The position numbers and the translations under genes were made by a program. A stretch of DNA of 64,000 nt from Tribonema minus (lineage: Eukaryota; Sar; Xanthophyceae; Tribonematales; Tribonemataceae), in the NCBI GenBank assembly GCA_017506865.1, contig JAFCMP010000514.1, forward strand, positions 1,612,001-1,676,000. Reading direction: 5' to 3'. A model generated the notes under the pieces. That model ran no database searches, was not told where the DNA came from, and saw only the letters and a list, made by a program, of their open reading frames with translations. Each line of letters opens with the position of its first letter. Positions within the stretch are counted from its first letter, which is position 1. Positions 1-64,000 of the stretch are shown piece after piece.

Positions 1-48
1 ACACCTACCGTCTATACCCCTAACCGATCCTAACTCCGACCTACCCCC

Positions 49-74
49 TCACCCCCCCCCCCCCCCCCCCCCCG
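49..74 (+). promoter_or_regulatory. Poly-C tract of a 3' splice site (B55 exon 1)
   Basis: A nearly pure cytosine run stands just upstream of the CAG acceptor at 86-88. Similar C-only tracts precede many plus-strand exons here and appear to serve as the polypyrimidine tract. Confidence 0.6.
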
Positions 75-88
75 CGCAGCTATCGCAG

Positions 89-3000
89 TGCGGCCGCATG
101 GTCGTCGCGCGCGACTACATGACGCTCAAGCTGTGGGACGTGCGCATGGAGGCGAGGCCCGTCAAGGCGATCAGCGTGCACGAGCACCTGCGCCCGCGGG
201 TGAGCGCTGCCGCCATGAATAATTTGCTGCTGCTGCGCGTATGATCGCTGCTGCAGAGTGCTGAGGCTGCTGGCTCGTGCTGTGTGCTATTGCCACTGCA
301 AGCGTGTGGGCAAGTGCTGCTGGTGCTGGCGTGTCTTTAGCGCTGTTTGCTGCGATGCATGTTGAGCACTGCTGCTGCTGCCGCACGCTGCTGCCGCTCT
401 TCGAGCCGAGTGCTGCGGCTGATGCATGTTGAGCGCTGCTGCTACGCGCTGCTGCCGCGCGCCGCTGCTGCTGCAAGCGTGCGCCGGGTGCTGTGCTCGT
501 GCTGCTGCGGCTGATGCTGTTGAGCGCTGCTGCGCAGCGCTGCTGCCGAGCGCTGCTGCTCAGGGTTAGGCTTGACTAATCCTGAGCGTGTGTCGAGCGG
601 TGCTGCCGAGCGCGCTGCTGCGAGCACGTGTGCTGAGCGCTGCCATCATTGTGTGGCAGCGCCCAATACCGCCTGACTCTCTCACTGGATGATGTAATGG
701 TTGCCGCATTGATAGCTTTTGCGCGCAACGGCGGTGGCGGCATGCTTAGACAGCAGTGCTCAGCCTATGGCCCACTGCCGTCGGGTGTATACTGCCATGC
801 TACATGCGCGCTCCAACTCGAATTGTGCAGGTTTTATTTTTGCTCGTCTCGTAGTGGACACCGCGCAAGCTGTTTGCCCTATACCAAAGCACCTCCACAT
901 TCGGCGAGCGCAAGTACGCGCACCACGAGCAGCGCGCCCTCCCATGCATGCGGTTGCAGTTTTGACGCGCGCAGTTCCAACGCGTACTTTCGACGCGCGC
1001 GTGTCGAAACTGCAACCGCATGCATGGCTAGCCCTCCCCGCCACGACCCATTCGCCGTGGTCCTTTAACCCTAGCCCTGACCCTAACCTACTTATTCGAC
1101 TTCAGGCCCCTTGAGCAAGTGGCCTCCGTCCTCCTCACTGCTCCCCCGTGATCCTCACGCTTTCTTGTGTGCCGCCGCTCCGCTGCCATCGATACTACAA
1201 CTGCATGCATGGTTAGCCCTCCCTGCCGCTTACCTACGACAGATTTCTGACTTGCGCCGTGGTCCCTTCCCTTTCCACGTCACCTTAACCCTAACCTAAA
1301 CCTAACCGTAACTGTCATATTTGCCGCGTTTCCGCCGCCGTCGCAGCTGCTGGACCTGTACGAGAACGACTTCATCTTTGACAAGTTTGAGTGCGCGTTC
1401 GCCCTTCTTTTTCCACGTAACCCTCGCCCTAACCTCAACCTATCCCTATGTTGTCGTATTTGTCGCATTTCCGCCGCCGTCGCAGCTGATGGACATCTGC
1501 GAGAACGACTGCATCTTTGACAAGTTTGAGTGCGCGTTCCCTTCCTTTTCCTCCACGTAACCCTAACCCTAACCTAAACCTAACCCTATCTGACGTATGT
1601 GTCGTACTTTGCAGCTGCTGGACCTGTACGAGAACGACTGCATCTTTGACAAGTTCGAGTGCGCGATCAGCGGCACCGCGTCCAACGTCGTCACGGGCTC
1701 GTACAACAACATGTGCTCGCTGTACAGCTGCCACGGCCAGGGGCACGCGTCGCTGGAGATCACCAAGGTCAGTCTTGCTGAGCGCTGCTGCTGCTGCTGC
1801 TGCAGAGCACTGCTGCTGCGCTGCCACGCTGGCGCCCTCCGCACCGCTATGCACTACATAGCATCAGGCTTGCTGAGCGCTGCTGCCGAGCGCGGCAGCA
1901 CTGGCGCCCTCATACCGTCGTTTGCATACAACGCCTGTAGTGCCAAGCACTTGTGTGCAGGCTGCCGTGCGGGTGCCAGTGCTCGTCCCCGTTCATGACC
2001 GTCAGTTAACTTGGCAATTATTGAATCTACATACTTTGATCCGTCCGGAGTGGAATCGGTTCGGGGGGGCAAATACTGTTACCAAGGTCAGCCTCGCTGA
2101 GCGCTGCTGCTGAGGGCTGCCAACCGTTTTTCTGTTTCCACGATTCATGTCTGTGCAGTAAGGCTGCTGTGCGGTAGATGTTAACCCCACTTGGGGCCGT
2201 TCGTAGGCTTGAGAACCTTGGGTCTACTTTTATCTGGCGCGCCTGCACGGCGCGCATGTCTGCCGCTACGGCTGGCTTAGTCAGTCTTGCTGAGCGCTGG
2301 TGCTGCTGCGGGGCGCTGTAGGCATCCTGGACTGCCGGCGCAGTGTCAGCACCTGCATTTTGTGGTCAATCGGCACAGTCCCTTGCCCTTCAGCGCCCGG
2401 GATCAGCAGCACAACCACTGAGATCCGCCGCTTGGGGTCAGGGCTAGGGTTAGGCGCACGCGGCTACCCGTGACCACGAGCATCGCTCATCATTGACGGC
2501 TCTCTCCAAATCCATTGAGGGCTCTCTTCCAAAGCGTGAGCAGCGCTGTTGAGGTGCATCGCGCTGCTGGGGCAGGTGTATGTCTGGTATTTGCGCATGA
2601 AGTCCACAACTGACGCCCCCCCCCCGCCCCCCCAGCACAGCACACCGCTCAACTACTGCACACAGCATAACCACCGCACACGGCATCGTCCATCTGTGCA
2701 TGATGTGCAGCACTGACATTGACCCCCCCCTATGCCCCCCCCCCCCCACCCCCCACCCCACCCCCCGCACACAGACATCACCCATCCGTCACCCGCGCAT
2801 GATGCTCAACATTAATATCAACCCCCCCTCTACCTCCCCCCCCCCCCAACCCCCCCACCCCCCTACGCCCCCCCCCTCCAGGACCCTTCACGGAGATCGT
2901 CCGCCAAGAAGAGCAAGCGCCACCCAGTGCCGGCAGGGGCCAATGGCTCGAGCGCCGCGGCAGCAGGGGGCCCACAGCCCGGCACCCCCGCCGCCTCCGC

Positions 3001-3109
3001 CATCGATTTTGACCGCAAGATCCTGCACATGTCGTGGCACCCGCGCGACGACATCATCGCCGTGGCAGGGCTCAACAAGCTGTACATCTACACGGCACAG
3101 AAGCCGTGA
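89..3109 (+). CDS. PPP2R2: PP2A regulatory subunit B, B55/PR55 family (C-terminal exons, 5' end outside window)
   Basis: Three exons are visible: 89-199, 1615-1767 and 2882-3109 (stop TGA 3107-3109), all joined in phase 0 by GT-AG introns. Together they give 163 residues that follow the B55 C-terminus in order. First comes a WD-repeat strand around [10 protein letters not shown] and a VHEHLR stretch, then [12 protein letters not shown] and TGSYNN, and finally a basic SAKKSKRH segment and the last blade ([17 protein letters not shown]). B55 is the seven-bladed WD40 subunit that directs the PP2A catalytic core to substrates; this part covers roughly the last two blades. Upstream exons lie before position 1. 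Intron 1 holds two partial copies of exon 2 and intron 2 holds copies of the exon 2 donor region. The neighbour CRIPT converges from the other strand. The family call is firm; the exact paralogue is not. Confidence 0.92.
200..640 (+). repeat. CTG/GCTGCTGC-rich low-complexity intron sequence with GAGCGCTGCTGC motifs
   Basis: The start of B55 intron 1 is made of interrupted CTG triplets and repeated copies of a GAGCGCTGCTGC motif (near 203, 430, 512 and 630). The same motif follows donor sites throughout the window. Long open frames here come from the triplet repeat and are not taken as genes. Confidence 0.6.
1257..1545 (+). repeat. Two tandem copies of [telomere-like repeat + acceptor + 5' half of B55 exon 2]
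   Basis: Two upstream units repeat the layout of the true exon 2: a CCACGTNACCCTAACC stretch, a short spacer, CAG, then about 54 nt of exon edge (1347-1401 and 1486-1540; true exon starts at 1615). Spacing is 139 and 129 nt. Both retain the AG but carry amino-acid changes, such as C to F in the ENDCIF motif of the first copy, and neither continues into the rest of the exon. Confidence 0.85.
2077..2310 (+). repeat. Partial copies of the B55 exon 2 donor region
   Basis: Sequence at 2088-2116 repeats the exon end ACCAAG, the donor GTCAG and the following GCTGAGCGCTGCTG. A shorter copy lies near 2279-2300. They sit downstream of the authentic donor at 1768 in the same orientation. Confidence 0.6.
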
Positions 3110-4454
3110 GCAGCGGCGCGCCGCCCCCTGCGCGCCCCGTTCACGCACGAGTGACTCTCTCCCCGCCGTCATGCTGGGTTTCGGCGCGCGCGTCTGTGTG
3201 TGTGTGTCGTGCCTCGCACGCCCATCGAAACGCAGCGCGCGCCGGCTAGCGCTTCCCCTAGCCGCTGCGCGCGCGGGCGCGCGCGCCGCCGCTGTTGCCG
3301 CCGTGCGTCGTTGCAACGCTGTCTGCACCGGGGTGTGTTCGGTAAGGGCCATGGACGCAGGGGGGGGGGGGGGGGGAGGAGAGGGGGGGCAGAAACTGGC
3401 ACTGCTGGCGCATTGCGTGACCGTTCACATAGCGTTCCGGAGGAACTTTCTGTGTGTCTGGCATAGCACGCTGCCATGTATACGACAACGCAAGGCGCGA
3501 CTGTTCCCGCGGAGGCTGCGACGCCCCTGCCCCTACGCAACTGCTCTCACTGTCGCGCAGGGGCAGTAGTGAGGGGTAGGCAAGTATGCCCCGCGGGCGG
3601 CGCTCGTCTCGGTCCCGTAAGAGGCACCGTTTGCTCACCTTAGAGAGACAGCGCGATAAGTATTAAGACGGGGGGCGGGCGGAAGGCTGGGGGAGGGGGA
3701 GTATCTGTTGCGTGAATCCGTTGGTCGTCATTGCCGCAACAAGTTGTGCACATTAAACGATCTTGCTCGTGGGTCCCTCTCGCTGTCTGCACTTGTGCCG
3801 TGCTGCCGTGCATTGCTCGTTGCTCTGCTCTGGTGCTGACATTACGGTCGTTGTCAGTGCTGATGTGCATTATGACCATGACCGGGTGCGTCTGACCGTT
3901 GTTGACCATCACCATCAGCGGAACATCGGACTGTGTGCTGAGAGGGTACATCAGGCGCACACATGCACTATTATGGTGTGCGTGTAAGAGAGAGAGAGAG
4001 ACCAAGATGCGCATCCAATTGAGAAGACTCGGTTTGTGTGGCACCCTTTCAGCAATGGAGTCCGAGCCAACAGGAAGGGAATGTGAAAGGCCCCCTATAT
4101 GAGGCTTTTCAAGGAGGGGGAGACGGCATATGGCCGTAGCATTGAGCGTGGTCGCGCACTCGTGTCATTTCGCGACAGGTCATGGACCCCTCTTGCTGAC
4201 AATCATCATCCGGGCTTTCCGTTCTAAAGCGAGGAAAATAAACAATAGTGACCTACATGCACCACATGCGGTCATGGCACCATGCACTATGCCGCAACAG
4301 CATTCAAGCAGACAAGCCGAGAGTGTGACATGCACAGAGAAGTGCCAATCAGGAGAATCGCTGTTGTGAAGAGTGTGAACATGTACAGAGGAGTGCCATT
4401 TAGCAAGGTCGCTGGAGCAAAGCGCTAAGCTTTGCGGCGCGTCCAGTTATGTAC
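3110..4454. other. Convergent intergenic region between B55 and CRIPT
   Basis: This stretch lies between the stops of two convergent genes. It contains a G run at 3361-3377, a short GA repeat near 3988-4000 and GC-rich low-complexity sequence. I see no exon with recognisable protein similarity. A minus-strand open frame at 3640-4044 has no family features. Confidence 0.5.
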
Positions 4455-4540
4455 TCATTTAGCCGACATTTTGTACTCGGACGTGTCCATCATCTTCTTG
4501 CCACACATGGCGCAGATCCCTGCGCAGCAGCACTTAGCAC

Positions 4541-4573
<33 letters not shown>

Positions 4574-7002
4574 GCGGCGGCAAGAGCAATGACAAGGTCC
4601 GCTGAGCGCACAGTCACAAAAGCGTGTAGCAGGGTGGCACCATGCAGCGCGAGACGCACATGCGCAGAGCAAACAGGGTGCGCACAACCGTCGATCTGCA
4701 GACACCTCGCAAGATGAACGGGGGCAAGAATCAGCATGTGTGAACTGTGCGCCGCGAACTGAAGGCTGCACTACGTAAAGAGTGATCTGTGTACGGTGTA
4801 TGCACGAGGCTGGCACACGGCGTGCTTCGTCACTGCAAACACATCGCCCGCCACCTCCGAGGTGATGCCAGTACCTATTTGCAGGTCCATGTCAGCGCCT
4901 TTAAGCACTATTAGGGCTGTATTGGCTGCCGGAAGCGCAGCCGGCATCGCGGCAGTGTTGTGTCCGATACACCGCTCGTTGTTCGCATGCAAGACACGCT
5001 ACTGTAAGGGCTCCTCCCGTGGCAAAATGAGCAGCGGCATGTACGCCATGGCCCCAAGCTGCACATGGGCCGTGGCGGTGAGACACAGCATACTTACCGC
5101 CGTCTACGCAATGTTACCAGAGCTATGAGAAGTCCAGCACTCGGACCGCACAACCAAGTCATGAGACAGCTCTAACCCTAAACCTAATCCTGACCCAGGG
5201 CCCCCTGATGCGAGCCTAGACCTGCGAGACGCACCTTTTTGGTATGCGCACTGCTGGCAGTAGTGCTTGTCCTCCGTCACCTGCGCGCGCAACGGCGGGC
5301 GCAAGTTGTGAGCGTGTCGCGTTGAGTGATCCTCACTGTAAATCGTGAACCACTGCTTTTGAACAATGCCGGTGGCGAACGTCACAGTGTTTGATCCTCA
5401 CTGTACACCATGGATCAACATTCTGGAATGATGCCAGGAGGGCGGCCTGACGCCATACTCAACTTCAACAGTGAAGTTTCGTGAACCCCCCAGAACACTT
5501 CCCACTGGACCATATGGAACTGGCACACAGTGAACATGCCGGTGCCGGAGCAAGCCCTGAGTGGAAATTTGGCAGTCTGGCACCGAGTCGCAGCGTCCAG
5601 TGCGCAGCCGATGCCGCAGGCCTCGATGCTGGCACAAGCGTGCACTTAGAGTTCACATGTACTGTGAGGGCGTGCATTGTGACCTCAGATGGATGGGGGA
5701 GAGTACAACGCCTGCGCTGCGGCGTTCACGACCGACAACCTTCCTTGCAGGAGCGCTGCGGGGACGCAGGCCGCACCAACCCTGACCCTAACCCTAACCT
5801 AACCCTGACCCTGACCCTCACTTATCCGTAAGCGCCTTTCGGAATCCGGATGCTCATGCACATGGATATGATTGCTGACCGGCACACCTGTGTGTGGTGC
5901 TCAAGTAACAGTCTACTGACATTGTCCTTTAGCAAAACAATCACTTTGAACGGCCTCTTGGTCACAGAAACAGTGAGTGAATACTTCTTGAAGAGAGCAG
6001 CAGCACCAGCGCAAGCCCCCTCTGCGCAGTCCCAACAGCCACCACGCACAGCAGCTGCGAGGTGGTGGTGACAGCATAGGTGTCTGCTGCCTCGCGGGCC
6101 GGCGGGCGGGCAAGTCAAGTGCGGTGAAACTAGCTGCGTCGCCGCCCAAGTATCGAGGATTAAGTGGGAAACACCGTCAGCTTGCAGCTTGATTCAAGCT
6201 GGGTGCGCTGTCTGCATTGCTGCCGCGACTTGGGGGGCTGGGCATAGTCAACTTCAACTTGAAGTCTGATTCAACCTCTGATGGAGAGGTACCCTGCTCC
6301 CTGACATGTAGTTTTGGTTTCGCGACCGCCCAGCAGGCGGTGGAAGACCATGGCGCGCTTGCAACAACACCACGTGAATGCTGCTACAGTCTGCAGTGTA
6401 GTAGTCTCACAACAGACGAAGTGATGCCTACCGCATCACGTGACAGCAACGCAGCGTTCCCGTATTAGCGTACTGCTTACTACCAGTGCCTACACTGGCC
6501 TGAATCAAAATGCCTTGAAGCTGATTGTGATTGCAATTTGCAGCTGAAAGCATAGTTGCAGATGTGATCCTGGCTGGCTGGATATGTTGTGGTTATGGGC
6601 ACAGGATCATGTGCGCTACCTAGCAGTGTGCGCAGTAGAGCTTGATAGCCATTGATCAGAGGTAAACCAGGTCTCGAATATTGACTGAGACTGTGCAACA
6701 CTACGCTATTTTTGCTGATAGAGCGCTCATGATGCTTTGATGCTCACCTTGCTTTTACATATGCGACACGTGCGCTGCCGCTCAATGGGGTTAAAGCGGT
6801 TCGCCTTCTTGCCCAGCTGCGACGCCTTGTGTTTCAGCAGCATATTTTGAGGCCCTGCCGGCCTGCCACCGCTGCTGCCTCCCCCAATTGCGACAGTAGC
6901 CTCCACTCTGGCGCCACTCCCGGCAGCGGGCTTGCTCCTATCTTGCCATGCATCAGGCGCCGCCAGCTTGGTCAGCTTCGACTGGCACTTCTCGCACACC
7001 AT
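4455..7002 (-). CDS. CRIPT: Cysteine-rich PDZ-binding protein CRIPT
   Basis: Minus-strand gene of three exons: 7002-6748, 5280-5235 and 4519-4455 (stop TGA). The introns are GT-AG in phases 0 and 1, giving 121 aa. The protein starts MVCEKC and carries four CxxC zinc-binding pairs in family order: CEKC at the N-terminus, CRIC at the end of exon 1, HYCQQC in exon 2 and ICAMCGKK in exon 3. The human protein is about 101 aa; the extra length is a Gly/Ala-rich stretch near residues 25-50. CRIPT is a small conserved zinc protein first described as a PDZ ligand at synapses and now linked to the minor spliceosome in animals. The animal C-terminal PDZ ligand is not retained here (the end is KMSAK), so a PDZ role is unlikely. 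Intron 1 holds telomere-like repeats. The start faces the MIT-domain gene across 427 bp. Confidence 0.93.
4545..4575 (+). repeat. CAG microsatellite next to CRIPT exon 3 acceptor
   Basis: About eight CAG units followed by CGG units lie just upstream (in gene orientation) of the acceptor at 4521-4520. On the gene strand this reads as CTG repeats, which may supply pyrimidines for splicing. Confidence 0.75.
5778..5820 (+). repeat. Interstitial telomere-like repeat
   Basis: A run of CCCTAA/CCCTGA units inside CRIPT intron 1. A shorter, more degenerate stretch lies at about 5172-5200. Confidence 0.85.
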
Positions 7003-7429
7003 GGTGCTGCTTGAGCCTCTGCGCGGCCACGACCGCCGTCACCTCCTGTGTTGCAGCGGCAGGTCACCCACCTAGAGGCAGAAGCAAGGGAGGGCAAGGG
7101 ACACCTTTGCCTCCGCACGCCCGACAGTGTGTCTGTGTGCTGACTGGGCAGCTGCGCTTCTCCCTGTGCAAGTTTCCCTCTCTCCCAGTCGCCGCCTGAT
7201 GCTTGCTCTCAGCTGGCGGCTGCTGCACGCTTTCAGCACGCAAAAAGTGAAGTTCGAACTTCCGCAGCAGAGAAACGACTCTTTGCAAATCTGCCAAACA
7301 GCGACAGATAGCTGCGAGAGAAAGCGGAAAACCAGCACCAGGCTGCATTCGCTGCCAGAAATTCATGTGCGCCTGCCGCCAGCAGCGGTAGCAGAGGGCC
7401 AGCCGCCAGGGCAGGCGGGAGGCGGGAGG
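7003..7429. promoter_or_regulatory. Divergent promoter region between CRIPT and the MIT-domain gene
   Basis: Two confident start codons point away from each other across 427 bp, so both promoters and 5' leaders must lie here, unless untranslated exons exist. I see no clear TATA box or other core element. The role follows from gene layout only. Confidence 0.5.
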
Positions 7430-10400
7430 ATGTCTGCCGTGCTGGGGTCCTCCGATAACGCAGATGTGATGAGGCCCACTTCACGGCAGCAGTGGGATGA
7501 CTCAGGAGGGGAGAAGGGGAAGGACATGGTGCTGAGCGTCCTGAACAGCGCACTGGATCTGGCCAGGGCGGCGGTCACCCAGGACGAGCAGCAGGCACCG
7601 CCGGAGAAGGTGCTGCCCTACTATGAGAAGGCCATACTGGCCATCGATACAGCCATGCAGCTGCTGCCATCTGGAGTGGTGGAGAAGACTGGAATAGCTC
7701 AGCACAGGTGCGTGCTCTGACACTACTGCAGTATCAGCGCCTTCATTTCGAATTCAAAATTTTGTACTCTAGGTTGATGTGAAGGGCGCGCTCCTCTGCC
7801 GCGGATCGGAGCGCAAGGGCGGTGTGCTGGCAGCTGCTGGCAGTGCGTGTGCGACTGTTGCTGCTGCCTGAGTTTCGTTGCTGCTAACCTGTATATGTAT
7901 CTGCACGAGTGGCTGAATGTATCGCTGTAACTCCCAAAATCGCGAAGTTGAAGAACTTGAGAACGAAGAAACCTATAGGGTTGCTCGCCTATGGTGGCGC
8001 ACACAGGAGTATGAACAGTGGTGCTACCAACAGTGGAATCCGCGCTCATCAAACTGGCCTGCCTTGGTGCACAGCTCGCAGCTCTCACGCCGTGCAGGCG
8101 GCAAGTTCAACTTCGCTTCGGTGGCCATAGCTGCAACATTCACTGTGTGCTGCAGAGGCTGCATCGCCAGTGACATGTTCGTGTAAGCACCCGTTAACAT
8201 AGCTGTAGAGATGCAACCGCACCGTGACCTGAGCGGGTGTGTGCGGCCTGCCAGACCGTCCTCCCTCGCGTTCGCAGTTCAGCCTTCTGCGTCCATGGCG
8301 CTATATAGAGTTCGTTATCACAGTACGAAAGCCGCCACTCTGTGCATGCGCATGCTGTCGCCGCATGGCGCCATGCGCAGCACACACTGAGCCTCGCTGC
8401 GGATTTTGTCGTTTACGGGCCAGCGTAGTGATGCCTGGCTCCTGTGGCAGTGTCCGAGGCACTCCAGCTCCTCTCACAAGTGGCCTTGGCCTAATTGTCA
8501 GCCCCTTCATTAGAAATTAACATGCTCTCATGCACTGGTAATGTACGCCTCAAGTGTTCCTGTAGACCTTTTCGCAGTTTTACGAAGCGCTGCTACAATG
8601 GCGTAAAGCTGCCGCCAGTGGCACGGGCAGTTGGTAAGCTGTGACAGCAGCCGCCTCCATCTCGGTCAGACACACGCATGCACTTGCAACGCGATCAGCG
8701 CAGGCATGTGTGCGCGGCGCAGCAGACAATGTCGAATCTGCGCAATGCGCGTACGCCGGCACGCACCGCTGGCAATGCGCGCGCGCCTGCTGACATTGCA
8801 GTGCCCTGCGCAGGAAGCAGCGCAACGCTCATTGCCTATCTCACTCTCAGTGCTGCATTGGGACGTTCGCTGATCTTAGTGCAGATGCAGACTCATCCGT
8901 AGTCTAAAACTGTTCCGCTTTCGGCCCCGGGACCACTCCTGTCCCCTTGTAGCAACAATGGGGGGTATGCAGAGGGGGTGCCAGTACAAGCTCCCAGATG
9001 AGAGAGGGACATGCGCAGTATGAGCAGCAAAAGTGCACTCGGATTTGTGCGACGGCCGCAACTACCTGGCATGCGCCATGCTTTCAAGTACTTCGCATGG
9101 CGCAGACGCGTGTGAAGCATGCTGTGTTGCGGATGTCGTCACCAGCACGAGAGGGTAGTGCTACGTTGGCCAACATGCTTGTCTGATAGTCATACATCTA
9201 CACCTTGAGTACAGCATACATCAGAAGTGCCATATGATCTTATAAATACTTCGAGGTACTTGTAAGTATAGATTTACACACATGGCCGCATTCAGGGGGG
9301 GGGGGGGGCACATGGACGAGGACGTAGGGGGGCTCCCAAGATGCCATTCGGCGGCGTCGTTTGAGTGGTTGTCATTGAGATACTTTCGGACTGCCACACG
9401 ACATGTGACTTCCGTACAGCAAGCTGAGATACCAATCATCTGGGCTTTTTCGCGCCCTGAGCGAGACTTCTTCAAGTAAAAAGTACTTCCGAAGTACATA
9501 TAATAAAAGGTACATATGCAAGGCAACGTAGCAGCTGAGCACTGCTGCGGTCTTGGCGCAGCGCGTGCGTCCCACTGAGCGCGGCGACCGGGGCGTGCCG
9601 AAACCCTCGCCCTGCTCGCAACATGGCTACTGTGACGGTGCTTCGTGACAGTGCTCTTCGTGGAGAGCGTTGTCGGATCATGGGCGGGCGCGCGAGCGCG
9701 TGACCCTGGGAGTCGCCGCGTCGCTGCGCCGAGCCGTGTCACAGATTGAACCCTAACCCTAACCCTAACACCCCAGTGCCGCACGAGGGAGCACGAACAA
9801 GCACGGCTCGCGCACTCAATGGAGTGAGCCAATGTGCCATCTTCAACTCTCACCACCGCTTCAACGCGTGGCGCCCACCCAGCGCCGGCGCTCCGCGTTG
9901 GCGCCGCCAGTGTCTAGCACACACGCGCGCAGTGACAGTGCAGACCACACTCACCTCCGGGCGGGTGCACCGCGTCTGTGCAACGCGGGACGTAGCACGC
10001 GCCTCCGCCGTGTTGAGCGCTGCTGCGGCTGCTGCTGAGCGCTGCGCACATGCCGAACGCGCTTATCGCCTGCGCGATGGCAGCGCGACGTGCGCTCCTT
10101 CGCGTCGAAGGTCGAGCGCGCCCGTTTCGCACCGGAGTTGAGGTCACGATCCAGCATGGCATGCATCTTGTACCTTGCAGTGCTTCAAGCACCCACCGGT
10201 TTTCCTTGTCATCTGTGTATGGGCTGACCGCAGCGCTTACTTGCGAACCGAGGGTTGCGGTGAGGGTCAGGGGTCAGGCTGAGGGAACTATGGGCTGACC
10301 GCAGCGCTTACTTGCGAACCGAGGGTTGCGGTGAGGGTCAGGGGCCAGGCTGAGGGAACCTTCAGCGAAGCAGTGGGCGAATAGTTTCATCCGCACCTCT

Positions 10401-13400
10401 GCTGCAACGAACTTAGGGTTAGGGTTAGGTAAGTTATCCAAAATGCACGTCTCGCATGCGCTGACCTCTGACGCCCGCACTTGCAGGAGCCGCGCCGCAA
10501 CGCTCTTCTTTGTGCTCGACAGCCGCTTGTGCCTCAATGACCACGTACTGGCTGTGTGTACGTAGCGTATGTATCCCGTGCGCTGATTCGCCCAGGAGCG
10601 CGTACGTGGCGCGCGTGGAGCTGCTGCTCGCGGCGCTGCGACATCTCATCCTCGTTCTTCTGCCCAATTCACCTACAGTATGAACAGAACACACCCACGG
10701 CAAACTAATGGTCATCCTCCTGTGCGCTGATCACTGCCACACACACTCTCAGGAGCGCGTACGCGGCGCGCGTGGAGCTGCTGCGCGCGGCGCTGCGGCG
10801 CGACATTCATCTGCATACTCGACAGCCACTTGTACCTCCACAACTATGTACGGATACACCCATAAGAAATGCATAACCCACAAGGAGCTCACATGTTCTG
10901 TACGCTGCTTCGCCCAGGAGCGCGTATGCGGCGCGCGTGGAGCTGCTGCGCGCGGCGCTGCGGCGCGACAGCTGCTTGTACCTGAATGACCACATGTGGA
11001 CACTGTATATACTGTATATCCGTACTGACTGAATATACGGTATGTATCCTCTGCGCTGGTTCGCCTAGGAGTGCGTACGCGGCTCGCGCGCCGCTGCGGC
11101 GCAATGCACACCCTCGCACTTATCACCTCCTTGTACCTGCATGATGAGATCGGTCTGAAAACACTCATACTGACCGTATACACTGCATGTGATATGTGCT
11201 GAGTCGCGCAGGAGCGCGTACGCGGCGCGTGTGGAGCTGCTGCGCGCGGCGCTGCGGCGCGACGCGACGGCGCGCGAGCGGCGCCTGCGGCAGCAGTCTC
11301 GCGTCCCCTTTGAGCAGCTGAGCCTCGATCCCAACCACGAGCTCGAGCCGCGGCCGCAGATGGGCGCGCGCCAGCCGTACTGGGTCATGCGCCTGCTGCG
11401 CGTAACTGTCACGCACGGGGGGTACCTGTCGCCGCACCTCTTTGTGCCCAAGGTATGTGTGTGTGTTGAAACCTACCTTACTGGTATTGGTGTGCAATAC
11501 CTACCTCTCGTACTGGGTCATGCGCCTGCTGCGCGTGACGGTCACGCACGGGGGGTACCTGTCGCCGTACCTTTTTGTGCCCAAAGTATGCACTTGTGCG
11601 TGTTGATACCTACTGCTGATGTGCTGCTGAGCGTCTGCTGCGCGTAACTGCCACGCACAGGGGGTACCTGTCGCCGCACCTCTTTGAGCCCAAGTATGTG
11701 CTGCTGGTACTTGTGCGTGACCTTTGTGTGACCAATATTTTGGGAGCAAGTAACATTGGTATTGGGTTGCAGTACGTACTTTTGTACTGGGTTGTTCGCT
11801 TGCTGCGCGCGACGGTCACGCGCAGGGGGGTACCTGTCGCCGCCACTCTTTGTGCCCAAGGTATGGATGTATAAGTGTTGATACCTACTGTACTGGTATT
11901 GGTGCGCTATAGCTACCCTGCGTACTGCGTACTGCGTACTGCGTCATGCGCATGCTGCGCGTAACTGTCACGCACAGGGGGTAACCTGTCGCCGCACCTG
12001 TCGCCGCACCTCTTCATGCCCAAGGTATGTACGCTGGTGTTTGTGCGCGATACCTACCTTCGCAGCTGGTATGTATTCTGGTATTGATACGCAATACGTA
12101 CCTTCCGTACTGGGATACCTGTCGCTGCACCGCTTCGTGCGCAAGGTATGTGCCCTCTGCGGCGCCTCTCTGGCACTGTCCCTGTCCCCCAACACCCTCC
12201 GCGAGCGTCACCCCCCCCCCCCCCCACTTTCCACATATTCCCGCGTTTCCGCAGGGCCCGTGGGCGCAGGTGGGGGTCAAGTTATGGGCTTCGCGCCCAA
12301 CATTCAGGCCATGCCCTCCTCCCCGACCCTGTGCCTGCGAGCCCCCCCCCCTCTGTGCCCTCTTTGGGGCCTCTTCGTGTGCTGTGTGTGTCTCTCCACT
12401 TCCTTTGCGAGTGTCACACCTTCGCGAGTGTCACACACTGATACTCCCCCCCCCCCCCCCCCCCCATGAAATCTTTTGTTCCCGCAGGGCTTGTGGGCGC
12501 AGGTGGGGGTCAAGTCACGGGCTTCGCACCCAAGATCCACGCCCTGCCCCCCTCCCCAACCCGTGTCTGTGCCCTCCATGACGCCTCGTTATGCACTCAA
12601 CCCCCCCCCCCCTCCCACCCCCCCTCTATGAATCCTTTGGTTTTCGCAGGGCATGTGGGCGCAGGTGGGGGTCAAGTTCACGGGCTTCGCGCCCAAGATC
12701 CAGGCCATGGAGGCGCTCCTGTACATGACCATCGATAAGGTGATCGCGCTGCCCAAGCCGTCCGACAACGAGTCGTGCCACGGCGCGCTGAGCGCGGCGC
12801 GCGCGTTCCGCGAGGCCGCGTACAAGCTGCAGGGAGATCTGGCGCGCACATTCCCCTTTGTCGGGGGCGCAGACACGCCGCTCAAGGTGCGTCCGGTGCG
12901 TCCACGTTCAAGTTGATGTTAGCATCCAACTTCAACTGTGCCGCGCGCGCGCGTTCCGCGAGGCCGCGTACAAGCTGCAGGGCGACCTCGCGCGCACGTT
13001 CCCGTTCGTGGGTGCGCGGACATGCCGCTCAAGGTGCGTGTAACTTCAATATTGATGTAAACAATCAAACTTCAGGTTTGATATGAGGGAGGCGTACAAG
13101 CTGCAGGGTGACCTCGCGCGCACGTTCCCGTTTGTTGGGGGTGCGTACACGCCGCTCAAGGTGCTCCCAACTTCAATATTGATGTTAGAGAAGGCCCAGC
13201 ACGGTCGCCAGGCGGTGCACAAGCTACAGGGAGACCCCTCTTCTCGCGAGCACATTCCCTTTTGTGGGGGGCGCGGACACGCCGCTCAAGGCGCGTTCGA
13301 CTTAAACATCAATGTTGACTTCCAGCTTCAACTTTGCCACGGCGCGCTCGGCGCGGCGCGCGCGTTCAGCGAGGCCGCGTACAAGCTGCAGGCGACCTTG

Positions 13401-15207
13401 CGTGCACATTCCCCTTTGTGGGGGGTGCGGACACGTCGCTCAAGATGCGTCCAACTTCAATGTTGATGTTCAATGAGGTGTGCCACGCGCGCATTCCGCA
13501 CGCCGGACGCAAGCTGCTGCGCGAGTTTGCGAGCACGCAGCGCACGTGCTGTTGTGACGCGCTGCGGTGCCATTGAGCACGTGGACACACTCGCTCAGAT
13601 GTTGACAGGTGTCCAAGGCAAGGGCATTGCTCCAGAGCTCAGCGGTGTTCGTGTTTTCAAAGGAGGGGCATATAAAAGGAGGGGCATATGGTGTGCAACA
13701 ACCCGCGTTCAATGTAATGCAGACACCTGGTTTAACTAGGTGCCCCGCCGGCCTAACTAGCGGTAGGAAGCTGGCCATGTAGGCAAGACAAAATGCTATG
13801 AATGCCTCTGCTGGCGCGCCATGCCTACATCGACCGCACGCCGTTAACCCCCCATACCCCCCCCCCCCCCCCGCCCCCCCCCGCTCGCCGCAGTCCATGA
13901 CGCCGCGAACGAACCTGGCAAAGCTCAACAGCATGGTGAAGTCGATAGGGCGGAACGTGAAGCAGGGCGCCGCGGTGGCATACGAGCGCATTGGCGCGAG
14001 CGTCCCCGGCAAGGGTGCGGGTGATGACGAGCTTGTCTACTACGCTCAGCTAGTGTCCGAGGTCTGCGGCAAGTGCCAGGTACAAAAGCCTTCAATAGTA
14101 TTATGAAAGTAGTAGGTACTCATGTATGTACTACATGTTATGGGGCGGCAGTAGGTGTTCATGTTTGTACTGCGCTCAGCTAGTGTCGGGGATGTGCGGC
14201 AAGTGCCAGGTACGAGAGCCGCACGCAGCATCATGTGTGCAGCAGTAGGCGTTGGTGCATGCTTAGAGTCCCAGCAGCGCAGAGGGCAGGCGTGCGCAAG
14301 CTCGATTGGGTGCATGTGTGTTGCATACGGCACGGTGCACAACAGGGTTTTCACCCGTCGTGTGGAAGTAAATAAAGTACGAGTCTGGCAGCAGGAGACG
14401 TGCTGCCGCAGGCAGCGCACTACAGCACGGAGGCGACATATTACACAACCGATGCCACGCTTTTGGAGGCTCTACAGGAGATGGTGTTATGGTCTATGCG
14501 CAGCTGATATCACAGGCCCAGACCTCAGGTTTCTCCAGGCGCCACGGGCTAGGGTGAGGTTTAGGAGTAGAATTAGGGTTAGGTCAGCCGGCGGCGGCGC
14601 GCCGGCCCGGGTCGGCACGCATGCGCAGGGGAGAGGCGGCAGCGCGGGGGCCTTGCGCGCTGCGAACATGCGGTGACGGCGCTGGTGCGCCAGAGTGCTG
14701 CCATTTCATTTGCCAGGGCGCTTGCTGTGCTGACTCGAATGCGCACACGGGCGCGCATGCTGGCTGACACAACGTACCCCTCCACTCAACGCATGTGTAC
14801 CTGCCTACCTCCTTAACCCCGTCCCAAACCCTAACCCTTACCCTAGGGTCTGATGCATACCCTGAACATACATACCCTACTCCATGCAGCAAATTCCTAC
14901 CCCACCTACTCACGCACATACCCCCCCCCCCCACCCCCGCGTGCGCCCGCAGGTATTCGACGACTGGCTCATCAGCGCGCACCGCGCGCGCGCGGACGCC
15001 GCCGCCATCTCCCCCGCGCGCGGCGGCGGCGCCGCCACCGCCGCCGCCGAGGAGCTCCTCGCGGAGCTCACGCGCATCTCCGACTTCATGCGCGAGACCA
15101 TCGTGGAGATCGTGCTGCGCGACGTCGACACGCTGCTCGACCGCTACCTGCGCAAGATGCGCAAGTCGTTCGCGCGCATGTACTTTGACACGGACGAGGA
15201 TGCGTGA
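7430..15207 (+). CDS. MIT-like-domain protein, function unknown
   Basis: Five exons join in consistent phase: 7430-7707, 11212-11452, 12650-12886, 13894-14079 and 14953-15207 (stop), giving 398 aa. Residues 31-110 resemble a MIT three-helix bundle: helix 1 around VLSVLNSALDLARAAV, helix 2 around YYEKAILAIDTAMQLL, and helix 3 across the first junction, AQHR then SAYAARVELLRAAL. MIT domains bind ESCRT-III tails or microtubules, as in VPS4, spastin and spartin. The rest (a WVMRLLRVTVTHGG stretch, FAPKIQAMEALLYM, and a final helical segment with RISDFMRETIVEIV) I do not recognise; no AAA ATPase motifs are present. The ATG at 7430 is the first Met before the MIT helix and stays open to the donor. 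Exons 2 and 3 are flanked on both sides by arrays of edge copies. The exon chain is well supported by phase; the MIT call is moderate. Confidence 0.75.
9290..9480 (-). repeat. Dispersed repeat family, copy 1
   Basis: The reverse complement of this segment matches 15908-16090 and 33482-33633. Shared parts are TCGCTCAGGGCGCGAAAAAG, a central CAACGACAACCACTCAAACG and a terminal stretch rich in CCCC. A poly-G run (9294-9308) marks one end. No coding capacity; probably a non-autonomous element. Confidence 0.75.
9749..9769 (+). repeat. Interstitial telomere-like repeat
   Basis: Perfect CCCTAA units in MIT-gene intron 1. Confidence 0.9.
10218..10360 (+). repeat. 71-bp tandem duplication
   Basis: Two near-identical direct copies begin with ATGGGCTGACCGCAG (10218 and 10289) and include GAGGGTTGCGGTGAGGGTCA. 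They differ by about one base over most of their length. They lie directly before a TTAGGG tract. Confidence 0.9.
10413..10430 (+). repeat. Interstitial telomere-like repeat (TTAGGG)
   Basis: Three TTAGGG-type units in MIT-gene intron 1, reading in the opposite sense to the tract at 9749. Confidence 0.85.
10484..11105 (+). repeat. Copies of the 5' edge of MIT-gene exon 2
   Basis: Direct copies of the acceptor plus the first 45-60 nt of exon 2 lie at 10590-10650, 10750-10804, 10912-10970 and 11062-11105, with a weaker one at 10484-10510. The true exon begins at 11212. Each strong copy retains AG followed by GAGCGCGTACGCGGCGCG or a close variant. The roughly 150-160 bp spacers diverge more than the copies. 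Confidence 0.92.
11505..12152 (+). repeat. Copies of the 3' edge of MIT-gene exon 2
   Basis: Five direct, degenerate copies of the last 50-80 nt of exon 2 with the donor region follow the true donor at 11453. They lie near 11510-11592, 11625-11700, 11783-11868, 11940-12030 and 12105-12152. Most keep CCCAAGGTATGT or a one-base variant. Indels shift the frame in several, so they are not usable as full exons. Confidence 0.92.
12250..12560 (+). repeat. Copies of the 5' edge of MIT-gene exon 3
   Basis: Two copies of the acceptor and first 60 nt of exon 3 (12250-12315 and 12483-12560) precede the true exon at 12650. Each follows a poly-C tract and keeps CGCAGGG followed by GTGGGCGCAGGTGGGGGTCA. 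Confidence 0.92.
12943..13545 (+). repeat. Copies of the 3' edge of MIT-gene exon 3
   Basis: At least four direct copies of the last 80-110 nt of exon 3 follow the true donor at 12887: 12943-13040, 13082-13170, 13195-13300 and 13336-13455, with a shorter fourth-class fragment at 13480-13545. They end in CCGCTCAAGGTGC or variants. Several have donor changes, such as AAGATGC at 13441. Confidence 0.92.
13850..13885 (+). promoter_or_regulatory. Poly-C tract at the 3' splice site of MIT-gene exon 4
   Basis: An almost pure C tract lies directly upstream of CGCCGCAG, with the exon beginning at 13894. It probably replaces a mixed polypyrimidine tract. Confidence 0.6.
14160..14217 (+). repeat. Copy of the 3' edge of MIT-gene exon 4
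   Basis: A direct copy of the exon 4 end (TACTGCGCTCAGCTAGTGTC through GGCAAGTGCCAGGTACG) lies about 130 nt downstream of the true donor at 14080. Confidence 0.85.
14548..14584 (+). repeat. Interstitial telomere-like repeat
   Basis: Degenerate TTAGGG units in MIT-gene intron 4. A reverse-sense CCCTAA tract lies 250 bp downstream. Confidence 0.7.
14826..14848 (+). repeat. Interstitial telomere-like repeat
   Basis: CCCTAA-type units in MIT-gene intron 4, just upstream of exon 5. Confidence 0.8.
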
Positions 15208-16681
15208 GCGGCGGCGGCGCCGCCGCCCGCCGCCACCGCCGCCGCCGCTGCCGCCGCCGCCCGTCGCCGCCGCCGCCGCCGCCGCTGCTGTCTGCCTTTG
15301 TCCAGAGGACGTGGCTGCTGCGGTGGTTGCCAACGCTGCGGCGGCGCCGCTGCCCGCCGCCGCCGCTGCCGCCGCCGCCGCTGCTGCCGTCTGCCTTCGT
15401 CCAGAGGGCATGGCTGCTGCGGCAGTTGCCAAGCTGCCCCTGCCCCGGCCCCCTTTGTCGATCCAGGGGCATTTGTTGCCAGCGCACAGCGCTGAATAGT
15501 GTGCTTGGTGGCAGAAGGGGGGGTGCGACTTGGGGGGCGGGGGGGGGCAGGCAGGGGGCGCGCTAGGGCCCGCGCTGTTATTTGTCATGTTGTGGGGGTG
15601 AGAAGGGTCCTTGTCCTTGGCGTCTGTCCGCACATTTATACATACCCACATATTTTGTTTCCGCCGCGGTTTGCGTCGGCGTCGCTGCTGTTGTTGCACC
15701 GTGAGAATGCTCTCTCTGCATCATCGGTACATAGCGCTGCTGAACCGTTGACGGCGCAGGTAAGACGGGGTCAAGAACTACAGAGGTTATTCACAACCTT
15801 CCTTGTTCAGTTAGACTGCGCATCGTAGCGTCTAGAGAATGCACATCATCATCATTGCATACTTTCTTTCTGATGTGTGTCGTACAGAGCACAGTGCTGA
15901 CCAGTACTTGTTATTAATTCTCGCTCAGGGCGCGAAAAAGCCCAGATGATTAGCATCTAGCTGTAAGGAATCTACATGTCGTATGACAGTCTGAAAGTGT
16001 CGCAACGACAACCACTCAAACGCCTCCGCCGCCAAATGGCATCTCGGGGTCCTCCCCTACGTCCTCCTCCATGTGCCCCCCCCCCCTGGATTCTGCCATG
16101 TGTGTCATGACACGGCCAGAGTACGCCATGTGGAGCGCTGCCGACAGTGCCGAGCGTAAGCGCGCCAGGGCGATGCCCTTGAGAGCTTTAGGGCGCGCTC
16201 CTCCGGGCACAGTACCTATTATTAGTGCGGCTTGAATTCACAAAATGTATGCTGAATTAAAGGAGCGGTTGGCTGCTCCTTGCAAGTGATTGGAAAAAAG
16301 TTGGAGACGTCTTACCACCACCGCAGCGCATACAAGAGCTGTCGAGTACGTTGCCGCTCCCAGTACATTGTTGCCATCCATCTGGTGGCCCGTGGCACTG
16401 CTGCAATTGACACTACTTCGCGATAAAGAGGCTGTGAGAGGTGCGAACGCGCCTGCCAGCGGCGGGCTCAGTGTTATCGAAGCAGAAGGAGTTTGGCACG
16501 CTGTTGTACGGCCTCTGCGGGCGTCGCGAAGACAGGTAGTGGTCAACGCCAACTGACTAGCCATGTCCATCAGTGGAAGTTGTAGTCGCCGATAGCAGAG
16601 GTGGGGAACGCCTGCCTGCCTGCTAAGGCATAGCGGGACAGGAGCAGGCTCGTGCTGGCGGGCAGGCGCGCAGCAGCAGCC
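15208..16681. other. Intergenic region between the MIT-domain gene and the kinase gene
   Basis: It begins with GCC/GCT-rich sequence, including a tandem duplication of about 98 bp (15290-15345 and 15388-15432, both with CTGCCTTNGTCCAGAGG). A dispersed repeat copy lies at 15908-16090. No coding exon is evident. The kinase promoter should lie in the last several hundred bases, but I see no distinctive core element. Confidence 0.5.
15908..16090 (+). repeat. Dispersed repeat family, copy 2
   Basis: Starts ATTAATTCTCGCTCAGGGCG and ends in a C-rich run. It matches the copies at 33482-33633 and, inverted, at 9290-9480. About 180 bp, no coding capacity. Confidence 0.8.
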
Positions 16682-19600
16682 ATGGGCAATTCGCATGGAT
16701 CCTTCGAGCTGGCGGCGGAGGCGAGGAGGGCTTCAGAGAGGTTTGACGATTGCGAGATCAAAGTGATCAGGGAGACTTTCAAGGATCTCTGCCACCTGAG
16801 CGGCGACAACACTCGCATAGACAAAGAGGTGCGTGGCTTCCATCCGCCCTCACCTCAATTACTTTATGCATATGTTGCCACGCTGGCTACGCACGCGTGC
16901 GTGTGCTGTGCTCTGTCCTTCTGTGGGAAGTTGGTTTCCCGTCTGTTTGCGGTGCGGAGGTGCTGATGTGATCATGCAGAATCAGCCCAACTCAGCAAGA
17001 AAGCCCGGTAACACTACACCTTCTTTCAACCATCTGTTACTGTAATACTAGTGGTACACGAAGTATCATTTTCATGAGTGTGGTGTCTGCCAGAAATGAC
17101 AATTTCACAACAGCTATGCATGCCATTTCTGCAGCAGCAAGTTTGCCTGAGCGCACTTGCAGCGCTCGTGCGCCGCAGCATATGGCACGCCTGCATCGCA
17201 CGACGTCGGCTAGCGTGGGCTCTGGACTCAGAGCGTACCTCAACATCTGAGGTACTGAACTGCTTCGTGTAGAAGTACACACATCATCTGGGCTTTTTCG
17301 CGCCCTGAGCGAGAATTAATAAAAAGTACACGCACCAGTTTTGTGTTGTCCCCAGTATTTGGTGCGCCATATATCCCGTGCCCCCCCGTGGAGCCCCAAT
17401 TATGCATGACGCTGGTGCAGCATTGTCTCTGCGACACGCGCTCTAACGCTACTCACTGCTGCGGATATAGACTTTCCACATGGTCAGTCAGTCAATACAA
17501 GCCTGCCAGTCAGTAGGGTCAGTGCTCAGTTTTGCGCCTGACATGCCTCAGCGTGCGGCCTCTGTGCGAAACTGCCGTGAGCTGCGCGCCGCCAGCGCCC
17601 TTATGCGGCGGCGCCGCGGCGCTGTGCACAGCCTCCGCAGGCGCTGCGTTAAACTTCAAGAGCGCGTGCGCGGCGTGCCCAGCGTCGGCGGTTAGCGAAG
17701 TTGGCGGTGAGCGCACCATGCCAATGTCTAAGAAAGGCACTTACTTTTGAAATCTTGCTAACTGCACCGGGACGTCACCATAGAGAAGCATTGCTCAGCT
17801 CTCACCATAGAGAAGCATTGCTCCGCTCTGAGGCGCTGAGCGCAATGCATTTGCACACGATGGCTTTCCTCGTTTTTTATAATGGCACTTTTCGTCTAAC
17901 CTATCTGCAACGGCTTGATGACGGCGATGCGTCACCGCACCGCCGGAAGAGCCGCCACGGCGCAGCACATCTCTCGGCGTGTGGATTCTTTCATGGGGTG
18001 CGGCGCCGTGCGGACAGCGCCATCTGCGACAGCCGATGGAAACGGCTGTTACGTCAGTGCTCAGCAGGGGTCGATCTACATTAACAAGTAATACATACAC
18101 ACTCAGTTTGGAATTCAAGCAATTGCCTCGCGGCTGCGAGGCGCGGGTTTTCACAGTTTGCAACGCCGTGCGCAGCACCGTTGCGCAGCACCGTCGGCGA
18201 CACCATGAGGCAGCGCGTGAAACTTCAATGTGAGGTCAAAGAGAGAAACGGACACGGCAGTCGTGCTCAGCAGCGGCTGGCTGCGCCGCGGTCTCCGCTG
18301 CTGCGGAGCGCTGCTGCGGAGCGCGGCGTGCCGCCGCCGCCGCTGCTTTGGTCTGCCGACTGCGTGCACGGCGCGCTGCACGTTGCTGGCCCCCATTCAT
18401 TTGACTGCGTTACGCCAACTCTCCTGCAGGCATGGCATTTACGCCCCCCCCCCCTGGCAGACACATGACACTGAGCCGTCGGCGCTATTGCGTGAGGCGT
18501 AACACAAAGCCACGTGCCTCCAGGCAACTATATCATGCCGCGACCAATCCCCCTGCACCCCCCCCTCCCTCCTCCCCCCTGAGCGCTGCAGACCTTTCTG
18601 CAGTACTTCCCGCTGCCGGGGCTGCTCGGCGAGCGCCTGTTTGCGGTCTTCGACAAAAAGAACATTGGCGAGGTGGACTATGAGGAGTTTGTGTGCGGGC
18701 TGGCGGTGACGTGCCGCGGAAGTTGGGCGGAGAAGGTGGAGTTCATCTTCAACCTGTACGACGTGCACGGGGTCGGGGCGGTGTCGCGCGGGGAGCTGGC
18801 GGCGCTGGTGAGCGCTGCTGCAACGTATACAGACACATTGTTTTATATGTTGCTGAAGCTAGTTGTTTAGTACTGTTCACGTTGTGCATCCTGTAGGAAT
18901 TGAACTCGCGTTGAAGACCTTATCAGCCCCACAAGTGCGCAGCTCAAACCACTCAGCTGTCAGACTTCCCGCTGACAATGTTGAAGTGTGCTGTTGAACA
19001 TATGAGTCTCGGGGCGGTCTTGCGCGGGGAGCTGGCGGCACTGGTGAGCGCTGCTGCTGCAACTGCCGTTGTTGAAGTTTGCTGTTGAACATGTGTGTTT
19101 CGGATTAACTGCCGCTGTTGGAGTGTGCTTTTGAACAAAGTGGGTTGTGACGGTGTCGCGCGGGGAGCTGGTGGCGCTGTTGAGCGCTGCTGCGAGTGCC
19201 GTCGAGTTGAAGTTTGCTGTTGAAACATTGTAGCTCGGGGCCATCTTGCGCGGGGGGCTGGCGGCACTGGTGAGCGCTGCCGCAACTGCCGTTGCGTTGA
19301 AGTGTGCTGTTGAACTTCAATATATCTTCAAGGTGCAAAGTGCCTGACTTGAGCGAACAAATTGAATGCCAATCCTGACCCTTATCAGCGTATGGCCCGC
19401 ACGTCGCACACAGCGCAGACGCCGATGGCGCTCGCCTTGGGTGTCTTTGTCTTAAGGCTGCACTTGACCTTCAATGTCCCTCCGACCCTTACAAATTAGG
19501 GTCTGTGTGGCACGCCTCGCGCAGCTCACCCTGCCAAATGCGTTGCTTTCATTGCGTTCTCGGTCGTGTCTTGCGTGGTTCAACTTCAACTTCAATGCGC

Positions 19601-22600
19601 ACCCTGGGCACCCACGCCTCAAACGCTCCACGCACCGCGTGCGCGCGCAGCTGAACCACAGGCCGAAGAGCGTCACGAAGCTCGGCCGCGCGCTTAACCC
19701 AGCGCCCATGAATTCATTGTGAATTCACCTCCCCCCCCCCCCCACCACCACCACGCGCGCCTCGCCGCAGCTGAACCACGTGCCCAAGAGCGTAATGAAG
19801 CTCGGCCGCGCGCTCAACCCGACGGGTCAGCCGGGGGCGCCGGCCGTCGCGCCGCCGCCCGCGGCAGCGCTCCGCGCATCCGCGTCGCCGCCGCTCACGC
19901 ACGACTCCACGCACTCTATGTACGCGCTGCATCTGAGCATGGGCGCCAACGGCGGCGGCGCGGGGGCGATCGGCGGCGGCCCGAGGTACGGGGTGGTGGA
20001 AGGGGCGGCTGAGTGATTGACCGACTCTCCGCACCTCTCACATGTATCGGCAACATTGACACACTAGGTGCTCCAGGCATGTTGGAGGTACATTCATGGT
20101 CCTTGATGAGCGACCACCGCAGTGGAGCGGGGGGGGGGGAGGTGGGGGGGGCTTGCAGCACACCCGCCGCCTCAAACTGCTGGTGACCATGATGCCTCAG
20201 GTCATCGTGTTCAATTTGTTATTGCGCAGTGGGTGCGCGAAGAAGCGCTGGGTTAGGGTTAGGGGTTAGGGTTAGGGTTAGGGTTAGGTGCTGCGGGGCG
20301 TGCTCAGGGTCAGGAACCGACCCCTACCCTGAGTCAACACGTGCCCACAATGGCGGGGCGCAGGATAGGTATCTGCCGACAGAGCCGCGCATGGGCGCTC
20401 TGCAGCCTCCGTCGGGTGGCAACGGGTTAGGTTAGGGTTAGGGTTAGGGTTAGAGTGCGGCTGCCGCGATAGAGCACGTCGGCCTGTTGTGTGCTGTCGG
20501 CGGGTCTCTGTTGCTGCAGCTGCGGCCGCCGCTGCGCGTGACTCGCCGCAAATCTCACCCGAGCGCTGCCACCGCCGTTGCCACAGGAGCGAGGGCTCCA
20601 CAGAGCACGACCCGCGCTTGGCCCCTGATTGTGTGACGCACACAGGTACTCGTGGCCATTCTGCAGTCTGAGGCCACTGCCGCTATTGCTGCTGCGCCTA
20701 CTGCAATCACCGCCATCAACACCAGAGCGCCGCCCCCTCACCCCGCGCGCCGCCGCCGCCGCCGCTGCTGCCGCCGCCGCTGCTGCTGCCGCCGCCGCTG
20801 CTTCTGCCGCCGCCGCTGCTGCCGCTGCCACTGCCGCTGCTGCCCCTGCGCGCAATCCACCGCCAAATCTCACCCGAGCGCTGCCGCCGCCGCCGCCGCT
20901 GCCGCCGCCGCCGCAGGAGCGAGGGCTCCGCGGAGCACGACCCGCGCACGGATGAGGAGATGAGCCACGTCAGCGACGGCGACCACGGCGATAGCGGCCA
21001 CCACCACCACCACCTGCCGGTGCCGGGGGGGGCGGGGGGGGGAGGGGGAGGGGGCGGGGGCAGGGGGCGCGCTTCTACGGCGACGTCGTCGTCGGAGACG
21101 CGCACGCGGCGCGGCGAGACGCACCACTACCTGCACCACTACGAGGAGTTCACCAACAACGACATCGTGGACCAGGTAAGATGCGCGCAGTGGCGGCGGC
21201 GGCGGAAGCGCTTGCGTTGCGAATTCAATTAATGAAGTTTGACATGCGGACTGTGTTCACAGATAATGATAGTGTGGACCAGGTGAGATGCGCGCGGCGC
21301 AGCGGCGGCAGCGTTTGGAGCGCTAGCGCATTGCAGTTTTGATTGTTTAAGTTTGAAGTGCGGATGCGCTCCGCACGGAGGACGGCGCGATCACTCGCAG
21401 CGCCGCATGTTTGAGACGCACCACTACCTGCACCACTTCGAGGAGTTCACGAACAACGACATCGTGGACCAGACGAGATGCGGTGCGCGCCGCCGGACCT
21501 GCGACGGCGGCTGCGAGTCGTCGGAAGCGCCGTCCCCCCGCTTGCGCGAGCGCGGTGTGAGCTGGTGGGGGGGTGGGGGTGAGACGCGCACGCGGCGCGG
21601 CAAGACGCACCACTACCTGCACCGCCACAAAGAGTTCATGAACAATGACTTCGTGCACCAGGTGCGGCGCTGCTCAGCTGCGCAGTGTTGAAGTTACAAG
21701 GCTGAGAAATGTGGAAGTTGTCGGGATGGAGCGCAGTTTGTGGAAGGTCGCCAGCAGGCTGCGCCTTGCGGGCAACTACCAGTACCAGGTGCGATGCGCG
21801 CGGCGGCGGCGGCGGCAGTGCCCGGAGCGCTAGCAGTTGCGGTTCCAACTGCTGAAGTCTGAACCGCAAAGCGCTCAGTACCTACCCGCCTATCAAACCT
21901 TAACTGGCTGCTTTATTTTTACCCGTTGCGCCCGCAACAGATTTGTTGCCTGATCATAGCACCTAACAACACGGCGCACGTAAAAGCGCACAAACCAGAA
22001 ATCACAAACAGGGTTATGGTTCAGTGCCTATTCAGTACCTACATACCCCCCACCTCCCCCTTGCGCAGCCACAACGGCAAGCTGTCGTTCAGCGCTCACT
22101 ACCTACATACACCCCCACACCCCCTCAGCGTGCGCGCGTGCAGGCATTTGAGGAGTGCGACCTCGACTGCAAACACCGCGAAGCACTCAGTACCTACATA
22201 CCCCGCCCCTCTCCTTGCGCAGGCGTTCGAGGAGTGCGACCTCGACCACGACGGCAAGCTGTCGTTCAGCGAGTTCCGCCTGTGGATGGAGCGCAACCCC
22301 GTCGTGGCGCGCTTCCTGCAGAGCGTGTTTCCCTACGACGAGTACCGCGACTGGTGCGGCGACGCCAAGCACCTGCCCTTCATCCACAATCGCGACATGA
22401 CGGCGCCGTCGCCCGCGTCGCACTCGCCGCCGGGCACGCCCACGCGCAGCAGCAGCGGCGGCGGCGGCGACGGGGACGATGCCGTTCGGCTGCTGCTGCG
22501 CGCCAAGGTGAGGCCGCGCAGTCGCTGCTTGCACCACTGGCCGCTGTAGACCTCTGCGGCGGCAGCGCGCGCCGGCCGGCCGGCAGCGCGCTCACGTACG

Positions 22601-25600
22601 CGCCGCTCCCTCCTCTGTCAAAATGTGGATTGATTTGTTGACTATACTGCTCATTAGCCGTCCAGTGCCCTTAATTGTCGACAAGACGGTACCCAGGCAG
22701 GCACTCATGCAGGCGGCAAGCGCACCAGTGAGCATGAGCGACAGGCGTGGCGAACGGCTTTCAAGTCCGCATCACACAGGGGTAACCCTACCCCCCTCTG
22801 ATCCCCCCCCCCCCCCACCCCCCCCTCCCACCCCCCCGTGCGCAGGCCCTCACCGCCAATGTGGACGTTCAGGAGGCCATCGACAGGCTAGTGGCGACGC
22901 TGCGCGCGGAGGCGGGAGTGGACGATGGGGTGGGGGGCGACGTTGGCCGTTTGGAGCCGCCGCTGCCATCTGCGAGCCCGCCCCTGCCACCCATGAGCCC
23001 GCGCAGCTCGCGCGCGATGCACCATCAGACGGTGAGTGCATGTATGTATGGAAACGAATCAAAAGATCGTAGAGCTCTAGTTGATAAGTATGTATGGCGG
23101 CAGTGGGTGTATGTATGTATATGTGGGTGTGGCGAGCCCGCCGCTGTTTTATGAGTCCGCGCAGCTCGCGCGCGATGCACCATCAGACGGTGCACGTCTG
23201 ACGGTATGTATGGCAGCAGCGGGGGGGGGGCAGGGTATGTATGTATATATGTGTGACGAGCCCGCCGCTGCGGCCCATGAGCCCGCGCAGCTCGCGCGCC
23301 ATGCACCATCAGACGGTGGGCGCCACAGAGTATGTTGTACAGATGTATGTATCATGTATTGTATGTGTGGCTAGCCCGCTGGTGCGTACATGCGCATTGG
23401 CGCGGCAGGGGTGTGTGTGGGTGCATGTACATAGCACGTGTGCGTGTGACCAGCCCGCCGCTGCCGCCCTCGAGCCCATGCAGCTTGCACGCGTTGCGCC
23501 ATCAGACCTTTTTTGTTGGATACTGGTAAGCAGGTGCAGCAGCGGTGGGGGGGTGTAAGCATGTGCGACCCGCCGTCAACTTATTACTTTATTACTCTCG
23601 TGAACTTAAATTGCTTCTGGCATGTCACCCTTGCCCTGCGCCCTCTGCCTCTACGTGCGCCGCGCGCGCACGCTCACAACAGATCGCCAAGAAGGGCTTC
23701 CTGGCAAAGCGCGGGCACCGGCTTGAAGTGCTGAATGCAGCGGTGGCTTTCCAAGTTTAATGTGTATCATCATGATCTTCACGTTGTCTGGCACGTCACC
23801 CTTGCCCTGTGCCCTCTGCCTCTCGCCACGCACGCTCACGACAGATCGCCAAAAAGGGCTTCCTGGCGAAGCGCGGGCACCGCTTGAAGTCGTGGATGCA
23901 GCGGGTGACTTTCCAAGTTTCATTTGGTATCGTTCATGACCTTCACGTTGTCTGACACATCACCCTTGCCCTGTGCCCTCTGCCTCTCGCCACGCACGCT
24001 CACGACAGATCGCCAAAAAGGGCTTCTTGGCGAAGCGCGGGCACCGCTTGAAGTCGTGGATGCAGCGGTGACTTTCCAAGTTTCATTTGGGTATCATCAT
24101 GACCTTCACGTTGTCTGACACATCACCCTTGCGCCCTGTGTGCCTCTCACCTTGCTATGCGCTGTGCATGTGCGCAACAGATCGCCAAAAAGGGTTTCCT
24201 GGCGAAGCGCGGGCACCGCTTGAAGTCGTGGATGCAGCGGTGGTACGTGCTGGTCGGCAACTGCATCTACTACTACCAGCACGAGCGCGACAAGGCGCCA
24301 AGGGGCGTCATTTTCCTGGCCGGCAGTTTTGTGGAGCCGCTGCACGACGATGTGAGCGCTGATGTGTAAAAGAACCTTTTTTGACATATGAGAACTTCAA
24401 CTTATTGTATACACTTCAAATGCTACTACTAGCACAAGCGACAAGGCGCCAAGGGGCGTCATCTTCCTGCCGGCAGTTTTGTGAAGCCGCTGCACGATGA
24501 TGTAAGCACTGGCTGCAAGCGTGTCTCATTCTGCGATAAATTGAATTTTCGTTTTGTCATATTACACACACTTGGTACCACTAGAACGAGTGTGGCAAGA
24601 TGCCACGCGGCGTCGTCTTGCTTGCCGGCAGTCTCGTGGAGCCGCTGCATGGCGATGCGAGCGCTGATGCGTCAATGAACCATTTCCTTTGTCATGTGAG
24701 ACTTTCCATCTAGTACATAAACGTCAAATACTACTACCAGCATGAGCGCGACAGGGCGCCGCGCGGCGTCATCTTCCTCGCCGGCAGTTTCATGAAGTTG
24801 CTGCACGACGATGTGAGCGCTGACGTGTAAAAGAACAAAAAATATGGTCATATGAGAACTTCAAGTTTATACATGTACTTCAACATACTACTACTACCAG
24901 CGCACGAGTGCGGCAAGGCGCCGCGCGGCGTCATCTTCCTCGCCGGCAGTTTTGTGGACCTGCTGCACGATGATGTGAGCGCTGCCATTCAAGTGTCCTC
25001 ATGCGAAAACTTCTGGAATCATCATCCAATTCAACAAAACTAATATAGTGTGACAAGACGCGCGTCGCCCGCTTGTTAGCAGACAGCTTTATGGATGCGC
25101 TGCACGACGATGTGAGCGCCGCCACCTTCATGATTATGGTTGTGGAGTGCTACGAAGTTTGCCCTTCGCGGAGCCGCTGCGGCTTGAAGCTGCAGGTGCT
25201 AAATGCCACTGCGTGCCGTACTTACTGAACCTCTGAACACTGCAAAGAGCTGGTGAGTCAATTCGCGACTCTCACCTTTGGGGATCGACCTGTGATTCGA
25301 CTTGATGATACGGACATGAGTAGACTCACCACCTCTTGTGCAGGCCGCTGAGGCTGGAAGTTGAAGTCCCAGGGTGAACGTCTGCAGTAGAGCCAGACGC
25401 AGGCTAGAGGTCAGATCTCGCAGACGGCTTTGCTGTCGAGCGCTGCTGCACAAACGTGGCTGAGCGGTGCTGCCGGCGTTCTCATGCAACTGGTGCGCAG
25501 CCGCTGCATTGCAGCTGCGCACAGCTAGAAGCACGCAAGCACCGCTAGGCTATGCATAAAGGCAGCATCGGAGCCTGCCTGGCTTCCAGAACTAATTCAT

Positions 25601-28600
25601 GCACGCTCTGTGCTCCCCCCCCCTCTGCTGCCAGGATAATGAGCGGCGGGGGCACAATTGTTGATTGGCCGAGCGGCACGATTCCCCTGCTGCTGATGTC
25701 CATCTGGCTGCTTTTGAGCCTGCCCGGCTTCCAGAACTCATTTTGTGTGCGTTGTCGCTCCGTTGCCCCCCCCCCCCCCCCCTGCCCGCTTCCAGGAGAA
25801 CGAGCGGCGGGGGCACTGGGGCCTGGAGATAACGCGCTCGCAGGAGCACGGCCTGCGACGCTGCCTGTACACCAACAGCAAGGTCGAACGTGACAAGTGG
25901 GTGCACGAGCTGCGGCGCGCGAGCGAGGTGAGCGCTGCCACCGAGTGCTTGTGGGTATGTAGGTACATGTGAGTCCTGGCCCCTGAGCAGCCTCTGCCCC
26001 TACTACCCTTATCCCTGGTGATGAGCGGGGGGGGCATGAGCTGCGTCGCGAGAGTATGCAGGTACAAAACGCCCGTGCCTGTCAGTAAGCCGCTTGTGCC
26101 TGTCCCTGTGGTCACAAGTGAGGGTGAGAGCTCAGCGGCAGCGCTCACCTCGCTCGCGCGTCGTCGCGCGATGCATGCAGGCTGTGCGGGAGAGCTGAGC
26201 GCTGCTGATGCCGAGCGCTGGGGCATGGAACCTCAACTCTATGTCAGTCGAGGTAGACCGTTGCAGTGCAACATTCATCTCACACACTCTATCGATGGTT
26301 GTTTCGGCACCGCGCAGAACGTGCTTTTCCGGCGGCCACTCGAGGCTCAAGGATGAGGACGCGGCGGCTTTCGTGTTCTTCTCCGAGCGCTGCCCCGTCC
26401 TGCTGCTGCCGCGCTGCAGGTCGTCCCTGTGGAGGATGACTTTGAGATGATGTTTTTTTTTCCCTCAGCAGCGCTGCCACATCTTTTTCTGTGGTTTGAG
26501 ATGATTTCTGCTGAGCGCTGCCATGCCTTACTGCTGCTGCGTCGCAGGTCGTCCCTGTGGAGGAGGACTTTGAGATTGGCGAGGAGCTCGGCAAGGGGCA
26601 GTTCAGCCGCGTGTGCCAGTGCGTCAACAAGCACACGCTCGAGCGCAAGGCGGTCAAGATCATCGAGAAGGAGACCATGGACGCCGAGGAGAAAGAGGTA
26701 CAGAGAACAGTGCACTGTTGTGGCAGTACAGAACTGTACGTGAGTGTGTACTCCGTTCACCTCCGATTGAGGTCAGGGCCATACCCTCACAGCAGTACAT
26801 GACAGTACAGGAGTGTACTTTTATTATATTCCACTTGTGGCTGTGGAAATGCCATGTTGTAGGTGTGTCGCCTTGTTTTCACTCTTGGGTGTAGCATGCA
26901 AAGCTTGCACGCCGCACCCCGCCGCCCACATCACCCCCAACAAAGCACCCGCAAGCGACTGTCCCCCACATACTAGCAGGGATACTGAACAAAGCTACAA
27001 GACTCTCCCCCCACAGACAGACCCGTCTTAGGGCCACCCAGCTCCACGCAGACTCCATCTCAAAGTTTTCATGCAGGCCAAGGTCACCATAATGGGCCCT
27101 GAACTGGAGATTGTGGCTATCTTCGTGAACCCCGATATCATAAAGATAAGCAGAGGGAGTCACTGGGCGCCAGGCGCTGACGCTAGAAAGAAAGGCTATA
27201 TAACTAAGCAAAGCATTGCCTCCTTGATGGGCAAGACGGTGATTCACCGGGCCCCCCATATCACCCCCAACAAAGCATCCGCAAGCGACTGTCCCCCACA
27301 CACTAGCAGGGATACCAAACAAAGCTGCAAGACTCTCTCCCCACAGACAGACCCGTCTTAGGGCCACCCAGCTCCACGCAGACTCCATCTCAAAGTTTTC
27401 ATGCAGGCCAAGGTCACCATAATGGGCCCTGAACTGGAGATTGTGGCTATCTTCGTGAACCCCGATATCATAGAGATAAGCAGAGGGAGTCACTGGGCGC
27501 CAGGCGCTGACGCTAGAGAGAAAGGCTATATAACTAAGTAAAGCATCGCCTCCTTGATGAGCGAGGTCGCGGCTCACTGCAGGCTGCAAGCCTGACAAGA
27601 TATTGCCATTTACCGCTGCGAGTAACTTGTGTGTACTATACTGAGTACCGCCCAACGGAGTGTGAGAATAGACACCTTCAGACGTGGCAGCTGCTCAGCG
27701 CATATGCGTTCGCCTCAACCCCCCCTCCCCCCCCCCCCCCCCCCCCTCCCCCTCGCGTTAGCTTCTGCGCGCGGAGATAGCCATCATGAAGCTGGTTAAC
27801 CACCCCAACATCATCCGCATGGAGGCGGTGTACGAGAGCCGCAGGCACATCTTCATCGTCATGGAGCTGCACAGCGGCGGCGAGCTCTTTGACCGCGTCA
27901 ACGGCCGCCCGCGCCTCACGGAGGACGAAGCGTTCTGCGTTATCTACCCGCTCATAGAGTCGGTCGCGTACCTGCACGAGATGGGCATCGTGCACCGCGA
28001 TCTCAAGGTACGTATGTATATCAGCAGCGTCCTCAGGGCATGTACTTCTTGAAGTATGCATCTGGCATGATGTTTTCGGCGTGATTAGCCCGCTCATAGA
28101 GTCGGTCGCGTACCTGCCAAAAATGGCTATCGTGCTCTCTGCGGCTTTCTCGGGCGCATTTGTGGTTCATTATATGGGCGTTATGGTGGCCTTAAGGAAT
28201 GTACGTACGTGGGGCAAAACTGGAGGTATGTAGGCAGACGAGCGGGCCGCACGTGAGTGAGATGGTGCGGTATAATGTGGTGAGGGAGTGACTCGATGAT
28301 GTCCGTGTCAGAACAGTCACAGGCCCTAGCGATTACGGCAGCGGCAAGCCATATGTGCTTGCGCCATCCGTCCAAATTTAAAGTTGCCAAGTACTTCAGC
28401 TGCTAGCTTGAGGCTTGATGAACATACCCTGATGGTATTGTACGATCGCTGACCCCCAGCACTTCCCTCCTTGCCCAGCCCCTTGGCCGGAGAGCACCAC
28501 GTGCAGCAGGATCTGCAGGTTGCGTACTCCCTTCTTGAGTTTACAGCACCATGGCTGCGTGCATAGCGTGCGGTGCGCTGCCGTAGCTGACTACTTCCCC

Positions 28601-31552
28601 CCCCCCCCCCCCCCCCCCCGCGTGCCCGGCGCCTCTCGTGCCTGCGCGCGCTCCCCAATTTCAGCCGGAGAACATACTCTGCGGCCAGAAAGTCGGCGAC
28701 ATCAAGATTGCGGACTTTGGCCTGAGCAAGCTCGTGCTGCCGGACGAGATCATGAAGATGCCGTGCGGCACGCTGAGCTACGTGGCGCCGGAGGTGAGGT
28801 TTCTTGCATAACTTCAATTACAAATTGCTACTTCAAGTAGGGCAGATTCAGAAGTTCAAGGTTCCCAGCATAACTTCAATGGAAACAAACGAAAAGATCG
28901 TAGAGCTCTAGGTGACAAGGAGTGGTTAGGAGCAAGTGCCACTACCAACAACCGTGGTCGCAAATAACCGTGGTCGCAGCTGCTGCAGTCATTGGCCACG
29001 AGTCAAACAGTGCCATAATATCCACAGTAAGCAAACAGACTTCTGTGTGCAAGCTTTTTAGCGTTTGAGGCATGGGTGTTCAGTACGGAAAGGTCTCACG
29101 TGTTCGGTAGACCAGCTCCAGCTGGTAACCCATCAATAAATAGAAGTTACTACCTCCAGCAGGGGCGAGGCGTCCAGCACATTCAGTGATCGTCCGCAAC
29201 AAGTTGTCCGTGCGGCAACGCTGAGCTACGTGGCGCGGGAGGTGAGGTTTCCAGCAAACTTCAAAGTAGAAGTTGATACTTCAAGTAGGGCGTTATTCAG
29301 AGTGATTGTGCAGGGGGTTAGGCGGGCAGCAATATCAAGTGATCGTCTGCGACGAGGTCTCCGCGCCGCGCGATGAGCTGCGCAACGTCGGGGTGCGGCT
29401 CACAGTGAACTTCAAGTGGTCATTGCTTCTTTCAAGAAGAAGCTGCTTTTGCGTGAAGGCGTCATGTTTAATCACGGATTCAATTGGACTGCTGCGCAAA
29501 GTGCGCCAGCGGGCGTCGTTGGAGGGCATTTGCACATGCGGTGCGGAGCGCTGCGCAGGCGCGGCGTGCCGTGCGCTGCGGCAAGAGTTGCAGACGCCTT
29601 TCACGTAGATGAGGGGGGTGGGGACTCCGCGTCGAACTCTGAGTCACACCAGGAGAAGAGACGAGCTGCATAAAGCGGCCTGCACATCGCCCTCAGTTTT
29701 AACGATCGTGGGGCTTGCAGGCGCCCTCGTGTTTGCGCGGCCTGATATAACCGGCGCCAATGCGTGCAACGCTGGCGGTGACGGCCGTTGGGCACATTCG
29801 TCGGCTTCCACCCGTGTACTCCCTGCTGCTGTGTCAAAACTCAAGTTGTACTTACTTCACATTCGGGTTTACTGATGAAGAGAGTCGTCATTACAGGGTG
29901 ACGGCACGTGGTGCAGCAACCTCAATTTCTGTTCAACTGTACGGTTGCATGTGCTGCCGCTCAAACGGCTACAACTGTCAACGTCACTGCGCGCGCTTAT
30001 ACATTGAAGTATTGCACTTTCTGGCGCTCCTCGGCTACAGTCGCCATGTGGAACGTCGGCGCGACGATGCTGCTCGACTTCAACTACTTTAACATACCTT
30101 GACTTCAAGTTGAACCTTCAACCTCACTTTCATCTTTCTCAACTTTAAATTTATGATTACAGGTGCTGACGCTCAACGGGTACGGCCGCGAGGCCGACAT
30201 GTGGAGCGTGGGCACCATCATGTACCTGCTCCTGCGCGGGCGCCTGCCGTTTGACATAGACGGCGAGTCGCGCGAGAAGATCATTGAGCGCACCATCAAT
30301 GGCACCATCGACACGGATGACGCCGTGTGGAAGGCGCTCTCGCAGGACGCGCGCGACCTCATGCTAGGGCTCCTCAATAAGGTACATATGGAGGGCTTGT
30401 TGTTGTGTACGCATCACGAGACCCTAACCCTAACCCTAAGTGCATGCATGCTGAAGTGCACCCTCTTCCAGGCATGGCTTTGCGAGGCGCGCATGAATGT
30501 AGGTAGCATGCGTGGAAGGCGCTCTCGCAGGACGCGTGCGACCTCATGCTGGAGCTCCTCAACAAGGTACGCACGAATGTAGCAAGCTCAGCAGCACACG
30601 CGGTTTGGGCAAATGCGCTTGCACCTGCGGCCGCGTGTAGCATGGCTCCAGGTACATGCGCATGCGGGAATCATGAGTGGAATGGAAGGCGCTCTCACAG
30701 GACGCGCGCGATCTGATGCTGGGGCTCCTCTACAACATATGCATGTAGGGGTTGCAGACAAGGGAGTGCAGCGAAGAAGGTGCTTGCGCGCACGTGTACC
30801 CTCTTCCAGGTATAGCTTTTCAAGGCGCGCATGAATGTAGGCAACATGCGTGGAAGACTTGCAGGACACGCGCGACCAAATGCTGGGGCTCCTCAATAAG
30901 GTACGCACGCATGTACATAGCGCACGCGATTCCGGCAAATGTGCTGGCGCGGTCACACGCCTGTAGTGGTGTTGCGAGTGTTGCTGACAAGCGGCTGCGT
31001 GTACGCATGGCTTCCATGGTAAGTGCGGATGTAGGTATCGGAGTGGAAGGCGCTCTCGCAGGACGCGCGCGACCTCATGCTAGGGCTCCTCAACAAGGTA
31101 CACATGTAGGACTTGCCGACGAGGGAGCGCAGGGTAGGTATCACACGCACCTGCATGCTTTCAGGTATCTGAAGTACTTTTTGAAGACGCGCATGACTGT
31201 AAGCATGTAGCGCGCATGGAAGGCGCTCTCGCAGGACGCGCACGGTCTCATGCTGGGGCTCCTCAACAAGGTATGCACATGTTCTTTTGTTTAAGAATGT
31301 GACGTTGCAGGTATCGCGAGCATTCATTGTGCTAGCCTCTTGCAGCAACCCGCTTCGCCATAGGGCCAAGGCCCCTGCAGCCGTGCCGCCCATCTTTCTT
31401 CAATTTGAAGTTCATGTGTGCGCCCCCCCCCCCCCGCTTGCCTCTTGCAGGACATCAAGCGGCGCATGTCGGCCAAGGAGGCGCTGCTGCACCCCTGGAT
31501 CCTCTCGCGCGTCGACCGCATGGACACGGAGCCGGAAACCTTCGATTTCTGA
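16682..31552 (+). CDS. EF-hand / PH domain / CaMK-type serine-threonine protein kinase (CDPK7-like architecture)
   Basis: Thirteen exons join in frame to 818 aa: 16682-16828, 18592-18807, 19771-19985, 20917-21175, 22223-22507, 22846-23031, 24181-24351, 25796-25927, 26548-26697, 27762-28007, 28665-28793, 30163-30381 and 31451-31552. The start MGNSHGS fits N-myristoylation. EF loops at 70-81 and 106-117 keep D1, G6 and E12 but lack ligands at positions 3 and 5. The loop at 285-296 (DLDHDGKLSFSE) is canonical. A linker rich in Gly/His and Ser/Pro separates EF2 from EF3 and EF3 from the PH domain. The PH domain (437-537) has a basic KRGHRLKSW patch and the C-terminal Trp helix. The kinase (about 545-803) has the glycine loop GKGQFSRV, Lys574, HRD 665-667, DFG 686-688 and APE 710-712, so it should be active. 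Apicomplexan CDPK7 has the same EF-PH-kinase order, suggesting calcium and phosphoinositide control at membranes. Most introns contain exon-edge copies. Confidence 0.95.
17281..17330 (-). repeat. Dispersed repeat family, short terminal fragment
   Basis: Inverted copy of the end beginning GTGTACTTTTTATTAATTCT, carrying the GGCGCGAAAAAGCCCAGATG core. Only about 45 bp of the family is present. Confidence 0.75.
17775..17828 (+). repeat. 27-bp tandem duplication
   Basis: Two direct copies of TCACCATAGAGAAGCATTGC plus a few bases, in kinase intron 1. Confidence 0.85.
19010..19290 (+). repeat. Copies of the 3' edge of kinase exon 2
   Basis: Three degenerate copies of the EF2-coding exon end and donor lie at 19012-19060, 19146-19192 and 19238-19285. 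All contain GCGCGGGGAGCTGG or a close variant followed by a GTGAGCGCTGC-like donor region. They are separated by spacers that themselves repeat TTGAAGTNTGCTGTTGAAC. Confidence 0.9.
19640..19700 (+). repeat. Copy of the 5' edge of kinase exon 3
   Basis: CGCAG followed by CTGAACCACAGGCCGAAGAG and AAGCTCGGCCGCGCGCT repeats the start of exon 3 about 120 nt upstream of the true acceptor at 19769-19770. Confidence 0.9.
20250..20289 (+). repeat. Interstitial telomere-like repeat (TTAGGG)
   Basis: Six near-perfect TTAGGG units, one of the cleanest tracts in the window, in kinase intron 3. A second tract lies at 20424-20453. Confidence 0.92.
20424..20453 (+). repeat. Interstitial telomere-like repeat (TTAGGG)
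   Basis: Four to five TTAGGG-type units in kinase intron 3, 130 bp downstream of the previous tract. Confidence 0.9.
20583..20640 (+). repeat. Copy of the 5' edge of kinase exon 4
   Basis: ACAGGAGCGAGGGCTCCACA and AGAGCACGACCCGCGC repeat the acceptor and start of exon 4 (true start 20917). Confidence 0.9.
20745..20915 (+). repeat. GCC/GCT trinucleotide tract upstream of kinase exon 4
   Basis: About 170 bp of CCG/GCC/GCT triplets lead up to the acceptor at 20915-20916. They give poly-Ala or poly-Ser frames on both strands, which I take as artefacts of the repeat. Confidence 0.8.
21240..21800 (+). repeat. Copies of the 3' edge of kinase exon 4
   Basis: Copies of the THHYLHH...NNDIVDQ coding edge plus donor lie at 21255-21290 (short), 21404-21480 and 21574-21668, with a weak one near 21765-21795. 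Most end in GACCAGGTNNGATGCGCG or similar; the second has a mutated donor (CAGACGAG). Confidence 0.9.
22060..22180 (+). repeat. Copies of the 5' edge of kinase exon 5 (EF3 exon)
   Basis: Two upstream copies: 22138-22180 keeps GCAGGCATTTGAGGAGTGCG, and 22060-22098 joins an AG directly to the CACAACGGCAAGCTGTCGTT part of the loop. The true exon starts at 22223. Confidence 0.88.
23041..23080 (+). repeat. Short dispersed repeat shared with 28875-28917
   Basis: AAAAGATCGTAGAGCTCTAG with similar flanks (GGAAACNAA before, TGAYAAG after) occurs in kinase introns 6 and 11 in the same orientation. About 40 bp. Confidence 0.8.
23125..23515 (+). repeat. Copies of the 3' edge of kinase exon 6
   Basis: Copies of the AGCCCGCGCAGCTCGCGCGC and ATGCACCATCAGACGGTG edge lie at 23130-23200, 23256-23322, 23365-23385 (fragment) and 23449-23512. 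Spacers are rich in GTATGTATGT. Two copies keep a GT donor. Confidence 0.9.
23660..24088 (+). repeat. Copies of the 5' edge of kinase exon 7 (PH domain)
   Basis: Three tandem units (about 160 bp each) precede the true exon at 24181, with edge copies at 23681-23757, 23845-23922 and 24007-24085. Each contains the upstream CTTGCCCTGYGCCCTCTGCC spacer, ACAGATCGCCAA and about 60 nt of exon. All three stop matching just before the TGGTACGTGCTG part of the exon, joining instead to GACTTTCCAAGTTTCATTTG or similar. Confidence 0.95.
24400..25200 (+). repeat. Copies of the 3' edge of kinase exon 7 (PH domain)
   Basis: Five direct copies of the last 60-90 nt of exon 7 and its donor lie at 24430-24508, 24590-24668, 24725-24822, 24885-24985 and 25048-25122, with a trace at 25155-25195. 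Most end in CTGCACGAYGATGTGAGCGC. Similarity falls in the later copies. Confidence 0.94.
25570..25745 (+). repeat. Copies of the 5' edge of kinase exon 8
   Basis: The region repeats CTGCCNGGCTTCCAGAA and AATGAGCGGCGGGGGCAC near 25575-25605, 25628-25655 and 25720-25745, upstream of the true exon at 25796. Edge length in the copies is only 15-30 nt. Confidence 0.75.
26405..26447 (+). repeat. Copy of the 5' edge of kinase exon 9
   Basis: GCAGGTCGTCCCTGTGGAGG followed by ATGACTTTGAGATGATG repeats the acceptor and first 30 nt of the exon that opens the kinase domain (true start 26548). Confidence 0.92.
26921..27580 (+). repeat. Tandem duplication, period 330 bp
   Basis: Two copies (about 26921-27250 and 27251-27580) lie in the intron between kinase exons 9 and 10 and differ at only a few percent of positions. 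The same landmarks, such as CACCATAATGGGCCCTGAAC, recur exactly 330 bp apart. The antisense strand is open through both copies (27655-26879), with a 110-residue protein repeat. I see no known domain in it. Confidence 0.92.
27718..27755 (+). promoter_or_regulatory. Poly-C tract at the 3' splice site of kinase exon 10
   Basis: More than 30 nearly uninterrupted C residues precede the TTAG acceptor at 27758-27761. Confidence 0.65.
28085..28140 (+). repeat. Copy of the 3' edge of kinase exon 10
   Basis: CCGCTCATAGAGTCGGTCGC and GTACCTGC repeat the exon, then degrade (CAAAAATGGCTATCGTGC), so the HRD motif is lost. It lies about 80 nt past the true donor. Confidence 0.85.
28599..28622 (+). promoter_or_regulatory. 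Poly-C tract at the 3' splice site of kinase exon 11
   Basis: A run of about 20 C lies 40 nt upstream of the TTTCAG acceptor. Confidence 0.6.
28875..28917 (+). repeat. Short dispersed repeat shared with 23041-23080
   Basis: Second copy of the AAAAGATCGTAGAGCTCTAG motif, in kinase intron 11. Confidence 0.8.
29200..29255 (+). repeat. Copy of the 3' edge of kinase exon 11
   Basis: CGTGCGGCAACGCTGAGCTA followed by CGTGGCGCGGGAGGTGAGG repeats the activation-loop end and donor about 420 nt downstream of the true donor. One change turns APE into ARE. Confidence 0.88.
30421..30439 (+). repeat. Interstitial telomere-like repeat
   Basis: Three perfect CCCTAA units 40 bp after the donor of kinase exon 12. 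Confidence 0.9.
30505..31280 (+). repeat. Copies of the 3' edge of kinase exon 12
   Basis: Five direct copies of the last 55-60 nt of exon 12 with donor lie at 30508-30570, 30680-30740, 30849-30905, 31045-31103 and 31217-31275, about 170-195 bp apart. Most end CTCCTCAAYAAGGTAYGC or similar; the second lost its GT (CTACAACATATG). The units also repeat spacer text such as GGCGCGCATGAATGTAGG. Confidence 0.95.
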
Positions 31553-33406
31553 GCCCCCCCATCCCCCTTCCCCCCCCTCTATCCCCATGCCGTGCTCTCG
31601 CTCAGTATAGCCGACACATGGCGTTGCGCACGAAGCGCCTGCACAATGTGGTTGCATTGATGCATCGGCACAGGTTAGGAGGGGGCGAGCGGAGGGTTCT
31701 TGTTTGCTCGTTCCCACAACGGTTCACAATAGCAATGCAGTCCCAAACAGTTGTCTCTCCCGCGTACAAGGGCTTGCCTCCCTCTCCCCCCCCCCCCTTA
31801 TAAGCGACTTCGCGGTGCCCGCGCCCCCCCCCCCCCCCCCCCTGAGTCTATGCATATGAAACGCCCCACCCACTCCTGCAGTGCGGGTGGGGCTTGCACA
31901 TCTGTATTGGCCAGAGGTGAAGAGGGGGGGGGGGGGTGGAATGAAGGCCTCCTCGAGAGGGCGCTTCATGCGGCTCGCAATTTTGGCGGCGCAGCAGCGC
32001 CAGCAACGAATGTCAATAGATCACACACGGCTATTTCTATCTGCCCTACCCTCCTCATCAAGTGCTGCTGTCGATTGAAGCTGTGCTCTCTTTGGGGGCA
32101 CGTGCTTTTGCAGGTGCCTTTGCATCATTGTGTAGTCATTGTCTGTTTTTGATACTGCCAGCAACGTCGTCTGCGTGAAGCCTCAACTGCGATCAGTCAA
32201 CTTGGTGACCCCAAGTGTCGCTGCGACATGTTGTCTGCTGACACGACCTCCGCACATCTCAAGGAGGCAACAGCTGCTACATCATGCCAGCGCACCATAC
32301 ATTAATCACATGGTGCATTCCAGGCTTTCTGTCAATATTGGTGCATTCCAGGCGTTCTGTCAATATTGAATGAGCTCAGCATGAATGAGACGTGTACAGG
32401 TCGAGACACCTGTGCAAGCCTGAGGTGAGCGGCGCCGTAAACAAAACAACGCTTTGCAACGATGCACCAAAGAAAACAAACATTGCGTTGTGTGGTGGCA
32501 CGAGGACGTAGTGCCGTGTGTCAGATCTGCAACAACACAAGCTGAACTCAACATATGCATAGCAGCAGATGAAGCTTCAAGTTGAGGCACTTTGGTGAAG
32601 AATGCGGATCGAACAATCATAGGCAGTGCCATCATAATAACGCGTATTGAGTCATGGAAATGTGCCCTTTTGGATTCCTGTATGCCATGCAGTCGTAGAC
32701 CTTTTGCTGGAGAGCGCCGCTGAGCATCAACTCATCAAGCCACACTTCCAGGCATACATATAATAACTGCAATCCATGATCGCAGCGATCATGTATGTTT
32801 CGACAATTCATGAATATATACAGCAGGTCCTGCACAATGCGCATGCAGCATATGATGCAACGTCAAACATACTATCATTGCCACCATGGCAAAGCCCAGA
32901 TTGCGGAGAAGACGTTGACCAATGCTGCTGCCAGCGCAACCACTAGCACCACCACTGCTGCAACGCCACACCACTTGCGCCGTGATCGTGATCATCACTC
33001 GGCCCGCAGGGACTGCATCTTGCTCTGATTCTGTCAAGTCTCCGCTCCGACCTGGACTGCATGCACTGCATCTGTCAAGCCGCCAATTCGACTGTCAAAA
33101 CCAAGGCCATGATGTACAATATACAGTATACATATGCCTCCTACCATGATGTAGATCCCAACCGGCATTGGCCCGTCTGAATCAACCGAAATAATGTACA
33201 GATAATATCACCAGTTCCTGACGACACAACAGCAAGGCATACAACTGCAGCACTATGACGAGCGATACATGTTTATTGCATTGCGAGCAGACAGGGAAAA
33301 CCCGGCGCACCACCGCAAGGAGTGGGTGATTGCCATGGGGGTTGGTACGTATTGGTTGCAACAGATGGCCTGCAGCATTCGCCGGTGGGTTGCTGCTTTC
33401 CCTTGT

Positions 33407-33633
33407 GTACTTTTTATTAATTCTCGCTCAGGTCGCGAAAAAGCCCAGATGATTGGCATCTAGCTGTAAGGAATCTACTTTGTATTAATTCTCGCTCAGG
33501 GCGCGAAAAAGCCCAGATGATTGGCATCTAGCTGTAAGGAATCTACATGTCGTATGACAGTCTGAAAGTGTCGCAACGACAACCACTCAAACGCCGCCGC
33601 CGCCAAATGGCATCTCGGGGTCCTCCCCTACGC
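33407..33633 (+). repeat. Dispersed repeat family, two adjacent copies
   Basis: A truncated copy (33407-33476) ends at GGAATCTAC and is followed directly by a fuller copy (33482-33633) beginning again at TATTAATTCTCGCTCAGGGC. Both match 15908-16090. Confidence 0.82.
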
Positions 33634-34200
33634 CCTTGTGTACACCACTGCGGCACGGATTAGCGACCCAAGCTCTCATTTGCACAAAGGCAGCCAGTCG
33701 CACTTTGGCATCTGTTGCACAGCAGCCCGCTTCACAGAGAGCTTTATAGTGATATGTAGAGCCCCCCCTGGTTGACTGCACCTGCTTCCGCCCCAAAAGC
33801 AGCTTTTCACAGCACCGCTATTATATATGCCCCCCCCCCCCCCCCCCCCCCCCCCCAATATACATATATACAGAGTCTACATACATACATACACGCGCAC
33901 GGCGACCACCGGGCCACCGGGCCACCTGTTGATGGCACTGACCTCATCGCCAACCTTTGATTCAGGCGACAGCTTCACCCCCCTCCCCCCCCCCCCCTCT
34001 CCCCCCCAGCTTCACCCCCCTCCCCCTCTCGTCCCCCCCCCCCCAGCCCCAAACCCCCCTGCCTGACTGCTGCCCCCCTGGCTGCAGATGACAGCGCACT
34101 ACAGACAGACAGGGGTGGCACTGAGCACTGTGGCTGTAGAACCACATCTACTGCTCATCTAGGAGCTGCAGCCGCGGTGCGGAGCGAGGGCGCGGGCCAC

Positions 34201-34283
34201 GACCAGAAAACACGGGGTCCTTCCCACACAGTGCGGCCAGAAAACAAGGAGTCCGTGCGACCAGAAAACACGGGGTCCTTCCT
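34201..34283 (+). repeat. Three tandem copies of a 23-25 bp unit
   Basis: CCAGAAAACACGGGGTCCTT and close variants occur three times immediately beyond the stop codon of the minus-strand gene, that is, in its expected 3' untranslated region. Confidence 0.88.
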
Positions 34284-34293
34284 TCCCCCTAGC

Positions 34294-37195
34294 CTACACA
34301 GTCCGTGCTGCACATGGCGCCGCGGCTGCGGCACACGCCCCCGCGCCCAGGCCGCCCGTAAAGTATATGACCGCCAAAGCGACGATGACAACGCAGACCG
34401 TCACGGCGATCCTGCAAAGGTACGCGGGAACACGGCGATGGCAGCGCGCAAGGGCGTGCGCGTGCTGAGGTTGGCTGCAAACAGTGTGTACCGGTGCGAG
34501 GTATGTAGACATGGTGGACCACTAGTTGACATGAAGGGCGTTTTCTCCACCTGACCAGGGAAAATGCAGGACACAGGCATCCAAAGCGAGGCAGAGCTGC
34601 ATGGAGGAGAGCGCTGGCATTGTCTCACGGAGAGGGGAGGGGGAGTTCTGCAATCGCAGGCACTCACCACATGCACGTTTGCCAGCTCCTGCAGGGCTGG
34701 TGACAATGTAGTTTGCGGCACTTGCTGCGCACGAGTGCATGATGCGGGATGATTTGCATGATAACGCATGGCGCCGCAATAATTGCTTGCAAGGGTCCTT
34801 GGTGCCGCGGTGGTCCAGTCGCGAGAAATGGGGCAATGAGCGATGCACGCGCTGAGCATGCCAAGTGTAATAAGCTCCTGAAGGCAGCATCATCTCGCGT
34901 TCTACGACTGGCACGCCTGTGCATGCGCATATGGCCATCTCAGAACAGGTGCCGAAGCTCAAGCACCTCGCAGGCCTGAGCGCGCTATAACACAAAGGGG
35001 GCAATAACAGCTGCAGCGCTCGGCGAAGACTTGGGCGCTGCATACGCCAATGGTGGCAGAATACGTTGACATGAGGAAGGGCGCTGCAGTGGCGCCGCTC
35101 GCTTGTGCAAATAAGCGGGCTCCTCTGGATTCCCAGCCATCGCTCATGGGTGTCCGTTGCTGCCGCTGCAGGAGGAGAGATGGCGCACAATCCCGCACAC
35201 CAACCGCACCGATACGATGAAGCTGTAGCGCTATACACGGCAACGGATGGGAATCACTCACTGAACACACAATGAGTTGGGTGAAAGAAAACACTGCGTA
35301 CCATTTCCAGTGCCAGCCCCCCTTCTTGGGCGGCGGGGGCGGCGGTGGCGGCGGCGGCGGCGGGGCGCCTCCTGCTGCTGCTGCGGCCGCTGAGCCGCTG
35401 CGCTGCTGCGGAGCGTCGCCGGCCTCTTGCGCGCCGCCGCCCTCCTCGATATCTCTCTCGACAGCGGTGTCCGCATCGGGCTGCTGCGCTGCTGCGTTCG
35501 CCGGAGCATCACCGGCGCCCTCCTCAATATCTCTGTCAACAGCGATATCCGCAGCGGGCTGCTGCGCTGCTGCCTGCGCCGCACCGCCGCCCTGCATTGC
35601 GAGCACGGCGGAGGCACCAACGGCAGCGTGGAAGGCATCAGCGCTCGGCAGAACGCTTCCCCTCGCCAGCACGCACGCTATGAATGAAGTGCCCGACAAC
35701 ACACACCCTCCAGCACCAGCATGCGCGCAACGGATGAACTGCTGCACAGCAGCGCATTGATGCGCGGTGCTGCCGCCAGGCACTCCGCTGCGCTTCTCGG
35801 CGTCCGCAGTCTACTTCCCCGCAATGCCCTGCTAGTGCGTGGGCGAGCTGTCTAAGTGCCGCTGTGCGCACTGTGCTGCAGCATCTCAGCGCTCCGTGTG
35901 CGGACCGCCTGTGCAACGCCCTTGTGCACGTGCTGCGTGGCATACAAAGTGCAGCATGGCCGCTTGCCGCCGGAGGCCACATGATGAGTGTGCACTACGG
36001 TTCAGCCTTTCATTTCCGTCGTGTCCGTTGTGCGTTGCGGCGCCGTTTCGGTCGAGCGTGCTGAACGAAGCACTGCGGCCAAAGGGCTGCATGGCGCTAC
36101 GCTCGTGTGTGTCGCCACCACACATTGCGGAACCGCAGCAGGTTGGTCTGCAAGGTCTCTCGGTGAGCTTATAAACAGGTAACTTGCCCTTTGTGCGCGG
36201 CAGGCGTGGCACGTGCACATGTTGCGGCACTCGCTGCTGCCGCCGCCGCCGCCGCTGCTGCTGCTGTCGCCATCGCTCAGCCCAGAGATGGACGCCACGC
36301 TGCCGTCGCCGCTTTCAGCATCACTCCGCTCCGCCTGCAGGATGCGCGGCGGTGGCATGCTGGCGAGCGACTCGGCGATCGCGTTGCACACCGCGGGCGT
36401 GGACGCCACCTCGCAGGCCCAGTCAACGGCGGCGCGGTTGCGCACGTCGGCGCTGGAGCGTTCCAACTTGAATGCGGAAGTTGAACATGGAGAAGGGGGG
36501 AGGGGCGGGGTAAGAGATGAGCGGCGGGGCCGACGGCGGAGGGACGCGCACGCTTGCAGTCTCTTGCGCAGAGGGCGCATGCACACTTGCGCCCTGCGCT
36601 GGGTGTTCAAGTTTGGCAGCAGGAGACTGCTCACCTCTGATCCGACCCTGGTGAACGCCTGCGAGGGCCATGCGAGCTGCACTGCAGAGCCGGCGCCGTC
36701 TTCCGAGCGGGTAGCTCCGACTCGACGTCCACCCAGCTGAGGGCGATGCCTGCCAGGGTGTCGTTGTCCATGCCCGCGAGGGCCCGCACCTGCTCAGCAG
36801 CGAAAGAAGGCAGCGTAGCAGCACTGATTAGTGAGCATGGCACTGCTGAGAGCCGGGAGGTTAGTGCCGTCAGTGAGTTGGCGCTGGAGCAATAACTTTG
36901 AAAGGTCGCTTACAGTTTGCTTTGTCATGTCCACGGAGCGCTCGATATTGCCCACGGCGCCACTGCAGTCGACCCTGAGGGCCTGCCTCGCGCCTCTGGG
37001 GCGTAGGTACACCTCTTGCGTTGGCGCCTGATGTATGACGAGGCTGTTGCCTGACGTATCATTATCACTTGCAGCAGCGAACGATGGTGCTTCGCACGTA
37101 CTGGGCGTCGTGGCCGTCGCAGACACAGCTGCAGCAGCAGCAGCTGCAGCGGCCGCTGCCCTGCTCGCCTGATTGGCCACCAAGCGTCCAGACAT
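34294..37195 (-). CDS. Predicted C-terminally anchored membrane protein, function unknown
   Basis: Five exons fit in phase on the minus strand: 37195-36914, 36789-36635, 36452-36188, 35591-35302 and 34411-34294 (stop TAG), giving 369 aa. The N-terminus has an Ala run (about residues 13-23). The middle has helical segments (ALAGMDNDTLAGIALSW; DWACEVASTPAVCNAIAESL), a Ser/Gly run and a Cys cluster ending CTCHACRAQR. Exon 4 holds a two-copy acidic repeat (QQPAADIAVDRDIEEG and QQPDADTAVERDIEEG), then about twelve Pro and KKGGWHWKW. The last exon completes Trp and adds a hydrophobic segment (VTVCVVIVALAVIYF) with a short tail, so the protein should sit in a membrane with most of it cytosolic. The third donor would be GC (AGG/GCAAGT); the exon 4 acceptor has a weak pyrimidine tract. 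I do not recognise a family. The last junction and the ATG are the best supported parts. Confidence 0.55.
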
Positions 37196-38138
37196 AGGCT
37201 CTCACGTGGTTTTGATCACCACAACAAAGATATCAACTTGCACTTGAAGCTGAAGTTTCCTCCTCGTGAAGGTACTTCGGTCCTAGAGTATTGCAGCCGG
37301 CAGCTGGCTCCCGTGCCTGTACAGCTGGTCCAACAACTGCCACCAGCCAAAAAACCGTCAAGGCATTGCATGCATGGATTACATCTGCCACAATGTAGCA
37401 CAACAACCTGTCTTGCCGATCTGACGTATGACAACCTGGCTGCAACTGCCCAAACACCCATCATAGTAAATGCAAAGAGTGATGCATGACTCACTCGTGC
37501 AGCGCTTTCCACCATTATAATATGTACGACACTCTCTACGGTGGTTGCGCAACTGCTGCAGAGGACTACAAGAAATGTAGATCAACAAAGAACAATGGAT
37601 GCACGGAGCAGGCCAACAGTTTGCACTTGATGGGAAAGCGGCGCTTAACTCCATGCAATTTGACCTGACATAATGTTACTCAGCATGCCATTTTTCATGC
37701 ACTTGGTGTGAACTGAGGGTGATGCGCTGACAAACCACAAATCCAGTCTTGAACACAATCAAGTGCTGCTGACATTGGCAGTTGTCTTGGATAGACTATG
37801 GGACTCATGATGTGAGCGCACAATCACACCTTGTACTTTCATTATATACACACCTTGTACTACAGCACCATCATGAATGATGCAGCAGTTGCCTCGTTTC
37901 GGTGTAAGTGTAGTGTCAAGGTCTCAAGACACTGCCAGGCTTGTGTTCTTGTTGCGTAAAGAGCTTAAGTTTTGCAAGGACCGGTGCAGTGCACATGTCT
38001 TAGGGTGTGCAAATGGGTGGCCGCTTTCTTGCCGTCACAATGATGTGATGCAGGTACAAGCATAACCTACCCGTCTGATGTGGATTCAAATGCCTTGATG
38101 CATGCATGTGAGCGTCGACTATGCATATACTCCGAGGG
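37196..38138. other. AT-richer region without a supported gene
   Basis: Upstream of the anchored-protein gene. Minus-strand frames at 37216-37515 and 37379-37654 contain cysteines but overlap each other in different frames and show no splice support. The promoter of the minus-strand gene should lie in the first few hundred bases. Confidence 0.4.
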
Positions 38139-38915
38139 TCAAGTCAGCAGAGAGTGTGCACATTTCATTTGCAGGTTGTACATGCGCGGAGCGTGAAAAC
38201 CGCGCTGTGTTGCAGCACCACTGGCAGTGTCCACGCTCCCAGATGGCTGTAAAGGTGCACGGGATTCAATCATGTTGAGCTCACAGGACGTGCAGCCTCC
38301 ATCAAAACCTTCACCAATGCAAGCCATAATTAGGTACGCTGCCAGCGCCAGACTACATGCCCATGCGCTTGCACGTCCCGTCCACCTTGAATCGCGCCCT
38401 GCGCTTGGCCCCATGCTCTGCGTGAAACAGGTGTTCAGGCGACATGCGCATGAGGGCAATGCGGCGGCGCGCCACGACTCCGCAGAACGCTGCCTGGATG
38501 ACAAGGACCAGATCTCTTCTTTTCCCCAGCTCTCGGGCCCTGTCACAGCTCTCAGAATCGACTGCATCTCTGCGCCGTCGTGTGCGCGCGATGCCAATGA
38601 GTAAGGAGCGCCAACGTCGCGAACAGAGTCAGGCGAGGGAGGGCCGCGCAGCAATTCCGTGACCACGGCCTCCAGCTCGCAGGCGGGGGCGGTGGGGAAA
38701 ATGCTGACGGAATTGTCCTAGGAAGAACTTGAGGCTCTCTGGCCCGGAAAAGTGTGTGCAAGCTGCAACAGAGAGGGACCGCTGTCACGCTGCCGGCCAT
38801 ACAAGTCACCCGCCTCGCTGACCATGCCGGCATGGAGAAGGGTTCGAGCACCCGTCACGTTGCCGTTCGTGACTGCAGCTTGAAAGGTGTTGACTTCAAA
38901 CTCATCAAAAATGCT
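38139..38915 (-). CDS. Possible ankyrin-like gene fragment (two candidate exons)
   Basis: One candidate exon (from about 38913 down to about 38715) reads FDEFEVNTFQAAVTNGNVTG followed by ARTLLHAGM, which resembles an ankyrin repeat. A second (38675-38139, acceptor after a C-rich tract) reads LEAVVTELLRG onward for 178 codons to a stop. It has a hydrophobic stretch near ACSLALAAYLIMACIG. I found no convincing donor between them and no clear start codon, so this may be a decayed gene or a wrong model. Confidence 0.28.
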
Positions 38916-39118
38916 GACAGTGCCAGCCCGTACGCGCACGCCTCTCACACCAGCCACCAGAGGAGTGCATGCTGCGCACACAAGCGTTAATGTAACATGG
39001 CAAGGTCGCTATGTATTGGAGGGGGAAAATCCGTCTGACTGCATTGGCATGGAATGCTCATGACCGAATGCAATTTGGGCACAGATTCTTGCCTGGCACT
39101 CATCTGCCGCGACTTCAA

Positions 39119-39385
39119 TCACACCACCCAATGTGTGCTTGTAACATGAACTGTTGCCTGGCTGAAGCATGCCGCATAACCGACGGCTTCACTCAGCAAG
39201 GCATCAAAGAGGGAGCTCCAGAACCTGTCCATCACTTCCAGAGCAAGGCTTTCACCATCCATCGCTCTGACGTTGTAAACCGGGTCGGCGATGTCTCTCT
39301 GCAACTCCAGCTCGCCAGCCAACACACGCATCAATCGCCAGCTCTGCGGACGGCGTCCAATTTTCTCTCCCTGAAGCAAGAATTA
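39119..39385 (-). CDS. Candidate minus-strand exon of an unassigned gene
   Basis: After a CTTCAG acceptor at about 39384 the minus strand reads GEKIGRRPQSW and ELELQRDIADPVY, then LALEVMDRFWSSLFDALLSE, with a stop at 39119. A diverged copy of the same region lies upstream in gene orientation (39680-39900) with a one-base insertion that breaks the frame. No family recognised. Confidence 0.3.
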
Positions 39386-39659
39386 CGAAGATGCAGACTG
39401 AACAGGCAGTGCCAGACTGACCATGAGGGGTGCGGCCAAGTGGGCGCTGGCTGCTGGCGCACATGCTGTGGTGATTGTCAGCACGGATCCGCCCCCCATG
39501 GCACACTAACATAAGCTTTGCAGCATGCATGTGAGCTTATAGACACACAGCTTGCTCACACTTCAGCGAAGTCCATTGAGCCCGAAGGTTCTTGTGTGTG
39601 GCGGCCGAGGCACACTCCTTTTACTTAAAAAATGCTTGGTGCCCCGACTACAGGTGACT

Positions 39660-40240
39660 GACACATGCAGCGTGAACGATGGCAAGCCATCTGGCTTCGC
39701 CCACTAGCAGCAAGGCATCGCAGTTGGAGCTGCATAACCTCTCCATCACTTCCAGGGCAAGGTTTTCACCATCCATCGCTATGACGTTTGTAAATCGGGT
39801 CGGCGATGTCTCTCTGCAACTCCAGCTCGCCAGTAAACACACTTTTCAATCGCCAGCTCTGCGGGCGGCGTCCAACATGCTCTCCCTGAAGCAAGAATTA
39901 CAGAGATGCAGACTGAACAGGCAGTGCAATACCGCCATACTGACCATGAGGGGTGCAGACTGCTGGCGCATGATGATGACACCGGATCCGCCCCCGTTGA
40001 AATCAAGATGTCATTGTGAGAGTTCTAGGCGCTCCTCAGACGAAAGATCTGGACAAGTCTAGCAGCAAACGCAACTTGAAGCCTTCCAGCACAGCTGATG
40101 AGCGCTCATGAGCAAGCGCAGTGCACATGAAGCAAAACGCAACCACATCACTGGTCCAGAACTGAAGCAAGAATCACGAAGAAGCAGAAGCAGACTGAAC
40201 AGTCAGTGTTAGACTGCCGATCAGGGGTGGGCGCAGACAG
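39660..40240 (-). repeat. Diverged upstream copies of the 39.1-39.45 kb segment
   Basis: About 220 bp at 39700-39960 repeats 39215-39450, including ACCATCCATCGCTMTGACGT and CGGGTCGGCGATGTCTCTCT on the plus strand. A shorter third copy (GAAGCAAGAATCACGAAG, then CAGACTGAACAGTCAGTG) lies near 40165-40235. The order relative to the candidate exon matches the 5' edge copies seen in the plus-strand genes. Confidence 0.75.
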
Positions 40241-41705
40241 CTGGCGCACATGATGTGTCAGCACTGCCCCGTTGCCCAACGGGCGTTGCACACAAGATAC
40301 ATGCGTGTTGAGCTATATAGACAGCTTACTCACACTTCAGCGAAGTCCATCGAGCCAGAAAGTCAATGTGGCGTGGCCGTAGGTGGTCACAGGTGGCACA
40401 CAGTGAACTCCAAAGTTGAAGTTGCAGTTGCAGAATTTTTTTTTGAACCTTGATTCTTGTTTTCAGCTGTGTTGAAGGGCTCCATCGAAAGTGATGGACG
40501 GACAGCCAGGGCGGGCGGCTGCCTCTGACGCAAACAGCACAGTCGAGAGAATGCTTGTTCCACTTTAGCATGACCGGGGCAGCAGGAAAGACTGTACAAT
40601 AGCAGACCCACAACGGTGCTGTTCCACACCACAGCTCTGTTCGCTACCACTACAGTCAGAGTCGTTGCACAACCTGCAATATATCAACTCGCGTGGAGCC
40701 ACTGGCCGCTGTGACGCGCGCGTTGGCAACGCCCATCAGCCCAGCTGCCACAGAAAAACGCGAGAAAGTTGTTGAAGAGTAGTTGGCCTTTTGTGGAGGG
40801 CATACACTTGCCAGCAGACACTTCGCTGTGTCATCGCACACAATTGCAGTGCATGTCATGCCGCGGATGCGTTTTGGCAACCGCGCCGCATACATCTGCA
40901 CCAAAGATGTGCATTGTCAGTTTGTGCTTTCTTCATCATCACCGATAGCGTATGATGAACCGCTTTAAGCGCCATTTGCACACCCTGCACACCCCTGCAC
41001 CTTCATCCTGCAGACACAACTTGAAGCATAACGTCGACCATTGACTTTCAGCTACCACGCAGTACCATTGAAGCGTACACTATGGCCAATTGTTAACAAT
41101 GCAGTCAGAGGCGACTCACCCTCAACCCCTTCAGAAAGGGGGAGTTCCTTTGTCGCCATCAAGAGAGACACACATGCTTGCATGATCACCATGGCTGCAG
41201 CTACATGCTCTGGCAGATGCGTGCCTTCAAACCACACCTCGACTTATTGTGAGGCTTGTGTTCACGTGAGGCCATGGTGCATCGTTGCAACAATCTCTGA
41301 AGTGTTCAATTAACGATGATCTCACTCCGCATGCATGTGGTGTGGACATGTGCATTGGGCCCCTTCCACTAAGTGCATGCATGTGTACGTATAGCTGGCA
41401 GTGGGCATAGTGAAGTTCATTGTGTCAGCAACACGAAAAATGCCATAGGTGCAATCAAAGATGCACCTCCACAGGATATCCAATGCAATAGAAACGTTGT
41501 CCATCACATGTTGTCCATCACATCAGGTGATACGCATCAGCAGCTCCGCACAAGTCACAAGGTGCATCCACATCACAGCGCTGAGCACGTCCCACGCAAC
41601 AAGCTGTATACACCAGCAGCGCGGAGCAGGTGACAGCAAAACGCATACGCGGCAATCGTTCCAGTCTTTTAAAAGTCCACACTCACAATCCTGCATTGCA
41701 ATTAC
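40240..41705. other. AT-richer region flanking the retrotransposon
   Basis: Minus-strand frames at 40656-40904, 41052-41237 and 41322-41507 look protein-like in composition but have no family features or consistent splice joins. I cannot support a gene. Confidence 0.4.
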
Positions 41706-42103
41706 TGTGGTGACTGGGTGGTGTCCCAGCTCACAGTGTTGACTCTTCAGGAGTGAGGAACTGCTCCATTGCTCCAGTTACAGCCTAAAGCCTGCGAATG
41801 TTGCCTTGAGAAAGCAGCGGCGCTTGCAACTACTCTCTCCAGATACCAAGTGCCATGGCGCCGGTAAACGTGGCGGTGCAAAAGCAGACAAAAGCCTTCC
41901 TTAAAGCATGTAGATCGGTTTCTGATCATTAGGCGAACACAAGCACAAATGCAGCTGAGCGCTGCTGCCATTCAACTTGAGGTGACTGTTGACAAATACG
42001 GGCACAACTCTCCAATTGAGCCCTGGCCACCTCAAGGCGTGCTACGTGCTGCCAACACACATCTATCATCCTAATGCACGCTAATGGCGGCCGCTTCACG
42101 ACA
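41706..42103 (-). repeat. 3' LTR of the retrotransposon
   Basis: 398 bp, reading TG...CA. By eye it is identical to the copy at 54713-55110. It contains a GAGCGCTGCTGC motif at about 41954. Confidence 0.96.
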
Positions 42104-42118
42104 TACGCCCCCATCCAT
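42104..42118 (-). other. Possible polypurine tract
   Basis: On the element strand GGATGGGGGCGTA lies directly upstream of the 3' LTR, where the plus-strand primer is expected. It is short and interrupted. Confidence 0.45.
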
Positions 42119-43368
42119 GACGTCATCGACCGTCTGGATCAAATAACAGTGAAGCGTGCAAGGAGCTACTGCAAGCCCGGCCTACCGCAAATAAGCAATG
42201 CAAATCCTCAGCAGATACAGCACGCCTGGCACCACTTTACTGCGCGCCAAGTGTTGTCGATGCGATTGCAACACCTGATTGCGCATCACAAGCAGATACT
42301 ACCCCTCTAGGCGGCGGCTGCGGCTACACGGTGGCGGCGACACCGGCAGCGGCAGAGCAGCACCATATGTTGACGTCATGGTACTGAAATAACAGAGGGG
42401 AGTACTGCCAGTGTGTGGCTATATGCCTCTAATGCTGCACCCGTCAAAGAGGCTGCACCACTTACATACGCCCCGGTAATTGCCTACACTAGCAAACAAA
42501 CGCACAACTTGCGATGCAAACCAGCACTCCACACTACTGCGCCCCCGCTTGAGGCACTCACGCAACCCCCACACTACTGTGCTCCCGCTTGAGGCACTCG
42601 CGCAACCCCCCACTACACCCCGTGTCATGCACGCCCTGTTATAGGGATATAACCCCTCCCCAACCCCTAAAAAGTCACCATAACGTAGGCGGTGCCTTAA
42701 GGTGCGCGCTGGTAGACGCGACTATGCACCTGCTGGAGAAAACGATACACCTGGCGCCTACTCTCCCCGCGTTTCCTTGAACGTTACAGGAAAGAGGCTG
42801 GAAGTTCGGCTGCGGTCAGTCTCATGGCATACGGCCCGAGTTCCCGCGCGCTACCAACCAGGCTGACGACCCATCCCCCCATGACGCCCCCCCCCCCAGT
42901 CGGCGGCTACGATGGCCACGTCCCCTGTTCCAAGCCGTAGCAGTGCTCAGCAACGTGAGGAGCACCGCACACTCCGCGCGGCGCAGCAGCTCGCATGCGC
43001 GCCCGTCCTGACTCCCGCAGTACGCCCCCAAGCGCTTGGCACTGCTCAGCAACTTGCTTTGCACGACGTAGCTAGGCCATACTATGCAACGCTAGTCCGC
43101 CCAGGCCCGTTAAGTTGACAGCGCTCAGCAGCTCGCATGAGTGCGTCCCAAATAGCTTAATCCCCAATCCGCCTCCGGGCCTTGGGCAGCGCTCAGCGAC
43201 TGATTGAGGCTGCCCTTGCCTTGGCAGTGCTCAGCAACTCGCTGGAGCACGCACTGCGCCGTGTGGTAACTCACTCACACTTGCGCTAGGCCAATAGCTG
43301 AAGTTGAAGCGCCCTTGCTGAAGTTGAGCTGGTGGTTGAAGTTGAAAGGTGCTTCGCTTGAAAATCTC

Positions 43369-43490
43369 GTCACCGGTAGATGCGCATGTAGAACGCCCGC
43401 CGCTGCGCGCCAAGACGGAGTTGAATATCTCGTCACCGGTAGATGCGCATGTAGAACGCCCGCCGCTGCGCGCCAAGACTCCGTCTTCAC
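43369..43490 (+). repeat. 61-bp tandem duplication in the element's 3' region
   Basis: Two copies of a unit with TCACCGGTAGATGCGCATGT and CGCCGCTGCGCGCCAAGAC, nearly identical over 50 bp. Confidence 0.9.
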
Positions 43491-43572
43491 CTCATATGAC
43501 ACTCCTCCTGAAACATACGGCACGCAAGGCGCGGGGTAGGGAACGCTGCCAAACAACAAGACTTGGATATTT

Positions 43573-46500
43573 CTAATTGACATATACTATGGTATTGCAG
43601 AACCGAACCGCTGGTGCTGTTGCAAGGGGCTGCCAGAAACTGCCAGTGCGCTCGCCAAGGAACGGTGACGAATGATGCAGTGTATAGATGAGACGTGCCA
43701 GATGCTTGTCGCCTTTAGTCGCATGACCTTTATAGCGGTTTGCAAATGAGGGCAGCTGAGCCGTCAACTCATCCGGCTCTGCTGCATCAATCGGGCATAT
43801 GAATTCCACCGTGCCATTGGAAGCAATGTGTACCACATAGCCATCACAACTATCATCAGAGCCATCTACCCATGCAGCCAATGAAACTCTTATGATGTCA
43901 CCTTTAGCATATGGGCATTTTTCACGTGGTGCTGGTGCTGCAGCCGCTGATGGCCTGTCAGCCGGGTCACGGGGCACATGCTGTTGATCACGCGTAGGCA
44001 AGTGTACATCTGGTGGAGGCGGCACCGCTACTTCAAGTTGTCGCTCAGTAGCCAGCTTCAGCCTACTACAGTGGATGTACTTCAACATGACTTGCCCTGC
44101 ATGCGTCGCCCGCAAAACATATGTGTCTAGCCCAGGTATTCGCCTTTCTACTACAAATGGACCCAACCAGCGTTCTGCTTTCAATTTCTTACTCAGCCCC
44201 TTACGAACGGGCGGATAGTGTACAAGAACATGATCTCCAGGTTCAAAGCGACGAGCAAACCCTTTCTCCTGCGCTGCCGCCGCCCGTAGCCTCTCCTCCT
44301 GCTCTTGTAGTGACACCTGTACCAGCCTGTGTCCTTCCTTGATGAGCTCATGAATTACGTGCAGGTGCTCAGCTGCTGACTTCCACCTGCGCGACAGCTC
44401 AGGTGCACGAAGATCTCCCAACATTGCCTCGAACGGCAGCAGGGGCTCACGCCCATATAACATGCGAAACGGTGACATGCCATACGTCGTGTTTGTGCAA
44501 GCTCTGTGGTTGAAAAGAGCCATGGGTAAGACTGAGTCCCAATTCTTCTGATTGTCTTCTACCATCATTGCCAGAAGGTTGACAAGCGTGCCGTTGGTGC
44601 GCTCAGTGAGACCATTGCATGCAGGGTGGTAAGGGGATGTGAAGCGCTGCTCAATGCCCACTAACCTAGTTAGCTCTTTCATCAGCAACCCCCTGAACTC
44701 CTTAGCATTGTCACAGAGGAACATTTGAGGGCACCCGTGCCTTGGTATGATCTCACTGACTATGACACGCGCAACAGTGACTGCTGATTTGTCAGGTATC
44801 GCAAAGGCCTCCGGCCACCTAGTCAGGTAATCCGTGAAGACCAAAATGAAAGTGTTGCCCCTGGCAGTCTTGGGCAGCGGTCCCACAATATCGAAGCCTA
44901 CCAATTGAAACGCATGCTGTAGATCTACATCTCCAAATCCATGCACACGCACACGCATATCGCGCTTGGACTTGCGCTTTTGGCATGCCAGGCAAGTCAG
45001 CACCCACTTGAAAACATCAGAATACATGCCAGGCCAGAAGTACCTGCGCCTCACTTTGTCATATGTGCGAGCAAAGCCACTGTGACCTCCACCAATCGCA
45101 CCATCATGACATTCCTCAAACACGCGCTCTCTTAGTGACTTCGGTACCACTAGCAAGTCTGTGCCTGTCTTGTGGGACCTGCCACCAGCAGCAAAATGCA
45201 TTCTCCCATTGCGCATGTAGTAGCCAGCGCGCTCAAATGCGCGAGCATCCTCAACTTCTCTAGGTGAGAGGCCATGTGGGGGACCACCTGCTCTTAGACT
45301 AGTAGTCAAGTACTTCGCTACTTTCCCCAATACCGCATCCTTGCTCAGCGAAGATACCAAGTCGCCCGCTTCAAACACGGCGCGATGTCGTTGCCTATTA
45401 CCATCTACTTTGCCACCTGTATCCTTGTTGTTGATGTCTTCATGGCCATCCTCCAATTCAGCCTCAAGGTCCATGTTCTCGTCGCCATCTTCTGGGAACA
45501 GCTGAGCCACCCTGCTTGCTGTGATGTTGATTGACACTATCTTCACTCCAGCTGCATCGTCACATTCACAAGCGGCAGGCAAAACAACAGACGAAAAATT
45601 TCCCGGAACAGGTGCTGGCCGCTGTATCCCCCCATGCTGCGAGGTCGTCGCTGCATCATTAGAAAAGGCCACACCTGCAGACACTGTGACGAAAGTGCCA
45701 TCCCTGATACGCGAGAGGGCGTCAGCATTACCATTCTCTCTACCAGGCCTGTGCACAATGTCCATGTTGTATTCTTGCAGTTCTGATATGTAACGTTCCT
45801 GCCGCTTGGTGCGCGGTTCTGAGCCACCCATCAAGTGCGCCAATGCAGAGTGGTCAGTTTGTAGGATGAACGTGTTACCATTGTGCAAAAACTGTCTGAA
45901 GTAGTGAACTCCTTCCATTGCTGCTAGCGCTTCCCTATCATAAGTACCATAATTGCGTTCAGCACTTTTCAAAGTACGACTATAGTATCCTATCGGGTGC
46001 TCTCCGTTGGTGGGGCATATCTGCGTTAACACCGCTCCCAGTCCATAGTCAGAAGCATCAGTCTGCAAAACCAACTTGACTGAGCCATTGAGGATGCCTT
46101 TCAAATCGGGATGTGCTAAAACAGGGGATGTCTTCAAGGCCTCCTTGAGCACCTGCCACGCAGCAATGCAATCATCCGAGAGCTCAAACGGTACACCTTT
46201 GCGAGTAAGGTTGACCAGGGGCTCCGTGATTGTTGAAAAATGGGAGATATACTGCCTGTAGTACGCTGCCATACACAAAAAGGAACGCACATCATGAAGG
46301 TCAGAGGGCAAAGGTATCTTCTCAATTGCCTCTACTTTTGATGGATCAACGCGCTTGCCCTGGGCATCTACGACATGACCCAGAAATTTGACCTCCCGCA
46401 TGGCGAAGTGACACTTGGACGGCTTCAGCTTTATGCCTACTGAGAGCAGTCGGCTCAACACTATCTCCAAGTGCTTCATGTGCTCTTTGAAGGTTTTGCT

Positions 46501-49449
46501 GAAAACCAGAATATCGTCAATGTACACCAGGGCGTACACCCACAGCGCATCATGCCCCATAGCAAGCTGCATTAGACGCTGAAAAGTAGATGGCATGTTC
46601 ATAAGCCCCATAGGTCCCACCTTCCATTGATAGCACCCCCATTTGGTTTGAAAAGCCGTTATTGGTCTGGATTCTCTGTCCAATTCAACATGCCAAAATC
46701 CAGCAACCGCGTCCATAGAGCTAAACCACTCAGAGCCATTCAACACTGAGTGCACCTCATCTATGCGCGGCAGCGGAAACCCATCCTGACCGCCACCACG
46801 CTCTTTCACTGCTTGATTAACCGCCCTCAAATCCTGCACAACTCTCATACCACCGTCTGGCTTTGGTATTATCATGAGAGGAGAGTTCCAGGGTGAATTT
46901 GACGGCTCAATCACGCCCTTCTTCAACAAGAAGTCAATTTCCTTCCATAAAACTTCAAGTTCTTTCAGACTATACTTTCGCAATCTGGAACGCACAGGCC
47001 TAGCATCTCCAACATCAATATGGTGGCGAACCAACGACACTTTTCCTGGCCTACCATCATGTGAGAAGATCCCCTTACGTGCCATTTTGCGAAGCAAATC
47101 TGTCAACTGCATTCGTTGAACTTCCGTCAAGTGTTCCAATTCCCCAACACGGAACGCGGCAAGCCATTCCAGCTCCCGTGCCCGTTGCACTGCTTCATCG
47201 TCCGTACACTCTTGAGCTGCAGATGAGTCAGCACCAACACCAGGTTGCGATTCTACATCAACCTTCGCTTCCTTTTTTGGTTTATTGTGAGTTTCAGGGA
47301 CGGCAGTGCAAGGAGCATTTGGCGGCGGCGGTTCTGCGGGGGGCCGCGCCTTGTGCACTATCTTGTCTGCGTGGGGCTCCTCTACACTCAATGTTTGCAC
47401 TCGTGAATCAGAGACTGGGTTTAACTTAGCCGAATTGACTTTGTCTGCCATGCTGCTAGTTGAAGTAGTTGACGTTGAAGAAGGGTTCACCTGTGCTCCA
47501 CACCCCCAACCTACGTCGCAGCTCTCAGCAAACAGAGCCTCCGCTGCCGTTCCCGAAATGACATTTGGCGCCTCCGCTTGCGCCTCAGCTGGTGTCACAT
47601 AACCAGCAGCAACCATGAAGCAAACCGTGGCTAGACGATCATTGCGCTCTATCTGTGCTATCCTCGCTTTGATCGCCGTCAAGCGCTTTTCTAGCAACTG
47701 CTGTTTCTCGTCTTTCTCCTGTACTGAAGTCAGTGCTATTAAGCTCCGTGTGGTTTCCACTTCACATCTGTGTGATTGTCGCTTCCACAAATCCTCATCT
47801 AGCAAGTGCAAGTGCCCAAGCTTGACGCCCGGTTTCAGCTTACCGGTACGCTTGACAATAGTGAGATTTATAGTGCTGGTGTGCATACCCTCCTCTACCA
47901 ACACTCGCTGCCGCCGCACAGCCCAATGCCCCCGTGGGTCAATTGCCCCTTCGAGCACATAGTTCCCCGGTGGTGCGTCACCGGTCCAAGTCACCACAAC
48001 TGCAATTCCATCCGCTGTAGCTTCTGTGACGGGGTACTTCTTGGCTATATAGACAGTAGCTTGTTTTTGCAAAGCAGCCCCTTGCTCTGCAACCAACACA
48101 ATGTTGTCCCATCCTGGTAGTTCTGTTTCGGCGGCAGCGGCCAACTCAGGGTTGTCTGACACTTGATTCTTGCCAAAGCGCTCATCTGCATGGTCCATCG
48201 CTATGGTGTATGCTTCCATCATTGTCAGCTTACCTGGCGTGCGCGCCCCGCCGCTACGATGGCCATCCTCGTCATCACCTCCGGCTTCGCCGCTGTCGGT
48301 GCTTGTCTCGTCACCTTCGCTCGTGGAGTTGCTGGCTGATGCTTGCGCGCTGGTCTCGCAGGCGGTCTTCTTGGCGTGGTCTGCTGTGGAGGGCTGCGGC
48401 CCTGGCTCCCGGTTGTGGTTCGCCGCCCCCATCGCGAAGCCCTGCTTGTACTTCAACTTGCGCAGGAAAGGCATGCCTTGCAGGTGTTGTGATACGAGGA
48501 CAGGCCCCACTGAGGTGCCTCCCTGTGGGTGGTCGTCAGGGAGGTCATAGGGACCCAAGGTCTGCACAAACAAACCATCCTCGATCATGCGAGGCGGTAT
48601 GGGTGCCTGCTGGCGCTGCAAGTCGAACAGCACCGGCTCTGTACGCAGAGTGCGAATGATGAATGACATCACTGGGGCAAGCAGTATCTGACCACTGCCC
48701 TTCGCCAGTGTTGACTGTGTGATGCCTGGTGGCACCTTGAGCCACCACAGACCATTGGCCCGCAGTAAGTCTGCCTGCGATGGAGCATAGCGTTGAGTGG
48801 CATTGTACTGCGTGTCCCCCTTTCGCATGTCACTGTCTGATGGTTCACGGAATGCATGAAAGTGACGCGCAACAAGGGTTGGTACACTGCGCGTCATCTC
48901 ATGCGTCCAGCGCGCTGTGGCATTGCGAGGTGGCAGCACAAACACTGGGTTAGTGACACCCCACATCTCCATGGGGGTGATCTGCAGTTCGTGCTTGTCC
49001 TTATGCTTTGCGCGCTCCACCTTGTGAGCCACGCGCTGGAGCGCGTCCACCACACTCTGATCACCCTTCATCATGAGGAGGAACACTCGGTTGCGCAGGT
49101 TAGGGAACCCCAGGTTTTCACCCGAGAGCTCAAATGACAATATGTGATAACCTGCGTTGAGCGCTGCCTCCAACGCGAGAACTCCACTGACAGTCAGCCC
49201 CAGCTCTGGCGCATTTTCAATTAAGAGTCGCTTCACTCCCTTCTGTACAGCCTTGTGCACCAGCTGTGGTGTGGTGCTTGCGGTCACCAGATCTGGGTCC
49301 AGCTCGACTATCTTGTCCCACACTTCATCAGAGGTGTAGTCCCCTATAAGCGTAGGAACCGTGGGGTGAGATGCACGAAAAACTTTGGCGAAGTCTTCAC
49401 TGGTCTCTACTGCCATTGCCACTTGTGCTCCCCCCATTATTGCACCCAT
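43573..49449 (-). CDS. pol: Pol polyprotein: methyltransferase-like domain, reverse transcriptase, RNase H, integrase
   Basis: Open frame of 1958 codons. Residues 1-275 resemble a C5-cytosine methyltransferase. They have the end of motif I (MGGAQVAMAVE), an EN motif VI at 78-79, motif VIII around AGYHILSFELSG...NLRNRVFLL (98-125), a motif IX-like QADLLRANGLW (225-235), and a motif X-like GSGQILLAPVMSFI (251-264). Where the catalytic PCQ should lie the sequence is TTPQ (59-62). A linker of about 500 residues follows. RT has YIDD at 976-979; RNase H has TDAS near 1131. Integrase has an HHCC finger (about 1447-1490) and D1520, D1580, E1616, a D-D-35-E arrangement, then a GPF-type module near 1765. 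The ATG overlaps the gag stop (TAATG). The same frame is open upstream across a nine-G run, so a -1 frameshift could also make Gag-Pol. No protease motif in this frame; see gag. Confidence 0.96.
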   Translation of the reverse strand: MGAIMGGAQVAMAVETSEDFAKVFRASHPTVPTLIGDYTSDEVWDKIVELDPDLVTASTTPQLVHKAVQKGVKRLLIENAPELGLTVSGVLALEAALNAGYHILSFELSGENLGFPNLRNRVFLLMMKGDQSVVDALQRVAHKVERAKHKDKHELQITPMEMWGVTNPVFVLPPRNATARWTHEMTRSVPTLVARHFHAFREPSDSDMRKGDTQYNATQRYAPSQADLLRANGLWWLKVPPGITQSTLAKGSGQILLAPVMSFIIRTLRTEPVLFDLQRQQAPIPPRMIEDGLFVQTLGPYDLPDDHPQGGTSVGPVLVSQHLQGMPFLRKLKYKQGFAMGAANHNREPGPQPSTADHAKKTACETSAQASASNSTSEGDETSTDSGEAGGDDEDGHRSGGARTPGKLTMMEAYTIAMDHADERFGKNQVSDNPELAAAAETELPGWDNIVLVAEQGAALQKQATVYIAKKYPVTEATADGIAVVVTWTGDAPPGNYVLEGAIDPRGHWAVRRQRVLVEEGMHTSTINLTIVKRTGKLKPGVKLGHLHLLDEDLWKRQSHRCEVETTRSLIALTSVQEKDEKQQLLEKRLTAIKARIAQIERNDRLATVCFMVAAGYVTPAEAQAEAPNVISGTAAEALFAESCDVGWGCGAQVNPSSTSTTSTSSMADKVNSAKLNPVSDSRVQTLSVEEPHADKIVHKARPPAEPPPPNAPCTAVPETHNKPKKEAKVDVESQPGVGADSSAAQECTDDEAVQRARELEWLAAFRVGELEHLTEVQRMQLTDLLRKMARKGIFSHDGRPGKVSLVRHHIDVGDARPVRSRLRKYSLKELEVLWKEIDFLLKKGVIEPSNSPWNSPLMIIPKPDGGMRVVQDLRAVNQAVKERGGGQDGFPLPRIDEVHSVLNGSEWFSSMDAVAGFWHVELDRESRPITAFQTKWGCYQWKVGPMGLMNMPSTFQRLMQLAMGHDALWVYALVYIDDILVFSKTFKEHMKHLEIVLSRLLSVGIKLKPSKCHFAMREVKFLGHVVDAQGKRVDPSKVEAIEKIPLPSDLHDVRSFLCMAAYYRQYISHFSTITEPLVNLTRKGVPFELSDDCIAAWQVLKEALKTSPVLAHPDLKGILNGSVKLVLQTDASDYGLGAVLTQICPTNGEHPIGYYSRTLKSAERNYGTYDREALAAMEGVHYFRQFLHNGNTFILQTDHSALAHLMGGSEPRTKRQERYISELQEYNMDIVHRPGRENGNADALSRIRDGTFVTVSAGVAFSNDAATTSQHGGIQRPAPVPGNFSSVVLPAACECDDAAGVKIVSINITASRVAQLFPEDGDENMDLEAELEDGHEDINNKDTGGKVDGNRQRHRAVFEAGDLVSSLSKDAVLGKVAKYLTTSLRAGGPPHGLSPREVEDARAFERAGYYMRNGRMHFAAGGRSHKTGTDLLVVPKSLRERVFEECHDGAIGGGHSGFARTYDKVRRRYFWPGMYSDVFKWVLTCLACQKRKSKRDMRVRVHGFGDVDLQHAFQLVGFDIVGPLPKTARGNTFILVFTDYLTRWPEAFAIPDKSAVTVARVIVSEIIPRHGCPQMFLCDNAKEFRGLLMKELTRLVGIEQRFTSPYHPACNGLTERTNGTLVNLLAMMVEDNQKNWDSVLPMALFNHRACTNTTYGMSPFRMLYGREPLLPFEAMLGDLRAPELSRRWKSAAEHLHVIHELIKEGHRLVQVSLQEQEERLRAAAAQEKGFARRFEPGDHVLVHYPPVRKGLSKKLKAERWLGPFVVERRIPGLDTYVLRATHAGQVMLKYIHCSRLKLATERQLEVAVPPPPDVHLPTRDQQHVPRDPADRPSAAAAPAPREKCPYAKGDIIRVSLAAWVDGSDDSCDGYVVHIASNGTVEFICPIDAAEPDELTAQLPSFANRYKGHATKGDKHLARLIYTLHHSSPFLGERTGSFWQPLATAPAVRFCNTIVYVN

Positions 49450-52400
49450 TACGGAGCTGCCAATCCCCCCCCCAGGTCTACCACCTTTAGGTTAGGTACC
49501 AGCATTTGCTCTACGTTTGGGTACTCACCATGTTCAACTGCCGAGATCTGAGACCAGCGATCGACATGGCAATTCTCCAGCACCCAGTCTGACCCCCCCT
49601 TTTTGTTGTAGCAGCCCAAGCGCCTGTTCTCAGTGAGCTCTGAGGCAGCTACACAAATCTCTGTCTCACTGTCTGAGGGGTAGTCTGCTTCTGAATCAGA
49701 AGTCAAGTCTGTGTCATCATCATCACTTTCCGACCAGTCAGTTGCTTGCACATAGTCATCCACCAACTCTGCGCTGCTTGCATCGGAATCAGAGTACACT
49801 GACTCTACTTCAACAGTCTTGTCAGTGCGCCAACACGGACATGACACGTCAGTCTCCCAGCCTGTTTTCGGCAGTGCTTCCACGCTCACAACACGCTCAT
49901 CCTGCTCATTGTCGAGGTCAATGGGTGGTTGTACTTGTACTTTCTCCGCACCTACTCCTGTTCCAAGCACAAACTTTGGCCCCGGCTCTCCATCCTGTGT
50001 GAGTGGCGCGTCGAGCAAATCTGCAGGCAGTGCTCCAAACTCAAACTTCAACGTGTCAGGCGCCGACGCTGACCCGTCAGACCCCCATTGCAAAGCAGTG
50101 TGCAGTGCTGTCTGAGGGCCACTACCACCTCCTTTGATGCCCCCAGCGCCTTGGCGCCACGAATCACGCATCGTAGCTACTTCATCCGGGCTTAGGGACT
50201 TGACCCCCTTTGTAGGCATGTCGGGGTGCTGCACTATGGCAGGAGTGCGGCTAGTGAGGATGTCCAAGCGCATCTTGCTGATTGTAGTGAAGCTGATTAG
50301 GAATTGGGGGTCAATTTGGTTGCTGACGTGAAAATCAACTTGTTCCGTGACCCCTGCAACTTCAACTTCAACCGTGACCATGAACATCACTGCGACCAAG
50401 TGCCTGCCCACGCCGCGTATTGCCTTGAAGATTGGTGGTCGCTGCGATTGCTCAAGACGTAGTGCCTGCTGAGCAGTGTCCGCATTGTCGCGCAGCTTAC
50501 GCAACAGCAGACAGTATGCGCGGAACTGCATCACGTTGCACCCAGCACATGAGTCCAGGTACACGATGGCGGGCATGATTCTGTGGACCGTTGCCTGCAC
50601 CATGAGCACTGTTGAGCGTGGCCTAGGGCCGTTCACATCGCCAGCACCTGTAATGCAGATCATGCAGCTTACTTCGGCAATGTCATCACCTGGGCCTAGG
50701 CAACAGCACTGAGAGAATTGCTGAGGGTCGCACGTCAGACACACACCTCCAATGGACGGGTCCTGCGCGAAGAATGCTCCCGCTGAGAAGGGGTAACAGG
50801 CGTCGTCATCGTTGCTAGTGTAGTGCACTGTTGGTGGCAAGGCGGAAGCACCGTACATCATGGCTAGCGCGGCCTGCATCATCGCGGGAGACACAGAAGC
50901 GGGGTCAAACGCAAAGTTGTTTGCAATACGTCCACCGCTGCCGCCATTGCCCATGTAACCGCCACTTGGCCTCTGCCCCTGGCCACTGCCGCTGTTGTTG
51001 CCACCAAAGCCTCCGCGACCGTACCCCCCCCCAAAGCCTGACCTGTTGGACTGCGCTTGCCCGTATGGCCCGTAAAATGGCCGATTGGGCGCCAGAGCAG
51101 GTTGTGAGGTGCGTTCATATAGGCGCACCAGTGTATCCAAACGTTGATTGATGTCACTGGCCTGCTGCTGTTGGTGCATTTCAAGGCGCTGCAAGGCACT
51201 TTCCAACGATATACCTGAGCTGTTCGATGGCGTAGGAGTTGTCAACGTGGCGCCGCTGCTGCCCTGAATGGCCAGAGCATCAGCCCCCATGGCGCCGTCA
51301 CTACCGTTTCCCGCCTCCGACTCTGATCCTTCCTCAAGCGCAAAAGCGAGAGAGCTCTTCTTGTCTGACTTCTTACCTGCCTCATTCGCCAGATATGCTC
51401 TCACTGACATGCCCTTGCTTGCTGCCATTACACTCTCTACCGTGTGTAACCGTCTTTTGATAGCCTCTGTTGACACCTCACAGGCCTCACCTGCCTCAAG
51501 TGTCACACGGAATGCCACCAACTTTTCCATGAACTTCTCTGCTCTGGGTCTGGCCTCACGAGATCTGCCTATGACTTCAATGAGCTTGCGCACATATTTG
51601 TCCTTGAGAAGCGCTCCGCCGCGTTCCTGCGGATGCAATGTGTACTCCAGGACCTTCTCAAAGTCCAACAGAAACACTTTGACACCTACCCCTGCCTCCA
51701 GGCGCAGCTGCTCCAGCCTGCTTGCGGCCCTACTTCTCTGCATAGAGTCACTGTACAGGTCTGTCAATCGTGTATGCAGGGCCTTGACCTGCTGTCCAGA
51801 CAGATTGCTGTTGGCCTGCTTCTCACTGATCCATTTCGTGATTTCCCTTCGCAGCTCAGCAGAGAGGCAATATTGCAGCATTAGTGGCACGTATGAGGGG
51901 CAAGTGCGGTTACTAGAGTTGCCGTCGGGTATTCGTTGGACCCCTTCGAATGACACACGTGCCGCCAGCGAGTTGAGCCATTCGCTCATCATGCATGTAA
52001 TCAGCTCATGGTTGACTGCCTTGTTCTCCGCATTCTTGTACTCCAAACCAGTCTCTGGGGGGTCATCCAAGAAGTATAGCGTTGCATGTGACACGCCTTT
52101 GAGAGCCCGCGGTGCCATCAGGCGAGGAATCACTGCAGATGACTCATCTTCCTCGTCTACACTGCGCACAACTGCCCTGCTAGAGTGAGACCCAACTTCA
52201 ACTCTTGTTTCTTGCGCTGACTGTTCCATTGGGACTGCCAGCTGCGACTGCTGCGGCACCTCGGATGGGCGCTGCTGGTGCCCCTGCTCAACCTGATGCT
52301 GTAGCTGCTGTTGCTGCAACATCACCTGCTGTTCAAGACGGTGCAACTGCTGCTGCTGCAACTGCAACTGCTGCTGCAACTGCAACTCCTGCTGTTGCTC

Positions 52401-52555
52401 AACGTGACGTTGCTGCAACTGCAGCCGCTGCTGTTCTTCCTCTTCTCGTTGTGACAGCTGCTGCTGCTGCTGCAACAACTGCTGCTGCTGCTGTTCCTCC
52501 TGCTGCTGCTGCTGCAACAACTGCTGCTGCTGCTGCAACTGCTGCTGCAACAGCA

Positions 52556-52587
<32 letters not shown>

Positions 52588-53855
52588 AGCAACTGCTGTG
52601 CCTCTTCTTGCTGCTGCTGTAACTGGGCCAGATCCGCCCCCCGCGGATTGCCCTCCACGTAGCGAGGCACTGCGGCACGACCTAACGCATTCTCATGCAA
52701 AGTGTGCGGCACAAACCTCCCGGTCACAACATCCACCGGGACCTGAAAGTCCAGAGGTGGTGGAGGAGCATCGAGCCCCACCATCTGCCCTTTGCTGAGC
52801 GGCAGATAGTCAGAGAGCAGTGGGCCTGCATCCTTGCCCCAAATGAGAGGGTTGACTGGTGGGTGCGAAGGCGTCACGGGCATGATCCAGTAAGGTGTCG
52901 TGCAGTTTGCGACGCGCGAGGCAGGCACATCATACACTACATCCCCAGCCTCCGTCCTGACGCGAAAGAGCGGGTCGAACACATTGGCCTCATCTACCTC
53001 TGTGTTAGTGCTCAAGAAGTCTTGTGCCATCCTACAATCCTCCCACTGAGTGGTGATCTTGCAGCGTACCGGGGCGTTGACAGGCATGATGCAAGGGGTT
53101 AGTCGATGAGCCGCCACTTGACAGACCTCTGCACTCACAACTTTCCTGACCACAACATAATCCATCAGCGCGTGAGCCCTGCTGAAGCGGCCCATCGGCT
53201 GGCACCAGGCTGGCGCCACCTGCACCAGATGCACCTTATCCAACTTGCCTGCCTTGCCTTTAACAGTTGGTGCATGCATGTCATGCCATAATGCCAATTC
53301 GTAACCCGAGGGTCGCCAAACTGAGTAGTTCTTCTCCGCTCCCTCCAGCAGCTTTACTTCCCACTCCTCACCCAGCGTCTCGTCATCCGCATGCAGACGT
53401 GTTGCATACACTTCGCCATCACGCTTCGCAACCACACCCATACGGCCTACGAGTTTGTCATTTCTTCCAAACCACACTACAACCAGCTCACCAGAGTGTG
53501 GTACTTCTCCTTCGAACAATGCACGTCGCTCGTTGATTGTCCACAGGCTTTCACGACGGGCATGTGAGTACTGCAAGTGAGCTGCCAAATAGCCTGCAGG
53601 GTATTCGTACCAAGCCGTTGTTATGGCTCTACGAGCAACCTGATGTATGCCTGCTGTCAGGGGCTCCCCTTCACGGTACACTGAACGCCCTTTCAACGGT
53701 GCAGCATCCACCAAAGCCTCTGCCCGTGCCAGGCGAGCAGAATTGATTGAAGTGGTTATAGAGCCAGCAATTGAACCTGTTCGTCGCTGACCTCGAACAA
53801 TCGACTGCAACCCTCCTTCGCTCTCCAAACCACTCTGTGCACTGTGTACTGACAT
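49449..53855 (-). CDS. gag: Gag-like polyprotein with glutamine-rich block and probable aspartic protease
   Basis: The first ATG is at 53855 (the frame is open a few codons further up) and the stop TAA is at 49451-49449, giving 1468 codons. Residues 1-400 form an unrecognised N-terminal region with globular character. About 408-534 is a glutamine-rich coiled-coil-like block coded by CAG/CAA. Then comes a gag-type helical region (FLLDFEKVLEYTL and surrounding), Gly/Asn/Arg-rich sequence, and a Cys cluster without a standard CCHC knuckle. A protease-like segment has LDSCAGCNV near 1099-1107, where DSG/DTG is usual, followed by a hydrophobic beta-rich stretch. The acidic C-terminus ends VVDLGGGLAAP; VVDLGGG is the first half of a methyltransferase motif I that continues in the pol frame. 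Gag this long is unusual for Ty3/gypsy. Confidence 0.88.
49458..49480 (-). other. Probable gag-pol frameshift site (nine-G run)
   Basis: On the element strand CTGGGGGGGGGATTGG allows a -1 slip from the gag frame into pol. The pol frame joined here runs GGG ATT GGC and completes motif I. One extra G would also fuse the frames, so a homopolymer length error must be excluded. Confidence 0.6.
52254..52640 (+). repeat. CTG/CAG-type triplet-rich block within gag
   Basis: Plus-strand CTG/TTG triplets encode the glutamine-rich block of gag on the minus strand. Plus-strand frames here are antisense artefacts. Confidence 0.85.
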
Positions 53856-54712
53856 GATTAACTTCCGAGTCAAGCTTCTTCTCCCTCGATACAGACCCGA
53901 AATATGGTTAGCCAGACACAGAGCTTGCCAACTTGAATGTCAGTTCTCCAACTTCACAAACAAGAATAGGTTATCTCTCTTTGACACCCCCTTCCTTTGT
54001 CTCCTATGGTTGCCAAGCCTTGCCTGATTAGCGCTGTGTATTCCCCCCCCAGCACCGACGTACAGCGAAGGTGATGAAAGCAAACAGCGCACACCGACGA
54101 AGTGAACCGCAAGCGTCAAAGTTCCCCTTTTGCAGTTTCTCCTCAAAATTCCTCCCGCGATAGGCAACGATAGTGCAGGGGCTACGAATAGTGTGAACAG
54201 CAGCAAAGCCGTCGCCACACCTCCAGCCCGAGACAGTATCGCTACCGACTACGCCAGAATATCTTTACCCGTCCCCAACTTGAAGCACGCAATCACCTTT
54301 TTTTGACTACAACCCAACACTACCGCCTCCAAACAGCCACGAATGTAGCAGTATTCAGCAACTCACTACTGCTGCAGCCTTCGTTCGCAAGGCGAAGCAA
54401 CAATGTCACCTGGTACAGGCCCAAAAACTCCGCTGAAAATGCCGAGCGTGAAAGCCGCCGAAGCAGCTCGCCGCAAGCCACGCCAGTGGAGTCCGTGTCC
54501 AGTCGCCAGCAGCGCCACGCCGCAGATGACCGGCAGGCTGCACGCTATCTCGATCTTGCTCTCGAACCGTCAATTGCCCGCAGCTACCTCAACCTTCAGA
54601 AAAGGTGGGCAGCTGCAAGCTCTCGTGGCCCTCCGCTACCGCCGAACCTCGTTGAGGACGCGGGCGTCTGGCAGCTAACTATAGTCGGCTAAAACCTGCC
54701 GAGATCAGCCAT
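53856..54712 (-). other. 5' leader of the retrotransposon
   Basis: Between the primer-binding-like site and gag. A 92-codon minus-strand frame (54218-53940) starts with a hydrophobic signal-like stretch (LLLFTLFVAPALSLP). It may be a small upstream ORF, but no evidence beyond composition supports it. A plus-strand frame (54303-54692) has no features. Confidence 0.5.
54694..54711 (-). other. Candidate primer-binding site
   Basis: On the element strand TGGCTGATCTCGGCAGGT starts one base inside the 5' LTR boundary. TGG would pair with a tRNA CCA end. I cannot assign the tRNA without the host's tRNA set. Confidence 0.6.
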
Positions 54713-55110
54713 TGTGGTGACTGGGTGGTGTCCCAGCTCACAGTGTTGACTCTTCAGGAGTGAGGAACTGCTCCATTGCTCCAGTTACAGCCTAAAGCCT
54801 GCGAATGTTGCCTTGAGAAAGCAGCGGCGCTTGCAACTACTCTCTCCAGATACCAAGTGCCATGGCGCCGGTAAACGTGGCGGTGCAAAAGCAGACAAAA
54901 GCCTTCCTTAAAGCATGTAGATCGGTTTCTGATCATTAGGCGAACACAAGCACAAATGCAGCTGAGCGCTGCTGCCATTCAACTTGAGGTGACTGTTGAC
55001 AAATACGGGCACAACTCTCCAATTGAGCCCTGGCCACCTCAAGGCGTGCTACGTGCTGCCAACACACATCTATCATCCTAATGCACGCTAATGGCGGCCG
55101 CTTCACGACA
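54713..55110 (-). repeat. 5' LTR of the retrotransposon
   Basis: 398 bp, by eye identical to 41706-42103. It should carry the element promoter. The right-hand TTAC target duplication follows at 55111-55114. Confidence 0.96.
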
Positions 55111-55204
55111 TTACCAATGCTGCAGACCAGTGAAAAGCAGCATCAGGCACGCCGAGTGCAAACATGCCTAAGCTCATGAAGGCTTCGCGCACGTATATAG
55201 CGAA

Positions 55205-56785
55205 CTAATACGGACGCGGGCAGTCACAGGGGCACCCGAGGTCATGCAACGCTTGCATGACCGCAGCATTTTCAGACCTGCAAGTGGCGCAGAGCCTTGA
55301 AGACCAGCGGCCGAAGGGGCAGCCCGATTGCACTGCCCAGAGGATAGTGTGCATGTTCAATTTATTTATGGAATTAAGAGCGTCACCCAGGTCATCCGGC
55401 CACGGTGCCCCTTCCCGGCGCAGCCACTTGGCGCCACCGTCGATGCTGTACTCAAGCGACTTGACGAGCATTCGCGTCATGCCTTGCGGGCTCCAGTCGC
55501 CGCCGCTGCAGCTGCGCATCCACTCCAGGTGCCGCGGCGCCATATAATCGTTGCACCTCATCAAGTCGCAGATTGTGTTGATGTTGTGCGGGCAGCCCTG
55601 GGCGCGCAGCCACTCGAGCGTCGCCAGCGCCCCCTCGAATGCCGCCATATGCATCGTCCTCTCTGTCAGCGTGAAGTTCGGCAGCTCGGACTGCAGCCAC
55701 GCCAGTGCGCTCGCGTCGCGGTGCATGGCCGCAGCGTGCACGAGCGACGTCACTTGCGGCTCGCCGTTGACGATCGACCACATCACCTCCCCCGTCAGGT
55801 CGCCGCTGCTGCTCTCTTCGATGCCCACGGCATCTTCCAGGGAGAGCACTGCCAGCGGGCCAAACAGGAGCTGGCCGTGGTCGGGACTGAGGAGGAAGCG
55901 CAGCGTGGCAATGCGCCCGTGCTTGGCCGCCGTGTTGCAGAGCGCGTTCATGAAGTGCTCGGGCCATGTTTCGGGGGGGCGGAGCTGTGCGGCCACCCAC
56001 GCCAGTCCGGCACCGTCGTCGCCATGTTTGGCGAGCTCCAGGCCGACTTCGTACCACGTGTCCGTGTTGATGTCGCAGCGAGCAAGCGCATCCGCCCACA
56101 CCGAGTGCAGATAGCCAACGCTGCCGGTGCGCGCGGCGGCTATCAGCACGTCCTGACGTGGCGCGAGGCCAGCCGCATGTGTATGCCGTACCAGCGCCGC
56201 GGAGCCTACCTGCCCGAGCTTAGCATTCTCGGGGGTCGGGTAGGTCAGGCGCCGCAAAGCGTCAGCAAATGCGACGTTGGTGTCCAGGGCGTACTCTAGC
56301 CGGGCTGCCGAGTGGAGCGCGGCGGTGACCACCGTCCTGCAGGCCGCCCCGGACAGAGACGCCGCGGTGCCCGTGTACACCGCGCGCACATACCGGCTCA
56401 CAGGCGCGACAAACAGGAACTCTTCGGGGCCAACGAAGGCGACCACATCCGCGAGCAGCTTGTCGCTGGCGAACACCAGCGCCACTGCCGCCGCGGTGTC
56501 GTTGGCGCGCGGCCGCTGCGGCGCACTGTGACGCTCGGGGCTGTCCATTGCCGCCTGCAGCGCCGCGAGCCGCCGTTCTAGCGTCACCACGGCAGTGCTC
56601 AGACTCGCCACACCTCTGAGGGGCGCAGACCCGGCGGCGTCGGGGTAGAGCTGGCGCAGCACCGCCTTGATGCTCTGGTGCTCCGCCAGCAGTAGCGGGA
56701 GTTCTGCCGCGGCATCTGCGAGGACTGCGCACACGCGGTCGGCAGGGGGCTGCTGTGAGCAAGTATGCGAATGAGTATGCTGCAT
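55205..56785 (-). CDS. Ankyrin-type repeat protein, single exon
   Basis: Uninterrupted frame of 526 codons from the first ATG (56785) to TAA (55205). Near residues 105-130 an F-box-like stretch reads LLADVVAFVGPEEFLFVAPVSRYVRAVY. The following 350 residues are degenerate ankyrin-like helical repeats with the recurrent pattern of Ala-rich helix, then WL, then GCP: ALAWLQSELPNF, ATLEWLRAQGCPHN, LEWMRSCSGGDW and ILWAVQSGCPFG. Such F-box/ankyrin proteins are expanded in several algal and protist genomes and usually act as binding scaffolds, often in ubiquitin ligases. Unlike its neighbours it has no intron and no exon-edge copies. The retrotransposon LTR ends 95 bp beyond its stop, so the insertion may affect its 3' end. 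Family call good; partner unknown. Confidence 0.82.
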   Translation of the reverse strand: MQHTHSHTCSQQPPADRVCAVLADAAAELPLLLAEHQSIKAVLRQLYPDAAGSAPLRGVASLSTAVVTLERRLAALQAAMDSPERHSAPQRPRANDTAAAVALVFASDKLLADVVAFVGPEEFLFVAPVSRYVRAVYTGTAASLSGAACRTVVTAALHSAARLEYALDTNVAFADALRRLTYPTPENAKLGQVGSAALVRHTHAAGLAPRQDVLIAAARTGSVGYLHSVWADALARCDINTDTWYEVGLELAKHGDDGAGLAWVAAQLRPPETWPEHFMNALCNTAAKHGRIATLRFLLSPDHGQLLFGPLAVLSLEDAVGIEESSSGDLTGEVMWSIVNGEPQVTSLVHAAAMHRDASALAWLQSELPNFTLTERTMHMAAFEGALATLEWLRAQGCPHNINTICDLMRCNDYMAPRHLEWMRSCSGGDWSPQGMTRMLVKSLEYSIDGGAKWLRREGAPWPDDLGDALNSINKLNMHTILWAVQSGCPFGRWSSRLCATCRSENAAVMQALHDLGCPCDCPRPY

Positions 56786-57763
56786 GCCTACCGTACCCAC
56801 GAGCAAATAATTACTTGCACACAGCCGGCTATGCAGAATAGCTCGGACCCGTCATTGAAGAGGAGTTGGGTTATCTACCGTGTCTGAGCACGCCAGTCTA
56901 AGCAATGACATGGCCTCATTCAGCACAAGGGCCTGGCATTACAAAAAAGAAAAACAATAATTGTGGTCTGGCTGCACAAGAGATGTGGCCAAAGCACAAA
57001 TCTGATTGTAACACATATTGGCTACTGATGCTGTGCGATGTGAAGCACTCAGTTGACCTTGACTGCAGTCCCTCATGATGATGGATATCGTTAAACAGTT
57101 GCGAGGTTTTATGGCTCCGTGCCAGCATGCAGCAAACGCACTGCATGATCATAATGTACGCTGGGCGAGAACACACCTTGTGTCTCAGCCTGCGATGGAT
57201 CGAACTTTGCCGACAGCCACCTGTTCAATGTGAGCGCGCCAGCACCGAGTGGTACACGTTCTGCTCGTGGTCGCGGTCCATTCTGCTGCACCCAACCACA
57301 CCACGGCTTCCAAATTCAAACTTTAACTAGTGTTGGTCAACGTTCTGATGCGGGCGGCAGTCGTTGTACCTGCGCCACCGACAAGGCGCTTCGGTCTGGC
57401 CTTGGTGGAATCCAGGCACTGCACCAGTTGCTTGTTTTTCCTTCTCACACGCAACTTCAAAGTCTACTTCACTTCCTTCGCTTAGAGAGTGAGCCGACGC
57501 GTTTGCAAGGTGGTGCAGTGCACGATCTGGCGATATTTGGTAGCTTGATCGCTGTAAGTTGAACGGCAGCACAGGCCGCCAGATTGTACCGTTGTCAGCG
57601 TGAACGCGCACAAGGAACATTTGCCTCACACTAGCGCTCGTGTGCCTCCGGTGCACCAACCGGACGTTGAGGAAGGCAGTAGTCCCAGAACATCCTCAGG
57701 TTGGCTGCCTTCAGGCTCGGCGCGCCGGTTTACGGAGAAAATCCTATCAATCGGAGCCCGGTC
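56786..57763. promoter_or_regulatory. Divergent intergenic region
   Basis: Separates the starts of the ankyrin gene (minus) and the 57.8 kb gene (plus), so it should hold both promoters. It is AT-richer than the genes. No core promoter motif is clear. A minus-strand frame at 57327-57659 is open but featureless. Confidence 0.4.
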
Positions 57764-60700
57764 ATGGTTAGCGCCGAAACCATGACGACAAATAGCGTTG
57801 CCAACAGCAGTATAGTCATAGAAAAGGCGATACAGCAGCTGGAGGTGTGGGAGAAGGAGGCAGGGCGAAGTGCAGATCGGGCCGCGGCGATGGTGCTGCA
57901 GCTGCTGGTGGCTAGCAAGGGCCAACTGATCACCCATGCCAACAGGCAACGATTGCTGGGCTGGGTAGAGCGGCGAACAGAGATGGTGAGTGCTCCTTGT
58001 AAGTGTTGAACTTCATGCGCAACAGCTGATGCGGCGTTGGTACCCATTCTGGCGCACCTGTCGTCAGCCTGACAACAGCACACACCGGCAACAGTGAACC
58101 ATAACTCACAAGAAACCACCGATTGATGCTGACGCGGGGTTGCCAACTCGCGCTGCGGGGGCATGTTTCAGTCTTGGCAGGCGCACACAGGCTTGTTGCG
58201 CCAGCTGGACTGCCGTGCGCTGAGTTGGCGCATGTTGGCGCCTTCCCGCACTTATCATGCATCGATGCACGCCTCTCATGCGTAGCGCCTGTCGAGACGG
58301 CGATATCGCCTGCTGACACGCTTCGCATCATTTTCAGCATCGAGTTCAGGCTCAGGCTCACTTAAAAGCATCGCTTGGAATTGCCGCACGTCAACCCGTG
58401 CACGCCTGAGTATGCAGGCTGCCCTGAGCGCTGCCTCTCGCGCCATTCCAGCTTACTTTGAAGCCACAAACCACTGCCGCGTTCCGTCGCGCGCAGCACC
58501 TGCAGTGGCCTCTACCAGTGAGACAGCCATGCACTTCTGCCATGTGTGGCTTCGACCAGCAGATGTCATCAGTACTGCCTGTGTTGTCGTCAGTTGCTGC
58601 GCAGCGCGTGAGGTACAGGGCTGTGCGCAAACTGTGCCTCAGGACCGCAAATGGCTTGCATAGTGCGCCGTCGCATCTCACAGCCGAATCAGATGCATTC
58701 ATGCCACTCGCGCGTGGATGCGCTTGCCAGCTGCGCCACAGCGAGGCGCTCGCTGCGCTTGTCTGGCTGTTTCGCCCCTGATTCAGTGTTAGGGTTAGGG
58801 CTAGGGCTAGGGTTAGAGCGTTCCGCGCGTCAGGCAGCGTCCCACCACAGCGCTTCCGCGCACTGCAGAGATCGTGAGCTGTGCGGTCTCGTGTCTGAGG
58901 GATGCCATCCCGCACGTTCTGTGGACGGCGCGAAGCGACATCGCTATGCGCCATTGGAGCAACGCCATTACGTGCCTGACACACCTGCATTCCTCGCTAG
59001 CCGTAAGACGGACCCTGCACAGTGCAGACCGTTGAATGAGCGCATCTCGACCCCCCTGCTGTGGGCCCATCAGGCTCGTCTTTACGGAAATGTACGCCGT
59101 CATTGACGGTCTGGGAGGTGTCATAGGCTTAGGGTTGCGGTCAGGTCCCGTACCCTGCCCTAGATGACCCCTCCGCGCGCAGACCGACGTCATACCTGAT
59201 CTGAGAGATGCCACAACGCAGCTACGGGGGTGCGGTCCTGAGGGATGCCACAACACAGCAAGGCGGGGGGCGGAGGCATATATCACTAGTCTGCCAGCAG
59301 CCTCCGCAACAGCAGATCGGCCGCTGAGCCTCGCCTCACCGGTGCCATATGCTCACAAACTGCGCGCAGGCGGTCGTGACGGGCGAGCTGAGCGATGCCA
59401 TCACACCTGAGCGTTGCCATCTGCACACGCCTCAGGGTAGACAGCCGCGTCGCTCGCTAGCCCTTTGACGGACCTCGCAAACGGCGGAATGTCCACTGCC
59501 TTTGCCTCAAGCGCTGGCTCAGGGGCAGGTCAGGATTAGGGTAAGGGGTGGGATCAGGTCTCGTACCCAACCCTTCCGCGCGCAGGCCGACGTCATGCCT
59601 GTTCTGAGGATACTATCGCCAGTCAGTCGGCAGCCTCTGCAATGCTGGACCAGCCACCCCGAGCCTCGCCTCACTGATTGCCATATGCTCGTTCTGCGCG
59701 CAGGCGGACGTCGTGACGGGCGAGCTGAGCGATGCCATTACACGCCTCAAGGCGCGCCTCGACTTCTCCTACTTCCCTGGCGCCGCGTGGGGCAGCGCGG
59801 CGGAGGCGGAGGCGGCGGACGCGGCGCGCGCGCTGGAGGCGGCCTTCGGCGGCGAGCGGCGCGACAGCAGGGTCAACAGGTGACGCTTCGGTGTGCGTGT
59901 TGATTGTTCCTGTTAAGAAACGCTTTGTTTGAAGTGCATTTGACTTGCCTGTGCAGCGGGGGGATAAAGTTGAGCCAAAGCTCGCAAGGATGGTGTCTGC
60001 CATGTACGGTGATGAGGCGGTCTTTGGCGGCGAGCGGCGCGACAGCAGGGTCAACAGGTGACTCTCCCACTGTATGTGAGGACACCTCAGTTGTATAATT
60101 CTGGCCGACCCTGGAGCGTTATGAGGACGATGTTTGCAGTTTACAGTCAGCAGGCGGCGGCGGCGGCGAGCGGTGCGACAACAGGGCCAACAGGTGACGC
60201 TCATGCTGTGCGTGTTGCTTTTTTCTCTCACAAAACGCTTTCAAGTGCATTTGCCTTGCCTGTGCAGGGGGGATCACAAGGCAGATGTATGTTCATGCCA
60301 AGGCTTGTAAGGATGATGCTTGCTGAGTATGGTCAAGAGATGCGGCCTTTGAGGGTTAGAAGAATCAACAGGTGACACTCCTGCTGCACGTGGACGGCAC
60401 AAGTCATTTTGCCCTCGGATTGTCATGGGATGATGGCTGCCACGCGTAGCCGACGGGTGGCAGCAGCGCGTGACGCAGCGCCAGAAATGAGTTTAAACAA
60501 GCAATAAATGAAAAAATGACGCTCCCACAATTCCCCTCCTGCGTATCGCTACTTTTTGGGCCTCGCATGGGGCCAGCCACTCGCCTCAGCACGCTACTGA
60601 CTCATGACTCACAAGTCATGACTCCTCCCCCGTGCACACACAGCGAGGACCTGCCCACCACGCCGAACGGCGCTGAGACGGACGACGAGCAGGGGGAGGT

Positions 60701-63700
60701 GGGGGGCGTGTGGAGCGCGGAGGGCAGCTCAGAGGCGGGGGGCCTGCCGACGCTGCTGGAGGGCATCGAGTCGGACAGCGGCTTCCTGCTGCAGGCGGCG
60801 CACAAGACTACGCGGTGCGTTGTAGGGTTAGCGTCAGGACTAGGGTTAGAAATAGGCTTATGCTGGAGGGCATCGAGTCGGGCAGCGGCTTCCTGCTGCA
60901 GGCGGCGCACAGGACGACGCGGTGCGTTGTAGGTTAGCATTAGGGTTAGGATTGGGGCTAGGGTTAAGGTTAGCGTTAACGTTAGGGTCAGGGTTACCCG
61001 TTACTGGGTTAGCCATAGGGTTAGATTTAGGGTCAGATCTAGGGTCAAGGTGAGCCGTCGGGTCATGGTCAGGGTTGGGATTAAGGGGTTAGGTTCAGCT
61101 GCCTGTGTCGAACGCCTGAGCGCGTGTGGCTGCATACACCCAGGAGCGGTGCCCTGGCGCTACATGTGTGTGCGGGTAAAATATGCCTGCCTCGGGTTTG
61201 CAGCCAAGGCCCTTGAGAATTTTTTGTGCTACTACGTATCTGCCCCTACGTGCTGATCACAGTAAGCGTGCATCGCCCTACTTGATGCAGCTTCCTTCAT
61301 GCCCTGATTAGGCTACACTCAACATGGCTCCAGCTGTGTCTTTGGTTCAGCAATACTCGAGCAGCCTGCTGGTTGCATCTGCGCGTCTCTTCCAGAGGGG
61401 ACATGCACGGCGTGCAAGGGCGCTCATTCATTTGGCGGATGCCTTGCCATGCGACAACGGCGGCGCGCGTGCCCAAATGCCATCGCCTTGTGCGCGCGTG
61501 CCTTGGCAAAAGTTCAACGGCCGCGCAGCCACTCGCACGCTGCAAAGGCGCAATTACGCAACGCCCACTCGCCTGTGATGGCAGCGGTGCGCGCACACTG
61601 CCAGGCCAGCAACTTCAGCATCAACTTCATTGTGAGCGACCTGCGGTGCACAAAGTCGTGTCCATGTGCTTCTGAACTTATTTTCTCACTGGCTCCATCA
61701 ACTTCTGACTGGCTTCATCGACTTCAACTCATTTCCGCAGGACGTGCACGATAGTTCAGCGGTCGCGCAGCCGCCTGCGCTGTTACTACAACATGGCGCT
61801 GCAGGAGCAGATCGCGCTGCCAACGCCGCCGCCGGTAAGCATGCGCATCTCGGCCGTATGCGGACATGCAGGGTGGCACCTTGCTGAAACTACCTCGATG
61901 TAAAGCACTGCTGCTTGCACCCCCATCATTACCGTCAAAGTGTGACAACATGTGTATCAACGCCGCCGCCGCCGTCTCCGTCAAGTTCCGCGTATGCGCT
62001 CACCTGCCGTCGCCGCCGCCAGCAGTGAGCGTGCGCGCCCTGCCATTATACATACGGCATGGTACCTCTGATGGAAAGAAACAATGTCACAATCACCTCT
62101 GTGAGACTTGAAATACACTGCTTCTGGCACATGGATTATCACCATCATAATCACTGCATCGCAACTACATATTTCTGATGGAAAAAAGCAGTGTCACAAT
62201 CACCTCTGTGAGACTTCAAATACACTGCTTCCGGCGCCTGGACCATCACCATCAAAATCATTGCGTTGCAACTATCACGATGCGGAGCACTGCTGCTCGT
62301 GCCCCTGACATCGTCACCAAAGTGCCGACAGCGCCAGTATCAGCAAGCTGCCGCCGCCGCCGCCGGTATGCCTGCGCACCTCTGCCGTATGCGTATGGTA
62401 TGGTGCATCTGACGACAATGAAACTGAAAGTACCAAAATTGCAATCGTGTGTGGCTTGGGCAATTTTGCCCTCTAGCTGCCTTGTCATTGCCCTGAGGGC
62501 GCCAACTGCACATGTACGAACAAAGAATGGAGGCAGCGCACAGAGGCTGCTGCAGGGGCGCATCACACTACGCGGTTAGGGCTAGGATCAGGGCTTGACT
62601 CGGCACCCGCGAGGTCGATTAGCTTGCACGCATCTTGCCCCGTTGCTGTCCTACGAGCGCTGCAGCAAGACACGAGGCTGCGCGCCAGACGTCATGGATG
62701 CGGATATCTCGCCTCATGCGTCTAAAAAGGCAAACGGCGACCCTCCATCTTCAACATTTATTTTTGAGGCTGATTTCGATGCCCATGGCATCGACGAGCT
62801 TGCGTGCTGAGTGTCCAGCCCCCCCAACATTCTCTCTGAGCGCTGCCGCAGGGGTCGCACAGCGGACCGGGGTCAGAGACGTCCACGCCGCCCATGTCCG
62901 ACCTTAGCGCCGTGGGGGCGAAGCGGCCGTCGCTGCTGGTGAGCACTGCCGCATTGTGGCGTCGTGTATGGTGCTGTTGAGAGTGCGCTCCCTCCGACGC
63001 TGCTGCTTGCTTGCTCGTTATTGTCGTTGTTGTGCGCGTACGCATGCGTCGTAAACGCCGCCGGCGCTGACCTCGTCTTGCTGAGCTGAGCTGTCGTCAC
63101 GATGCCCGTTGAGCGCTGCCACCGATGGCGCTGCGTATGAATGGTGCTGTCTCTCATCTCCACTTCTGCGTCTGTGTTGAAGTATCTTGTGTATGAGTGC
63201 ACGTGTTGCCGGGTGCATGCAGGTTTCCTGCTGAACAGTCATCGCGTCGCCAGTTGTTTGCATCTGGAGTGATGATTTTCCATTGTTTTGAGATGAATCT
63301 GAAGTGACGGTTATCCATTACTTCGATGTGGAAGAGTTATAACTCACAGAAGGGAGGCAGTTCCAGAAACAGCAGGACCTCTTGCTGCAGAGATCTCCAC
63401 TGCTGAGGGAGGAAGGCCACACTTCCAATGCCCCCGCTGTCTGCTTCTTGGCATTGAAGAGGTAGGGGTCAGCCTGGGACGCGGGGAGGGTCGGGACGGG
63501 GGGGGGAGGGGGGGGAGGGCTGCAAGACCTTGATGTTGTCGATGCCTGCCATGACATGCTACTCGATGAAAGATGGGTTCAAAGCTTCATCACATGCCGC
63601 CCCCCCTCGCTGCCTGCTCCCCTCAGGCGCTGCGGCTCGGGCCGCAGAAGGACCCCCTGATGGAGAACACGCGCTTTTTATTATCGACGCGACGCGGCAG

Positions 63701-63751
63701 GGGTGGCAAGCCCATGGCGGTCAGCCACATGTGGAACACCAGCGGCGTCTG
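57764..63751 (+). CDS. Multi-exon protein of unknown function (3' end outside window)
   Basis: Six exons join in consistent phase: 57764-57985, 59704-59879, 60644-60814, 61741-61834, 62852-62938 and 63627-63751, giving 291 residues plus two bases, and the gene continues beyond the window. Exon 1 is helical (IEKAIQQLEVWEKEAG, LLGWVERRTEM). Exon 2 continues a helix (ELSDAITRLKARLDF), then Ala-rich sequence ending ERRDSRVN. Exon 3 is acidic and Gly/Ser-rich with LLEGIESDSGFLLQAAH. Exon 4 is basic (QRSRSRLRCYYNMALQEQI) and ends in Pro. Exons 5 and 6 look disordered, with SETSTPPMSDLSAV and a basic STRRGRGGK. I recognise no domain. Exons 2, 3, 4 and 6 have flanking edge copies, as in the other plus-strand genes, which supports their being real exons. 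Exon 1 is the least certain join. Confidence 0.6.
58788..58816 (+). repeat. Interstitial telomere-like repeat
   Basis: TTAGGG and CTAGGG units in intron 1 of the 57.8 kb gene. Confidence 0.82.
58864..59620 (+). repeat. Copies of the 5' edge of exon 2 (57.8 kb gene)
   Basis: Direct copies of the acceptor and first 40-50 nt of exon 2 lie at 59175-59220, 59361-59402 (best: GCAGGCGGTCGTGACGGGCG) and 59576-59615, with a degraded one at 58866-58912. The true exon starts at 59704. Spacers share GTGAGGCTC/GCCATATGCTC text. Confidence 0.85.
60010..60385 (+). repeat. Copies of the 3' edge of exon 2 (57.8 kb gene)
   Basis: Three copies after the true donor at 59880: 60012-60066 (nearly exact, GAGCGGCGCGACAGCAGGGT), 60151-60205 and 60339-60380 (most degraded). 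All end CAACAGGTGAC. Spacers also repeat TTGCCTTGCCTGTGCAG-like text. Confidence 0.92.
60858..60930 (+). repeat. Copy of the 3' edge of exon 3 (57.8 kb gene)
   Basis: TGCTGGAGGGCATCGAGTCG through CGCGGTGCGTTGTAGG repeats the end of exon 3 and its donor 75 bp after the true donor at 60815. Only a few bases differ. Confidence 0.93.
60930..61095 (+). repeat. Long degenerate telomere-like array
   Basis: About 165 bp of TTAGGG-derived units with many substitutions (TTAGCG, TTAGAT, GTCAGG), directly after an exon 3 edge copy. A short tract also precedes that copy (60821-60850). It is the longest such array in the window. Confidence 0.88.
61508..61565 (+). repeat. Diverged copy of the 5' part of exon 4 (57.8 kb gene)
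   Basis: AGTTCAACGGCCGCGCAGCC followed by CAATTACGCAAC resembles the exon 4 text AGTTCAGCGGTCGCGCAGCC through TGTTACTACAAC (61754-61793). Placement upstream of the true exon fits the general rule. Confidence 0.6.
61940..62375 (+). repeat. Copies of the 3' edge of exon 4 and a 106-bp tandem repeat
   Basis: CCGCCGCCGCCG edge copies lie at 61958-61980, 62005-62030 and 62330-62372 (the last with GCCGGTATGC, like the true donor). Between them two copies of a 106-bp unit (62067-62173, 62174-62279) share GTCACAATCACCTCTGTGAG. Confidence 0.75.
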
Positions 63752-63779
63752 GTGAGTTGCAGTGTTGAAGTAGAAGTGC

Positions 63780-63995
63780 CTTTGAAGTTTGAAGCCCATG
63801 GCAATTAGCCTTTTGACTCTGAAGCGCATGGCGGTGAGCCTTGTGTGGAACATCAGCAGCGTCTGGTGAATTTCAATGTTGAGGTAGAAGTGCCCTTGAA
63901 GATCTGACGATGGCCGATCAGTCATGTATGGTAAATGAGAGCCCATGGCGGTTAGCCACGTATGGAAAACCAGCGGCGTCTGATGAGCCGAAATA
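63780..63995 (+). repeat. Copies of the 3' edge of exon 6 (57.8 kb gene)
   Basis: After the true donor at 63752, copies lie at 63790-63810 (fragment), 63826-63880 and 63940-63988. Each repeats CCCATGGCGGTNAGCC and CAGCGGCGTCTGGTGA or variants. Confidence 0.9.
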
Positions 63996-64000
63996 TTGAA

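Follow-up and report, generated by a model that had tools for sequence, protein, structure and literature searches.

Internal gene duplication and tandem exon duplication (mutually exclusive exons) copy whole exons with open frames, and introns also grow by minisatellites and other local tandem repeats, whose 100-200 bp units expand and diverge. In the AGGT model of intron gain, the duplication itself creates the new intron. Intron gain by tandem genomic duplication has been described for potato RdRp (PMC4974935), and introners or introner-like elements are dispersed between genes (PMC9860276, PMC4457414).

The window analysed here, a 64,000-nucleotide stretch from the genome of the yellow-green alga Tribonema minus, carries arrays of partial exon copies which resemble each of these systems in part. 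As in tandem exon duplication, exon sequence is duplicated locally within the gene, but all 89 copies are partial and the reading frame is not preserved (26 of 28 indels in the copies are not multiples of 3, two are), so mutually exclusive exons are not a suitable description. Expanding and diverging tandem units of 100-200 bp are likewise seen in intronic minisatellites, but the T. minus units include the end of an exon with its splice junction, and do so at edge after edge. AGGT intron gain likewise alters intron content by local tandem duplication with exon sequence and splice signals; there a new intron arises, whereas in T. minus existing introns grow, their ends being straddled repeatedly and on either side. 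For the kinase gene this type of gain was rejected, since a paralogue has the same exon sizes and arrays often placed elsewhere. Introners share splice sites inside the repeated unit and a large effect on intron content, but the T. minus arrays each copy their own exon edge. The one region searched against the genome, 23500-25300, had no matches apart from itself and the paralogous exon in a search that passes over very common words, and thus dispersed insertion was not found for it.

Polarity of the partial exon copies

Copies were searched by blastn around 21 curated exons with exact edges, belonging to four genes, in flanks of up to 2 kb or up to the next exon; a score of at least 40 defined a copy, and a position within 10 nt of the exon edge defined an edge copy. 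This gave 49 local copies (Table 1), slightly below the "more than fifty" of the preliminary description. The exon 5' edge was included in 14 of the 15 upstream copies, and the 3' edge in 32 of the 34 downstream copies, the others (one and two, respectively) being internal. Neither whole-exon nor wrong-side copies were found among the 49, and no matches were obtained in the same search with the reverse complement of the exon flanks or with random same-length pieces from 35-41 kb of the window. In a wider set of 103 exons, all 83 edge copies were on the predicted side, six copies were internal, and again none of the 89 was whole; for this set the low-complexity filter was relaxed, as a stricter version had lost copies relative to the initial counts. 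The earlier claims that 5'-edge copies lie solely upstream and 3'-edge copies solely downstream, and that a whole exon is never copied, were therefore confirmed. Self-matches of the window were direct in 100 of 118 cases, 93 of these 100 being less than 1 kb apart.

Table 1. Exons of the window with local partial copies. Upstream copies include the exon 5' edge and downstream copies the 3' edge unless marked otherwise.
Gene	Exon	Strand	Upstream copies	Downstream copies	Feature	Units
PP2A regulatory-subunit-like (presumed)	1615-1767	+	1347-1400, 1486-1539		1347..1767	139 and 129 bp
"MIT"	11212-11452	+	10596-10640, 10753-10804, 10918-10969	11509-11584, 11631-11694, 11784-11860, 11935-11999 (edge broken), 12112-12145	10596..12145	
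"MIT"	12650-12886	+	12260-12313, 12488-12546	12945-13033, 13092-13160, 13206-13290, 13335-13444	12260..13444	
	13894-14079	+		14168-14209	13894..14209	
Kinase	18592-18807	+		19009-19043, 19142-19179, 19235-19269	18592..19269	
Kinase	19771-19985	+	19651-19700		19651..19985	
Kinase	20917-21175	+	20587-20617	21413-21472, 21581-21661	20587..21661	
Kinase	22223-22507	+	22069-22094 (internal, exon bases 24-49)		22069..22507	
Kinase	22846-23031	+		23132-23189, 23257-23315, 23452-23507	22846..23507	
Kinase (exon 7)	24181-24351	+	23683-23746, 23845-23904, 24009-24070	24423-24501, 24576-24656, 24729-24812, 24888-24974	23683..24974	162-172 bp upstream, 150-162 bp downstream
Kinase	26548-26697	+	26420-26448		26420..26697	
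Kinase	27762-28007	+		28075-28135 (internal, exon bases 172-232 of 246)	27762..28135	
Kinase	28665-28793	+		29208-29241	28665..29241	
Kinase (exon 12)	30163-30381	+		30512-30566, 30683-30730, 30858-30900, 31043-31097, 31217-31270	30163..31270	164-197 bp
Fourth gene	59704-59879	+	59373-59406	60014-60057, 60152-60193	59373..60193	
Fourth gene	60644-60814	+		60861-60921	60644..60921	
Fourth gene	63627-63751	+		63822-63865, 63940-63982	63627..63982	

The cases singled out at the outset were recovered. Kinase exon 7 has its three upstream copies and, beyond the four downstream copies above the threshold, a weaker fifth readable at about 25048-25113; all five downstream copies of kinase exon 12 were found, and both exons cited for the "MIT" gene have arrays on both sides. 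The "MIT" label itself has no Pfam support in the three pieces of the gene tested. The gene with exon 1615-1767, in which CAG precedes both upstream copies, is one we take to encode a PP2A regulatory-subunit-like protein; a 51-residue piece of it had no Pfam match.

Duplication units and occurrence elsewhere in the genome

The arrays have the properties of tandem duplications, the copies being direct and local, with unit ends alike within arrays and an intron part above the unrelated baseline. The median unit length is 161 bp (quartiles 133-189, n = 81), and lengths modulo 3 (30:29:22) show no bias toward multiples of 3. Among 66 within-array pairs without a tie, the nearer copy was the more similar to the exon in 47 (P 0.0008, the pairs not being independent), and the nearest copy exceeded the remaining ones in 19 of 24 arrays. 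Altogether 8,841 of the 21,084 nt (42%) of 22 curated introns are covered by arrays. The exon parts of the units are somewhat shorter upstream than downstream (P 0.014); a branch-point requirement capping upstream exon parts near 60 nt was not confirmed, since the intron parts did not differ between the two sides (P 0.23). Tandem duplications are also present within introns and between genes; a scripted count gave 12 edge-linked versus 17 free clusters, the edge-linked duplications looking denser, and exon-intron junctions may be preferred duplication sites.

The exon model of the kinase gene matches a public Tribonema protein identically from the start codon onward. Its paralogue on another contig shows the same copy polarity and equal exon sizes (171, 132, 150, 246, 129 and 219, the last after correction of one edge to a GC donor), and the arrays often sit on other exons or sides, which indicates that the introns are older than those arrays. 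With this result, the unit lengths, the intron coverage and the greater likeness of the nearest copy, there is good support for the proposal that introns were enlarged by recurrent local duplications spanning splice junctions.

For loci elsewhere, exons were predicted by a small gene-finder. It had learned from 21 exons, taken from the kinase gene and the paralogue, and was then trained again with its own predictions. Of 20 curated exons in the window it recovered 13 exactly, kinase exons from the training set among them. Spliced alignment with a 120-protein kinase library and no splice-site scores was abandoned on account of spurious tiny exons. Copies accompany 23 of the 28 curated exons of the window and the paralogue and only 13 of 75 predicted ones, a figure diluted by the false exons which the predicted set surely includes. 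The polarity recurs in nine of 28 further loci sampled and, in a protein-level comparison, in chaperonin, kinesin and myosin genes. This protein-level scan, which left out 131 kinase matches, flagged 11 pairs in 292 domain matches, 10 of them in the expected sense; the odd pair sets one copy against another copy, and one of the ten (C279) is probably just the next exon, leaving nine clear pairs. The pattern, suspected to be genome-wide, is thus widespread, though not universal.

Decay of the copies and alternative origins

In arrays with at least two copies, changes unique to one copy are spread 74:59:71 over codon positions 1:2:3, whereas the 27 sites at which all copies agree against the exon are distributed 4:2:21. 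The exon has therefore been under coding constraint and the copies have not. These features are best explained, with a probability of roughly 0.77, by the copies being remnants of short, local tandem duplications that have recurred across the exon-intron junctions of T. minus. The duplicated unit, of about 130-190 bp, would span the junction and comprise both exon and intron sequence, and each duplication would leave the complete exon intact, so that the protein survives provided splicing keeps choosing this exon, probably through exon definition. The copy would afterwards decay as intron, and fresh duplications at the same edge would displace older copies outward, whereby introns lengthen from their ends. 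The one-sided pattern requires no special mechanism: a duplication spanning the acceptor leaves a partial exon only upstream and one spanning the donor only downstream, and whole-exon or intra-exon duplications, which alter the protein, would be purged by purifying selection. Slippage, misprocessed nucleosome-sized replication fragments and microhomology repair are candidate causes at the DNA level.

Some observations count against simple relics. A 171-nt exon is preceded by three copies in each of the two paralogues, and the exon-derived part was better kept in 64 of the 65 copy pairs listed (which are not independent), with identities of 0.850 for exon-derived parts, 0.625 for intron-derived parts of the same units and 0.452 for unrelated introns. 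Intron parts were compared by anchored and then whole-unit alignment, which replaced an alignment with free end gaps whose baseline was near 0.77. Low complexity as a cause of the faster divergence of intron parts was ruled out by the like 3-mer entropy of the two classes (4.69 and 4.64). A conserved exon template accounts for about twofold of the difference at most, and searching by the exon part favours copies in which this part is well kept.

It is possible, if a tentative reading, that duplication founded the arrays and that the intact exon has since kept refreshing the exon-derived parts, through ectopic gene conversion or unequal exchange, giving them a younger look. In agreement with this, copies are on average closer to the exon than to one another, intron parts are patchy rather than evenly diverged, and in the array of exon 30163-30381 the similarity of exon parts does not track that of intron parts (rho -0.46, P 0.18), a non-significant discordance hinting at possible exchange between units. 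However, closeness to the exon is expected anyway from the conservation of the exon, homogenised intron parts would also be expected, and the 27 sites mentioned above indicate that old exon states were not all erased. In addition, of five arrays compared, two show a significant positive relation between exon-part and intron-part similarity and two others a non-significant one.

That the copies are instead functional, selected as alternative exon ends or decoy splice sites which regulate splicing, appears improbable from the sequence. Dinucleotides were compared in copies of the wider set with an alignment reaching within 2 nt of the edge. The acceptor agreed with that of the exon in 24 of 25 copies, slightly above expectation (P 0.058); 23 of these 24 read AG, and the remaining one belongs to a paralogue exon with its edge set 3 nt early, where CAG is present. 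The donor was as in the exon in 36 of 46 copies against 0.79 expected (P(>=k) 0.62), a neutral rate of loss. Copied donors score lower than real ones overall (mean 3.92 versus 6.21, P 0.0009), although 24 of 52 donors and 17 of 30 acceptors still score at least as high as the real site, which together with acceptor retention and the lesser divergence of exon-derived parts would suit a function. The absence of coding constraint, the mostly frame-breaking indels and donors that have decayed no more slowly than the sequence around them point to relics, to which the unbiased unit lengths, the frequent difference of arrays between paralogues and a public kinase protein built from complete exons only may be added as arguments against regulation. 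The preliminary statement that each copy keeps its splice site is thus too strong, and its suggestion of decoys or alternative ends finds no support in the sequence, though some of the stronger copied sites may be used.

An RNA-mediated or mobile-element origin, from reverse-spliced or reverse-transcribed fragments or introner-like elements, is very unlikely: the copies do carry splice sites and lie in introns, but they adjoin their own exon, the unspliced flanking intron which they include aligns better than unrelated introns do, and for the one region searched the paralogous exon is the only match elsewhere. An assembly artefact, for which no support was found, is less probable still, as substitutions, indels and unequal spacers distinguish the copies (in line with the earlier view that they are not one assembly collapse), contigs reach 2.1 Mb and independent arrays occur on other contigs.

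Possible growth of introns from exon edges

A joint reading, put forward tentatively, is that in this lineage junctions are hotspots for nucleosome-sized tandem duplication and that introns are built outward from exon edges as on a conveyor, the intact exon serving as a repeated template for new duplication or conversion and strict exon definition allowing splicing to tolerate many near-perfect competitors. The rows of copies form a record of intron lengthening, running from recent to old copies next to a conserved exon that serves as reference. Many copied sites score at least as well as the real site, which makes the arrays natural competition tests of splice-site choice. They also invite the question of how correct splicing is maintained in the cell, and the testable one of why the duplications straddle splice junctions.

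Exon-Edge Copies and Their Polarity

The genome assembly comprises 158 Mb in 554 contigs. Comparison by blastn, with exact exon edges, revealed 49 partial local copies of exon ends in the flanks of 21 exons belonging to four genes of the window. Fourteen of the 15 upstream copies begin at the 5′ edge of the exon and 32 of the 34 downstream copies extend to its 3′ edge, the remaining three being internal, that is, reaching neither edge. Neither whole-exon nor wrong-sided copies were found among the 49, and the controls (reverse-complement flanks and random regions) gave zero matches. With 46 edge copies of 49, the one-sided exon-edge copies announced in the preliminary description are real. Among the self-matches of the window, 93 of 118 were both direct and less than 1 kb apart. 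The PH-kinase part (382 residues searched) of the protein encoded by the plus-strand kinase gene was identical to a public Tribonema minus protein, and the exon model of the gene agreed exactly with that protein from the start of the latter on; therefore, the public model is built from the complete exons, with the copies falling within introns.

A paralogue of this kinase gene on contig C543 (76% identity in one exon compared by DNA search) contained seven upstream 5′-edge, six downstream 3′-edge and four internal downstream copies, none of them wrong-sided. The exon sizes of both genes are homologous, and the arrays, rows of tandem units each made of part exon and part intron, often lie at other exons or on other sides. 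The 171-nt exon has three upstream copies in both genes, whereas the 132-nt exon has three downstream copies in the paralogue and none above threshold in the window gene, and for the 219-nt exon the upstream and downstream counts are two and two in the paralogue versus zero and five in the window gene. Thus, the introns predate at least many of the arrays. A GC donor seems to serve the 219-nt exon of the paralogue (AACAAG|GCGAGT); the downstream copy closest to this exon retains one as well (GCAAGT).

Among the matches listed on intron gain and introners, which cover intron gain by tandem duplication, introners and intron-gain reviews in a source with many journals outside its coverage, none describes rows of exon-edge copies flanking the exon from which they derive. 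No genome paper was among the matches listed under the name Tribonema minus.

Probable Duplication across Splice Junctions and Intron Growth

Local tandem duplication that recurred at splice junctions and spanned them best explains the copies, selection yielding the one-sided pattern. A duplication beginning in an intron and ending in the exon would place a partial exon with its acceptor ahead of the intact exon, and one beginning in the exon and ending in the next intron would place a partial exon with its donor behind it. Duplications of a whole exon or within an exon would change the protein and be removed by selection. Since geometry and selection would fix the side of a copy, we infer that the polarity is the expected residue of untargeted duplication.

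Direct repeats were also counted across 28.8 kb of introns and flanks, with exons and exon-like copies masked; 12 clusters kept register with an exon edge, whereas 17 did not, about half of the latter adjoining known arrays on a by-eye reading. Three clusters were found in 17.9 kb between genes. Under the rough assumption that about 110 positions per edge could host a visible event (56 edges, a target of about 6 kb), duplications look a few times denser at edges, the sorting of clusters being partly subjective.

Unit length had a median of 161 bp, with 133 and 189 bp as quartiles (n = 81). Within arrays, 47 of the 66 pairs without a tie had the nearer copy as the one closer in sequence to the exon, and the nearest copy exceeded the mean of the remaining ones in exon likeness in 19 of 24 arrays, which fits introns lengthening from their ends. 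In 22 introns measured, four of which lacked an array, arrays with their spacers covered 8,841 of 21,084 nt, and recognisable exon sequence amounted to 3,068 nt. The tandem units, the usual likeness of the nearest copy to the exon and this coverage uphold the earlier proposal that introns grew by repeated duplication across junctions. The window also contains a 330-bp tandem duplication lying wholly within an intron (95% identity); a minus-strand open frame without a Pfam match runs through both of its copies.

Between intronic units, the exon-derived part was 85.0% identical and the intron-derived part 62.5%, as compared with 45.2% for unrelated introns; gap openings per 100 were 1.24 and 3.23, respectively, a ratio similar to the identity difference. 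If a conserved exon serves as source of each new copy, the intron part can appear up to twice as diverged, and detection of copies through their exon part biases towards well-kept exon parts; both make the gap less surprising. The leading candidate for keeping the exon-derived parts alike, and a rival to plain duplication and decay, is exchange or conversion involving the intact exon, in agreement with the lead of the exon part in 64 of 65 listed unit pairs and with the array of the 219-nt exon in the window, where exon-part similarity does not track intron-part similarity (rho −0.46, P 0.18). However, both similarities rise together significantly in two of the four other arrays compared. The intron parts are patchy, about one fifth of 16-column windows showing at least 70% identity (0.1% in unrelated introns) and much of the rest lying near the level of unrelated introns; lower 3-mer complexity of the intron parts was not found. 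In the array of the 219-nt exon of the window the intron parts appear to alternate, the likest pairs being units 1 and 3, 2 and 4, and 3 and 5, as if pairs of units had been duplicated together.

Fate of the Copies

Codon positions were tallied in arrays of two or more copies, the frames of predicted exons being taken from the gene finder. Changes unique to a single copy were distributed 74:59:71 across positions 1, 2 and 3, versus 4:2:21 for sites where all copies agree against the exon; therefore, third positions take most of the change in the exons but not in the copies, which retain older exon states. Indels in copies were not multiples of three in 26 of 28 cases. The donor dinucleotide was retained in 36 of 46 copies (expected from copy identity, 0.79) and the acceptor dinucleotide in 24 of 25 (expected 0.83, P 0.058), one of these 24 being a mis-set edge with CAG standing three bases on. 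By these three features the copies bear the marks of decaying relics.

With weight matrices derived from predicted exons of the same genome, copied donors on the whole scored lower than real ones (mean 3.92 versus 6.21, P 0.0009), and acceptors showed no significant weakening (3.55 versus 4.23, P 0.88). Among the copied sites, 17 of 30 acceptors and 24 of 52 donors equalled or outscored the real one, so correct splicing must depend on more than the site itself; our guess is that exon definition guides it. The suggested role of the copies as decoys or alternative splice ends finds no support at the sequence level, given the lack of coding constraint, the frame-breaking indels and a donor retention near expectation.

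Distribution in the Genome and Other Elements

Twenty-eight further kinase-centred loci (L003–L030, up to 10 kb each, 279.6 kb in total) were picked from the partial kinase matches, and their exons were predicted with a small gene finder. Together with the window and the paralogue, the set held 103 exons (28 curated, 75 predicted), with 83 edge copies, each lying on the side predicted, six internal copies and neither whole nor wrong-sided ones. At least one copy accompanied 23 of 28 curated versus 13 of 75 predicted exons, and nine of the 28 loci had edge copies; either false and longer exons among the predicted ones or a window richer than average would account for the lower rate. A separate run at a higher threshold on 76 predicted exons of L001–L027, the paralogue included, gave 23 edge copies, three internal and no wrong-sided ones, both controls being without matches. 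Exon-by-exon Pfam matches, for which no gene finder is needed, were inspected for chaperonin (56 rows), kinesin (137) and myosin (99); nine clear partial duplicates adjoined a fuller match, all nine with the expected polarity. Two more flagged pairs were set aside, one matching copy with copy and the other (C279) probably being the next exon. A fair share of the sample has exon-edge copies.

The window also holds an LTR retrotransposon, presumably Gypsy-like, which looks recent because its 399-bp direct repeats are 100% identical. Nine short telomere-like tracts occur in the window, and some of them adjoin arrays; the other loci contained 13 in 299.6 kb. They are possibly scars of break repair.

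Features located in the window
Feature	Position	Strand	Remarks
219-nt kinase exon	30163-30381	plus	
Array of this exon	30382-31270		
Intronic tandem duplication	26921-27559		
LTR retrotransposon	41706-55111	minus	
Its long open frames	43573-49491; 49449-53939		
Its direct repeats	41706-42104; 54713-55111		
Telomere-like tracts (nine)	1558; 5785; 9749; 10413; 14827; 20250; 20430; 30421; 58788		at least two TTAGGG/CCCTAA units

Kinase matches with equal or near-equal scores on contigs C90/C179 and C223/C144/C278 suggest that these contigs are recently duplicated segments or haplotypes. Such contigs would permit allele-level dating of the arrays. Two aspects are worth pursuing: the lag between exon-part and intron-part divergence and a possible preference for junctions.
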